A DNA stretch of 64,000 nucleotides, taken from NCBI RefSeq assembly GCF_004210375.1, contig NC_134834.1, positions 92,880,170-92,944,169 on the forward strand, given 5' to 3'. Numbering within the stretch: the stretch's first letter is position 1; each line of letters starts with the position of its first letter. Shown here piece by piece: positions 1 to 64,000 of this stretch. This stretch comes from Tachypleus tridentatus. Its lineage: Eukaryota > Arthropoda > Merostomata > Xiphosura > Limulidae. The notes under the pieces are model-generated. The model was not told where the DNA came from. It made no database searches and saw only the letters and a list, made by a program, of their open reading frames with translations. Made by a program: the position numbers and the translations under genes.

Positions 1-3000
1 CACTTTGTTTTATCTCAGTTACGATCCTTGATCTAGCCTGTCGCAGCTGACTATAAAATCATCAACTAATGCCATATCTTTGGTTCCTAGTATCAGGAAC
101 ATCAAGAAACCAGAGATTTAATCCATGTTCAAGTGTACTTTTGTAATATCATAGTACCTTCTGCAGCTTTTAGAAAATTCCTTTTGTTCGACTACCACCT
201 ATTCAGGGCAGACGATACAAGTAAATATACAAGAAACGACAGATGTTTTCTCGTTTTTTCGCCAGGTGCGGCGATGTTCGTAGGGTGAAAAGACATTCAC
301 CCCTCCACATGCCAGATGGTAGCCAATACATACACAGGGCACCTGACACGCTACTGGGCGCTAAGTGCACTATAATATAGTTAGCATGTCTGCTATAGCA
401 AACGTTTTTTGTTTTGTTTTTTCTTTTCTGGTGAATTATGTTTTTCGATATTCAGAAGACTCGGGCGTATTCTACCATATGCAATAATAACAATTAACTG
501 TGACTGGATTTTTCACTGGTTAATCTTCTGGTTTTCAATTAAATTGGGCGTGCCGTGCGATTATCTGTTTGATCAGACTTTATTAAAACAGAAAAAAAAA
601 GTTATATGTGACTGACAAATGTTTGTCAGAAGAAAATGAATGTCAAACTGCGACTCAACACTATAATTATGAATAAACAAACATGTAACAGATGCCTTCA
701 ACTTTCTGTTGCTTGATAACAGCTGCGTGCGACTCCAGTATCTGTTTGATCAGACTTTATTAAAAAGTCCAAAATCCAAATAGAACGTTTGGGAAAAAGC
801 GCCTTAAACAGTGAAGGGTCAGTTCAAACAACACTTTAAAACCTTTATTATTGACTACTATGGCTGTACATATATAGAAGTGCACAAAAAGCATCCATGT
901 TCGACTTACAAGAAAATCCGCTCAAAACGATCTGTTTGTAATTGTTCGTGCCAGCTTACAATAAAAACAATCTTGTAATTACACCCACATCTTTTGTATA
1001 ATACTAAACAAGGTACAACAAAGGTCGTAGGGGGACTGGGAAATCGATTTATTCCTTCTAAAGCTAAAACGTAAGCTAAAACATCATCATTCAAGTGTAA
1101 GCGATGCTATCATTACCCCTTGATGTTTTGTTTCCTACAAATACCTCATGTTCTTTTAAAAAACTTAAGTACAGGATGAAACAGAAACTACCATCCAATA
1201 ACGTATGTGTGTGTGTTTTCTTATAGCAAAGCTACATTGGACTATCTGTGGACTATCGAACCCTTAATTATAGCGTTGTAAATCCGTAGACTTACCGCTG
1301 TACCCAATAACGGATGAGCATTAGATGACTGTAACGTGTACATACTTAATGCTTTGTACACTATACAATCGGTGTCTTTAGGGAGACAGTCTATATTATG
1401 TACCAAGTGAAGAAGCTTAAAAAATTCAATACACATAACGTTAAACTTCATTTCCCAAATTCGTAGAATAATTACTTTAAAATTCACAAAGGTTTATTTA
1501 AAGACAAATATATTTTAACCGAAAAGGTTGTTTTCCTAATGGTAAAATTTTAAACGTGCTTAGTGGGGATTGTATAGTAGTCTAAGACATATTGTTTGCA
1601 TACAGAATTTAGTCGCACAGAAACTACAAATGGTCACTATATTCTCAAACAAGTCTCCATGACAATCTTCTCCAGCTGCAGCAGTTTAAAATTTTAGATC
1701 CCGAATTAATGCGATCAAATAGTCAATGGCTACAATGTATAATCATGAACATATCAACTAGCTATGTTTATTATCATTACAATGCAAAAAGCTAGCTACC
1801 ATACCAAACTTTGCCCATATAGCATGAAAAAAACATCAAACAAGATAAATAAATAATTGAAATTTTTAAAAACCTGTAAACAGAGATGGTTAAAAAGTAA
1901 GGAAACCAAACTGGATATACTGTAGACATTATTTATTCAAACTACAAATCCCTATTTTAACTCCACTAAATGTAATACTAGGTAAGATCACGGAACCGAA
2001 ATTTGAATATGTAGTTTAACTAAATGATGTCTATCCGGCAAAAATGGATTATGAAAAATAAGTCAAAGTTTTGAAATTTAAAACTTACCTTTCAGAACAC
2101 TAAGAACTTGATGATTAGATCAGTAGTACCTTTCTCCATCGCTTAATGTAATTCAAGTTTTCGCTAATTAGTTTTAAAATATTAATTAAGCTATGTCCAC
2201 TATACTCTTTTATTCGTTTTCAACATATAGCTTATCATTGCTGGTAACATATGATGTCTGTGGATAATATCTTAGTCAACTGAGATTATGTCCATAGATG
2301 ATTGCCACGTATAAAAGATACAATGTTCCACCGAACGTTTTAATGCGCCCATTAGTTTAATCGTAGCCTAGTAAACATAGTGAGAGAAACTACTCATTTG
2401 CTAACTTGGCCCCCTAGTGGCTCAGAAATGAGTTTAAGGGATTATAATACTAAAAATTGGGTTTCAATATCCGTAGTGCACATTGTATATATAATCTATA
2501 ATAAACTTTAGGCTTTATTAGGAAATAAAGTTTCCTAATATTTCTCAGATATTTTAACATTATAAATACACGAAATACATCCTCCTTACTTTGTCTTTTT
2601 TTACCACGTGAAGACATACATAATTTACAACACACATCTAGTTTTATTATTATTATCGATTGGTTTGATACGTGAATCGAAGAGGCTCGATATTTGTATA
2701 TTATAACAGAGATTGTTGTGTCGAGTTTTTAAATTTATTTTATGAAAAAAAAATTCTGGTTCGATATCAAACAAAGCTAAAATCACTATTGTACACCATT
2801 AGATGTAAAGTTCTATCGACTGGAAAAGAAAACAGTTCCAGTATCAAATAAAAGTGGATGTGTATGTGAGAAGAGGAAATGTAACTTTGTGTTTTTTCTT
2901 CTGTCTGTAACATAAACAAACGGGTTTCTGTAGCTTACAGCGATGATTGGCAAAGTGCCAAGTGCTGAATGATAAAATCTCGTCTGGACTTTCAGGCAAC

Positions 3001-3691
3001 GTCAAGTGCTTCAATCTCTTTATATTTATCGTATATCCATTACGTATGGTAAGATCATATGTAATAATTTCTTTCTTAATCTACTCTTGGTCTATAACGA
3101 AAATAAACTTTCATTAGTGAAATATTATGGGATACTTTCGTTCTGAAATAAGATTTAAAATATAGTTTGTTTTTTTACAAATTTCGTTGGAGGAGGTTAT
3201 ATTTAAAAAATGCAAATACTCGAGATTTTAAAAATAAATCTAATGCATCCTCAGTAAGGAACTAATCGCTAAATGTTAGGGCTATAAAAGCAAACTTGCA
3301 ATTTTTTTTTACCGAGAGATTAAAAAATCCTTTTAAAATGCTTCTCTTAAGATCCTAGATATTTTAATAAATAATTATAAGAAGTTTATTTTGACTTCGT
3401 CAGCGAGTTTAGTGTGCCCCTTTTTAAACAGTTGTTTAAATTACACTTTAGTGAGAGAAATAAATTTCTAGATCAGAGAAAGAAAATGATCAAATGATCC
3501 AAAGCACAAGTAAAAGATGATCTCATAAACAATTTGAGATCTAACTACAGTTTTGGATTCAGAAGGTCAAACCCTTTTGATTGATGTATTTAATCACACT
3601 AAAGGTATCAGAAATTAATTCATTCTATTTATGTCTAAAAGAATTTCAGTTTGAGGGTAGGTTGGTTGAAATTCTGATAAGTAATAAAACT
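1..3691. other. No supported gene
   Basis: AT-rich DNA. Apart from the family 2 SINE at 1210-1312 I see no splice-bounded exon, transposase or RNA gene. A duplicated phrase ATCTGTTTGATCAGACTTTA (near 564 and 740) is the only local repeat noted. It could contain sDscam 3' sequence that I cannot recognise. Confidence 0.5.
1210..1312 (-). mobile_element. tRNA-derived SINE, family 2
   Basis: In reverse it contains the GATTTACAACGCTA anticodon region and a degenerate B box, the pattern shared with copies at 13191 and 28454. The TTTACAA loop suggests a Val(TAC)-type ancestor. This copy is degenerate. Confidence 0.75.
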
Positions 3692-3704
3692 GAATCAGCT
3701 ACTC

Positions 3705-3968
3705 ACGGCCAAGCGTGTTAAGGCGTGCGACTCGTAATCTGAGGGTCGCGAGTTCGCATCCCCGTCGCGCCAAACATGCTCGCCCATTCAGCCGTGGGGG
3801 CGTTATAATTTTACGGTCAATCCCACTATTCGTTGGTAAAAGAGTAGCCCAAGAGTTGGCAGCAGTGGGTGGTTATGACTAGCTGCCTTCCCTTACACTC
3901 CTAAATTATGGACGGCTAGTGCAGATAGCCCTCGAGTAGCTTTGTGCGAAATTCCAAAGACAAAAGAC
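3705..3968 (+). mobile_element. tRNA-derived SINE, family 1, with 13-bp target duplication
   Basis: Flanked by GAATCAGCTACTC at 3692-3704 and 3969-3981. The tRNA-like head carries the anticodon-loop word CTCGTAA and the B-box-like GAGTTCGCATCC. The body ends in the conserved GCAGATAGCCCTCGAGTAGC tail. The anticodon loop suggests descent from a Thr(CGT)-type tRNA. Not a functional tRNA gene. Confidence 0.93.
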
Positions 3969-4569
3969 GAATCAGCTACTCGCGCGCCCTGCGCTTGATA
4001 TTGGTGGCGCACAAAAATGTAGCTAATAAAACGAAAGAACAGTCTCATAGGCTAATTTACTCTAATCCTACGTAAAGGGTCTCGTTGTATTGCTAGCTTT
4101 ATCGTATAACTTATTAGAAATGAAGGAATAAACAATATTGGTGAAAATAGCATCCTACAGTTCACCATTTTAAAATGCAATGATCTTAACGAAACCCACT
4201 CCGACACACAGCGTCCTTTACATGAAGGAAGATGCTAAATGCAACAAAAAATGGGTGTAGAAGATGCCAACAAACTTCAGACCTCTTCGGGTGAACGGAT
4301 AGACGAATAGTCAGAAATCACGTGAATTATTAACAATTTCACTATTTTATTGGGAAAATACGTCTCCAGTTTGATGAACAGTGATGAATGACGATGATGG
4401 CCGTCCACACCAGGAGGTCACTACACTCTGTCGCAAAAGTTGAAAATAGGTGTTTTGTTTACTTTAAAATACTCTGAACTAGTTGCCAGCCGTCCATAAT
4501 TCTGAAGTGATAAACGAGAGAGATCATTGCTAGTCACACCGCTAATTCTTAGAACACTCTTTAGCAACA

Positions 4570-4686
4570 AATTGTCGGATTGACCATTTTATTATATATA
4601 GTAGGTGAAAGGGTATGTTGGGCGACAGGTTTCGATCCAGCGACACAGAGATTACGAGTCAAGAGTCCTAACCATCGGGCCACATC
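4570..4686 (-). mobile_element. SINE family 1 fragment
   Basis: Degenerate tRNA-like head and start of the body (GGTTTCGATCC-type B box and ATTACGAGTC anticodon region in reverse). Truncated and divergent. Confidence 0.7.
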
Positions 4687-7600
4687 TAAAAAAAATACAA
4701 TCAGTATTTAAAGGCTTTAGCTCCAATGTTTATTGTTGTTTTTACAGTGTTTTAGATCTTACTAAGTTTCCATGATACAGAACGTTCTCGTTGCGCAGAT
4801 GCATTTTGAAATATACCCATACATTCAGTTTTTTGTGTTTTTATCTAAATGCATAATTCAAATTGTTTTTTCACAAACAAAACAAACTGTTACTTAAAAT
4901 AAACGACTTGACAAGCGCTGCCATTATCAATTGACCTGTCATATTCTTCCATTTAATAGTAACTACTTCTGAATAACCAGTGGAGTAAACGATGCCTGTC
5001 CATTGGCTACGATTGACAGAAACGTGCGTTTCTTGAAGATCGAAATGCAAGAAAGTAAATAAGAAACGTGAAAATAAATAAACGATTTAATGTAGGAAAA
5101 GGTAAAAACAATATTTAATGAATTTATAAATATATGTAGCGATACATCCATATAATACTTGCGTTATTCCTGTCAGTATCGATTCAATTATTCATTTATT
5201 TACTATTGTAATAATTCAGGTGTTTTGAAGCTTCCATTAACTGGACACATTATTGGCATGAATTTTAGAAGCTAAATTACAAAAGATACGCTTTTTTTAG
5301 GTTTGGGTAAGTTTTAATTCAATGTTTGAAAATTTACACAAATAAAGTAGTCTAAAAAGGACTACAAACTCTTAAGTCTAATGTGGCAGAAACTGATAGA
5401 GGGAAACATGTATAAGAAGCATATTGCATAATGAACAATAAAGACCCTAAATGAAACTTAATAACTGACAACAACTTAAGAAAATGGATTAAAGGCTCAC
5501 GAAACGTCGAAAATATTGTATAAAAAGTGTTCTCTCGAAAAATAAAGACACAACAAATAAAATTAACTTTTAAGACCAACCTAATTTCCCCCTAACGTTT
5601 ACGACCAATAACCTAATTAAGAAACTTCGTGAAAATTATCTTTAAAGTGAATTTTTTATACTGTGCCTAGAATATTTAACTAAAGACAATTTATATATGG
5701 GAATAAAGCGATTTCAAAATAATTTACATACATGATAGAAATTTGGTTTTACCTAATTAATATGTTGTTATTTTATAGACAGGATACGAGTAACAATGTT
5801 GCCCATCACACACGTAAGGGTTATTCTGGTGATAAAAATATGAGCACACAAAAAAAAACTATGTACAAATAACAATGTTACAGCACCATCATATGCGAAC
5901 ATCTTACGTGATTTACCGTGGTAACTTTATGATTTGATAGACTAATTGGATAGCGTTAAGTGAAAATATAATATCAAGAATGACTCTACTAAATATAAAT
6001 ACTGTTGTTAGCGTGTTTACTTCTAACACGAGGTAACTGTTGTAAAGAGACATGTTTAACACGTAGTAAGTAGCGATAGTTTAAGTACGTGTATCGTTTG
6101 TATACGAACCCTGGATAGATGGGCGACGTTCGTTCCCTCACTGTAACATCCTCCCCCTAAAGAATATTATATCCTGAAAATTTAAATAGTGGAAGATAAG
6201 TCACGTGCTATAAACGACAGTAATTGTTACGTACAATGCGTGTTATGGGAGAATGACGCTAACCCTAAAACAGGCCATCGTACAAGTATTTATATTATAA
6301 ACAAAGAAATGCAATGAATTATGCAAGTTCTAATTTTAAAACGTTCACGAAAAAAAAAATCCTTGTATTTCAGCGAAACCTGGAAATATTCTGGGATTTA
6401 ACACTGAAAGGTTCTCTTGTTGTCATGTCAATAATAATGCGGACCAATCAAGTTTTATCTAACGATCGTTTGGTGTTGTGTTCTTCCTCTGCAGTATTAG
6501 CATTATCACGTGGGGAGTGAGTTACCTAAGATTACAAAATGGAAAAGTCTGAAATTGAACTTCCCTAAAATCACTCAAGCTTTTTTCCCGTAATTTTTCC
6601 TTCAGAGGAGAAGTTAAGAGTGAACGTATGATTTGCAAATAAAAACTGACCAAAAAAAGCTATTACGCTTAATGAGCTTTGATAATGAAACACGTCGCTA
6701 AACGTCAAAGTTATAAAACCAAGACACTGGCCACGTGATCGCTGCTTATGAAATAGACAGATCAATATTGTTTAATAACGAAGTTGTATCGTTTAGGTCT
6801 GGGTACTATAATAAACAAACTTATATGGGGGTTTAAAAATTGTGTTTTAGCTGTTTAAAACTTCATAATGTAAGTGTAAGAAATAAAACACCTATACACA
6901 TTTTTAAAAATCACACTGACTGAATTGGCCTTTTACTGAAAGCTGCAGTGTGCTGCCTATGTTTGAAAGAAAAAAATACAATAAACACGTAATGCACTTA
7001 AATATTACATACAAAATATTTTAAAAAATCTCCAAATGAATATCACGAAAACCTTCATAAAATTAAGTATACATTTCAAAAGAGAATCACATTTCACATA
7101 TCTCCACTAAACAATAAATAGTAAACTAAAGGGTAATCATTATTTTCTTTAATAATAAAACTTGCATAAATGAACAAGTTAAACCCTTTACTCAGTTCAG
7201 ACCTTTATGTAAAATAAAGTATGATAGCAACAATTGTTACTCATTCGCGTTTATAGTTTACAGAGAAAAAAACTGATGAATAATAACTGAAATAATTATA
7301 GACATTAATTAATAGTTTACAAAAGTACAAATGCGCTACAATATCAATACTACGTCTACAACACAGACTATAAACGAAAACCTCATAGAAGAGAAGAGTG
7401 GTTCCGTGTTACATTATCCAGGTCTCTTTCGAAACACGGCAATAATGGTGTGATTGATCTACTGTGTTTTCTTAAATTTATTCCACGTGAAGCAGCGCTG
7501 CTCCCATGTTTTGAAACGATGTCAAAAGTCGTTTCATGTGTTGTGGTTTTGTTACGATATCGAAGTTAGAAATATTTAAAGTTTAGGAAGGAATATGCCA

Positions 7601-8470
7601 CAGTATTGTAGAGGACAGGAACCAATCTGTTAAGCTCTACTCTATAAATTTTACGCAATCAAACAACCACCTATTAAATGCTCGTAAAATAGCTACTGTA
7701 ACATCTCGCGCGATTTTCAAGTTTCATCATTTCCTGACAAAAAAAAAAAATCATCTTGGGCCCTTAAGCAACTACATACATCAGTAGTGACGTAACTACA
7801 TCAGGTAATCGTAAGGCTTAATTACGAATGGTTACAATACTGAAATACACACGCACAGCAACATCCTAAATAGCAAAACAATGAGGATGGCCCGTATGAA
7901 CAACTTACTTATTATTCAAAAGTGAAAGATTGGCCTTCTATAAATACGTTATTACGACCACAGCAATAAGCAACCTTAAAGCGACACCGTCCTGTGAAGC
8001 CCACACGGAGAATGACGTCATCTTTCTATAATTATCAGGAATTAATATATCAACGACTATATGTCAAGTCCTTTCAGAACTGGTACATGCGGTTTTGCTG
8101 GATGGAATCATATCTTTACCTGTAATGTGTGGGTGTCTGCGTTCATCCAAGTAAAAAGGGAATATTTGGGATATAGGGACATCATATTTCCTAAGAGAAA
8201 CTTCCTCTACTCACGTAAGGGGGGAAGGGGTGTTGAAGAAATGTTTCCTTATTATCCCTACATAAGTAACTTTTTCTGTGATTTTTCAAGTATCCCAATG
8301 AATACTAGACATGTGTGACACTTCTATGGCATCAGATAATAAAAACAGCAACTATTTCTCGTGTAGAAGTGGCTGAAGCGAAAGTACGTATAGATGGGGT
8401 TAATAATATACAAATACAACCGGATTAACTCCACCACTGATTATTGTATTACATGCCCATGGCATTCGAG

Positions 8471-8497
8471 ATTCTATATATATATATATATATATAT
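8471..8497. repeat. AT microsatellite
   Basis: About ten TA dinucleotides. Confidence 0.9.
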
Positions 8498-9439
8498 GGG
8501 TATATTTTATTACTACTGAAACTAAAAAGACGTTATTTTCTTTCCTACTAAATTTTGTTTACGCCACATCTTACAAGTTACCTTCTGTTGTTGATTGGCT
8601 ATTTAAGTTTCTTCTTGTTGCCGTTTGGTCACCAGAGATGACGTCATCATTCGAGTTAACAAAACAAATTCGGCGTTTGGTAACAACAATTTCGTCACTC
8701 GAGCAAATAGAAAATTTCTTGTGATGAGCATAACAGGTATGTTTATAGGTTGTCATGGTAACCCATAACACTCAACTGAACACACCCACATCGAGAAAGA
8801 AGATAACCAAGCAAAAAAACTTCACAACATCTAGGGCCGCGATAGGTTAATGAGAACCCACGTGATCTTTAACACGTGAGGTGTCTCATGCTGCTTCGTC
8901 ATAATTGTGCACTTCTGCTCGTTCCTGGATCATGTTTCCACCCCCTTGCCGTCGGCTGTCGATTGAACCCTAAAAGATAGATTGTCATTAATTATCTGCG
9001 GTAAAAAGGTGGTACTCTCATTTCACAGTAGAGCACTTCTCCTTTTCTTTTTAAATTACACATTCAGTTAATTTTAATTATATAGAAAACATTAGTTTCT
9101 GTTTATAAGTTCACTACATTCCGGATATACACGGATAGTACCAGTGTAGCGTAGCAGGCGGGAGAGAGGAGCACTTTTCAATCTATCCCCTCCCACCATA
9201 AAAGTATTAAAATTGGTAAAATTACCCTCACAAAAACCAGGGTAATGCATGATATTCAATGCAGAACCCACGAGCTTCCAAGACCCCACTATAAGGTTGG
9301 GCGTATTCCATTTGTCCGCTCGGTCACATAAACCTTGCATCCCCCCACTTTTAACTATATATTTTTAGCAAGATGTCCAAAAACTTTAAACAGCCAAAAT
9401 TATTCGTATATGTAAGAATGTTTTGATTCTTCAGTATAA

Positions 9440-9466
9440 TTGTGTGTGTGTGTGTGTGTGTGTGTG
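9440..9466. repeat. TG microsatellite
   Basis: About 13 TG dinucleotides. Confidence 0.95.
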
Positions 9467-9947
9467 ACGTGCAAAAAAAATCAAAAACCTACCGATCAGT
9501 TTTTAAATTATAAATGCTAAGAATCCATGACTGAAACATATATGAAATATGTTTTAATATACGAGACTGTCAACAAAATGTACCTAACTTTGTAAAATAT
9601 GCAACTTAGTACACAGTCTGTGGGAAAATAATGTACTTATGTTACGATGAATAGATAAGAAAACACTACGCAATGTTTTTCCAATACTGGTCGGTGTTTT
9701 AGGAGTTTAGTTTAAAATATATATATAAAGAAAGAGAGAGAATTATATGAAGAAGTTTTATACGATTCTCTAAAGTCCCTCGTTTTGTTTTTCTTTTAGT
9801 TCGAAAGTGAGCGACTAACACTAGAATGGGAAACTATAAGTGACACATCCACACAAAATGCTTATGGGAAAGAGGAAGGGAGACTATGGTTGCTCCGAAC
9901 ATAATGTGACCATACAAAAGCCTAGTGAGAGAAGGGCAGTTGGTCTA

Positions 9948-10858
9948 CGAGGTCTGTTCAAAAAAATACGCGGACTGTTTGAATTGCGCGGCTCCAGTTG
10001 GTTCCAGGGGAATCCGCTTGGTGTCGCTAGGTTCGCACAGATCAGCTGATTACGACGCCATTTCCCGATTGCAGATATCTTCATTTGTGTATCAGCTACG
10101 CGGTTTCAAGTGAAGTGCGATTTTTTCGTTTGGCGGATTTCAGAATGAATGACCTGAAGGAGCAACGACTTGCTGTGAAATTTTGTGTTAAACTTGAAAA
10201 ATCTGCGACTGAAACTTTTGCTATGCTTAACACGGCTTACGGTGATGTTGCTAAGAAGCGTACGGCATGTTTCAAGTGGCATGAACGTTTTAAGGATGGT
10301 CGACAGTCCATTGAAGATGATGAGCGTCCTGGACGTCCTTCCACGTCAACTGACGACCCACACGTCGACAAAATCAACACCCTGGTGCGGGCAAATCGAC
10401 ATCTGACTGTCAGGGGAGCTTGCTGAAGAGTGTGGGATATCAGTTGGATCTTGTTACGAGATTTTGACCGAAAAATTGAAGATGCACTGCGTTGCTGCGA
10501 AATTTGTGCCTCAGAACTCGTGAGTTTTTGGCCAAACACTCGATCACTGTTCTTCCCCACCCACCCCCTACTCATCTGACCTTGCTCCTTGCGATTTTTT
10601 CTTGTTCTCCAAACTCAAAAGACCCTTGAAAGGAAGAAGATTTGAGACGATTCCCGAGATTAAGGCAAATGCGACGAAGGAGCTGGAGGACATTACAAAA
10701 GAAGCGTACCAGGACTGTTTCAACAAGTGGAAACACCGTTGGGATAAGTGTGTGCGTTGGGGAGGAGAGTACTTTGAAAGGGTCCCACACCTGTAACTTC
10801 TAAATAAAGTACATTTTGTTTTATGACGTCAGTCCGCGTATTTTTTGAACAGCCCTCG
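9948..10858 (+). mobile_element. Internally deleted mariner transposon
   Basis: Terminal inverted repeats of about 30 bp, beginning CGAGGTCTGTTCAAAAAAAT on the left and CGAGGGCTGTTCAAAAAATA on the right strand, are flanked by TA at 9946-9947 and 10859-10860. The length is 911 bp, where intact mariners are about 1.3 kb. The deficit lies in the transposase. Confidence 0.95.
10145..10796 (+). pseudogene. Mariner transposase lacking most of its catalytic core
   Basis: The N-terminal helix-turn-helix part is open (MNDLKEQRLAVKFCVKLEKS to 10426). A one-base gain near 10412 shifts the frame in the run GTCAGGGGAGC. After AAKFVPQ the sequence jumps to the EFLAKHSITVLPHPP region, so the first two catalytic aspartates are deleted. 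The C-terminal part (DLAPCDFFLFSKLKRP to FERVPHL at 10796) is in another frame. Non-functional. Confidence 0.92.
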
Positions 10859-13190
10859 TATTCTAACCGGTATTGAAGTTTCCCATGGCTTTCAGATAAA
10901 AAGGCGAAACGCCGTAGACATCACGTACGGACTTCACCGACAGCTGACTTTGGTTGCGATTGTTTTGTGAGAAATGAATACAAGGTAATGTTCAACAGTT
11001 ACATTACTCTGTTTCAGGAGTCGAAGTTCATGATGTAAGCTTAACCAATATTACTTTAGTTTCAAATAATCTCCTGTAACAGTTATTTCAGCCTAAGAAT
11101 ATGTAGTGTGGCATATGCGTTAGTTGAGGGAAACTTTGAACACTCGTACGTCCGACTGTGGGCGAAACGGATCTCTTCTGTTGAAATGTTCAGAAATGAT
11201 AGTTGGCACATACCATGGGCGACGTTCGATAATATATTAAATTTTACTGCCACAGGCATATTGGTCAACCTATTTCTGATCGTCCATTTTATTCTAATAA
11301 AAACTAACGACTAATCTATGTTCTTAGACGATGGGTTCATATGTTTATATAAAACAGTGATATGTGCTTTAGAACTGGAAACTGTTAAAACCAAATGATT
11401 GTGATACAATATCATAAATAATTATGGTAATAGTAAGGATAAAGGTTGTGAAAGGTAAAAATATTTGTGCAGACATGTTGAAAGTTCACACTGTGATTGG
11501 CTGCAATCCAACCAATGAAAAATGTCACACCAGTGTGAATTCTATAAAACTACAAGCAGTCATACTGTGCCCAGCAGTAGTAATACGAATCTAGTAATGG
11601 CTTCCTCCTAGGAATGAAATACTATATGACAAGCATGTAGAAATCAAAAGATTTGGCTGATCAATAACACATGTTTTGGTACAAGAACTTTATGCAAGAC
11701 TCTGAAAGGTTAGTGAAACTGACATTGTTTATGGTAGAAGAACTAGAGAAATGATGTGAAATATTTCAGGTATATTCTTGACGTATCAGACGAAGTACGG
11801 GTGTTGCCAAAATGCTTGTTATAAATACAAATGTGAATATTATTTTGAGAACAGTGAAATACACATTAGCAGCAGCCAGACGCGTAACTGCTGAGAACAG
11901 TTAACCAGATCAAAGGTTTGAAATAGAAGTTAAATCGCAAACATTGGAATTAGTAAAGTGGGAGACGTGTCCACTTTACATAACAAATCCAAGTTTGAAT
12001 TTGGAGAAAGCGACCAACGACAGAAAGTTCGTTCTAAATGTAAAGCAGCATCATAATCAATATACATTTACATTTGGAGCTGCATCTCAACCAATGGTGT
12101 CCGTGATCTACACAAAGGTGATGGCACTCTGACTGTTAACAAGTACAGGTAGATTCTGACCCAATTACCAGGAAAAGAACTAAGCAAGACATATATCTCA
12201 AACATATGACAAATAATGTAAAACTATACCTGCGCAAAGTTTCAGTCTAAACGTTCTTAAGGCTGTATGTGCTTATGTAAAAACTGACAGGCAATTAAAT
12301 AACTTGGTTGAATTATAAAAAATAATACGGGATATATAAAACCATATTTCACAAACATAGGATGGTAAATTATATAACAAAAATTAGATGCAAAGTTGAA
12401 TATAGAACAAAGTAACCCACATACAAAATACTAGTTTTTTATTTATTTCAGATTATTACTTGTTTATGATTCCAATATGTATATAACCCATGTATTACCA
12501 TCATCACGTTTATTACTGTACGTGTCGAAGTTATTTTAAAACTGGAGTGAAGGAAGTTACTTCAGAAAATAAGGCGAGGCTAGTCCTTTTATATACACAC
12601 GGTCGTGGATATTTTAATTTTTATCCGTCACTGAGTGTGAAGTATAATTTTGTACAAGCTAGTAATACTTCTGTAAATAGGCCGATCCAATTAAAATACT
12701 TGTATCCTGTAAAATTTCTTGGTCACATGTATCACCAGATAAGCTGGGAGCAATACCCGTGCTCTTAACGGGTAAGCAAGTTTACCTCAAATGAACAACT
12801 CTTCTGTTCAATAATGCTGGTAAAACATCTCAATCTTGGGGCAAACACTCAGTTCTAACTCGTTGCACATGTTTCAACGTGCGTGTATGACGAAGTATGA
12901 AGCTTTATTATTGTAACAATCTACAAAACAGAAAATCGAAAAACGGAAATGCTCATTTTGGCGATAACTTGTTACGTTCAACAGAACATGAATATATATG
13001 AAAACGTCATGGATCTGTTTCATTTATGAAGCCATTATTCTCAAACGAACAGTCTCAGGGCTATGCTAGTTATATAAAGAGAGATCCTGGCGCCAGTTAT
13101 TGTGCGTTTTATTTTACAAATCCCGAACAGTTATCTGGCAACACAATCATTCCGTTGCTTCAGGCTACTGAACTCCACAACTTAACTGGT

Positions 13191-13285
13191 TTTGTTTTCT
13201 TAGAGCAAAGCCACATCGGGGAGAATCGAACCCCTGATTTTAGCGTTGTAAATCCGTGAACTTACCGCTGTACTGGCGAGGGGCT
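13191..13285 (-). mobile_element. SINE family 2 with 11-bp target duplication
   Basis: ACTTAACTGGT at 13180-13190 and 13286-13296. A 95-bp insert: TAGAGCAAAGCCACATCGG end, GAATCGAACCCC B box, GCGTTGTAAATC anticodon arm. Confidence 0.92.
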
Positions 13286-13629
13286 ACTTAACTGGTAATT
13301 TCAAACACTGAAAAATACTGTACTATGTTTAACTCATATTCTGCGAGAGCACAACAATCTGCATACGTATATTCCCGGTATTCTGTTTGCTTTAAACTTA
13401 TGAAATGTCATTCACCTATGTTCAATCAAAACGATATTTATATATAAACTTTACAAAATGCCTTTTCGTCAAATTTTAAATAATCTCGTCTGTCTTTTAA
13501 ATACTGACAACAGCACCCTACCACCAACACACCCACTGCTTAAATTTTGTGCAAAAAAAAGAGGATATTTAGTAATATCGCAAGGGTTTGAAATTTGCTC
13601 ACTAGCTATGAAATCCAAGGCTCTACTAC

Positions 13630-13702
13630 AAGGCTAACTACCCCCCTCTCTCTTTCCAGTACCCTATTAAGGCTAACTACCCCCCCCTCTCTTTCCAGTA
13701 CA
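13630..13702. repeat. Two-copy C/T-rich tandem duplication
   Basis: AAGGCTAACTACCCCCCTCT through CTTTCCAGTAC occurs twice in a row. Local duplication in non-coding DNA. Confidence 0.85.
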
Positions 13703-16597
13703 GTATTTTATCATAATTTATTAGTTCTAAGCTAGTAATTCTCCACCCTAGAACAGAGGTAATAACAGCTAAACACCAGAGTGTCTTTATAACTTCAAAA
13801 CCTATAAAATGAAAGATAATTTTAAAGTGCAGAAGTCAGAATAAACTGGTTTATTATCAAGACATTCGGCAGTGTTTCTGGCCACCAAAACAACATACAA
13901 GACACACTATGTGTTAACAGGAGTGATGACTTAGCAGTTCCCCACTTTCTGTAGCTCAGGCTGCGATGATCGAAACTATCACACATTTTCAGTGAATGTG
14001 CTTTACTGGATCCTTACGTCATACACCCAAATTCGAGGGAATCTATTACGAAATGCACGAGATATTAAATCTCTAATTTTGACGGACTGTTTTTTTTCTT
14101 TTCTTTGTGATAAAAAATAATTGTCATGAATTTTTTTAAAATCAAATTTGGAACAATGATAGATCTTTGTAAACTACAATTATTTGTCAAATAGTAAGTC
14201 ACATATGCAAAGTTAGCTAACAAAAGCCGCTCAGTTTTGACCAACATTGTTGCATATCCCTACACAAAAGGTCACGTAAGCTATCGGTAACATTTTTACT
14301 ACAGCTTCAGCTAGAAGTAAAATTGACCTTTTTTTAGTTGTTTTTTTCATTCGGATCAAAGATGGCTGATTTAGAGCATAGCAGTTTATAACTTAAGTTT
14401 TCAAAATAATCACACCAGTAGATGGTTATTATTGATTATTAATTTCCCGCTTTTAGCCTAAAATGTACTAAATATTTTAAAATTATCCTGATTAAAGAGC
14501 GATTAGCATCATATGATATTAACTTAAATAATGATGATGCTTAATACGGCTATACCGAGTGCATTCGGGTGATGACATGAAACTATTAATCTAGTTTCCA
14601 CAGCGTTACTATATATAATTTGGTTGTTTCTGTAAAATATAGGTCTGTTACGAATTATAGGATGCGATCCTAAAACTAATAATGGTTAATTTCAAGTGTT
14701 ACTTTATTACTTGTTGTGGTTTGTTAACAGAAAGTTCATTACTTAATCAGACCGCGTTTTCGGTCAACTTGGGCCATGAAGGTGAGTAAAACAAAATACT
14801 AGGCCTAGTTAACTAATGAATGAATAATTGCTGTAAAATTATTACCAATACTATAAATGTAGTTACCAATTTTTCCACCAGGTTTGATTTAATTCCTTAC
14901 AGTCGTTTACTAAATTCGCTTTGGTCGAACCTTTTTTTTTCACGTCAAAGGTGTTTTGATTAGATTTTTTTTACACAAGGATTTAGAAAATATAGTTTCA
15001 ACTGACTGGGACTGAATGGCTCCAAAGGACATAAGAATCAAAATAAGGCTTGAAATATTAAGAACTCACTAGATTATGAATGTGGAAGAAATACTATTTT
15101 AAATCGAATAAATGTAAACATACCCACAAAAAAAAACATTACATTCTTATACAAAGCATCATAAGTAATTGTAAAGTAAATAAGTTTCAAATAAACAATA
15201 GTTTATGAACTTAAGTTTTTACGTTTGCATCAGATCAGCAATTGTAATTGAACAGTTTCCCCTGGAGATAAACTTGTCAACCCTATCTACTTTCAACAAA
15301 AGATGTGCCAAAGTATACAACGTGTATGTAACTGACAGAATTAGCAGGGTGTTAAAATATTTTAATGAGCATAAGAGTCAGGGGAACTGATGTTGTCTGA
15401 ACATTTTTGATTTGTTACTGAAGTGCTACACTGAATGGAGAATAGAGAATTTGTGTATAATTATTACAGACAAAAGTACCCGTCCCCAGTGATGGAAAAG
15501 TTTAAGTCAATATATAAATTTAAATTATTTCATGAACTTTAGAAAAGTTAATTTTGTTACACTCTTGGTTTCGCTCAGAACCAGAGCGAAAAACTACTTA
15601 CACCTCCCATCATGGAAAGTAATTGTTGAACATTTAAGTCAGGCTAAAATACACTCAACAATAACATCAGTAAATCTATATTTTTATTGTTTAAGTTACG
15701 TCAATGTTTGAAATCTGAATGACAGTGTTATTAGTTTCTAACAATTTAGTGTAGAATATTCTGATTTGTGAAATAAAATTTCGCATCAACCCATTATTCA
15801 TTTCAACAGTGAATACTGTAAGAACAGGTCTTTCAAACGAAATACTGACGAACACTCAGGGAGACACGGCGGTTCGTAATACATATAAAGTGGAAAGTAG
15901 TTGTTTCATTTTTTAACTCAATGATCACGACTTACATGAGAAATAAGTTCCTCGCAAGTTCACAATTAGCATATTAAATTCAAATATATTTCGATGCCTG
16001 GCTTTATGTGGCAAGCGATGATGATACTAGAACTTCTGTATGGTTTCTATATCGGTAGTGAAAATATTCAAACTACCTACGATGTCACAGGGCATAGGAT
16101 AATACCGATGTAAATTAGCACTAATCAGGATATTGTAAAATCCATGATATTTTAATTCTCTATTGAAATAACGTAAGACTAACATCAGTCCTTTTGTTCA
16201 TTTCCCATTATTATTTATAGATGTATCCCAGGAATTAATAATCTACAAAGGACTGTAATGTATTTACTATTATTTATTTACTTTATTATCGATGTTTGTT
16301 TCAGTTAAATACACATTTAGAAATACATGCAACTTATGCTGTTAAATGTGTATTGCGAAATTCCACCTATTCACTAGATTTGTAGAAGAGTCTTGAGTGT
16401 AAGAATCAACAATGTGTATGTATGTAAATACGAGTATTGTTGCCTTAGCTGGAAATTTTAGAAAATATCCTCTCAAGTTTATAAAAGGTAATCAACGGAA
16501 CGGGAATAGACAAATATTGGTCAGCTATAGTCAGTATACTATAACTCTTAGAAGTTATAACTGTGATAAACGTTTATTAATCAGGAAACTATAAATA

Positions 16598-17093
16598 CAG
16601 TGGAGCGCCGTTAAGACGCGGTATTGGGGGGGGGGTCAACCTGCTTAACCGCGGCTTAAACCTTTGTGACTGAAAAGCCGAAGTCGCCAACAGCTCCGCC
16701 GAGGAGCCTCATCCGGCCATTGCGTGATCATTATAATATTAATGTATAGACTATTCAGATACAATTGACAAGTGCCGTTTTAACACAAACGACCAATGCA
16801 TTGCGATGGTTCGCTTTTCCCTGTAAAGTTTCGTCTTCCCGTGTTACGTGCGGGCCGTCATTTTAAATCGCATGGGAGCGATATTGCGCAGTTGCATAAA
16901 TTATTAAATTTTTAATACCGAATTTATTAACTGACAGTTAAACAATAAGAAAAAACAAATAAAATACATTTCAAACCATTTTATTTCACATTTTTTAATG
17001 ATTTAATACATCAAAAATTTTGGGACAAGACTTGCTACAGCGGCTTAAGCGATTTCGCGGTTTACTGGTCCGCGGCTTAATGGCGCTCCACTG
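16598..17093. mobile_element. Tigger/pogo-like MITE
   Basis: 496 bp with inverted ends CAGTGGAGCGCCGTTAAGAC and CAGTGGAGCGCCATTAAGCC flanked by TA on both sides (16596-16597 and 17094-17095). No transposase is present. The end sequence resembles pogo/Tigger-type termini. It lies beyond the last recognised sDscam exon, so it is either in a downstream intron or 3' of the gene. Confidence 0.85.
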
Positions 17094-17415
17094 TATCTGA
17101 CCAAGTAGATTTCAAACGTTACTAGCTGTGTGAAGAGCTAGATAGTAAACTGTATCGATATCGACTCGAAATTAATTCTACCAGGGTGAACAGTCTATAA
17201 AATATTCAGTTCCAGACCAGAGAGAAAATTCAGTAATGTACAATTGTAAGTTTATAAATCCTCTGCATAAGTCAATATTTGTAATAGCCGTTATCATAAA
17301 TTGTATTGTTTGTACATTAAAACAGATTTGTGTTAAGAAAGAAAAACGTGTTCATCAATCTTGTTGGCGAATATAATAAATTTAATTCATACCGACATTC
17401 AATTAACTTCATTAA

Positions 17416-17948
17416 TCAAAATTTCAGGCTATTTGAAATAGTAATACGTAACATAACAAATGGGAGATTAGTCTGGGATACTTTATAATACGTAACATGA
17501 GCTTCCATTATTCCCTTAATGAGACACTTTTCCCCATTAATTCTAAGTTTCATTGAATTATGTGCCTTGGTGATATGAATGTCAATATTATTACTAACTG
17601 AATAAAAACGGACATTTTTATATACATTTTTTTCGATTGCATTTTGCACAAACCACCAAAAATATAATTTTATATCACAAATTTTAAATAAAGCTGTAAA
17701 TACCTCATTAGACTTGGGCTCTCTTCCTTTATTTAACCTCCTTCTGTCACCGGAAGTATTGTTATTACCATTTACTGGTAACGTAGAGGAGGAGGCAGGG
17801 TAGTCATCTGGTGGTGGTGGAGGTGGCAGTGGGAACATTGGAGGTGGTGGAGGTGGCTGTAATAGTGGTCGGGTTTTCTCCAGGTCTACATATCGATGGG
17901 GTAAGGTGCCATTCATACTGTACGGGTAGATTTTCTCGGTCACTGCTT
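17416..17948 (-). CDS. sDscam: Constant exon: proline-rich cytoplasmic tail, possibly terminal
   Basis: Acceptor TTTCCAG at 17949, entering in phase 1. Encodes EAVTEKIYPYSMNG, a tyrosine-containing stretch HRYVDLEKTRPLL, then PPPPPPMFPLPPPPPPDDYP, a candidate SH3/EVH1 ligand, and GDRRRLNKGREPKSNE. At 17703 a GAG|GTATTT donor would end the exon in phase 0 after 245 nt. If it is not used, the frame runs 95 more codons to a stop at 17416 with unremarkable sequence. No matching downstream exon was recognised, so the true C-terminus is open. Low complexity fades after SNE, which favours splicing. Confidence 0.8.
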
Positions 17949-20900
17949 CTGGAAATGGAAGAAGTTTAATTAAAACCCACTTTATATTGTATCCCACTTT
18001 ATATTGTATCCCACTTTATATTGTATCCAAATGAACTCCTTTAATCAGATCTCTCACTATGAGTAAGTTTATCCAATGATGCGTACATTTGCCACTGTGG
18101 ATGTAAATTACCATTCTATTAAAATAAGATAGTATATTCTATACACGATACACAAGTTGAAATTATTCACTTTCGTGAAGAAGCAACATTATGGACACAA
18201 TGTGAAGCTAGAATGACAAAAATGAATGTTGTTTTTGTTTTCAGAAAACAAACGCCGTTCCTTTAAATATTGCTCCAACAAATAGTGTATGCTAGTACAT
18301 ACAAATAAACCTACTGAGGAGGCACTGTCCCAGGGGCAGGTTGGTCCACCAGAACACCGAACAGTTGCCAGGTGGACCGGTGCACTCGACGCATTCTAAT
18401 GTAAAAAATCTACGCCCCTGGATAGCATAAGCATTTTTTAAAAATAAAGTTAAATTTTTGACGTTTTATATTAAAGCATATCTTTATATTTGGTGTTCAT
18501 TAATATATTTTTCTTCTCGAAAGTAAAGTTTTCAATATTTAAAAACTTCTCGTACAAACACATACAGTTTGTTGTCTACAGAATATACCTGCCATACTTT
18601 ATTTTAATTTAATGACGTAAGGACTTATCTGTCGACTAATGTGTTTCCGTTATATGTCATACGCACACGGAACTCGTATGTAAAGCAACGCGAACCAATC
18701 ATCGTTGTGCTGAGAATCTAAGAAGTACGTAAAGACTCGACCACAGAAGAAAGGTTCTGTTGTACGATGTTTATACTATCAACTATATTTTTCAACTTAC
18801 TGACACGTACTAAGTGCAGACGGGTAGCATACATCTTTTAAACACGCGATTAAGTGAAATTTATTTTGGTTTTAAACTTCTGGTGAAGCTGCACGAGGAC
18901 TATCCGTGCTAGCCATTCCAAATTTAGCAGTGATAATCAACTAGTCATCACCACCTACCATCAAGCCTGGGGTTACTCTCTTATCAACGACTATTGAAAT
19001 TAGCCGTCATATTATAATGGCTCATGGATTAGAACCTATGACACTCACATTGCGAGTCAAGTGTCATAACCACCAGGTCAGGACCGAAGCTTTATTAAAC
19101 CAAAATTACATCTATCAATGTTTTGTTACAGTCACTCACCCACTGCCCTGTTATATCGTCTCTGTTCCTTCTTCACGTAGACGCAAGACGTAACCAGGAC
19201 AAAGACTATGATGGCTACAGAAGCTGCTAATGGAGCTAGAACCGGTAAACGAAGATAAACTGGGAGTTCTTCTTCACCCGTGATTACAGCATGAAAATTC
19301 CATTTCATCGGCCCTTCTGAAGAGACAATGTTTTATTCTCCAGACAGTTTTTACTTGTAGCCTTTTATTTAAATGTACATGCCAAGTTTGTGATTGTGAG
19401 ATTCTACAAGTCTTTGATAATAAAAACTGTGAACAACCTTATATTTAATTCCACTCGCAAGTTTACCTACAAGTGCATTAATTTCTTAAGCCTAATTAGA
19501 AATGTAATAATTAAATCAACCTAAGTCAAATATTCATAATAAATATAAGTTTTAAATGCCATTGAAAATTCAGAAATTTTAACATTTTAAGTGCTGTTTG
19601 TAAATACAGTATACTTCTTGCTAAACATCCATAATAAATTATACTGAAAAGTAAAGTTATAGCGTAAAAATTTAGTAGTTTCTTTAACTGGGTGAAAATA
19701 CTTTAAAAAAAAAACTTTAACTATAATCACCAATTTATGTGTAAAATTGGTTTGGGTTGAGAAAAATGTATGTAGAGGAACGAATAACGTTTCGACCTTC
19801 ATCGGTCATCGTCAAGTTCACAAAGAAAGAAAGAGGTAACTGATCGATAGCTGACTACATGTTTGAAGGGGGTTGTGTAACTGAGTGTAGGAATGTAGAG
19901 GGGGTATTTAGATGCGTGATTATATTTATTAATATAGGTATACAGGTGTACCTTTGTATTGGTTTATATAGGGCTTGAGTTGTTGTATAAGTAAGGCTTC
20001 TTTAATTTTGCGTTTGTTTCTTTATTTAGTATTTGAGTGTTTTCTATGGTTATGTTGTGTTTATTTGACTTGCAGTGTTCGAAAACGTGTGAAGGTGACT
20101 TTTTGTGTGTTTTGAATCTGGTTTCCATTTTTCTACTTGTTTCTACAATATAAAAATCGTGGCAGTTATCACATTGTATTTTATAAATAATGTTGGCGTG
20201 GTGTTTGTCGGTGTAGTTTTTACATAGTATAGACTTGTTTTGTGCCTGGTTTTTTTAATAAATTTGGTATTAACTGGAATGTCATATTTTGTTACTAGTT
20301 TTTGCCAAATGTTGGTTATTTTTCTGATGATGTCGGGAATATATAGTATGCAGCAGTATATGGTTTCGTGATTTTTTAATTCGTGGGATATATTTACTTT
20401 TGTTGGTTGATTTTGCTTTTTGTCGGTGTGTGCGTATAATGTTTTCTACGGTTTGTGGAGGAAACTTATTGATGTTGATGAAGTATTATTTTATTTTGTC
20501 TAATTCATCGTTAATTTTATCTGGTGAGCATAGTTTTATGGCTGTGTTTATTTGGTTTCTTAGTATGTTGAGTTTTTGTTTTGTTTCATGTGCTGAGTCC
20601 CAAGGAATGTATAGTCCAGTATGGGTGATTTTTCGGTGGATTTCTGTTTTAAATTGTGTATCAGTTCTTGTAATTTTGAGGTTAAGAAATGATATTTGAT
20701 TGCTTTCTTCCTGTTCACATGTGAAGTTAATGTTGGGATGTACAGAGTGTGATTAATAAAATTAAGTATGTGTTCTGTAGATTTGAATCCTGCAACCGTG
20801 TCATCTACATATCTGTACCAGTATAGTGGTGGATGTAATGCTATGTTAATTGCTTGTGTTTCAACTTGTGTCATAAAAATATTGGCTAGAACTGGTAATA

Positions 20901-23900
20901 CTGGATTGCCCATGCTTAGCCCATTTGTTTGTATATAGAAACTTGATAATGACCAAAGAAGGTCGAAATGATGTTCGGTCCTCTAGATAAAATTTTTTCA
21001 ACCCATACCAGCCGTTTTTACATACACATTTTTCTCTACAAGTGGGTTTTCTTGTCATCACTGATAATCACCAATTTGTTTCCATACAGTTCATTATCTA
21101 GGGGGGTTCTATACACTGTATCATGTTCAGTAATTTTATGTTCGTACCTATTACAATACTTCATGTGAAAAACTGACCAAAATTATGGGTGAATCATTAT
21201 AGATCATTTTTATGTAAATTACATATGACACCCTAGTAGTAGCATTAATTGCAGTATTGTTGGTTTTGCTGTTTACGTTTTCTGTGCAACTACCAAACTG
21301 TTGAGCCCACAAGTAATAGATTATAAAAATGTCTTTAACAATTTAATGAGGATCCATGTGGTTCCTATCAGCAATTCTAGTGTATTTTTAATTGTATATA
21401 TAGTCCTGCAGTAAAATAATTCAACTTTCAAGAATTACAAATATGTTAATAACATTATTCACCATTACAGGTACTAGGCCTAGACCTGATACCCCAGTTA
21501 ATTTTTGTAAAAATTAACCCAGCACCTATAGAAACTTCAAGGTATTTGGGTTTGGGAGTTGCACCTTCAATTTTTATTTACTTGTTATTGTAATATCAAA
21601 GATATTAGTGGGGTTTGTTTTCCTTTTATATCATAAGCTTCCTTAAAAGTTAATAACTCATTTTGTTCACACTAGTGACATGAAAACCTTTGGAAGAAGG
21701 AACATAAAATTTGTTTTGTTGAACTTAATTATCTAATCAAAACTAGACACAGCCTTTGCAGACTTACTCGCCCCATCTGTCTTAACCGACACCGTTTCAC
21801 TTGGGTTACTGTTTCCTATCTGACTAGCAGCTTGAAGATACATGTGATAAACACTTCCAGCCCTGAGCCCCTGCAAGGTATATACCTTCTTCTCTGTCTG
21901 AGGGATTGTTACCTCAGTCCACGTGCCAGAGTCTTCTTTGTAAAATAAGATGTAATCTGAAGTAAAAGGCAGTAAGTTTCTTAAAGATCAGATTCATACA
22001 ATGGGAAAAAAAAACTTCATTTACTTATTATTCTTAAACTGCTATTATCAAGTACCATTATTCTTTAAAAGGTTATAATAAAATAAAACATTTATATTTG
22101 GTTAATAATACAGTTTTCAAACAGAAAAATTTGTGTGAAATTCAAAACAAACAAAAAACGGGCAGCTATCTGCCACATAAAGACTTATGGACAGTGATTC
22201 TTTTAAGCCTAAACAGAATTGGGAGAAAGGCACTTACGTGAGATTATATCAGTGCTTTGTTCCCAATTGATAGTAATAGAGGTTTCTGATTGAGCACTGA
22301 CCCACAAGGATGGAGGTGGTGGTGGATCTAAAGATGTAAAAAAATATAATTTTAAAATTTCATTTAAATAAATTATATTTATTAGTTAAGCCAACAAGCA
22401 CTGTGCAAGAAAATATGATTTGTTTTCACTAATTAAAAACACTCTGTTAATAAACAATCATTACAACACAAATTCTATAAATGATGTCCCAATTCTATAA
22501 ACTGCAGATTTGTAGTTTTTATTTTTTATTTGGAATACTTATTACATTTTCTTTAAGTAAATAAAAGCCATTATTTACCTGAATCTTTGGTTCTCTTTAG
22601 AATTTCTTGAGATTCAGGTCCTGTACCTGCATCATTGAAAGCCCGAACTACAATACCATAGTCAGTATTTTTAAGCAAGTGTCGAAGTAAATATTCTTCG
22701 GCAAGACCTTCACTAAATGGAACAAGTTTGTAAGAGTAAGAATCAGTTGAATCCTTTTCTTTGTAGCCAACATAATAACCTTTCAGTTGCCCATTCCAAT
22801 GGTCCTTTGGTGGTGCCTGACAATAAAACCATTTCCATAATTAGAACTTGATACAAGGCTCAGGCAAACCAAAAATATAATAGTTATTGCAAATTTTAAT
22901 TCAGCACAGATGAAAACAATATTCAGATATTTTTAGTGCAGTCTAGTCTCATTCAGGAAGTATAATGCTATACTCAAATAACCAACTATTTTACTAACTG
23001 GTTGTTTGTTTTTAGTGCACAATGGACTATATGCCCTATTTCTATGGAAGGGAACCAAACCCCAGATATCAGTATTAGAGTTGGATGACTCAAAATAAGA
23101 AACTCAACAACTAGAGCACTCTCTGAATGTTGAAATATTTCATCAAAAAATACAGAGAACATTTGTGACTTTTTACAAAATATCTTACAGATATCTCGGA
23201 AATCTGAAAATTGCCATGAATTTATCAAAGATGAAAGGGATTTTCTTTGATATGCCTTAAGCCAAGACGAGTTAGACAACCCATTATTAAGGGTAACCTT
23301 CTGCATAAATTTTAATTTTATAACTGGTTCTTAAAGACTAAACTATGAAACATATATATGACTCATTAGTACATATACCACAGTGTTCTGTTATATATTT
23401 TCCAAATACTAAGAATCATCCCTTTCTTCATATGTTTCCTAGAGATACACAGCTAAGTCCAGCATTGTTCGTGTGATTCTGGTAAGTAACTTGGCAAAAA
23501 CTTAAGAACATAACTGTATTGAAATAATAAAGAATATTTTTACCATAATTAAGTGAATATAACATTATGTTCTACACAGTTACACAAGCACAATGTACAG
23601 AAAGTGAAACACACCCTAAAAAAATATATTTACCTACAATCTTATCTAACATACTAACCTTCCACTTGATATGAAAAGTACCAGCTCCTCTGGCTTCAAC
23701 TTGTACATCAGTAGGTGGGGCACTTGGTTCTTAAAGAATATGGACCATAAAATGCTATTATTGTACATAAAACTCTCATTTTACTTAAGCAAATATATCC
23801 ACAGTGTAACTGACAGTAACTGAACTAAATATATAATTTAATTATTAATTGAACCTAATAAGTTACCTAAAACCTACTATATTCCATATTTATTAGGGCT

Positions 23901-26900
23901 AAACAAACAGACCAATGTACGTATTTAACCCACAAAAATAATTTTGAAGTTAAAAATATTTGCTTTCATTATTTTTTTTCAATTTTTACTTGTATTCAAA
24001 TAACTAAGAATAAATGACAAAAAATTTGATTCTGATTAGAGAGGTTTTGATTTGGTTGAAAGATGATGTTTTTTTCTGTAGCAAAATATCTAAGGTTATC
24101 TACTACTGTAATTTTAATCACCAGGTGATGCCAGGTCAGAAAGGGCAAATATTACAAACAAGTTTCCAATAAAAAATGTTTCTTCACCTGTATTAGCTGA
24201 TCTTAATATATGAACTGAAATAACGACTTACTTTATGTGACACACTGAAATCATGATTACATGGGTGAAAAGCAACATTTTGCAAACTGCACATGCTACA
24301 CAAATGTTTTCACCCTTTTTCAACTAACGTTAAAGGTTCTTAAGTTAATAATATATTATATAAAGTGCACAGTAATCTATAATTTCCATATATTAATATA
24401 TCATATATAGAAAACCACTTTAATGCCAAATTTCATAATAAAATTTGTTGTTTACAAAGCACTCAGATACAAACTTAATTATAGGGATTGTTACTAAATC
24501 AATAAAAGCTGATAAACTCTTAATATGTACTACAAACAGAATATTTTTTGTCAAGTAGAAGCACAGAGCAAACTATGATAATCCAAGATTTATGAAACAA
24601 AAAAATAAGTTTTTTTTTATTATGATAGTCACATGGTAAGAAAGGTTGTGTAATTTTTGGCTAAGTGTAAAAAACACTCATTTTAAAGCTAAGTAAATAC
24701 GTTATAATCATAGATAATGTTTTTGTACCCACTGTTGAGTTCTCTATATGGCTCTTCTTTTTTTAAATTAATTAGAGGCACCTGTTTACAGTACAGTGTG
24801 TGTGTGTGTGTGTGTGTGTGTAAAGACATCACAGATGGGAAAGTTTCATTAAACTTGATTTTGTCAAATATCACACAATATTTCTGTAGCAAATACATGC
24901 ATGATTAACTACATTAAAATAATGTAGTTTTAAAAAACGAATTCATCATGAATTGTTCCCCAAGGTTACTCGAAATTCCACATCAAAACCAGGATGTAAT
25001 TAAACAACACAATACCATGGTTACTGGATGTCTTTTATAAAGCACATAATCATAATGATTTTAAACTAATATTGTTATACAGAAGTTAAGAAATATACAC
25101 TAAGAACTAGTTGCACATGATAATGTACTGGCATGTCACCAGGTGAACCATTCAGCAATGTAATCCAACCAGAACATAGTTATTGTTGGAAAAATATGTT
25201 ACAATCTTTTATGAGGAAGGATATTTGTGAAACAAGGTTACAAACCAAAAGGAGGCAATGGACAAAACACCTGAAAAAGGAAATGATCAAAGTGTTCCGT
25301 AAATGTGATAAAACATTCACAGCAGATAGTTAAGTGAGTAACCAGTTTTAAAATCACAACCCAATCACGAGTGGTGTTTTCGTTTATTACATGATGGTGG
25401 TGATCTCACACACACAGACTTCCTGTTGCTTATACCTGGAATTCTTAACAGAATGATAAATGAAAATCTACAGTTAATAAAGGCTCTCATACCAAAATGG
25501 AACCACAACATTTACAATCGACCACAAACAATTGTTAAGTCTTCTAACGCAGCTTTCAATGGACTTTTCTGCCTTTGGGTTGTTTAAATGCGACCTAAGA
25601 CGCTGACGTTCACACAAAGTCTGTGAAAACGGTGTCAAGAAATGTGATTTGTTACAAAATATCATCACACCAAAAAATATATAACCAATAAATGGCACAT
25701 CCAGGGCTATTACACTGAGCATGGTTACTGACCAAGGAAGCAGTTTCAAGGGCAGTACAGACCAACAAAGTATTCTTAGAAAGTACAATTAACCATATGT
25801 ATTTACATACATTCTGTGATCAAACATTGTCTGTACTTGGAACAATGACAAAGGCTTGTGTGTAACATGTACCTTCTTCCTTTGTAAGAAAACGTCGGTT
25901 TTCTGATGGTGTTCCTTTCCCTACATTGTTCTCTGCTATCACTCGTACTACGTATGATGTTCCTGGTTGAAGTTTTCGAAGTATTGTTGAAGTCTGTGCT
26001 GAAGAAACAGTCACTTCTTCTAGTCGATGTGGAGCACCTAAATTTAGAAAGTACACAGTAAGTAACTGGCAACTAAATGTTTTTGCTTTTCCTGTCATTA
26101 TTAAACTTAAAAGTAATACTAATGCAGAAAAATAAAATGTATGTACCTTGATTTCTCCAATACTGAATTAAGTATTTGTTGACAGGGCTATTTCCACTAT
26201 AGGGTACTGTCCAGGTGACACTGATACTTCTACTCCATGCCTGGTCAACACGAACATCTGAGGGGGCTGAAGGTGGTTCTACAGGTTTTTGTGAAGAAAA
26301 ACAACATATCATAAACTGAAAGTAATTAATAGCTATACTGAACAATCACCCACTGGTTTAATTAAACTTCTTCATTACAAATCATCTTTTAAATAATGGA
26401 AAAAACAATCTTGTTACAACACAAATATCTGTTTGTTTTAAATTTCGAACAAAGATATACGAGGGCTATCTACACTAACTGTCATTAATTTAGCAGTGTA
26501 AGACTAGAGGGAAGGCACTAGTCATCACCATCCACCACTAACTCTTGGGCTACTCTTTTAAGAACGAATAGTGGGACTGACAGTCACATTATAATGACGA
26601 GTATGTGTAGTGTAACAAGGATTCGAACCCATGACCCCCTCGGGTTGTAAGACAAGTACCCTAACTACCTGGCCATGCTGGGCCTGCACTCAAATAAAAA
26701 AATTAATTTGAAAAACAAATAATAGTGAAAACAAAAACAATCAGGTTTTAAACACTGCCTTCGAGTGTTTATTTCCAAAAAGGTAAGTCTTAATGTTCAT
26801 GTTACTACACTTTATGAAAATATCGACTCAGAAGTAAATGGTGAATAAACTGTACACTTCAATGATGATTTGAATATACCACAGCAAATTAAAAATCACA

Positions 26901-29900
26901 AAATAGAGAAATCATCTACTGGATAAACGTACGAACTGTATCTCAGGACGGCTGGTATCGGTATTAACACTGTTACTAATAAAGCAGAGAACAACGTTTC
27001 GACCATCCTAGTAAGTGTTAATACCCATACCAGTCGTACTAAGGAACATTTTCACTTCAAGTAGGTTTCTCGTCATCACGAAACATAAGAACTGTGTAAC
27101 AAAATCAAAATTTAGTTATATTTTTAATTATGCGCAAAGCTATACAAAGGGCTACCTGTGTTCTGCCCACCACAGTTATCGAAACCCGGTTTCTGGCAAC
27201 GTGAGACGAAACTTAGTCTAATATATCAGAGAACGTAAAAAAAAAATAACTATATATAATAATAACTGAAACTTAGTGTACTTCGTTAGATTATTGCGAA
27301 AAAGTAAAAATGTTCACTTGTGAAATTATTAGAATTAAAAATTAATAATAATAATAATAATTAAAAGTAAATACCAAGGACAATGAGTTTTATAATCCTT
27401 TGGTCTTCACCATATGTATTTTTCGCTAAACACGTAAACAGACCATTGTCACTACGGTCCACACCGTGAACTTGTATCTCCGACAACATTCCCCCTTCTG
27501 TAGTTCTGTCAAAGATCTGGTAGCTAGAGTATACGTAGGTGAAACTTTTGTTAAAACATTTCATTTGCTGCAAGCACTGATCGGTTTATTAATTACATAA
27601 AGCTGAAGTTATTATTGGTTAATACCTGAATTTACACAACTAGAAAAATGTTGCCTGTGATTTATATGTTCGTGACAGTTCGTTAGTTTCCCATCCCAAA
27701 CCGAAAGCTAACATTGTTTTAAAGATAACTTACCGAAAGTGCTAGGTGTTTGGGTTAAATATTATGTCTTTAACTGAAAGTCGATATTGTTTAGAGTTCA
27801 AGGTGATTTATTAGCACAATTCTAGAGTATATAGCGTGGAACTAAGAGTTGTTCAAAGTTTCAAGGTAACTGGTAAGTCTGCTAAAGCATGCCTACTGAT
27901 GTTTAACTTTAGATGTCTGACAATCAGAAGAGGGAAACACGTTTGTCCTTGGAAACCAGAACGTGTAGAAAGAATTTGAAAAAAAAAAACTTATTCAGAA
28001 TATGACATAGAAGTCGCAGTAACTTTATAAAACTGTCCTAAATTCCAAGCTTTCACGTGAAGCTTTCGACAACAGTTGACACAACTGCGAATTCAAGAAA
28101 ATAAGCGATAGTATTTACCGTTGAGAATCACGGACGTCATATTTATACTGTTTACAACCAATGGTGAAACTGACATTTTGGAAAAGGTGAAGCTCCCTCT
28201 TGCGATCGCTTTAACGTTCCAATCAGAAAACCGTGAAGTCTAACGACCTGAATCCCCAATTTGACCCCTGTTTATGTATTAGAATCTATTCGCAGAATGT
28301 TCATACTTTATAACACTATTGAAAAATATTGGTAAAAGGTTAGAAGTCGTTAATAACTAGCACATCCTATTTCTTTGTAACCAACAAAACCAGATAAGGT
28401 TGTTTAATAGTTATATTCTTCTGATAAATCCGTAGAAGATTTTACGAGAAAGTTTGTTTTCCTTATAGCAAAGCCACATAGGGCTATGTTGTTCAGCCCA
28501 CCGAGGGGAATCGAACCCCTGATTTTAGCGTTGTAAATCCGGAGACATACCGCTGTACTAGCGCGGAGCTTACAAGAAAGTAATTTATATTCAAACAAGT
28601 TTTTAAAAATAAAACCAAAGTTTGCACACACCTTATTGTAAGAAAGTTGAAACCTCAAGTTGTATAATTTGACGCCGAATGTTGACATTTCGTGTTTAAA
28701 ATCATCACCACAATTCACCAGTATACTTCTGTTCAGTTTTAATTAACCTTAAAAAAATTCAGTATCGGCATTAATTTGAATTTGCAATTTTTTCAGACAC
28801 CACAAGGCCTTACGAAATTTTGTTCGCATCTGCCACAAGTCAGTAAATTATAACCAAGTTTTCATTAATTCTAAGCCAATTCCATAACAAACACGGCAGT
28901 GAGATCTTTTTTTTTTTTTTATAGAAAAAATGATGAAAATTTGTAAAGTATTAACAGAGCTAAATAAAAAGATTCGACTCCCTACCGGCTAGTGTCCACT
29001 CTCGACAACCGAATATTATCTTTGTTCCAGGTAATGGTCATAGGGTTGTCACCACGCGCATCGCATTCCAACTTCGCAGAGTCTCCACGGTGGATTCTTT
29101 TGACGTCGAATTTTTCCTCAAATCTAGCAGGTACTATTAGAAAAACCATGTGAAAACTGACATCTAACTAATATTAAGCTTGCTTTAACACCACTTTTAA
29201 ATATTACAACACAAATTGTCCTATTTAAACGAATAACGGAAACATTAAATTACAATAATTTAATGCACAATGTTTATATACAACGGAAAATGGATTTGCT
29301 TTAATACACGTTTTAATAAACGTGTCGATAATAACGTAAATAACATGCTTTCCACCATGCGATATAAGTCTTCTTGAACAAAAGGCTGAATAAGTAATGC
29401 TAAATTAAGTATAGAATCGAGGCTTGCGGTTTAAAACACTCTTGTGTTGAACAGACTATTAAATGTTTACTAAATACCTGAGGCTTATACCACATAAATC
29501 CTGTCCTTTGCAATTGTCATTTCCACGTCAAAATGTCACAAAATCAAAATTTTTATTGTACAATTTGGTTGAAAACTATATTAAAGTAAACTGAGATTTA
29601 TATTAAGGCTTACTTAATTGTATTTCACTTAAATACTAAAGTGTTGTGTACCAGTATATATACAGTATCAAGATACATTTAGCTACATATATCAGAACAT
29701 ACATTTCTGAAAACTTAAATTTCACTTACAAAAATTTAACTATAAATTAATTACAGCATTCTTTGTTCTTTGCATTTTTTTAAACTTGATACTTTTGTTG
29801 TTAATTACAACAATACTTCTCAATATACAGTAAACAAATTGAACCCTTGTTTCCAATTCCAAGGCGACGTTTTGAGCAGACGCTTTTCTTAAGTCTAACT

Positions 29901-32900
29901 TAAGTAACTTTAGAGCTACTGATCGATAAATAGAAATAACTTTTATAAGATCGTCTGTTTTTTTATTAAGTTATAGCGTGACAATTTGATTTTAATCTAG
30001 ATGAATGTTGAACATGCATTGGATTAACAAATTGCTTAAAAGATAATGGATCACCAATTCTTAATATTTCGCGATAAGAAAATCGATTGATATAATAATT
30101 ATGTATACAGTAGTTTGCAAGAACACTTTAATACAGAATATTCCATATAAATGCTGCTCGGGAGTGTCGTTTCTTCTTAACAGTTTTCACCTGTATACTT
30201 AATTTACATTGTAATTACTCACGGATTAGAGCCCATTAATGAGTGGCTTTTTTAATATAATTTTTGCTCTACCACAGAAATAAGGAATAGAGTATTTTTT
30301 GTCTTGCAACAGGTACGACTCACCATTTTAAGGCACTCTTGATTTCAGAGAATTGAACACACAATAAATAAATAGCAATTTTTTAAACAATGGTTTGTTG
30401 ATTATTCAACACACACCCCACTGCTATAGAAAGTAACACCGAATAATAATCCGCCGCACATAGATCAAGGACTTAGTTTTCTCACACCTTCCTACATCCA
30501 TGCCCCGCCCAACTATTTACTAGTCAACCGGTAAACTATATACGAATTTACAAAACGATCTGCGAGTTCCCAGTGTTTCTTGTGCAATTAAGAAACCTGA
30601 TCACGAAGTCTTTATGTGTTTACTTTAGCGTAACGTAGCACAATGAGCTATTGTTCAGTCTCCTATGCAGGGAATAAACTCCGAATTTTGGTATTACAAG
30701 CCTTTTACAGCTTACTGGTGAACCATCGACAAGTAGTAATTACTGAAGTAATTACAGGAAGTTATAGGACATAACTACTAACAATGTTATTTGCAAGTTT
30801 ATGTACATTATATAATTTTCTTCTCAACGAATAATGTGGTAACAGTTGTAATTAGCTGAATAATTAATGTTATTATTATTTTATATCAGGTACGTTATAG
30901 CACTGAATGCTACTTATATGCGAACGTGCACGTTTATTTCTGTGAGGAAAAAAAACCAACATACAAAGTTATTAAATAATATTTATTCGTAAAACCCACA
31001 CACTATACGTTATGAAATTGCAAAGAACAAGTAAAATATTTAGATGGATTAATAACAGAAATAATAATGCGAACGAGAGTTAACGAATAGAAAACGACTG
31101 ACGTATAAAAATATGAGCTGGGGCCTATTTAAGGAAGAATGGAAACCTTTTCATACGACCCTAATTTAAACAAGTTAGACTGGTTTGTTTTGAATTTTGT
31201 GCAAAGCTACACGAGGGCTATCTGCGCTAGCCGTCCCTAATTTAGCTGTGTAAACTAGAGGGAAGGCAGAAAGTCATCATTAACCACCGTCTACTCTAAG
31301 GCTGCTATTTTACCAACGAATAATGGGATTGACCGTCACATTATAATGCCTCCACAGTTGAAAGGGCAAGCATGTTTGTTGTGATGGGGATTCGAACCTG
31401 CGACCCTCAGATTAGGGGTCAAGCGTCCAAACCACCTGGCCATGCTGAGCCAATACTTGGATTGTTTCCTAGTTTATTAAGATGTAGTCACATTATTTTA
31501 GTGTTTTATGAATTTTAAACTTTACAGAATAAACCTTTCACAATGAAAGCAGTAAAACAGAGATGTTAATCTCACGTAACGTGTTCATGATAAGCACTCT
31601 TTTGAACTTACAGCCTCTCGTGCAACCTCTTGTCAGTCATGTGTATAAAGATGAACAAGTAATATTACATCACAATATTTTTATAACGTAAAAACGGACC
31701 TCAACTGTATTAAAGGTCCTGAAGATGGAAGACAGGGTGTTTTTTAACCGTTGTCACTTCAGCGAATCTTTTTCCATTAATTTCTGATACAACCATTTTC
31801 ACCCTTGTTACATCATCAATACACTGTCTAAATCACAATATTAAGAATTTCAGACACCCATGTGCCTTATAATTTAGATCCAAATCCAACACGTGACACG
31901 TCAACTATTAGGCTACACCCAGTACATTCTCATCAACTTCTACTGAAACTGTAGAGGGAAGAACTATCGTTATAAAGTTCGAGGCAAAAGAAACATCACA
32001 TTTAATATTGTGTTTACTTCACATATGTGTGTCTGTTCAAATGGATGGGTGATTAACCAACTTTACAACATAAAATTCTAAAACAATGTGAAAATGAACT
32101 GCCTGTAAACTTGCGTTTTATATTGAACCATCTATTGAATGTGACACTGAAGATAAAATTTGTTAACTGAACAAACAATATCCATTTTGTTACGATACGC
32201 ATTGCTGATATTTCTTCTCAAACGCACGTTCAATGCTGCACGTGACACTGCGAAACCCTTTAGCTTATAATTCGTATTGCTGTCATTTGCATATATATAT
32301 ATATATATATATTCAAATATGATCCGCACTGTTTGTTTTTGGACCTTTAACAAAAATTCAACAAACAATGCCTGTAAGTGAATAGGCCTACTTACTCACT
32401 TTCTGTGAGATTGGACTATTGGCCTTTGTATTAAGTTTTCATGCTTTGAAGTAAGTTATTAAATAAAAATATGTACATACATTAGTACGGTTAGTGTTTC
32501 TGACTTTTGATTTTCTTTAAAAATACTTCTTTAAAACAAATAAAGTATTTATCTATTTTAAAGACAGTTATGCATTATGAATAATTTTTGGTTAATGTAA
32601 TTTTTTCTACCATTTTGCTGTGTTGGAATTACAAACAATATTAATGTACTTTCTTCTACCATTGTGCTGTGTTGGATTTACAAAAGCATATTTAACAATA
32701 ATACCACAGTTTTTAGCATTCACTTAAGAGTTATATTAATAAAAAATAATAATACTGTAAATGGAAAAATGAAATCTTTTATTCATGTCTTATAAAATAC
32801 TTAAATAAGCTTTCTACATAAATTTTATCACACTATCTTTCGACGTTTTCTGTTCAGTCAAAAACATGCATAGTAATTACCTCTATACATTCAAAAACAA

Positions 32901-35900
32901 GTACATTAATTGTGGTCTTGAATTAGCAACAAGGTGTGTGCCAACAGTAAGTGGCCTTGTAGACGAAACATTTGCAACCTTTTCCATCTTACAAGTTAAA
33001 ATTTTCTCTAGATATGATGAAGTGACCATTGAAAGATTTGTTCTACTTTGATGGCTTGTCTGAGCACGAAACAAACCTCTCCGAAGTTCACGGCCAGTTT
33101 GACCACAGTCAGTCATATTCCAATAGGTACAACTAATCTTACCATAAAGTGAGAGTGTTATCATTTTCGTGACATCACTTCCAATTCCGTTACTTCCTGA
33201 GCATTTATACTTTCCAGTGTCTTCTTCTTGAACACTGGTAATGACGAGAGATCCATTTGTCGCAACTTGGAAATGTTCTTTAAAAGTCACCGACTTGGCT
33301 TCCTCTGACCCTGAATACGAATAAATTGTATAAGAGATAATTTTTACTAAATACTTAAAACTTAAACGAACATAACGGATATTTAAATTATCACCGTTTA
33401 CCTAAAGTTTACAACTTACCAGTCGTCGGGTGAAATGTCCAGCTTACAATTGGTTTAGGATGTCCTCCAACAATGCAATCTAACGTTACACTGTTCCCAA
33501 GAGAAACCGAGACACTGGTTGGTTCCCTGATCCACTTAGGGGCAACTATAATTGAAGTAAAACAATATAAACATTTTACAGATTTCGTCTGTTTAAAGTC
33601 AAATTGAGGATAATTATTACTTTCTAAACATAAAACAACTTTTCGAATAAATTGTTAAGTTCCAACTCTCTATCATACAAGTTTATTTTTGCCATCTTAT
33701 AAACTGATACGAAATATATATATGTCTTTAAATCATGCCATTAAAAATGATTCTTCTTTCCTTATCAAAGTCGTTTTCTCTCAGTGGTGTAATAAACTGA
33801 TGTTGTTCTCATTGCCCGTAATCTACCCAATAAGGGTTGAAATAATCGAGAAAATATTCATAATCGTTTCACATTAGCGCATAACGCACTGTTAGGTCCA
33901 ATATTTAAGTGTTAAGACCAATGAGGATAATTAAGTGTTAAAACCAATGAGGATAATTAAGTGTTAAGACCAATGAGGATAATTAAGTGTTAAGACCAAT
34001 GAGGATAATTAAGTGTTAAGACCAATGAGGCAAAGGTATGTTTTTGAACAAATATGATATAATGTTGGAATACCAACATCTGTAAATTTCGTGGAAATAT
34101 CGAGGAATGGTCAAAATATGTGTATTTATTTGTGAAAACTTAGGCCTAATCTTTATATTCCACAGAAAAAGGCTTTGATCGTCAGTATGTAACCACCTTC
34201 AGCAGTTCCGAAAACTGATTTGATAGAATAAAAACATTCCTCCTTCTCGTCATTACACTGTAAATTATTACAACAATATCGATAAAAAACCGAATTATCA
34301 TTTATCCATAACAACTCGTTTGGGAAGAGGTGACGGTGTCGTTTTAAATTGGATATATAATCGTTTGAATGTAAACTAATTTGGTGGAATAAACGTGGTA
34401 CGTCAAACTGATGGGAACTGTTATTCATAGCACATGCCCTATTCATATAATAATTACGGTAATGCTACTGTAATTATTTGATGAAATAAATGTGGTATGA
34501 TAAGTAGTTGGTAAATATCAATATTCATAGCACGTGACCTTTTAACAAAATGAAGGAGTTCCTACTTTTATATTTACTGGTCTTATTAGATCAAACTGTT
34601 TATACATTACGATGTGATACGTCCATCAATAAAACTTCAAAATGATGCTGATTTATGACACAAATATAGTTGTATACAAATTCGTTATCAGGTGTTGAGA
34701 ACTGTCCAGGAGATAGTGTGACGCAGTCTGTATTCATCCTCCAACAGGAACGTTTTACAGTTGTCATTAAGATAAATTAAAGCCACGTGTTCACGTGTCA
34801 AATGACGCCATTTCATTAAAACATTCTCCAATTATGGCGTTACACGTTTATCATATTTATAATAAAGAAAAAAGAAAGACAATACTTAAGGGTTTGGAGA
34901 AAATAGAATCAGTTTACCACATACAAAAATTCCGTAAATTTTAGTCAAATAATTTCGAAGTTTACGTAAACAAATCTCTTATTCCTACTGTCAGTTATTA
35001 CGTCACACAAGTTTCCTCTTCCGGCTTATAAAGCTTTAGTTTATTCTGGTATTTTCACACAAACTGTGTAAACAATATCCACCTGCGCATAGTTGTCCCC
35101 AATTTTAAACCGATGGACTAGAAAGAAGACACATAGTCAGCAGTCCTCCCCAGAGGTTTTGGTTATTCCTATTTGAACCACAACCCAAAGTGGGTATCAC
35201 GTTTTCGTGGCAGCAGAACGTGGATTGTTTCTTTGTTTGTTTTTTGGAATTTCGCACAAAGCTACTCGAGGGCTATCTGTGCTAGCCGTCCCTAATTTAG
35301 CAGCGTAAGACTAGAGGGAAGGCAGCTAGTCATCATCACCCACCGCCAACTCTTGGACTACTCTTTTACCAACGAATAGTGGGATTGACCGTCACATTAT
35401 AACGCCCCCACGGCTGAAAGGGCGAGAATGTTTGGCGCGACGGGGATGCGAACCCGCGACCCTCAGAATACGAGTCGCACGCCTTAACACGCTTGGCCAT
35501 GCCGAGCCTACAGAACGTGGAACATGAATCTTTGTATTTACAAAAAGAGAGCACAAGTACATACATATACAGAGCTATGTTTCCTGAGATGTATTCGTTT
35601 ATCTTATATTTTTAAAGTAATAAATACAAGTCCCCCCCTCCACTAAGTAATTCTGATTATTCTGAAGTGCAAGTTTTGGAAAAAAATGAATTATTCTAAA
35701 CTGTATAGTAAGACAACACCGACAGTTTTTGGTTTAGCGTGAACTGGAAGATAGACTTTTGTTCTGTGCACATCACTGCAGAAGAGTAGAGGTGCGCATT
35801 TTAACAACAATTAACAGTTTAGAAAACAACTTCAGTAATTAACTACAAATTTTAATTTACGGTAAATATTGTAACATCAGTCACTTTTAATTGTCGAAAT

Positions 35901-38900
35901 AAATAAAATATTTTAAGGGTTCATACCATGTAAAGAGAAACATAATGAACATAAAATGATCAAAGATATAAACTTCGTTACACGTACAAAGAAGTCACAG
36001 GTGCTTTTGAAACTACCAAATACCCTCGTTCTAATAATCTGAGTTGTTACAATTCAAGTTTCAAACTTAATCGACCTGCAACAAAAGTAGGGAAACACTG
36101 AGGTGGTAGTGACGTATGCCACATTCAAGACATATTCTGATGATTCATTGTAGACTACTTACTTTAAGAGATTCACCAACACATGAATGAATAATGTTCT
36201 CTGTCATAATTCAATTTCTATTAATTATCACTTTTTACTTTCTAAACTACTCTGCCATATGTAGCTAGTATTCGTTAGTTAATTTTCATGGATTAACTCC
36301 CTGTCAAGCGATACTGCACATATGCAACTAGTAAAACAGCAACCCGAAGAGTCGTGTATACCAAACATAGGGCATAATACGTTATAACGTGAACAGTGGT
36401 CCTTGTATAACCTCATTATTTTAATTCTGCGTTACTGGTGCCTGTTGTGAACAATACATTTGGTAGGAAATTACAAAGCTCACCTGGTATACTGAGTGAT
36501 GTGGTGAACTGATCAGAACCATGGTGATTTCTCACGATACAGGTGTAATTTCCAATATCCTTCTCTCCAATAGAACTCACTTTCAACAGAGAATAATCCT
36601 CAAATGTCTTTATGTCCACCAGAGAGCGCTTCATCAGTGGGTGCCCGTCTTTCAGCCACTGAAATTCTAATGGTCGTTCACCTTCTGTTGGTGTACAAAT
36701 TGCTTTTACAGTCTGGCCTTCATGCAATGTTTTGGGAAAAGTAAAAGGTTGAAGCTTTGGTGCACCTGTAATGAAGTGTATAACTAATTGATTTATTGAT
36801 ACCTAACTTAAATCTCACTACGTCAAAAACAGGCGTAGCTAAACTACACACGTCTTAAGTACCCACGATATGTTATGCCTTTATAGCATACATATATTTT
36901 TATTCACTTAATATCTAATCATATACCTGGATTTTCACACCACCTTTATCAGAAGTTAAAAACTACAGTAGTTTTACTCTACAACTACCTGCTAATTTTT
37001 ATGTCACACATATCTGGTCTACTTTCAAAAGGTCTTAACTGTGAACGTTTCTAGAACTTGTGACTGTCTTAAAATATCACATGTTCTAATATTTTTATTA
37101 AATTATTTCGTTTTCAGATACCTTACAGGTGTATACACGCTAGTAAAAAAAAACAGAAAATAAAACCTACTTGTTCCATTCACGAGTGATGCCAGAGACA
37201 GCAGGCATACGATAAAAAACGGTGTTACATCCATCCCAGCACGGTTTTCAAACTTCTTAGGAAACGGGACGAACGTAATATTTTACCGTCAGCTTGCACG
37301 AGTTTCCACGGTGAACTGGATTAGATATAGCCTAATGGTTGAGTTTTCGGCTTTGTGAAATAATGACCAATGTACAACTAGTAACTATTTAGGGCAGATG
37401 TTGCAAACTTCAGGTTTGATACTTGGCTTATTTCACAATTAAGCTGAGAAAATAAAACTCGGCAACAATCGAATGGTAGAGAATGGAGGGATGAGCAAAA
37501 CTGTCATGAGTGTCAACCGTGGAACAGCAGCGCCACTCTAGTTTGCCTGCTATAATAATGTATTTTGTAAAGACGACACTCAAGTCATATTAATATTAAT
37601 TCTAACATTACATAATACTCGTGTTAAATGATTTATTAAAATTTTGCTCAAATTGTGTCTTTAAAATGACAGGAACCACGCGTGTGTAATGTTTTGTAAA
37701 TTACTGAATTAATAAAAATAATTCGTATACTATATTTTGCTGTTTCTTTAAATACACGTTAAATTTATGTCGCATTCTGCTTGTTCCTATATGCATATAA
37801 AATAATACAAGACACTTGATCATTATGACGTCATTAAATGTCGAAAACTATGGTATGAATCTTTTAGTTTTGTACCACGGTAACGACGTAAGGATGCTTA
37901 CTTGTTTAGCATCTTCAAGTGATAAAAAAAGCATCTGTATAAGTTAATAAAATGATGTAAAAGAAGTTTCTATATAACACATTTACTGAAGTAAAACAGG
38001 TTTCTATATAACACATTTACCAATCTAAAAGAGGTGTGTATTTCAACATAAATACCAACACTAGTACAGTTTATTTATTGTTGTCCACACAGTATATAAT
38101 TATTCGAATATAAGTGAAAGAAGGCTCAACGTTCCATAGAAAATCACAATTTCACCTCTTACAGTCAGCAATACAGTTTTATCAATATCTCTTCCAACTC
38201 CGGTCGATGCGTGGCATGAGTAATAACCAGCATCTTCAGCCCGAGCGTTGCTGATGGTAAGAGCGCCATCTGGATATATTTTGCTTCTAGTTTCAGGTAA
38301 CCCTATAATGTCCGAATCTGAACCACCCCCTGCAAAATAAAATAACATAAAATGACACGAATCATTTTTAGTAAGCTTTAAAACACTAACGCAGGTTATT
38401 ATACATAATATACAAATAAATACTGAGGATTTTTAGATCACTTCTTACAGATATATTATATACTAAATTGTAATTTAACTCAAAGGAATCTTAAGTTTAT
38501 TAATTTGTATTTCTTTCGTATCTTCCAGTTTTTAGACCTTATTATAAAATGGTAAAACACAAATTTTATTTTAATTTAGTACATCTTGGATAGGAAATTG
38601 GTTTCATTAAGATATATTTTACATTTGATACACATTTATAGAAATATCACTGATACACAGGACTAAATTGTGCTATTTACATGATTTAGCTACTTAATTT
38701 GGACAACTTTGAACTGAAGATTTTCTTGTTTTTTGAATAACGTAAAAACTTCTCACAATCAATAAGAAAATAAATACGGAGCAACAAATATCTGACACTT
38801 ATTTATTTACATGACAACACTGAAACGAACAGCAACATCATGGAGGCAAAATTATTTAGACTTAAAGAGTAACAACTCCCTGAAAACTCATTTGTTACAT

Positions 38901-41900
38901 GAAAAATAGACTGTTACAGCGTGATTCCTGAAGAAATGAAATTATACAGAAAATGGATTAGATGAATATTTCAGTTTACCCAAATCATACAATTTCTCAA
39001 AGGTCTGAAACCAGTTAATGAAAGAAAGAAAATATTTAGCTTTCGGTTAAGTCAGCTTAATGTGTGGATTTAGGACTAACCTAAATCACTTTGGCTGACC
39101 GAATATAGCGAGATATTGAATTTACTGTCAAAAGCAACGTTAACAGACAGGGCAACCAACTGATGAAACAATGCATTCTCATAGTTATAAGTAAGCACAA
39201 TATATCTAAATAGCCATATTTATTATTGGAATTATTTCTATTTTTGATCTAATCAAGTAGCTATCTTTTGTTAGAAGTCAATATCAACTCAATAGGGATT
39301 AGAAAGTCATATATTATTTACCTAATACTAAACGAAAAGTAAGGGCCAATATCATCAAATTCATTAATAAAATTAATTAATCGATAGGTTAAACTTACTT
39401 GAGTATCTTTTCCACTGTATAACCGGTTTCGGGTATCCTAGAGCGGCGCAGTTGAAGATAGCCTTTTCTCCAATGCTAACAGTAACATCTTGAGGCTCGT
39501 GACTCCAGCGGGGAGGGCCTTGAGGTGAACACAACATAAATACAGTTAACTAAACTCAAAACAAACGAACATAAAACTGTAAGAACGTCAGTGGCTAGCC
39601 AATGTATACTGCTGTTAGTAATTAGGCACAAATCTACACAATGGACTATCTGTGCTCTGTCCACCACGGGTATCAAACCCGGAATCTAGCATTGTAAGTC
39701 CGCAGACATACAGCTGTGCTCCTGATAGCAGACAATGTTGAGCTATAAGGACTTCTAGAGAAACATTATGAATGTTTCTCTAAAATAAACGTAAGAATAT
39801 TTAACATCCATAGCATAAAATTATGAAAAACAAATATAATTATTTACAAAAGAAAAAAAAAAGACAAATTTATAACAAACAGTTGTTATTAAATGACTAG
39901 CTCATGATATCATTGGTCAGAGTCTTCAAGAAATTATATAGATAAAAAGTTTAATACAAAAAAAATCAAAATAATACTGTAAAAGACATATTTCAGCACG
40001 TTAAATATAAGATTTATTTAAGAAGTAACTATTTTACTTCATAACTTACTCTTCTCTGTGGCATTGATATTAGATGAGAATCAGTTAATGATTCTGTGAA
40101 AAACTTAACATAACCTACTGTTTCTATTATGGAATTAATCACATAATGGGCGAAATTTAGAGATTTTTAGAAGAAATAAAAAAGGGGGCTTTTCCTCAAC
40201 AAAATATTTTTGTAAATAGCGATTTTGATCTCTTTTTACCACAGGGTTACAGACACGACAAAATAATTATCTGAAATACATAGCTTTGTAAATCAAAACA
40301 GACAGAAAATGGCGTCTTACCTTTCACTAATAACTCAGATGAAAAGCTGTCTTTTCCTTCCGGATTTGTTGCTACACAGGTATAGTTTCCAATGTCATTT
40401 ACATTCACTTTGTTTATCATTAGAACTGAGAGCCTTCCAATGGTGTGAACTGTCCAATGACTTTGTGGCTGAATGGAATTTCCGTTTCTAAGCCAACTAA
40501 ATTTTACTGGATCATCACCTTCTTCCAAACCACAGGTAACTTGTATTGTTTTTCCTTCTTCTGTTACTTCCGGAAAATAAAATGGCTGGATTTTGACCGG
40601 AACTAAGGGGAAAATATTTCAGTATACTCGTATTTGCTAATGAAAATTCAGATTTTGACCGGAAATAAGGGGGAAATATTTCAGTATACTCGTGTTTGCC
40701 GATGAAAATTCAGATTTTGACCGGAACTAGGGGGAAATATTTCAGTATACTCGTATTTGCTAATGAAAATTCAGATTTTGACCGGAACTAAGGGGAAATA
40801 TTTCAGAATACTCGTATTTGCTAATGAAAATTCAGTTAGAAAAAATAAAAAAACGCTTTAACTAAGAGAAAGAAACAGCTACAGTGGACTAGACAATTAT
40901 ATAATTTAATAATATTAATTAGAAGAAGTGCATGGTCAGTTTAACCAATTCTTAGCTCCTTAAATAATAAGTAAAACATGCAAGTTTTATGAATAACCGG
41001 ACTACTACAAACAAGTGTTTGGGGAAAACATTCATAATTTGTTTGTTATTTGAATTTCGCACAAAGCTACACGAGAGCTATCTGCGCTAGCCGCCTCTAA
41101 TTTAGCAGTGTAAGACTAGAGGGAAGGCAGTTAGTCATCACCACCCACCGCCAACTCTTGGGCTACTTCAGCGAATAGTTGGATTGATCGTCAATTTCTA
41201 ACGCCCTTACAGGGAAGGCAGTTAGTCATCACCACCCACCGCCAACTCTTGGGCTACTCCAGCGAATAGTTGGATTGATCGTCAATCTCTAACGCACTTA
41301 CAGCTGAAAGGTCGAGCATGTGTGGCGCGACGGGGTTTAGAACTCGCGATCCTCAGAGTGAGAGTTGAGTGCTCTAAACACTTGTCCGTGCCGGACGTTG
41401 ACATGTGTTCAAGTTTATTTAAACAGAAATTTAGAATTGTCACTAGTAGTACCTTGTAATTTTGTTATAAAGGAACTATGCACGTTGGATCAAAATAAAT
41501 ACATAACTATAATAATAAAAAACTTGTACAACTATTTACGAAAATTGCATTCCGTTCATATCATTTATCTGATACTTGAAAATCAAAACAGATATTTCAA
41601 TAAATATATTAAAATTATTTTCATGAGATTTTTTTTTAATCTGGGAAGCAGAAATAAAAGGGTAGGAAAGACCAAATCATTAGATTTCTCAAAGAACGTT
41701 TTGATTTTGTTAATCAAATTTTATTAATATATATCTAACATAACACATATTAACTATACAAGATGAAGATAATTATTAAAAATATTAAACATAATACCCG
41801 ACTTTCAATGTGTTAGGTATAGTGGACAAGTTACACGTATTTATACTATCTAAAAATAGTGCACCAAAAACAGAGGGCGCTTTAAGGGCTGTCGTATTAA

Positions 41901-44900
41901 AAAACCAAAAAAAATAATTCAACTAAAATGGGCCCGGTATAGCCAGGTGGGTTAAGGCGTTCGACTCGCAATCTGAGGGTCGCTGGTTCGAGTCCCCATC
42001 GCACCAAACATGCTCGCCTTTTCAGCCGTGGGGTCGTTATAATGTTACGATCAATCCCACTATTCGTTAGTAAAAGAGTAGCCCAACAGTTGATGGTGGG
42101 TGATGATGACCAAAACAAACATCAACTAAAATGTAAGCATTAAAAACATAACTTATAGTCTCTTATTGTATTTTGCAAAAAAATTAAAATAAACTTAATG
42201 AAAAACTGAACCCAACCTGTAACATTTCTAAGCTTACGATATAAGCGTAATAAGTGAGCTAAAATAAATTAACTTTATTTGTTTTACACACACTGTCTAC
42301 GTCTGTACATTGCAAGGACAACAAAGTGCAACTGTGCTTAAAAATAAGTTATTCTACGATTGTTTAGTTCTATTAAACAGACACTTACCATACGCATAAG
42401 CAAAAATTGTTTTGGCCAAGATCACCAAGACGACGCATTGGATCTTCTGAAGAAAATGTGGATAAAAACATTTCCCGGATCGCAGGATCATTGTAGACGT
42501 TTTCAGCTTTGAGATTATAAGGGAAAAAGTTTAACACGTTATATAATTTTGACCCACGAAATCCAGTGCTTTTGGTGCAAACATATGAAACATGATGATG
42601 AAGTCGCGATCCAATTCACCATTAGATTAACAGCCACCTTCAAGAACGTTTAGTACAAGACTTATAGAAAATGGCGATTCGAACAAAACGAAAAAAACAA
42701 CAACAAAACAACCCTCAATGTTATTATGACAGCGCCACATAGTGTGAAATGTTGAAAGTACGAATACTTCAAAAATCTTTTACATATTTGCTGTGAATAC
42801 TTAAACGTTTCAATTAAATTTACACAGTTCCAGTCTCCTAAAATTAAGAGACTTTCAATCATCTTTAGCAGTGAAGGAAAAATTAGCTTCAACCGTCTTA
42901 TAAGCCGTAAGCAAAACAACAGTAAAATAACCCTGATGTATTCGAAATTTGTAAAAGGTAGAGAATACCATTTCAGAAGCCATAGAAATATCAATGCTCA
43001 GATTTTTGTAAGTTCACAAACCAGTGAGTAAATCAACATTAGAAAATGAGTCCAGAATCTCAAGAGTGAAGATTCAAAGTGATCAATATTCTCACACTTA
43101 TTAAATGAATGGTCTTTAGAATTAGACCTCAAATCTTTGTCCTGACTAAAACAGTTATAGGGCACTTTGTAAAAAACATTCTCAGAATACTTTTTTTTCA
43201 CGAGTCTTTATTCAACATCCGCATTGTTAAACAAACACTTCATGTCTTTACCCTTTATTTTGATTTCTATCCTTTTTTGCAACGAATTTCCAAATCCGTT
43301 TTCTACAATACACGTGTAGTAGCCTTCGTTACTACGTTGCACGTTAACCAAACTCAAGGTTCCTTCTTCATCAACAAACTCTTGAAGATCGCCAAATGAA
43401 CCATCTGATTTTCCTCCTAAATAAATTCAAAATGCTGATGGTTATAACACTTTACAGAACTGTGCAAAGCCCTAACGACTTTGAAAAATTAAAACATTAA
43501 ATATTATTAATTAGCAGTACTAGTTCGTGGGGTAAAATACTCTTAACTCTCTTGAGAAACATTACAAATAAAGGTCACATTTGCGCATGAGCAACGTTTT
43601 GGAATCCTATTTCCAACTATTCATTATTGATACTGAAGAGCATTTAATTGACTATTTACCATTTTCTTTAGTCCAAACAACAAAGGGAGCTGGCAAACCG
43701 TACGCAGAACAATGAATTTCAACTGACTCTCCAAACGCAACCTCAGCATCAACAGGTTCTTTCTTCCAAGTCGGTGGACCTACGGTCGTAAAATGTAAAT
43801 AACAAAGGATATGATTAGTAATTATGTTACAGTAGGTTTAACATCTAAACGAATACCAAAGAAATTTCTGTAATAACCTAGGAATCCACAACCTATGTTG
43901 ATTGTATTTGAAGCCACACTCATCTCCAATGACCTTGATTAACAAATTAACTCTTGTGAATGTTGTTAAAAGTGGCTAAGTAAAACGGATTTACCAATGT
44001 AATATATTATGTGGGTTAACAAAACTCCAACTAACCTTGTACCACTAGAGCAGATGTGTAGCGGTCCATTCCATCTTCATTCTTCACGATACAAGTATAA
44101 TTTCCAGAATTAACAACTTTCACATTATTTACTTCTAGCACAGAATATTTCGGTTTCGTGTCGATTGTTGAATAAGAATCGGAAACAATAGGTAATCCGT
44201 CTTTTATCCATTTGAATTCTACATCCATCTCGCCTTCCTCTAGACCACAAACTACCTGAACATTTTTCCCTTCTTTTACCGTTTCGGGAAACTTGAAAGG
44301 TCGAATTTTCAATGGCGCTGGCAGGTAAATGAATATACATTAAACAAAACATCGGATTTCTGAACGAAAATACTGCAAAAATGTAATAAATGATGGAGCT
44401 ATTTAATATATCATTTTAATCGCTACCATCAAATTTTCAACACTAATATTTTCATACTATGTTCAAACTAAACTAAGAAATATCATTGGGTATGTCAAAA
44501 AATATCATCCATTACATTCAGTTTTTATCATAAATTTAGCAAAAACGTAAAAAAAATATTTATCATTTATGTTATATTCAACAGTACAGTATATAAAGAA
44601 AGTATGGATCGAGAATATAATTCACTAATTTTATTACATATCTGAGAAAATACGTAATTAATACACACCCTGAGCGCTGGCGTCCATCAGCTTGGTAGTG
44701 TTCATTAAGATGACATCTATAATCCTTTGAAGAACCAGCATATAGAATGAACATTTACAAGTCTTCCAGATAGCCATTTCGCATTAATTTTATGCAAGTT
44801 ACATTTATAAAAGTGATTTTATCTCTTATTACCTATAATTACTTTAAAATAAGTCGAAAATATTTGTGACCTCGCAACACCATTGCAAAAACATCACAAA

Positions 44901-47900
44901 GTTGTATTATTGTACACTTTCATTGTGATATACTTTCTAAATATGGCGATCCAATACTTGCGAGAGGAAACTTGGCCTTCCCCAAGCAGCGCCACATACC
45001 GTAAGTTGCTAGAAACGCAAATAGCTAAAAAAATAATGGTAAATATGGCAATAATTTTACAAAAGCCCGTTCCTGTAAGTTGGCTGATTTAGCAGATGTG
45101 TAAACATCTAAACACAAGGATGTTTGTTTTTGTACTTATGTGACATAGGTAGCAAATACAAATTAGAACTTAGGGCCTAAATGACATATTTTCAACATGT
45201 TTCATAAATTTAATTTTAGTTCATAGAACATTTTCTAGAATTTACAAAGCAATCTTTACAGTGTAATAAAGCATTGTACTATATTGTTAATTTACAGGAC
45301 TTACAAACAAACAAACAAAACTATAACAGTCTAACAAACAATTCAATATACTACATTATCTGACAGTTGTAGATTTATGACATACGAAGTTCCTATAAAA
45401 CAGAACTGCAACGTCTAAGAATACGTTTTAAATTACAGATTCCACAAAGTCACATATTACAGCAGTTTAACAAATGATTCGATGTTACCCTTCACTTTAA
45501 TTTCGATAGTCTTTTTCAATGGACTTCCAATCCCATTCTGCACGATGCAAGTGTAAGATCCTTCATCGTTTCGTTGGACATTTTCTATACGAAATATTCC
45601 ATCTTTATCTATAAACATTTGGAGGTCTTCCGCAGAAGTACCGGATGAACTATCTATATGTTATAGAATGAGGGTGGTTAGTAACATACAGCTCACTAAT
45701 TATAATTATTATGCCTAAGTTGTCCATATCAGTTGACAAATGAACTAACAACGAACGAAAAAGCAAAAAAAGATATGAAGCTTTATCAACACATATAGTT
45801 ATCAAGAGTTATAGGGTATTCAGAAAACAAATATGCATCACTCTGTAGCCCTAGTGGTTAAAATCTAAATATTTTCGAAAAAAAACCTACTCAGCTTGTT
45901 TAAACAACAGTACCAAACAGGAATAACAAAGTGAATTAATAAATTAATAACGTCATACACTACCTAATTTTGTCCACACAACAGAGGGCGTTGGTGATCC
46001 ATAAGCAAAACAACGAAGAGCAACTGATTCTCCAACTCTAACTTCCGTATCAGAAGGTTCGTCTTTCCACGTCGGTGGCCCTAAGATATTAATTAAACAG
46101 AGAAAATTAAACCAATTTTTCTTTGTAAACTGAAGTCTATATATAAACCTAATTGTTTTTGTTTCTTTCATTAAAGTACGAACTAACATAACATGATCCT
46201 TTCGTTCAGCGGGCAAACATTCACAATTGTTCCAACAAGCCATCATCTTGGATTCCAACATGGCTGCCATATAAAAACTAGTATTACTCAAACTGTATAC
46301 TTCAAATACATATAAAAATGTCCTTTAAATACATTAGGTTTGGCGTACACGTAGTTTTTCATATGGAAATTTATGTCAATGCAAAAGTTATCACAGATCT
46401 TATGATAAACAGCTAACAACTTAGATTCTACCATAGCCACCACCAAAAAACAAAATAACTACATTCTTCCGACGTTCAGAGAAATGTTATCTAAATGTTT
46501 AAACACACTGTCTTGACCATTATGCTTGATTTTAACAATTAAATAAAGATATAAACCATTGTAAATTTAAAACACGCTGCTAGCCATTGCTGGTTTGCTG
46601 CTCCATTTGAAAATCAAGCTACACGAAAGCTGTTTGATCTGTGCTAGCCGTCCATAACTAATTTAGCAGTGTAAGCCTAGAGGGACGGCAGCTAGTCATT
46701 ACAACTCATCGCCAACGCTTGAGCTACCCTTTTACCAACAAATAATGAGATTGATCGTCACATAATAACGCCCCACAGCTGAAAGGAAGAGCATATTTGG
46801 TGCGACCGGGATTCAAACCCGCGACCCTCGGATTACGAGTCGAATGCCTTAAACGCTTGGCCATGTTGGGCCTAAACAGATTTTAAATGGCGCTAAGTAA
46901 CATCGTTGAATTACTTCAGTAAGACGATTTTTATGTATTTTCTCCTATAAGTTTGTTTGTTTTGAATTTTGCCCAAAGTTTAACGAGGGCTATCTGGGAT
47001 AGCCATATCTAATTTAGCAGTGTGGGACTAATTGGAAGACAGCTAGCTATCATCACCCACTGCCAATTCTTGGGCTACTCTTTTACCAATGAATAGTGGG
47101 ATTGACCGTGATAATAAAACGTTTCCACGGCTGAAAGGGTGAGCATGTTTGGTGTGACGAAGTTTCGAACCCGAGACCCTAATATCACGAGGCGAGTACC
47201 CTAACCACCTGGCCTTGCCAGGCCTGTACCATAATTATCACTTGCAATGGATAAAGCTCTAGTTTTGAAAATTGCACATGAACACAACTTACACATTTGG
47301 AATAATAGACTACCTTTGGAATTGCCGAAAACGTTGCACACATTTCGTCACACAGCATTACAAATGATTTTGTTTGAAGCACATTTAAGTCTCTTACCTT
47401 CGTTCACACACTGAAGGACTGCAGTTCTGTGTCGACCTTCTACGGATGAGGAAAGAAAACTGCATTTTATAAGTGAAAGGCATATACTTATGGGGTTACA
47501 GCATTTGCAAACCTTCTAGGAACACCAGAAGATATCATGTGGGGAGATCTTGCTTTAACAAAATAGTTGACTATGTTAATGTACAACTATACTTGCCCAA
47601 TTATTAATGTGGACCAGGCTCATCATGTCCTCCTTTCCCAAGGAACAGAAGTAAACGTTTTTCAAACGTAGGTCGCATTTGGGAAGATTGTAAAAAGTTA
47701 CTTACCAGACTGATCATATATGGACAATCACTACCGTCTGAAGAGGATGTACTGATGCCAGGTTAGGGCGAGTGCAAGCATAACAAGGCTGGATGTCCTT
47801 GTAGACAACCAAACCAGTTGTTGTAAAATATTGTAATGAGGTTATCCATGCTCCCGCGAGAAAGTATGCAGGTTTAGCCTGATACACACTACACTGAGTT

Positions 47901-50900
47901 TCCGTACCGCACTAATGTTTTGAAAGCCCATGATAGTTGGGATATACTTCACATTGTATTTGTCTACAATAGTGTAGACTATGTGCGTATTTGAATGAAC
48001 CATGTCATTCATACAAAATAAGATACTTATTACCTCAAGTATGGGCCCAGCATGGCCAGACGGTTAGGGCACTCAACTCGTAACCTGAGAATTGCAGCTT
48101 CGAATCCCCGTCACACCAAACATGCTCGCCCTTTCAGCCGTTGGGGCGTTATAATGTGACGGTCAATCCCACCATTCGTTGATAAAATAGTAGCCCAATA
48201 CTTGGTGGGGGGGATGATGACTAGTTGCCTTCCCTATAGTCTTAAGTGTGTGGCTGAATTAGGGACAACTAGCGCAGACAGCCCTCGAGTAGCTTTGCGC
48301 AAAATTCAGTAAACAAACAAACCTCAAGTGCAATGTTCATGATGCTAGAAAAACATAAGATTCAAGAAGTCTTGATAGAAATGAAATAAAAACAACCTAT
48401 ACACCGCGTGCAGTCTTGATAGAAATGAAATAAAAAACAACCTATACACCGCGTGCAGTCTTGATAGAAATGAAATAAAAACAACCTATACACCGCGTGC
48501 AGTCTTGATAGAAATGAAATAAAAACAACCTATACACCGCGTGCAGTCTTGATAGAAATGAAATAAAAAACAACCTATACACCGCGTGCAGTCTTGATAG
48601 AAATGAAATAAAACAACCTATACACCGCGTGCAGTCTTGATAGAAATGAAATAAAACAACCTATACACCGCGTGCAGTCTTGATAGAAATGAAATAAAAC
48701 AACCTATACACCGCGTGCAGTCTTGATAGAAATGAAATAAAACAACCTATACACCGCGTCTTGATAGAAATGAAATAAAACAACCTATACACCGCGTGCA
48801 GTCTTGATAGAAATGAAATAAAACAACCTATACACCGCGTGCAGTCTTGATAGAAATGAAATAAAACAACCTATACACCGCGTGCAGTCTTGATAGAAAT
48901 GAAATAAAACAACCTATACACCGCGTGCAGTCTTGATAGAAATGAAATAAAAACAACCTATACACCGCGTGCAGTCTTGATAGAAATGAAATAAAACAAC
49001 CTATACACCGCGTGCAGTCTTGATAGAAATGAAATAAAACAACCTATACACCGCGTGCAGTCTTGATAGAAATGAAATAAAAACAACCTATACACCGCGT
49101 GCAGTCTTGATAGAAATGAAATAAAAAATAAAAACAACCTATACACCGCGTGCAGTCTTGATAGAAATGAAATAAAACAACCTATACACCGCGTGCAGTC
49201 TTGATAGAAATGAAATAAAACAACCTATACACCGCGTGCAGTCTTGATAGAAATGAAATAAAACAACCTATACACCGCGTGCAGTCTTGATAGAAATGAA
49301 ATAAAACAACCTATACACCGCGTGCAGTCTTGATAGAAATGAAATAAAACAACCTATACACCGCGTGCAGTCTTGATAGAAATGAAATAAAACAACCTAT
49401 ACACCGCGTGCAGTCTTGATAGAAATGAAATAAAACAACCTATACACCGCGTGCAGTCTTGATAGAAATGAAATAAAACAACCTATACACCGCGTGCAGT
49501 CTTGATAGAAATGAAATAAAAACAACCTATACACCGCGTGCAGTCTTGATAGAAATGAAATAAAAACAACCTATACACCGCGTGCAGTCTTGATAGAAAT
49601 GAAATAAAACAACCTATACACCGCGTGCAGTCTTGATAGAAATGAAATAAAACAACCTATACACCGCGTGCAGTCTTGATGGAAATGAAATAAAACAACC
49701 TATACACCGCGTGCAGTCTTGATAGAAATGAAATAAAACAACCTATACACCGCGTGCAGTCTTGATAGAAATGAAATAAAACAACCTATACACCGCGTGC
49801 AGTCTTGATAGAAATGAAATAAAACAACCTATACACCGCGTGCAGTCTTGATGGAAATGAAATAAAACAACCTATACACCGCGTGCAGTCTTGATAGAAA
49901 TGAAATAAAAACAACCTATACACCGCGTGCAGTCTTGATAGAAATGAAATAAAACAACCTATACACCGCGTGCAGTCTTGATAGAAATGAAATAAAACAA
50001 CCTATACACCGCGTGCAGTCTTGATGGAAATGAAATAAAACAACCTATACACCGCGTGCAGTCTTGATGGAAATGAAATAAAACAACCTATACACCGCGT
50101 GCAGTCTTGATAGAAATGAAATAAAACAACCTATACACCGCGTGCAGTCTTGATGGAAATGAAATAAAACAACCTATACACCGCGTGCAGTCTTGATGGA
50201 AATGAAATAAAACAACCTATACACCGCGTGCAGTCTTGATGGAAATGAAATAAAACAACCTATACACCGCGTGCAGTCTTGATAGAAATGAAATAAAACA
50301 ACCTATACACCGCGTGCAGTCTTGATAGAAATGAAATAAAACAACCTATACACCGCGTGCAGTCTTGATGGAAATGAAATAAAACAACCTATACACCGCG
50401 TGCAGTCTTGATGGAAATGAAATAAAACAACCTATACACCGCGTGCAGTCTTGATAGAAATGAAATAAAACAACCTATACACCGCGTGCAGTCTTGATGG
50501 AAATGAAATAAAAACAACCTATACACCGCGTGCAGTCTTGATGGAAATGAAATAAAACAACCTATACACCGCGTGCAGTCTTGATGGAAATGAAATAAAA
50601 CAACCTATACACCGCGTGCAGTCTTGATGGAAATGAAATAAAACAACCTATACACCGCGTGCAGTCTTGATGGAAATGAAATAAAACAACCTATACACCG
50701 CGTGCAGTCTTGATGGAAATGAAATAAAACAACCTATACACCGCGTGCAGTCTTGATGGAAATGAAATAAAACAACCTATACACCGCGTGCAGTCTTGAT
50801 GGAAATGAAATAAAAACAACCTATACACCGCGTGCAGTCTTGATGGAAATGAAATAAAAACAACCTATACACCGCGTGCAGTCTTGATAGAAATGAAATA

Positions 50901-53900
50901 AAACAACCTATACACCGCGTGCAGTCTTGATGGAAATGAAATAAAAACAACCTATACACCGCGTGCAGTCTTGATGGAAATGAAATAAAACAACCTATAC
51001 ACCGCGTGCAGTCTTGATGGAAATGAAATAAAACAACCTATACACCGCGTGCAGTCTTGATGGAAATGAAATAAAACAACCTATACACCGCGTGCAGTCT
51101 TGATGGAAATGAAATAAAACAACCTATACACCGCGTGCAGTCTTGATGGAAATGAAATAAAACAACCTATACACCGCGTGCAGTCTTGATGGAAATGAAA
51201 TAAAACAACCTATACACCGCGTGCAGTCTTGATAGAAATGAAATAAAAAACAACCTATACACCGCGTGCAGTCTTGATGGAAATGAAATAAAAACAACCT
51301 ATACACCGCGTGCAGTCTTGATGGAAATGAAATAAAAACAACCTATACACCGCGTGCAGTCTTGATAGAAATGAAATAAAACAACCTATACACCGCGTGC
51401 AGTCTTGATGGAAATGAAATAAAAACAACCTATACACCGCGTGCAGTCTTGATAGAAATGAAATAAAAACAACCTATACACCGCGTGCAGTCTTGATAGA
51501 AATGAAATAAAACAACCTATACACCGCGTGCAGTCTTGATAGAAATGAAATAAAAAAAACAACCTATACACCGCGTGCAGTCTTGATGGAAATGAAATAA
51601 AAACAACCTATACACCGCGTGCTTTCGAAAGGCGGGGCTTTCTTTTGCGGGGGCGAACTGGACGAATTCAAGTGCGATAAATATTTGTAAGCGAGTAAAG
51701 CTTACATTTATGATGGATGATGCTTCCTATTACAGTATACATTTGACAAGTGAGTATCTTAATACACATGCTATGTAATCTGTATAATATTTGGTTTAAA
51801 TATTTTTGGATGTGGCTACTTATATATGTTTCAACAAATTTTGTTGATGCAAGAAAGATGCCTTTAAGAATTTTTCAACATATAATTAAATGTCATCTGA
51901 ACTGATAATGTTCTTTGTACTATATAGTGTTTTATACATTAACTAATAACTATATTGAAATTAGAAAGATTAATATACTAAATTCAATGTTATAATTAAA
52001 CTCCTAGCAGAAAAATGTAGTTTTCGTTAACGTTATTTTTATCTAGATTAAAATCGTAGATTTGCAACATCGATTTTCAATGGTAGCCATGTTGTAATTC
52101 AATATGGTGGTTGTTTTGGAAAAAGAATTCGCAATAAATCTTGATTTTACATACATTTTACTAAAAAAAATCTATAGATATGCTAAACATTAGATATTTA
52201 AATGACATTTCTATATGTATTTGAGCTATATATTTGTGTAATGCTGGTTTTGACATCTGATATTCTTGAGTAAGAGATGACTGCTGATTGGAGCACGATC
52301 TGCTAAGGGCCTTGCTCTTGTACGATGCTCAATATGAAAACCTATATATTTGGTAATTTTTTATCATAGTTTCCTATTCTGAAGAGCACAAGAAATGTAT
52401 TCGCGGTACTGTCAAATACAATCGGGGCACAGGCCCAGCATGCCAGCACCTAGTGATGTCACTGGGGGGGATTGCTCATAATATGAACAGTTTCGAACTT
52501 GTATAGTGGTATACTTCCTTTTCTGAAGTGATTTCATGTATAATAATCGTAATTTAATACATTTCTTCTGCATTTGACAAACGCATCAATACGACCGAAG
52601 CCATTTCGACAATACAATATTAATACGAAAAACGTTCAAGAGTTTTAAAGTTCAAGAGCTTAAGATTCAATATTTTTCCACCATCTTCGGTAGTGCGTTT
52701 ATAAATTATAGGTCTAAATAATGATCAATTTATATCCAATGTCGTAATGTACAATACTTAGATTTTCACATTAAAACAACAATAACCAGTTAATATTCAC
52801 CTTGTACGGATAAGACCACTGTGTGTCGATCTTTTCCAAAAACATTCGATGCAACACATGTGAAATTTCCAGAATCAGTAACTTTTACATTATCCATTTC
52901 TAAAACTGAAAATGTTGCATGAGTAACAATAGTCAAATGGGTGTTGGAAACAATCGGCACTTCATCTTTGAACCATGTGAAGTCCACTTCACCATCTCCT
53001 TCCTCTAAACCACAGATCAGTTGAATTTTCTTCCCTGCTTCCACTAGCTGAGGAAGCGTGAAAGGTCGAATCTTCAAAGGCACTGAAACATATTCCAATA
53101 CAAAAATAATTCTGAATAATACATAAATTAAAATAATAACTGTTATCATAAATATATCGAATTGTTTGAATTCTAATTTGTAGTATTCTTTCAAGAGAAC
53201 AGGTCGGCATATCTGTTGTTCAGTTTCACTCCAAGCCATATATCTTATTCTATCATATAATGTACATTTCTGTGGACTATACGATTTACTAGATAAAAAC
53301 AATATATTAAAATAATAAGCTTACAAAGTTCACGACACGTGAAACATCCTTCATCATCATAATTATAAAAATAAAAAACAGAATTACATATTACAGATTT
53401 TTTTAATAAAATATCCTAAAATATTAAGATGTAAATATAATTATAGAATAACTGGATAATTTATGCTAACAATTAAAAATACTAATAATTCAACTTACCC
53501 TTTGTAAAGGTGAGACGAATAAAGTACATGCCATATATCCACACTAGCAGCAACTGTTTCTTCATCAGAGAAGGCGTAGGAATTGATGATCGCGTTAGCA
53601 CAATCTAATTATTGTGATTTTAGGTAAATTTGCCGAATAAATCAAGTACTATAAATAAAATATATTAAGCATTTCAGAAAAATACAGCTTAATAAACCAA
53701 ATTCTGGAGTTCAGACACTGGGATATATACTAACTCCTGACAATCATAAACCACCAGAAAATGGCTCCTGAAGGGACACTGTAACTTAATTCCTTTTTGT
53801 TGTCCAGAAAATACGTCTAGCGCCACACATCGTCAAATCCTTAAGTTACAAAAAGGTTATGCAAAACCTGAGAAATTTCATAATAAAATATAAAAACAGA

Positions 53901-56900
53901 AGACAAATTTCAAAGGAAAATGTGTTTAAAGAGAAAAGAACGAACAGTTAATATGATATTTTATTTGTCCTACATATAAAGACGAGGCTTAAATGTGACT
54001 TCATTATGCAACATTTGGCAACTTCTGAAAGCATATAGCTGTAAGTAAAACAATCTAATTTTACTACGTCGGTACCACGAAAGACAAAATCTACAGCTTT
54101 AAATCTAGTCGTACAGATAAAGGGGAATTTTCACAAATTTTATGAGAGAATAAATGCAAGAGACAACAAAAACTGATATTAAAATTTTAATACATCTTGT
54201 TTCATAAATGTTATCAGGATAATTTCACTGAACATTTTCCAAGTTGCTTCAAACGTTCAGGACTACTGATTTATCATGGAGTTTCTTCCACGGATAAAAT
54301 AATTTACTTTGGTCAATTAGTTACCTCTTATGTTAACGTATACAGTTTTTTCCAGTTTTTGACCCATGCCATTCGATATTGTACATGTGTATTTTCCACC
54401 ATCCTCATACGTAGTTTCGTCAATAATTAATGTTCCATTCAGGAAAATTCGCCAACGTCGTTCATCGAATTGTTCGTTTTCTCTGGTAGAAATATGACCT
54501 AGTAGGAAATTTTGATTATATGACTGTTTGAGCCCAATATGGGTTCCTCATGACACTAGCGAAACATGAATAACTCTAACGAAAAGGCTTGAGATTGTTG
54601 TATCAATAAAAAATATTAACAGCAGTAATTGCTAATAAAACGATTTTATCATCCAATGATAAAGTATTTAATATTCACGAATGAAATACGTTACGCAAAT
54701 TATGTACTTTTAACTTAAAGTATACTGCTTTATCCTATTTTATTTTACAGTATCAGCATACTGTTATTACTTTAGAAAATAAGATATATGTTATTTAATA
54801 TTTATGTCATGTTAAAAAAACAGATTGCAATGTAAAAACAACACACCGTCTTTCGTCCAATGAACACCTGGAGTAGGATATCCATATGCATCGCAATATA
54901 ACTGTAAAGGACTTCCTAAACTAACTGCCGTGTCTCTTGGAATCGTCTGCCATCTTGGTGGACCTGAATCAATAAGTATCAAACAAGTTATGACGTTTCT
55001 AAATAAACTAATAAAAGTACTTTACAAATTATGCACAAGGTGCCTCAACAGTGATAGAACTAATTGCATTTATTAAAGGTATATATATATATATATATAT
55101 ATTACAAATCCTTGCTTTTTCTAACTTTCCAATATAAACAACATAAAATTTATGAAGAAATATTCAGCATAAAATTATACTCTATAGTTTCAGAATAGTT
55201 AAGATAACGTCTTAAAATTATAATTATATTTTAAAATGAAGAATCATTAAAAATGACAGAACTTTTAATATCAATACTTGCTATTTTAATTTGCTTTAAC
55301 AAGGCTTTTTTCAAAATACAAAAAGAATACCTTATAAAACGAAAAATTCCAATATTTTGGAAAAAAACAGAAATAAAATTCTTAACCCATTGTAACAACA
55401 GTTATAGCAAATTAATACTGACATTAAAAACAAATACACGATTAACCTTACAAAAACGATTTAAGAAATAATGATGCTTGAAATTCGGCCATTAAAAAAC
55501 AAAAATTGCTGCTGGCTTTAACTAGGAATCGCAACCATCTATAACAGGGGTGGCCAAACCATGGCTCGCGATCTACATGCGGCTCTTTGACATGTGACGT
55601 GTGGCTCGCGGAAATATGTTGTCTGAGCTCCTTTGTGCATCACAATTAACAAAAAAGGTAAATAAAATTTTTTTAAGCTTTATAATTATTTACCGGATAT
55701 AAACTGAGAATCCACTGGAGTAAATATATTTAAAAAGTTAAATCCTAATTTTAATGCTAGATTTGAGTCAGGGATTAAAGATATTTCGGATCAGAAAAGA
55801 TTACAGATGAATTGTGCTGAAGAATCAGTAATTGTGCAAGCCGGTGCTAACAATATTAGTTTAGTGAGCGTGGCTTGCGATCGCTTAATTGTGGCGTGTG
55901 TGGCTGTGTTGCGGACAGTGAAATAAGCGAAGTAGTGTGATACTAGGCGCTGTAGAGTTAGGTTGCGTTGCGCGTGTTGGAGCTTACTGTTTCTTTTCAC
56001 TTTAGTTTTTTAGAAGAGACTGAAATTTTTGAGAAGAAAGATAGCATCCTCAAATTGTAAAAAAACGAAAGTATGAATATGAAAACAGAAATTTTAAGCG
56101 ATAGTGCAAGGAAGATTTTGCATTCACTGTTAAAGGTAAACCTTTGTGCCTTATCTGCAATGTGTTACTCAGTCATTACAAAGTCAGTAACTTGAAACGC
56201 CACTACGAAACAAATCAAAAAAACTTTTCGTCTGATTATCCACCTAAATCAGAATTACGGAAAAACAGCTGTTGTCACCAGCAGATGCTGTTGACAACAT
56301 TCGGTAAGGAAGTTGACACAACGACTGAAGCTAGTTTTGTTATATCATGGAATATTACTCGTGCTAAATGCCCATATTCTGATGGTGAATTTATTAAGAA
56401 GAATATACCTGAAGTTATTGCAGTTTTAGATCCAAATAACTCAAAGCTTCAGCGACTAACAGCACAAACACCAGCTTCACGCCACACTAAAGAGTGACGT
56501 ATCTACCAGATCAATGCTTATGTTGCACAGAAAATGCAAAATGATTTAAAGAATTCCCTTGCATTCAGCTTAGCCCTTGGCGAATCTACAGACATACAAT
56601 ACAACCCACAACTGGCGGTACTTGTTCGTTATGTTTCCTCTGATGTAACTGTGAAAGAAGAGATGTTGGACTTAGTGGCACTAAAAGAAACAACTCGAGG
56701 TGTTGACATTAAAAATGTGCTTAACAGAGCCTTAACAAATGTTGATCTTCCACTGGATAAACTCGTCAGTGTTGAAACAGACGGAGCATCTGCAATGGTG
56801 GGGAAAATGCAAGATTAACTGCACTGATGAAAAGTGAACCCAGCTTTCCAGAGTTTTTTCCTGTTCATTGCATTATTCATCGTGAACACCTGGCAAACAG

Positions 56901-59900
56901 ATATTTCAAGTACGAAGATGTTATGAAATTTGTTCTTGAAATTATTAATTTCATATGCTTAAACGGGAAGACCCGTCGACAGTTCAAAAGTTTTATTAAA
57001 GAACTAGAGCTTGGAGATAAACCCAGCAATGTATCTTTCTACTGCATTGTGAGGTGGCTATCAACCAGCAATATGTTAAATAGGTTTGTGGATCTGTTAG
57101 AGCCTATTATTACTTTTCTTGAAGAAAATAAAAGATTATATCATCAACTGGGAAATGATGAATGGATGCAAGATCTAATGTTTCTTACTGATATAATGAA
57201 TCATCTACAAACTCTCAACTTGGTACTCCAGGGTAAGGATAGGATTGTTTCTGATGTTACTCAGACAATTTTCAGTTTTCCGAATAAAATAAAACTTTTT
57301 TAAAGAGACATATTGTCAAGAAACTTCAGTTACTTTCCCAATCTCAAAAGGAGAGTAAATACATTCCATGAAATTGAAATAAAAGACCACAAACTGGAAG
57401 AATACAAAGATAAACTACAAGGACTGCTTAATAATTTCCTAAACAGTTTTGAGGACTTGCTTCGCCTTTCTTGTAAATCCATTCATGGTTGGTGTGATCA
57501 ATGATGGTTGTCCAATTCTTGAACCTCTGGTTACAGAATCATCTGCTATGGAAATGGAACTAATAGAACTACAGGAGGACATGGGTCTAAATATGATCCA
57601 TAAATCTCATTCAACAGTTGAGTTCTAGAAGCTAGTTACAGAAATAAAATATCCTGAACTGAAGAAAACCAGTGTGCGACTCATCACAATTTTCAGCACA
57701 ACATACTGCTGTGAATCACTGTACTCTGTAATGAAGTTCGTGAAATCAAAGCATCGTGCAATCCTTACAAACCACACCTGAAGGAGCTGATTCGTACAGC
57801 CTTGACAACCTATCAGCCGGAATTTCAACGCTTCACAACCAAGATGGAAACTCACATGACCTCTACTGGCAGTAAATAGCCTGACAGGTGCATCAATGTG
57901 TGTCAGAAAAACATTATAATAAGACTAAAATTTTGTAAGGTGGTATCTGATTAATATATCTCTAATTTCATTGTTTTACATATTTTCCTCCATGTTTTGA
58001 CCAGATATTTACTAAGACAAATAAATATCATTAAAATATCTGTTTTTACCACTTTTATTTTTATTTTTGGCTGTCTCATCCAATGTTAATGAAATACAAA
58101 TATAAATATTTTTCTTAGATAGTTCCGTAGTTCATTACCGTATTAAATACACTAAGTATAGTTAAAACAATAATCAGCCAGGATTTTGAAAAAAAATATA
58201 TAGTATATATATGTACTTTGTGGTTATTAAAACTAATACAAGTTAACAGTTTAAAAACTACATACATGAATAAATATTATTACATACATGTATTTCTTAA
58301 TATTTATATAAAATTTATGTAACAAAATGTTCATGTAACAATAAAAAATGTGTGTAATATTTGTCATGCAGCTGTCAAACATCTGAAGTTTATCCTATGT
58401 GACTCTTACGTTAAGCAAGTTTGGCCACACCTGATCTATAACGTTAAAGATGATCTCATGAGAAAAAAACGAAACAGTTGTGAACAATATATTCACTTAT
58501 ATAATATATCCATTACACATAAATACAGTTGTGTACAACAGATTCATCACACTAACTTACAGTTGTGTACATTATACCCTTCACACATTGTTTTGTACAC
58601 CAAACTCATTACACTTTCACTGCACCAGAGATAGTTGCTATCATCTTCTCTTAACTACCATCTTTGGTTTATGTTGATGTATAATATCAAAAGCCATGTT
58701 GTCTTAAGCTAATTCTGATTCAAAAGTCAAACAGTCCAATTTACGTTTCAACACAGTTTGGAAATAACCAATAACGGTCAGCCAAGGCCAGATTCAGTAA
58801 TTATCAACGAAACACTATCTGAAAACCGTTTTTAATAATCCCAGTGCACATTCGTAAAACCGACCTATGGAGCTTATATTACAGTTCTAAAGCACTCTCG
58901 TATATGAACTGCAAAGCAAATAGAAGCCATGGTGGCTGATTCGGAGCTTAATCTACACGTATTTAGGATGTTATTAAATATTCAACCAGAAAACAAACAC
59001 ATTTTTTTCTGCCGATACCAGGTTTGTGTCTCGTTTCTGTTCATTATATCGCACATTATATGGGTAAATATTTCATCACTAAACCTTATAAATTATTACA
59101 AGTTTATGAATGAATAATTCTATATGCAAGTATCTCATAACTTCAATGATATAGTAACTATACAGTACCGAATCCAATCTACTAGAGGAGACAACAAAAT
59201 GACTGTGGAAGTTGGATAACTAGTATAACACTGTATAAAGGATATTGTCTAACAATATTTGAATAGAGTCTTGCAATTTAACGAAGACGTCTCTACCAGT
59301 TCTTAAGTATTACCTTCCCCTTACAACAGAATAGTGTAACAGAGTTTGGGATATAGCAAAGTAAAATTTATTGTCCATCTCAGAAATGGTACCACAGTCA
59401 GATAATGTAGCCTACAGTTACGAGCATCTATCAAGAAAAGTTGCTGATTACTAAACGTATACTGTCTACAGAGGTCAGTATTATACATGCTTATTTGGTC
59501 ATTGACGTGTTAAGATTCTTTAAACAAATTTAACAGCTGGGATAAATTACGGAACAATAACCAGAAGATTTTTTAAAACGACACAATAAACATCCTTACA
59601 GATACAAGCTTCATATTCAACACTACTTTTACTTACCCCTAACCAGTAACTCAGCTGTGAAGAGATCTACTCCAACTGAATTCCGTGCACTACACGTATA
59701 ATTTCCTGAACTTTTCACTGTCACATTTTTAACAGTTAAAACAGAAACACTTGAAGATGACAAGATATCATACAAACTTCCTTTGGTGATCACGATGTCA
59801 TTCTTTAACCACTGGAAGTCCACTGGCAAATTTCCCCGTTCTAACCCACACATTACTTGGATGTTGGTCTGTTCTGTTGGGTTTGAGGGAAATTGAAATG

Positions 59901-62506
59901 GCTGAATTCTCAGTGTTCCTGTATATCAGATAACATTAAAATTAACAAAACATGTTTAACTTAAAAACATGAATAATTCAACTATTCACCAAGAACAAAG
60001 TTTGGTTAATTTATTCAACATCTTACAAATATCGTATTGACAATATTCAATGTGTTTAAAAATTTTAGTTGCGTTAAGATTAAGTCTCCATAATATGAAT
60101 ATATACATATATCTAGATAGGTAAACAGCTGACGAGAGCTTACCTGTACTTGAAATAGTGACGAATAGCCTGAAGATACAGATGACAATCGGCAACACTC
60201 GACCACAGCAGACATTAGAAAAATACAGATACACCCAAAGAACCATGATGATAATGTTCTTTGTTCGTTTTCTCATTCCATCTGATACGTTCTTTCAAAT
60301 TTGAAACATAAAAAATATTCTTAGAAGTTTTTCCATCTCTTGGATGGGCTAACTTCCATTATTAAGATTCTTTGAAAAATTGTACAAAAAGTCGTTCAGG
60401 TCTCTGCAATGAGGCAAATTCAATAATATGCCAGAGTTACAACATTTGAAGATGGCGAGCGACTGTTTGCGAAGGTTTTCCGCAAAGCTTTGTGATAGCG
60501 CCATGCAGCGTCGAAAATTATTTTTCATATTTAGTTATATTTGTAAACAATGTTTTTGTACGAAATGTCAAACCACAAACTATTATCTGTACGGATATAC
60601 GTATTAAAATTTGATTGTTTTAAGCCAACATTTAATGTGCATTTGAATAAGTTATATATTTCACTTGTGCTCTTTGAGAGCTGGTGGCACAATGCAATTC
60701 GACATTAAACCACTTGTTTAATAATATTTCAAATCAGTACATAGTTAACTAGTATTAAAATATAATTATAAAAAATATATAAAACGCAATAGGCATTTGT
60801 ACGTACAAATTTGATAATGCATGTATAAAAGTTCGTTCATGTACATACAAATTTATTTATTTCAATAATCAAACTGATCACTAAAAAACACATCATAGCA
60901 GTCTCTTTGATTTTTATTAAAATTCACCTATTGTAGTTAGTCGTATTGTCTTCTGTAATTCTTCACCAATACCATTCCAGGATTTACAAGTATAGAGACC
61001 ATTGTCTTCTTCTTTGACAGTTTCCACGACAAGCGTGCCATCAACAACATAAACACGATTTGGAATTGTATTCCCAGGTATTTCTTTCCAAATTCCGCCT
61101 ATGGAAAGAAGCGTGAATTTTTTAATATCCTATATTTATTTTATTTAGAATGAGGGAATAATAAACACGAAAAACAAAACTGGAAACTACTTTACAATAT
61201 GTACTTATTCCTTACTGTTCTCATTCGTCCACGTTATTCTTGGGGTTGGAAAACCAAATGTTCTACACGGAATCTTCACAGTATCACCAAGATTAACGGA
61301 AGTGTCTGATGGCTTCAGATGCCACGATGGAGGTCCTATAAAACCACAGAGAAAAGAGTCGGTCAATAAATCCTAACATATAGTTCTATTGTGGAACATG
61401 CAAGTGTTTACCTACGTATGAAAACATTATGACAAACGCAAGTTCTTTAAAAAAACAACTCCCAGATTAGAACTCGTTGCTTCGGACATTTCAGATCCAA
61501 CAACACCACAGAAGTTTCTGCACATTTGTGATTTATTATTATACATCAAACTTTACTTCTTAGAATATTTCTCTTTTATCCAGAAGTATTAGATATATTG
61601 CTAATATTTTAAATAAAATAACATAAATATACAGCGATGAAATGGCTTGAGAGTGGTGCTGGGGATCTCATTAGCGTTTTCGCGCATTTTATTAATTATA
61701 TCGAAAACATATTATGATAAGCAATATTTGAGTTACATGAAAATTTAAGCATATGGAATACTAACCAATCACAAAATAGTATTTTTTAAGAAAACATAAA
61801 ACTTTTACCTTTAACAAGAAGCTCGGCTGTGTACATATCTCTTCCCGCTGAAATTTCGGCCTTACAGGTATAATTTCCTGATTCTTCGCTGTGGACATTT
61901 GTCACGGTAAGAAGAGAAAACTTATCAGTAGAATGAATGTTAAGTCCTTCTCGAGACTTTAACATTAAACCGTCTTTCAACCATGAAAAATTTACGTTTC
62001 CAGCTCTTTCTTTTAATCCACATACAACTTGCACTTCCTCGCCTTCTTCCACGCCTTCAGGAAAACTAAATGGACGAATTTTAACAATTTCTGGAATAAA
62101 ACAGAATAAGATCTATTTAAAGTGTTACATCTGTAAAAAGGTATCATATTTATCAGAACTTTTCAGAAATAAGTTAAGAAAAGTATGTGGTATACAGATA
62201 TACTTTTCTTACTTCTGAGCGATTAAAACCTTAAGACTCTACAAATGGATAAGGTTCGAAACAAAACGATTGGTTTACAATGTATATAATAAGTTAATAA
62301 ATATTATATATAAAAGTACAATTTGCTATAAGTATTCTACAATATCTATACCACATAACAATGATTGTTCAGTGAGGAAACTTGAACTAATAAAAATATA
62401 TGAGTCCATAATTACCTTCAGAAGAAGACCAGTTCACGAGAAAGAAGAAATGGAACAGTATAGAAACGGTCAATCCTCTCGTCGTTGCGAATGTGGAATA
62501 CTTCAT
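17416..62506 (-). CDS. sDscam: sDscam-beta-like adhesion gene, whole locus
   Basis: Single-pass membrane cell-adhesion protein of the short Dscam family (3 Ig + 3 FNIII + membrane span), which in chelicerates has tandem 5' cassettes and mediates homophilic recognition (family knowledge). Seen here: six tandem four-exon cassettes (33143-62506) followed by ten constant exons (17416-29133). Each cassette contributes its own start codon, signal peptide, Ig1 and Ig2. Each cassette sums to 3n+1 nt, so all six join constant Ig3 in phase 1. With cassette A the protein is 756 residues to the end of the last recognised spliced exon, or 851 if that exon reads through to its stop. The family and architecture are secure. 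The exact paralogue name, the untranslated regions and any further 3' exons are not visible. Confidence 0.93.
17976..18028. repeat. 17-bp tandem repeat, three copies
   Basis: CCCACTTTATATTGTAT is repeated three times, just upstream (gene sense) of the acceptor of the cytoplasmic exon. Confidence 0.93.
18885..19087 (-). mobile_element. SINE family 1, degenerate, in the sDscam TM-tail intron
   Basis: Recognisable body (TCCGTGCTAGCC, AATTTAGCAGTG) and tRNA-like head (TTGCGAGTCAAGTGTC) in the gene orientation. Many substitutions and a small internal loss mark it as old. Confidence 0.82.
19140..19316 (-). CDS. sDscam: Constant exon: juxtamembrane and transmembrane segment
   Basis: 177 nt, phase 1 to 1. 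After KGPMKWNFHAVITGEEELPV comes a single hydrophobic span of about 25 residues (LPVLAPLAASVAIIVFVLV then TSCVYV). The stop-transfer sequence KKEQRRYNR follows. This gives a type I topology with the Ig/FNIII ectodomain outside the cell. Acceptor TCTCTTCAG, donor GTGAGT. Confidence 0.94.
20070..20220 (-). pseudogene. GIY-YIG endonuclease remnant of the Penelope-like element
   Basis: In one minus-strand frame the sequence reads IIYKIQCDNCHDFYIVETSR and THKKSPSHVFEHC, matching the CxxC-bearing GIY-YIG domain of Penelope-like elements, with FYIG changed to FYIV. The frame breaks on both sides. Confidence 0.7.
20560..20930 (-). pseudogene. Penelope-like reverse transcriptase fragment
   Basis: Encodes MGNPVLPVLANIFMTQVETQ and WYRYVDDTVAGF, with the catalytic YVDD at about 20797-20812. 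Only the C-terminal part of the RT is present. The N-terminal fingers are missing and the entry to this frame is shifted. Confidence 0.88.
21768..21956 (-). CDS. sDscam: Constant exon: FNIII-3 second part
   Basis: 189 nt, phase 1 to 1. Encodes HYILFYKEDSGTWTEVTIPQ, YTLQGLRAGSVYHMYLQAAS and QIGNSNPSETVSVKTDGA, closing the third FNIII domain. Acceptor TTACTTCAG, donor GTAAGT. Confidence 0.94.
22238..22327 (-). CDS. sDscam: Constant exon: FNIII-3 first part
   Basis: 90 nt, phase 1 to 1. Encodes DPPPPPSLWVSAQSETSITI, then NWEQSTDIIS. Acceptor CATCTTTAG, donor GTAAGT. Confidence 0.92.
22579..22816 (-). CDS. sDscam: Constant exon: FNIII-2 remainder
   Basis: 238 nt, phase 0 to 1. Encodes APPKDHWNGQLKGYYVGYKE, then EYLLRHLLKNTDYGIVVRAF and NDAGTGPES, all typical of Dscam FNIII repeats. 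Acceptor TTGTCAG, donor GTAAAT. Confidence 0.95.
23005..23100 (-). mobile_element. Possible old SINE family 2 fragment
   Basis: GTGCACAATGGACTATATGC and GGGAACCAAACCCC resemble the family 2 tail and B box. Very degenerate. Confidence 0.4.
23659..23729 (-). CDS. sDscam: Constant exon: FNIII-2 first part
   Basis: 71 nt, phase 1 to 0. Encodes EPSAPPTDVQVEARGAGTFH and IKWK. Acceptor TTCTTTAAG, donor GTTAGT. A short exon with a non-canonical-looking but valid donor. Confidence 0.92.
24796..24821. repeat. TG microsatellite
   Basis: About 13 TG dinucleotides in the FNIII-1 to FNIII-2 intron. Confidence 0.95.
25873..26037 (-). CDS. sDscam: Constant exon: FNIII-1 second half
   Basis: 165 nt, phase 1 to 1. 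Encodes TILRKLQPGTSYVVRVIAEN, the conserved L-x-P-x-T-x-Y-x-V-R-V core of FNIII, then NVGKGTPSENRRFLTKEE. Acceptor AATTTAG, donor GTACAT. Confidence 0.94.
26147..26278 (-). CDS. sDscam: Constant exon: FNIII-1 first half
   Basis: 132 nt, phase 1 to 1. Encodes EPPSAPSDVRVDQAWSRSIS, VTWTVP and PVNKYLIQYWRNQ, the A-to-C' strands of a Dscam fibronectin type III domain. Acceptor ACCTGTAG, donor GTACAT. Confidence 0.94.
26431..26686 (-). mobile_element. SINE family 1
   Basis: Nearly full length in the FNIII-1 to Ig3 intron: CGAGGGCTATCT tail, body, and head ending GGCCATGCTGGGCC. Confidence 0.92.
26948..27037. repeat. Inverted repeat around a Penelope-type end motif
   Basis: A 23-bp arm at 26948-26970 (ACGGCTGGTATCGGTATTAA plus CAC) pairs, with two mismatches, to 27015-27037. 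The spacer holds CAACGTTTCGACCAT, the same motif as at the end of the Penelope-like element at 19737-21063. Probably a solo terminal fragment of a related element. Confidence 0.7.
27128..27206 (-). mobile_element. SINE family 2 fragment
   Basis: Partial copy with GCAAAGCTATACAAAGGGCT and TATCGAAACCCGG. The anticodon arm is lost. Confidence 0.6.
27375..27523 (-). CDS. sDscam: Constant exon: Ig3 second half
   Basis: 149 nt, phase 2 to 1, acceptor TACTCTAG and donor GTATTT. Encodes EGGMLSEIQVHGVDRSDNG and LFTCLAKNTYGED with the partner Cys, ending IIKLIVL. The phase-2 junction makes this pair obligatory partners. Confidence 0.94.
28454..28569 (-). mobile_element. SINE family 2 with near-perfect target duplication
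   Basis: TTACGAGAAAGT (28442-28453) and TTACAAGAAAGT (28570-28581) flank a 116-bp copy that keeps the longer tail (GGGCTATGTTGTTCAGCCCA). It lies in the Ig3 internal intron region, downstream of exon 28986. Confidence 0.9.
28986..29133 (-). CDS. sDscam: Constant exon: Ig3 first half
   Basis: 148 nt, phase 1 to 2, acceptor TCTAATAG and donor GTAGGG. Encodes VPARFEEKFDVKRIHRGDSA, AKLECDARGDNP (Cys) and MTITWNKDN (Trp). The PARFEEKF-type start is characteristic of a Dscam Ig domain. Every cassette splices to this exon. Confidence 0.94.
30636..30722 (-). mobile_element. Possible old SINE family 2 fragment
   Basis: CACAATGAGCTATTGTTCAG and GCTTACTGGTGAACCA echo family 2. The B box is not preserved. 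Confidence 0.35.
31182..31452 (-). mobile_element. SINE family 1
   Basis: Full-length copy in the cassette F to Ig3 intron, with the TTCGAACCTGCGACC B-box region and terminal TGGCCATGCTGAGCC. Confidence 0.93.
32291..32312. repeat. AT microsatellite
   Basis: About 11 AT dinucleotides. Confidence 0.93.
33143..33310 (-). CDS. sDscam: Cassette F exon 4: Ig2 second half
   Basis: 168 nt, phase 1 to 1, acceptor GTATTCAG and donor GTAAGA. NGSLVITSVQEEDTGKYKCS, then VTKMITLSLY. This is the last variable exon before constant Ig3, 4.0 kb downstream. Confidence 0.93.
33143..37234 (-). CDS. sDscam: Variable cassette F (signal peptide, Ig1, Ig2), nearest the constant region
   Basis: Exons are 37171-37234, 36484-36765, 33420-33545 and 33143-33310, all phase 1. 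It is the most divergent cassette: Ig1 has ICTPTEGERP where the others have CGLxEG (CGLKER in A), and Ig2 starts VAPKWIREP in place of GPPxW. The Ig1-Ig2 intron is about 2.9 kb, with one SINE and a 26-bp tandem repeat. Confidence 0.92.
33420..33545 (-). CDS. sDscam: Cassette F exon 3: Ig2 first half
   Basis: 126 nt, the longest of its class, phase 1 to 1, acceptor AATTATAG and donor GTAAGT. VAPKWIREPTSVSV, VTLDCIVGGHP (Cys) and PIVSWTFHPTT (Trp). Confidence 0.92.
33904..34030. repeat. 26-bp tandem repeat, about 4.9 copies
   Basis: The unit TTAAGTGTTAAGACCAATGA plus GGATAA is repeated with one A/G difference in copy 2. It lies in the cassette F Ig1-Ig2 intron. Confidence 0.95.
35225..35510 (-). 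mobile_element. SINE family 1 with 11-bp target duplication
   Basis: CAGAACGTGGA at 35214-35224 is repeated at 35511-35521. Well-preserved full-length copy in the cassette F Ig1-Ig2 intron, likely among the younger insertions here. Confidence 0.95.
36484..36765 (-). CDS. sDscam: Cassette F exon 2: Ig1
   Basis: 282 nt, phase 1 to 1, acceptor TTCATTACAG and donor GTGAGC. VKAICTP (Cys24), FQWLKDG (Trp37) and IGNYTC (Cys76), followed by SDQFTTSLSIP. Confidence 0.94.
37171..37234 (-). CDS. sDscam: Cassette F exon 1: start and signal peptide
   Basis: 64 nt. Leader MDVTPFFIVCLLSLASLVNG then T, a textbook short signal peptide with a likely cut after VNG. Two overlapping ATGs occur; only the upstream one stays open. 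Donor GTAGGT, phase 1. Confidence 0.92.
37483..37534 (-). promoter_or_regulatory. Cassette F bipartite upstream element
   Basis: Plus-strand GAGAATGGAGGG (ATGGAG at 37483, the weakest proximal box) and AGCAGCGCCACTCTAG (AGCGCC at 37529), 46 bp apart and 249 and 295 bp upstream of the start codon. It lies about 620 bp past cassette E. Confidence 0.45.
38156..38329 (-). CDS. sDscam: Cassette E exon 4: Ig2 second half
   Basis: 174 nt, phase 1 to 1, acceptor TATTTTGCAG and donor GTGAAA. DGALTISNARAEDAGYYSCH with the partner Cys, then KTVLLTVR. Confidence 0.93.
38156..42491 (-). CDS. sDscam: Variable cassette E (signal peptide, Ig1, Ig2)
   Basis: Exons are 42389-42491, 40321-40602, 39399-39518 and 38156-38329, all phase 1. 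The leader-to-Ig1 intron holds two SINEs and a local repeat that multiplies the Ig1 splice acceptor. The Ig1-to-Ig2 intron holds a fragment of the second SINE family. The coding sequence is intact. Confidence 0.92.
39399..39518 (-). CDS. sDscam: Cassette E exon 3: Ig2 first half
   Basis: 120 nt, phase 1 to 1, acceptor ACCTCAAG and donor GTAAGT. GPPRWSHEPQDVTV, AIFNCAALGYP (Cys) and PVIQWKRYS (Trp). Confidence 0.93.
39626..39735 (-). mobile_element. SINE family 2, degenerate
   Basis: ACAATGGACTATCTGTGCTC, TATCAAACCCGG and GCATTGTAAGTCCGCAGAC match family 2 with many substitutions. It lies in the Ig1-Ig2 intron of cassette E. Confidence 0.8.
40321..40602 (-). CDS. sDscam: Cassette E exon 2: Ig1
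   Basis: 282 nt, phase 1 to 1, acceptor CCCCTTAG and donor GTAAGA. IQVTCGLEEGDDPV (Cys24), FSWLRNG (Trp37) and IGNYTC (Cys76). Decoy copies of the acceptor lie just upstream (see the repeat at 40589-40835). This acceptor is the only one that keeps the frame open. Confidence 0.93.
40589..40835. repeat. Four 61-62 bp tandem repeats carrying copies of the Ig1 acceptor
   Basis: Units start with TTTTGACCGG at 40591, 40653, 40715 and 40776. Copy 1 contains the true acceptor and first bases of the cassette E Ig1 exon. Copies 2-4 repeat that junction further upstream in the intron. On the gene strand copies 3 and 4 keep CCTAG/CTTAG before TTCCGG, while copy 2 has lost the AG. From a decoy the frame runs to TGA five codons in. 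Confidence 0.92.
41041..41395 (-). mobile_element. SINE family 1 with internal 91-bp duplication
   Basis: The segment GGGAAGGCAGTTAGTCATCA onward occurs at 41121-41211 and again at 41212-41302, making the element longer than its relatives. It lies in the leader-to-Ig1 intron of cassette E. Confidence 0.93.
41931..42121 (+). mobile_element. Short SINE family 1 variant with 12-bp target duplication
   Basis: Flanked by TCAACTAAAATG at 41919-41930 and 42122-42133. The head and first part of the body are present, but the sequence passes directly from GATGATGACC to the A-rich end. The TAGCTGCCTTCCC-to-AGATAGCCC part is missing. The intact flanks imply the short form itself was inserted or was trimmed internally. 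Confidence 0.92.
42389..42491 (-). CDS. sDscam: Cassette E exon 1: start and signal peptide
   Basis: 103 nt. Leader MILRSGKCFYPHFLQKIQ, then the hydrophobic core CVVLVILAKTIFAYAY. Donor GTAAGTGT, phase 1. Confidence 0.87.
42671..42736 (-). promoter_or_regulatory. Cassette E bipartite upstream element
   Basis: Plus-strand GAAAATGGCGATTCG (ATGGCG at 42671) and GACAGCGCCACATAGTG (AGCGCC at 42731), 60 bp apart and 180 and 240 bp upstream of the start codon. Read on the gene strand the distal box is CACTATGTGGCGCTG, the closest of the six to a CTCF core such as CCACTAGGTGGCGCT. Confidence 0.57.
43252..43416 (-). CDS. sDscam: Cassette D exon 4: Ig2 second half
   Basis: 165 nt, phase 1 to 1, acceptor ATTTAG and donor GTAAAG. 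GTLSLVNVQRSNEGYYTCIV and KRIEIKIK, parallel to cassette C. Confidence 0.93.
43252..44777 (-). CDS. sDscam: Variable cassette D (signal peptide, Ig1, Ig2)
   Basis: Compact cassette (1.5 kb) with no transposon. Exons are 44669-44777, 44036-44317, 43660-43779 and 43252-43416, all phase 1. Ig1 and Ig2 are closest to cassette C (shared LKIRPF, CGLEEG, SVLE, NVKV and the Ig2 GPPTWK-EP start), suggesting a fairly recent duplication of one from the other. Confidence 0.93.
43660..43779 (-). CDS. sDscam: Cassette D exon 3: Ig2 first half
   Basis: 120 nt, phase 1 to 1, acceptor GACCGTAG and donor GTAAAT. GPPTWKKEPVDAEV, VEIHCSAYGLP (Cys) and FVVWTKEN (Trp). Confidence 0.93.
44036..44317 (-). CDS. sDscam: Cassette D exon 2: Ig1
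   Basis: 282 nt, phase 1 to 1, acceptor CCTGCCAG and donor GTTAGT. VQVVCGLEEG (Cys24), FKWIKDG (Trp37) and SGNYTC (Cys76). Confidence 0.94.
44669..44777 (-). CDS. sDscam: Cassette D exon 1: start and signal peptide
   Basis: 109 nt. Starts MAIWKTCKCSFYMLVLQRII. The hydrophobic core is weaker than in the other cassettes, and internal ATGs exist (MLVLQ, MNTTK). The predicted leader is 36 residues and ends phase 1 at donor GTGTGT. Confidence 0.75.
44943..44993 (-). promoter_or_regulatory. Cassette D bipartite upstream element
   Basis: Plus-strand AAATATGGCGATCC (ATGGCG at 44943) and AGCAGCGCCACATACCG (AGCGCC at 44988), 45 bp apart and 166 and 211 bp upstream of the start codon. It lies about 500 bp past cassette C. 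One of the cleanest copies. Confidence 0.55.
45489..45653 (-). CDS. sDscam: Cassette C exon 4: Ig2 second half
   Basis: 165 nt, phase 1 to 1, acceptor ACATATAG and donor GTAACA. The acceptor was set by frame: a second AG four bases downstream would give a stop-containing frame. Encodes IFRIENVQRNDEGSYTCIV and KKTIEIKVK. Confidence 0.9.
45489..53565 (-). CDS. sDscam: Variable cassette C (signal peptide, Ig1, Ig2)
   Basis: Exons are 53499-53565, 52801-53082, 45964-46080 and 45489-45653, all phase 1. The Ig1-to-Ig2 intron is 6.7 kb, the longest in the array, and holds three SINEs plus the 75-copy minisatellite. Ig1 begins VPLKIRPF, almost the same as cassette D (APLKIRPF), making C and D the closest pair. 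The coding exons are intact. Confidence 0.91.
45964..46080 (-). CDS. sDscam: Cassette C exon 3: Ig2 first half
   Basis: 117 nt, phase 1 to 1, acceptor ATCTTAG and donor GTAGTG. Encodes GPPTWKDEPSDTEV, VALRCFAYGSP (Cys) and SVVWTKL (Trp). Confidence 0.92.
   Translation of the reverse strand, partial: GHRRGKTNLLIRKLELENQLLFVVLLMDHQRPLLCGQN
46605..46873 (-). mobile_element. SINE family 1
   Basis: Full-length divergent copy in the cassette C Ig1-Ig2 intron: GTGCTAGCCGTCC body and GATTACGAGTCGAATGCC head. Confidence 0.92.
46952..47224 (-). mobile_element. SINE family 1
   Basis: Second copy 80 bp from the previous one in the same orientation. More divergent (TGGGATAGCCATATC) and independently inserted by its different flanks. 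Confidence 0.91.
47225..48030. other. Unclassified, possibly old mobile-element DNA in the cassette C intron
   Basis: Slightly GC-richer than its surroundings with short broken plus-strand frames. No domain recognised. It sits between SINEs and may be a decayed transposon. Confidence 0.3.
48041..48320 (+). mobile_element. SINE family 1 with 9-bp target duplication
   Basis: ACCTCAAGT at 48032-48040 and 48321-48329. Full length, starting GGGCCCAGCATGGCC and ending in an A-rich CAAACAAAC tail. It lies 48 bp before the minisatellite. Confidence 0.93.
48368..51622. repeat. 75-copy 43-44 bp minisatellite
   Basis: A near-perfect tandem array. Each unit reads CTTGATAGAAATGAAATAAA followed by ACAACCTATACACCGCGTGC and AGT, with 4-6 A's at the A-run as the main length variation. 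I counted 75 starts of the TCTTGAT word. Copies 1-30 (to about 49670) all read GATAGAAA. From copy 31 onward GATGGAAA appears and becomes the majority. One unit near 48760 lacks GCAGT, and one near 49115 carries an extra A-rich insert. The short reading frames across it are artefacts. It lies in the Ig1-Ig2 intron of cassette C. Confidence 0.97.
51623..52800. other. Unclassified intron DNA after the minisatellite
   Basis: Begins with a GC-rich flank (TTTCGAAAGGCGGGGC). No Ig exon, transposase or repeat recognised down to the cassette C Ig1 donor. Confidence 0.5.
52801..53082 (-). CDS. sDscam: Cassette C exon 2: Ig1
   Basis: 282 nt, phase 1 to 1, acceptor TGTTTCAG and donor GTGAAT. KIQLICGLEEGDGEV (Cys24), FTWFKDE (Trp37) and SGNFTC (Cys76). 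The sequon is NFT here instead of NYT. Confidence 0.94.
53499..53565 (-). CDS. sDscam: Cassette C exon 1: start and signal peptide
   Basis: 67 nt. Leader MKKQLLLVWIYGMYFIRLTF then TK. A short basic start plus hydrophobic core is a typical secretion signal. Donor GTAAGTTG, phase 1. Confidence 0.88.
53761..53824 (-). promoter_or_regulatory. Cassette C bipartite upstream element
   Basis: Plus-strand GAAAATGGCTCC (ATGGCT at 53761, one mismatch to the common box) and TCTAGCGCCACACATCG (AGCGCC at 53819), 58 bp apart and 196 and 254 bp upstream of the start codon. It lies about 500 bp past cassette B. Confidence 0.5.
54325..54498 (-). CDS. sDscam: Cassette B exon 4: Ig2 second half
   Basis: 174 nt, phase 1 to 1, acceptor CCTACTAG and donor GTAACT. 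Encodes NGTLIIDETTYEDGGKYTCT with the partner Cys, then KTVYVNIR before the constant region. Confidence 0.91.
54325..60276 (-). CDS. sDscam: Variable cassette B (signal peptide, Ig1, Ig2)
   Basis: Exons are 60144-60276, 59637-59918, 54847-54963 and 54325-54498, all phase 1. The leader is the longest of the six (44 residues). The Ig1-to-Ig2 intron is stretched to about 4.7 kb, of which 2.9 kb is an inserted hAT element on the opposite strand. All four exons remain intact with good splice sites, so the insertion has not visibly broken the cassette. Ig2 carries YCDAYGYP and GKYTCT. Confidence 0.91.
54847..54963 (-). CDS. sDscam: Cassette B exon 3: Ig2 first half
   Basis: 117 nt, phase 1 to 1, acceptor TGATTCAG and donor GTGTGT. 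Encodes GPPRWQTIPRDTAV, LQLYCDAYGYP (Cys) and GVHWTKD (Trp). Confidence 0.92.
55079..55102. repeat. AT microsatellite
   Basis: About 11-12 TA dinucleotides in the cassette B Ig1-Ig2a intron, between exon 54963 and the hAT element. Confidence 0.93.
55545..58433 (+). mobile_element. Decayed hAT-family DNA transposon with 8-bp target duplication
   Basis: The left end CAGGGGTGGCCAAACC and the inverted right end (CAGGTGTGGCCAAAC on the other strand) are flanked by the perfect 8-bp duplication ATCTATAA at 55537-55544 and 58434-58441. The length is about 2.89 kb. The interior carries a ZBED-type hAT transposase in pieces on the plus strand. The element sits in the Ig1-Ig2 intron of cassette B, antisense to sDscam. 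Confidence 0.93.
56129..57880 (+). pseudogene. Broken hAT (ZBED-like) transposase
   Basis: Open segments at 56144-56497, 56534-56818, 56827-57303 and 57313-57504 are separated by stops and at least one frame change. Features in order: an N-terminal BED-finger remnant (CLICN then NLKRHYE), then STDIQYNPQLAVLVRY and ETDGASAMVG typical of the hAT RNase-H-like core, then FPVHCIIHREHLA, and near 57680-57800 a hAT C-terminal dimerisation remnant (CCESLYSVMKFVKSKHR in one frame). Inactive as it stands. I have not resolved which vertebrate-named hAT subgroup it is nearest to. Confidence 0.88.
59637..59918 (-). CDS. sDscam: Cassette B exon 2: Ig1
   Basis: 282 nt, phase 1 to 1, acceptor ATATACAG and donor GTAAGT. 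Ig signature: IQVMCGL (Cys24), FQWLKND (Trp37) and SGNYTC (Cys76), aligning without gaps to the other five Ig1 exons. Confidence 0.93.
60144..60276 (-). CDS. sDscam: Cassette B exon 1: start and signal peptide
   Basis: 133 nt. Begins MRKRTKNIIIMVLWVYLYFS, with basic residues then a hydrophobic stretch, and a second hydrophobic run VLPIVICIFRLFV. An internal ATG (MVLWVY) is an alternative start. Ends phase 1 at donor GTAAGC. Confidence 0.82.
60452..60502 (-). promoter_or_regulatory. Cassette B bipartite upstream element
   Basis: Plus-strand GAAGATGGCGAGC (ATGGCG at 60452) and GATAGCGCCATG (AGCGCC at 60497), 45 bp apart and 176 and 221 bp upstream of the start codon. It lies about 430 bp past the last exon of cassette A. 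The first box is close to the YY1 consensus AANATGGCGGC. Confidence 0.55.
60928..61098 (-). CDS. sDscam: Cassette A exon 4: Ig2 second half
   Basis: 171 nt, phase 1 to 1, flanked by TTCCATAG and GTGAAT. Encodes DGTLVVETVKEEDNGLYTCKS, giving the F-strand Cys that pairs with exon 3, and ends QKTIRLTTI before splicing to constant Ig3. Confidence 0.92.
60928..62506 (-). CDS. sDscam: Variable cassette A (signal peptide, Ig1, Ig2)
   Basis: First cassette in transcription order within the window and the most compact (1.6 kb). Exons are 62416-62506, 61809-62090, 61216-61335 and 60928-61098, all joined in phase 1. It encodes a 30-residue leader, a 94-residue Ig1 with Cys24, Trp37 and Cys76, and an Ig2 split between the W-containing half and the YTC-containing half. 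Its introns carry no recognisable transposon. No further Ig exons were found between it and the window edge, so it may be the 5' end of the array, but upstream cassettes beyond 64 kb cannot be excluded. Confidence 0.92.
61216..61335 (-). CDS. sDscam: Cassette A exon 3: Ig2 first half
   Basis: 120 nt, phase 1 to 1, flanked by TATAG and GTAAGG. Encodes GPPSWHLKPSD, VKIPC (B-strand Cys) and PRITWTNEN (core Trp). The Ig2 domain is completed by the next exon. Confidence 0.93.
61809..62090 (-). CDS. sDscam: Cassette A exon 2: Ig1
   Basis: 282 nt, phase 1 to 1, acceptor TTTTATTCCAG and donor GTAAAA. Encodes a 94-residue Ig domain with EVQVVCGL (Cys24), FSWLKDG (Trp37) and SGNYTC (Cys76). The Asn-Tyr-Thr is a glycosylation sequon shared with all other cassettes. 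Confidence 0.94.
62416..62506 (-). CDS. sDscam: Cassette A exon 1: start and signal peptide
   Basis: 91 nt. The ATG at 62506-62504 opens a leader beginning MKYSTFATTR and continuing into the hydrophobic run SILFHFFFLV before NWSSSE. Donor GTAATT follows at 62415. It ends in phase 1, like every other cassette leader exon, which supports this start. Confidence 0.88.
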
Positions 62507-62715
62507 GATAAGTGCAACACACGGAAGTGATGTAATTCAGAAAAAATTATGTAGAACTATCCAAGCTCTGTTTTTACCACCAACAAAAATCTGTTTGTGT
62601 ATCTGATACAAATCGTTTTTTCTATATTTATTTAAGCTAGCAAAGTACAAACGCCATATTCTGCAGAGCATGTCGACAACAAGACGACTTTCAGATCAAG
62701 TGATCCATTGATAAA

Positions 62716-62771
62716 ATGGCGTCGTATTCTCCAACAACAGGATTGTTTGATGAGTATGCTATTGTAGCGCC
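62716..62771 (-). promoter_or_regulatory. Cassette A bipartite upstream element
   Basis: On the plus strand, ATGGCG (62716) and AGCGCC (62766) lie 50 bp apart and 210 and 260 bp upstream of the cassette A start codon. The same pair in the same order occurs upstream of all six cassettes, so it is a candidate alternative promoter. The flank GTAGCGCCGCGTA is the weakest match to the ACAT extension. Confidence 0.5.
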
Positions 62772-62997
62772 GCGTATTGAAAAAAATGAAAATACATTAA
62801 AATGTCTTAAAAAAGTATTCTGTTTGTTAATAAAATATCGAGAATATTTCATATCTGATGATGTAAAAACTCAGATTATTTCAGATCTGAATTTGAGCTC
62901 ATTGTCGGTAATTAGGATTAATACTGCAATCAAAAGTGTTCAGTTGAATGATGTGAAACGACAAGAGTTAGGGTTTACGGTTATGCTAAAAATGTAA
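62716..62997 (+). CDS. Unrecognised 93-codon ORF, divergent to sDscam
   Basis: Opens with AAAATGGCG, whose ATGGCG is itself the promoter-like box of cassette A, and runs 93 codons to TAA. The product (MASYSPTTGLFDEYAIVAPR at the start, with a KCLKKVFCLLIKY segment) is not one I recognise and shows no signal peptide or domain. It could be the first exon of a divergent gene, an upstream antisense transcript, or a chance ORF. The coding case is weak. Confidence 0.2.
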   Translation: MASYSPTTGLFDEYAIVAPRIEKNENTLKCLKKVFCLLIKYREYFISDDVKTQIISDLNLSSLSVIRINTAIKSVQLNDVKRQELGFTVMLKM

Positions 62998-63669
62998 TTT
63001 GATTAATAAATTTATAAGCTGACTCATGTTTCGTAGAACATGTTCGTAAAGTAAACAGCCTGAGACAAACATATAAAAGTTCATTCAACTTCATTTAATT
63101 ATCGAAGATGTGAAATGATATTAGTGTGATTTAAAATTCCACAAGTAAAATAATAACTAATTCCTTAAGGAATGTTTTATACAACACTTTTACAACTGCG
63201 ATGTGTCAAATACATATCCATGACCTGATGTATGAAAAACGTACGAAGCACAACGTATTAAAATTAAACCTTACACAGATGAAGTCATAAATTGAAATCG
63301 CCCGACAAATTTTACCTTGTCAAGTTGAAACTGTTTTACTAAGTCATTACTCCAAATGGAGTGTTTGTAGGTAACAAACTGTATAAAATTAGAAAATCTG
63401 AATCATATTGATATTATTCTATTACAAATTGAACAAAATAAACTATTCTACTTCGAGTTGTTTATGGAAATTCATTATTGGTGCCAGCTTCAGAGGCTAG
63501 GAAAACACAGAATATCTCTAAAGCTTAAAGCTACTTAAAAATCGTAATTACATTGGTTATACCCCTAAGGGACAACACAGTTGTAAATATTTAAAACACC
63601 AAAATTCAATGTGGCCTCAGAATTCAATAAATCTCAGTTAAATTCCTGAGTAGTTCAATGATCAAAACT
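62998..63669. other. Upstream of cassette A, no gene seen
   Basis: I looked specifically for a preceding cassette's Ig2 second-half exon, expected 430-620 bp beyond the promoter-like element (about 63.2-63.4 kb), and found none. Either cassette A is the first, or the spacing changes here. Confidence 0.5.
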
Positions 63670-64000
63670 AACCATATTAACTGCATCTACACAACCTTTA
63701 ATAAAACTTGTATATTTAAGAAGTGCTACACAACCTATAACTAAACAATATATAAACTCAAATCTTAAAGGAGTGCCACACAACCTATGATAATATTTGA
63801 ATCTTACAGGAGTGCCAAATAACTTATGGTAATACTCGAATCTTACAGGAGTAGTGCCAAACAAACTATAATATTCGTGTGTTTAAGAAGTGTCACACAG
63901 CCTACAATAATATTCGTGTGTTTAAGAAGTGTCACACAGCCTATAATAATATTCGTGTGTTTAAGAAGTGTCACACAGCCTATGATAATATTCGTGTGTT
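63670..64000. repeat. 39-bp satellite running off the window edge
   Basis: Units containing TTTAAGAAGTGTCACACAGC and CTATAATAATATTCGTGTG become more regular toward 64000. The earlier units (63690-63870) are diverged and slightly longer. The array continues beyond the window. Confidence 0.88.

Follow-up and report, generated by a model that had tools for sequence, protein, structure and literature searches.

The window carries a clustered sDscam gene

The stretch of DNA analysed here (the window; 64,000 nucleotides of the Tachypleus tridentatus contig NC_134834.1) contains a gene organized as a clustered sDscam of the beta type. Such genes have a tandem series of four-exon 5′ cassettes that code for two Ig domains, joined to a constant part comprising Ig, FNIII, and transmembrane exons. 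All six cassettes lie on one strand and have a signal-type first exon and three Ig exons each. Pfam recognized the Ig domains in the material scanned (one full cassette and two exons), with the last exon alone falling below the cut-off. The C6 Ig sequence is identical to PDB 7y73 at 90 of 94 positions; from passages of PMC10154414, we take this entry to be Limulus beta3v7.

60932..62506, minus strand: cassette C1; ATG 62506; Ig exon 61807-62085; next exons 61226-61336, 60932-61096
54326..60246, minus strand: cassette C2; ATG 60246; Ig exon 59635-59913; next exons 54845-54964, 54326-54463
45487..53565, minus strand: cassette C3; ATG 53565; Ig exon 52799-53083; next exons 45962-46081, 45487-45612
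43262..44705, minus strand: cassette C4; ATG 44705 (or 44754); Ig exon 44034-44318; next exons 43667-43780, 43262-43366
38157..42471, minus strand: cassette C5; ATG 42471 (or 42438); Ig exon 40319-40603; next exons 39406-39519, 38157-38330
33147..37234, minus strand: cassette C6; ATG 37234; Ig exon 36482-36757; next exons 33436-33540, 33147-33269
17700..29150, minus strand: constant part, its approximate limits set by eye; contains additional Ig frames and FNIII-like, transmembrane-like, and cytoplasmic frames

Ig exons of the same kind continue on the same strand upstream of the window (C10:92946332, 92950518, 92952892, 92956642, and 92966224). Thus, the "all six cassettes" of an earlier, sequence-only reading of this DNA are those of the window but probably not of the whole array.

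An oriented two-box element precedes every cassette of the window

On the gene strand, all six cassettes carry GGCGCT (distal box) 256-300 bp before the ATGs as assigned here, followed 45-60 bp downstream by a CGCCAT-like proximal box.

62765..62780, minus strand: C1 distal box, tcaatacgcGGCGCTA
62713..62721, minus strand: C1 proximal box, CGCCATTTT, YY1-type
60496..60511, minus strand: C2 distal box, ACGCTGCATGGCGCTA
60449..60457, minus strand: C2 proximal box, CGCCATCTT
53818..53833, minus strand: C3 distal box, ACGATGTGTGGCGCTA, matching the consensus exactly
53758..53766, minus strand: C3 proximal box, AGCCATTTT, one change
44987..45002, minus strand: C4 distal box, ACGGTATGTGGCGCTG, matching the consensus exactly
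44940..44948, minus strand: C4 proximal box, CGCCATATT
42730..42745, minus strand: C5 distal box, ACACTATGTGGCGCTG, CTCF score 10.6, highest of the six
42668..42676, minus strand: C5 proximal box, CGCCATTTT
37528..37543, minus strand: C6 distal box, AACTAGAGTGGCGCTG, 5′ half deviant
37480..37488, minus strand: C6 proximal box, CTCCATTCT, weak

The sequence-only reading had reported an exact AGCGCC in one orientation at six positions, accompanied 45-60 bp away by ATGGCG or a near match. We find AGCGCC at all six, and the second box is exact at 42671, 44943, 60452, and 62716 and reads ATGGCT at 53761 and ATGGAG at 37483. The reported distance of 211-295 bp to the start codon shifts to the range given above with our ATGs, those of C4 and C5 being ambiguous.

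Four 6-mers are common to all six upstream regions, and GGCGCT is the sole GC-rich one. Its occurrence in all six has an order-1 probability of 2.7e-10, and an equally improbable shared 6-mer appeared in 0/2000 dinucleotide shuffles; the score of the proximal box set was reached in 0/300 shuffles at k = 6, 8 or 10. The strict pair GGCGCT-(30-66)-CGCCAT is found four times in the window, each time at a cassette start (4/4), compared to 0.015 in shuffles. These numbers led us to reject a chance origin of the boxes and confirm the non-random occurrence claimed earlier. AGCGCC itself occurs 15 times on both strands (4.5 expected; 15 reached in 0/100 shuffles), nine of these copies being located away from the cassette boxes. 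ATGGCG taken alone shows no enrichment across the window (14 vs 10.4; reached in 20/100 shuffles).

Apart from the boxes, the six upstream regions cannot be aligned with one another: for every one of the 15 pairs, at least 7 of 100 shuffles attained the local-alignment score. A third shared motif was found neither between the proximal box and the ATG (shuffles reach the score in 5/60 at k = 6 and 28/60 at k = 8) nor upstream of the distal box (56/60 and 36/60) nor between the two boxes (35/60 and 33/60), and no consistent Inr or TATA is present at the six cassettes.

The YY1-type site CGCCATNTT is matched exactly in four of the six cassettes, which bears out the likeness to YY1 seen in the sequence-only reading. 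Compared to the YY1/Pho site CGCCATnTT in passages of PMC5526879, the proximal boxes CGCCATTTT (C1, C5), CGCCATCTT (C2), and CGCCATATT (C4) agree, whereas the copies AGCCATTTT and CTCCATTCT deviate.

The element recurs at cassettes of the same type

We sampled 30 loci by coding sequence, taking those that matched the C4 Ig exon best. In 25 of them (20/24 outside the window), sense GGCGCT lies within 1.5 kb upstream, compared to antisense GGCGCT in 6/30. Four further loci carry GGCGTT in its place (TGTGGCGTT, then CGCCAT), and the fifth is C5 of the window, whose box is located farther out. After removal by hand of three non-element GGCGCT copies (L044 second, L061 -1426, L065 -1325), CGCCAT follows the distal box at 30-90 bp in 22/30 loci; one further locus has it at 29 bp. 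The CGCCAT located at 81 bp in L044 is not its regular box, which reads CGCCGT. On the downstream side, GGCGCT is found in 11 and AGCGCC in four of the 30 loci; we suppose that these GGCGCT copies belong to the start of the next cassette.

Genome-wide, the two-box pattern has 46 matches vs 23 with the pattern reversed, in counts that, like the other genome-wide counts given here, include repeats and may be inflated by them. We read 18 of these matches as cassette starts of sDscam genes, namely 12/12 C7/C8 loci and L019 (both with an Ig exon), four in the window, and L054. The long motif has exact genome matches outside sDscam arrays as well (10/21).

In near-duplicate arrays, the boxes are under constraint, with changes at 3/150 sites compared to 335/4050 in the flanks (p = 0.0014), a count in which the proximal place of L047/L049, having no CGCCAT, was set on ACATTGC. 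The earlier claim of a shared oriented two-box element is supported, and the element has been retained where the sequence around it diverged. We regard it as almost certain that this element is a functional promoter element.

How the distal box compares with CTCF sites

In cassettes of the window type, the distal box takes the form ACGNTRTGTGGCGYTR. The sequence-only reading had likened an extended distal box to the CTCF core. To regard the six window boxes simply as CTCF sites is too simple: with a vertebrate CTCF matrix, they score -12.4 to 10.6 (maximum 33). The likeness quoted in that reading refers to C5, which scores highest of all the window boxes. G10 is nearly invariant in vertebrate CTCF sites and is missing from 6/6 window boxes. 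As they lack the full canonical core, we class the distal boxes as CTCF-like and not as canonical CTCF sites. The CCASYAGRKGGCRSYR consensus with up to three mismatches has 16 matches in the window, including only C4 and C5 of the boxes, and the same two boxes alone are found with AGRKGGCGCY at one mismatch (8 matches vs 4.0 expected; 5/100 shuffles). G10 is equally missing in all 30 cassettes selected by coding sequence (T 21, C 6, A 3). The window-type logo repeatedly shows A4 and T10, but its 25 rows are biased by our own search pattern and include four misplaced ones (L056, L060, L061, L067), so that we rely on the count in the 30 cassettes and on the control comparison below.

The relation becomes convincing only through arrays outside the window. 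Among 35 cassettes of more distant sDscam arrays, sense GGCGCT lies upstream in 21 and antisense in one, the Ig exons of the arrays that keep the sense copy being about 33-46% identical to C4; 14/35 are without it. Summarized over the upstream regions, the best CTCF score per region was 9.60 in sense, 1.93 in antisense, and 0.14 in shuffled sequence. Scores of at least 12 occur in sense in 13/35 upstream regions, 12 of them at the GGCG core and one off it, with two of the 13 coming from near-identical cassettes; the corresponding values are 0/35 in antisense and 0.21 in shuffles. One of the 35 regions contains a full sense match to the canonical consensus (TGACCACTAGATGGCGCTG, score 26.0).

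Beyond GGCGCT, the 12 bases 5′ of it are more CTCF-like than in controls in three array groups: the C13 and C6:123M arrays (17 sites, p = 1e-7), the C6:78M and C8:109.2M arrays (5 sites, p = 6e-4), and the window type (23 sites, p = 9e-5). The controls were 32 GGCGCT, some found outside sDscam by the two-box pattern itself, and near-duplicate cassettes are included in the C13/C6 groups. The window-type set contains the three non-element copies mentioned above, one of which provides its only G10, and leaves out the GGCGTT copies. The 5′ half ahead of GGCGCT is still CTCF-like with position 10 omitted (p = 1.3e-5). G10 is present in 4/17 and 2/5 sites of the first two groups, respectively. In the C13 and C6:123M arrays, none of the 17 GGCGCT copies has a CGCCAT within 30-90 bp. 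We dropped the view that the distal box is unrelated to CTCF after finding the CTCF-like sense sites in distant arrays. Sequence resemblance supports such a relation, and recognition by the CTCF family is probable.

T10 sites and the CTCF proteins of the genome

Both site subtypes are enriched genome-wide, the canonical form CCRCYAGRKGGCGCT with 194 vs 1 and the T10 form CCRCYATRKGGCGCT, in which the other CTCF bases are kept, with 33 vs 0. G11T12 accompanies T10 in 26/33 sites, compared to 16 among 100 of the 194 G10 sites (p = 8e-11); this coupling makes it possible that a different protein is the reader.

The genome encodes two CTCF proteins, which are 59-63% identical to human CTCF over matched fingers. 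Over the region compared (finger 1 to the start of finger 8), the contact residues of fingers 3-5 are those of the human protein and fingers 6 and 7 differ, so that the core-reading fingers are kept. Finger 5 is the expected reader of position 10, and since its contact residues are unchanged, it does not account for the T10 preference. Our idea that T10 reflects an altered finger 5 in one of the CTCF paralogues failed for those copies that could be read. The 25 top-scoring CTCF sites of the window scan include no plus-strand site of at least 10 below 17 kb, and thus no strong reverse-oriented site in the 17 kb downstream of the gene; the highest-scoring site in reverse orientation (17.7) is located in exon 2 of cassette C6.

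Proposed mechanism and alternatives

We favor, with somewhat better than even confidence, the explanation that sDscam cassette starts carry a conserved promoter element whose distal box is a CTCF-family site. The box points in the direction of transcription, as ACGNTRTGTGGCGYTR in the array type of the window and nearer to the canonical core in other arrays. A CGCCAT box, mostly of the YY1 type, lies about 40-60 bp downstream, both in the window type and in two other stretches of arrays. Bound together with cohesin, CTCF (or a protein very closely related to it) would allow the promoters to contact a common enhancer one at a time, by analogy with the conserved sequence element (CSE) of vertebrate clustered protocadherins, and a YY1/Pho-type protein on the proximal box may help to place or stabilise the start. 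CTCF binding, looping, and promoter choice at the cassettes are what we infer from these features.

A different zinc-finger protein might read the GGCGCT end as CTCF does and prefer ATGTGG, leaving CTCF uninvolved at the window array. The lack of G10 in 30/30 cassettes, the recurrent A4 and T10 of the biased logo, the coupling of T10 to G11T12, and the long-motif matches outside sDscam would fit such a reader. We consider it unlikely given that the 5′ half is CTCF-like even without position 10, that related arrays have CTCF-like upstream sites, one with the full consensus, and that CCRCYATRKGGCGCT is enriched with the other CTCF bases kept. Somewhat more plausible, while still less so than the favored explanation, is that the boxes act as ordinary core-promoter or activator sites. 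They would power each promoter without taking part in choice, which is compatible with CTCF binding. According to passages of PMC4835542, roughly 300 bp of sequence upstream of a scorpion cassette is enough for promoter activity in S2 cells, and the boxes lie at that distance; the occurrence of the long motif outside sDscam points the same way. However, one-way orientation and CTCF-like sequence better fit a directional architectural site.

As tandem duplicates, the cassettes could have inherited the boxes as functionless left-overs of duplication. This is highly improbable because the six upstream regions are otherwise unalignable, the boxes changed less than their flanks, and sense GGCGCT is retained in arrays with Ig exons of about 33-46% identity to C4. 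Equally improbable is an RNA hairpin of TGGCG and CGCCA that steers splicing or translation. The boxes are reverse-complementary over five bases in 3/6 window cassettes (C2, C4, C5), but the departures in C1 (CGGCG), C3 (AGCCA), and C6 (CTCCA) are not compensated in the other box, and GGCGCT has no partner in the C13 and C6:123M arrays.

Comparison with protocadherins and significance

According to passages of PMC4978886 and PMC7811963, the protocadherin CSE ("CGCT box") is bound by CTCF and contains a shared conserved CGCT in forward orientation, located roughly 200 bp upstream of the start codons of the alternative first exons. The array type of the window likewise has a sense CGCT at a similar distance before its starts, with CGTT in 4/30, and both systems are neuronal cell-recognition arrays. 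Unlike the protocadherins, sDscam is an Ig-type arthropod gene, position 10 is mostly not G, CTCF binding and enhancer loops are predictions, a YY1-type second box is present in several arrays, and no clear reverse-oriented partner lies in the window. Compared to the canonical CTCF site CCASYAGRKGGCRS, as quoted in a passage of PMC6746451, most array sites share C5, R6, R11, K12, and GGCGCT, whereas boxes of the window type mostly have A4, never G10, and low scores. Protocadherin-like promoter choice at the cassettes is a tentative reading. By the same analogy, its independent use in an arthropod, as proposed by the sequence-only reading, is still an inference, now better founded.

Tandem 5′ cassettes with one promoter each match the published sDscam organization in the passages of Yue et al. 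(2016; PMC4835542) and Cao et al. (2018; PMC5775551), in which we found no shared promoter element. In the main text of PMC4835542, "motif" and "CTCF" occur 0 times; in that of PMC5775551, "motif" occurs 0 times and CTCF only within a reference title. As far as these passages go, the literature describes a promoter per cassette and no shared element for choosing among them. One named element with an orientation and a consensus makes promoter choice directly testable.

The finding also bears on orientation-dependent use of CTCF outside vertebrates. A passage of PMC13317027 (2026) reports echinoderms without a CTCF orientation pattern, likens them to flies, and calls for further bilaterian lineages. 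It is possible, at a little under even chances, that sDscam arrays and vertebrate clustered protocadherins reached the same promoter-choice device independently, in sDscam often with a T10-G11-T12 CTCF subtype, paired with YY1 in several arrays. If true, oriented CTCF logic would not be confined to vertebrates, and the convergence would extend beyond the role of the protein to the regulatory device.

The sDscam locus in the window

The window carries, on the minus strand, an sDscam gene whose cassettes have four exons (beta type). Six of these cassettes (C1 to C6) lie between 62.5 and 33 kb, each with three Ig exons behind its first exon. More Ig, FNIII-like, transmembrane-like and cytoplasmic frames, recognized by eye, follow 3' of the cassettes to about 17.7 kb. 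Pfam scans of two C1 exons and of cassette C6 (exons joined) returned Ig domains, one of the C1 exons falling below the cut-off. The Ig sequence of C6, the last cassette, is identical at 90 of 94 positions to PDB 7y73, presumably the structure of Limulus beta3v7 described in PMC10154414. Five further exons of the same type lie on the same strand upstream of the window (contig C10:92946332-92966502) and probably belong to its array. Other features of the locus are:

56105-57300 (+), long intron of C2: open frames resembling a broken hAT-type transposase
48001-52000, long intron of C3: strong skew of A over T (0.27)
about 41936-42010 (+): tRNA-like SINE (GGTATAGCCAGGTGGGTTAAGGCG...TTCGAGTCCC, by eye)
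19967-20982 (-), between sDscam 3' exons: frames resembling a retroelement, with GIY-YIG-like and reverse-transcriptase-like stretches

A two-box element upstream of the six cassettes

The sequence-only reading had placed an AGCGCC (GGCGCT on the gene strand; the distal box) and a CGCCAT-like proximal box upstream of every cassette, and both were found at those positions in all six. The distal core lies 256-300 bp from the assigned ATG. Four 6-mers are common to all six 450-bp upstream regions, and the distal core is the sole GC-rich one (P = 2.7e-10 for 6/6 under an order-1 model). Both boxes exceed chance: none of 2000 shuffles of the upstream sequence contained an equally improbable 6-mer and none of 300 matched the proximal box score. 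Within the window, the strict distal-proximal pair is confined to cassette starts. Outside the boxes, the upstream regions could not be aligned: for all 15 pairs, the local-alignment score was matched by at least 7 of 100 shuffles. That only the boxes are common to the six regions argues for selection and against recent copying.

The element in other sDscam arrays

Searching the horseshoe-crab genome (2.167 Gb, 205 contigs) for GGCGCTR, 33-60 bases and CGCCATHTT gave 46 matches vs 23 for the reversed pattern. We assign 18 of the 46 to sDscam cassette starts (contig C7, seven; C8, five; C10, five; C6, one), with an Ig exon downstream at 12/12 C7 and C8 loci and at the C6 locus; about 13 of the remaining 28 resemble, by eye, a tRNA-like SINE or some other repeat. 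A pattern-free test used the Ig exon of cassette C4 as query and kept the best 30 loci, including the six in the window. GGCGCT occurred within 1.5 kb upstream in sense orientation at 25/30 and in antisense at 6/30; outside the window, 20/24 loci carried the sense form. Four of the five loci lacking it have TGTGGCGTT instead, with CGCCAT behind, and the fifth is cassette C5 of the window, whose box lies 2.1 kb before the Ig exon. CGCCAT follows the distal box by 30-90 bp at 22 of the 30 loci and by 29 bp at one more, and is absent in seven. When the window's own loci are set aside, leaving 24, no other 6-mer is as strongly enriched upstream relative to downstream (22 vs 6 for CGCCAT).

The window-type consensus is ACGNTRTGTGGCGYTR, derived from a logo that is biased by its own search pattern and has 4 of 25 rows misplaced. 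The long motif has 21 exact matches in the genome and its reversed control none (0); sDscam cassettes account for 11 of the 21, and the other 10 lie elsewhere. The distal site is concentrated in sDscam arrays, yet not exclusive to them. Two exact long motifs lie 41 bp apart outside sDscam arrays, at G000:C5:57191588 and 57191629. Near-duplicate arrays on contig C7 changed at 3/150 box sites vs 335/4050 flank sites. Two sDscam arrays on this contig (G000:C7:166.45-166.50 Mb, +, and 166.86-166.90 Mb, -), inverted relative to each other and separated by about 0.4 Mb, have upstream regions that are 81-98% identical in six pairs, and we read them as an inverted duplication.

The distal box as a CTCF-like site

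The distal core had also been described as CTCF-like. The window boxes alone do not bear this out: with a vertebrate CTCF matrix (maximum 33), they score -0.02, 4.3, 2.5, 8.2, 10.6 and -12.4, and all six lack G at position 10 (G10). Among 30 cassettes selected by coding sequence, 21 have T at this position, 6 have C and 3 have A, with G in none; T10 thus marks the majority of window-type boxes, though just three of the window's six.

The support came from more distant arrays, in four further stretches (contig C13 182.64-182.69 Mb, in two parts; C6 77.97 Mb; C6 123.35 Mb; C8 109.2 Mb) in which 35 cassettes have 400 bp or more of upstream sequence. Of these cassettes, 21 carry GGCGCT in sense and one in antisense orientation, and the best CTCF score averages 9.60 in sense, 1.93 in antisense and 0.14 in shuffles. 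Scores of at least 12 were reached in 13/35 sense and 0/35 antisense regions (shuffles average 0.21 sites), with a GGCG core under 12 of the 13. The top site, TGACCACTAGATGGCGCTG (26.0), is the sole full consensus match there. T10 occurs in 10/24 matrix-chosen sites of non-window arrays.

The 12 bases before each GGCGCT were also compared, without matrix search, with those of 32 control GGCGCT. This 5' half was more CTCF-like than controls in the C13 and C6 123.35 Mb arrays (17 sites, p = 1e-7), in the C6 77.97 Mb and C8 109.2 Mb arrays (5 sites, p = 6e-4) and in the window type (23 sites, p = 9e-5), and remained so in all three groups with position 10 left out. Base C at position 5 was present in 14/17, 5/5 and 18/23 sites, respectively, vs 5/32 controls.

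The proximal box CGCCATNTT matches a YY1 site given in PMC5526879. In the C6 77.97 Mb and C8 109.2 Mb arrays, CGCCAT follows the distal core by 49-58 bp in 5/5 GGCGCT-bearing cassettes, in three as CGCCATNTT, whereas it follows GGCGCT in 0/17 cases in the C13 and C6 123.35 Mb arrays. The distal box is therefore the common part, and the YY1-type box is array-specific.

CTCF specificity and CTCF genes

Genome-wide, the canonical CTCF site CCRCYAGRKGGCGCT occurs 194 times vs once reversed, so the usual CTCF specificity is apparently alive in this genome. The T10 form occurs 33 times vs 0 reversed; 26 of the 33 read T-G-T (T10-G11-T12), whereas G11T12 is found in 16 of 100 G10 sites among the matches listed of the 194 (p = 8e-11). 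Two near-identical CTCF genes are present (G000:C11:16703939-16704580 and C13:51745612-51746256; 2 differences in 218 residues). A third stretch, at C11:17210443-17210697, encodes fingers 5-7 and the beginning of finger 8 in a form resembling the C11 gene, behind unrelated sequence with stops (361 bases read); it may or may not be a gene. Fingers 3-5 of CTCF read the GRK-GGC-RSY part and fingers 6 and 7 the 5' half. The human contact residues are kept in fingers 3-5, and those of fingers 6 and 7 differ; a protein that could read GGCGCT is thus present, and finger 5 leaves the T10 preference unexplained.

Comparison with clustered protocadherins

CTCF-like sites in opposite orientation also lie in Ig exons, namely the window's best site (36613-36631, +, cassette C6, score 17.7) and AGATGGCGCTC, found twice in locus L071 (2009 and 3886, -). 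In this they resemble protocadherin alpha, which also has CTCF sites in its exons, though in the other orientation. The protocadherin design includes reverse-oriented CTCF sites downstream, whereas the matrix scan of the window revealed no strong one over the 17 kb that follow the gene; this expected feature is either missing or farther away. In open-licence main texts, sDscam and CTCF came together only through a reference title naming CTCF, and among the related papers listed there none dealt, by its title, with a Dscam/CTCF promoter element in horseshoe crab.

Scorpion cassettes are reported to have their own promoters, about 300 bp being enough in S2 cells (Yue et al., 2016, PMC4835542), and the window boxes lie at about this range. 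At protocadherin promoters, CpG methylation of the CGCT box is described as precluding CTCF binding (PMC7811963). With this conserved sequence element (PMC7811963, PMC4978886) as the model, a CTCF-family protein on the distal box may set which sDscam promoter meets a shared enhancer.
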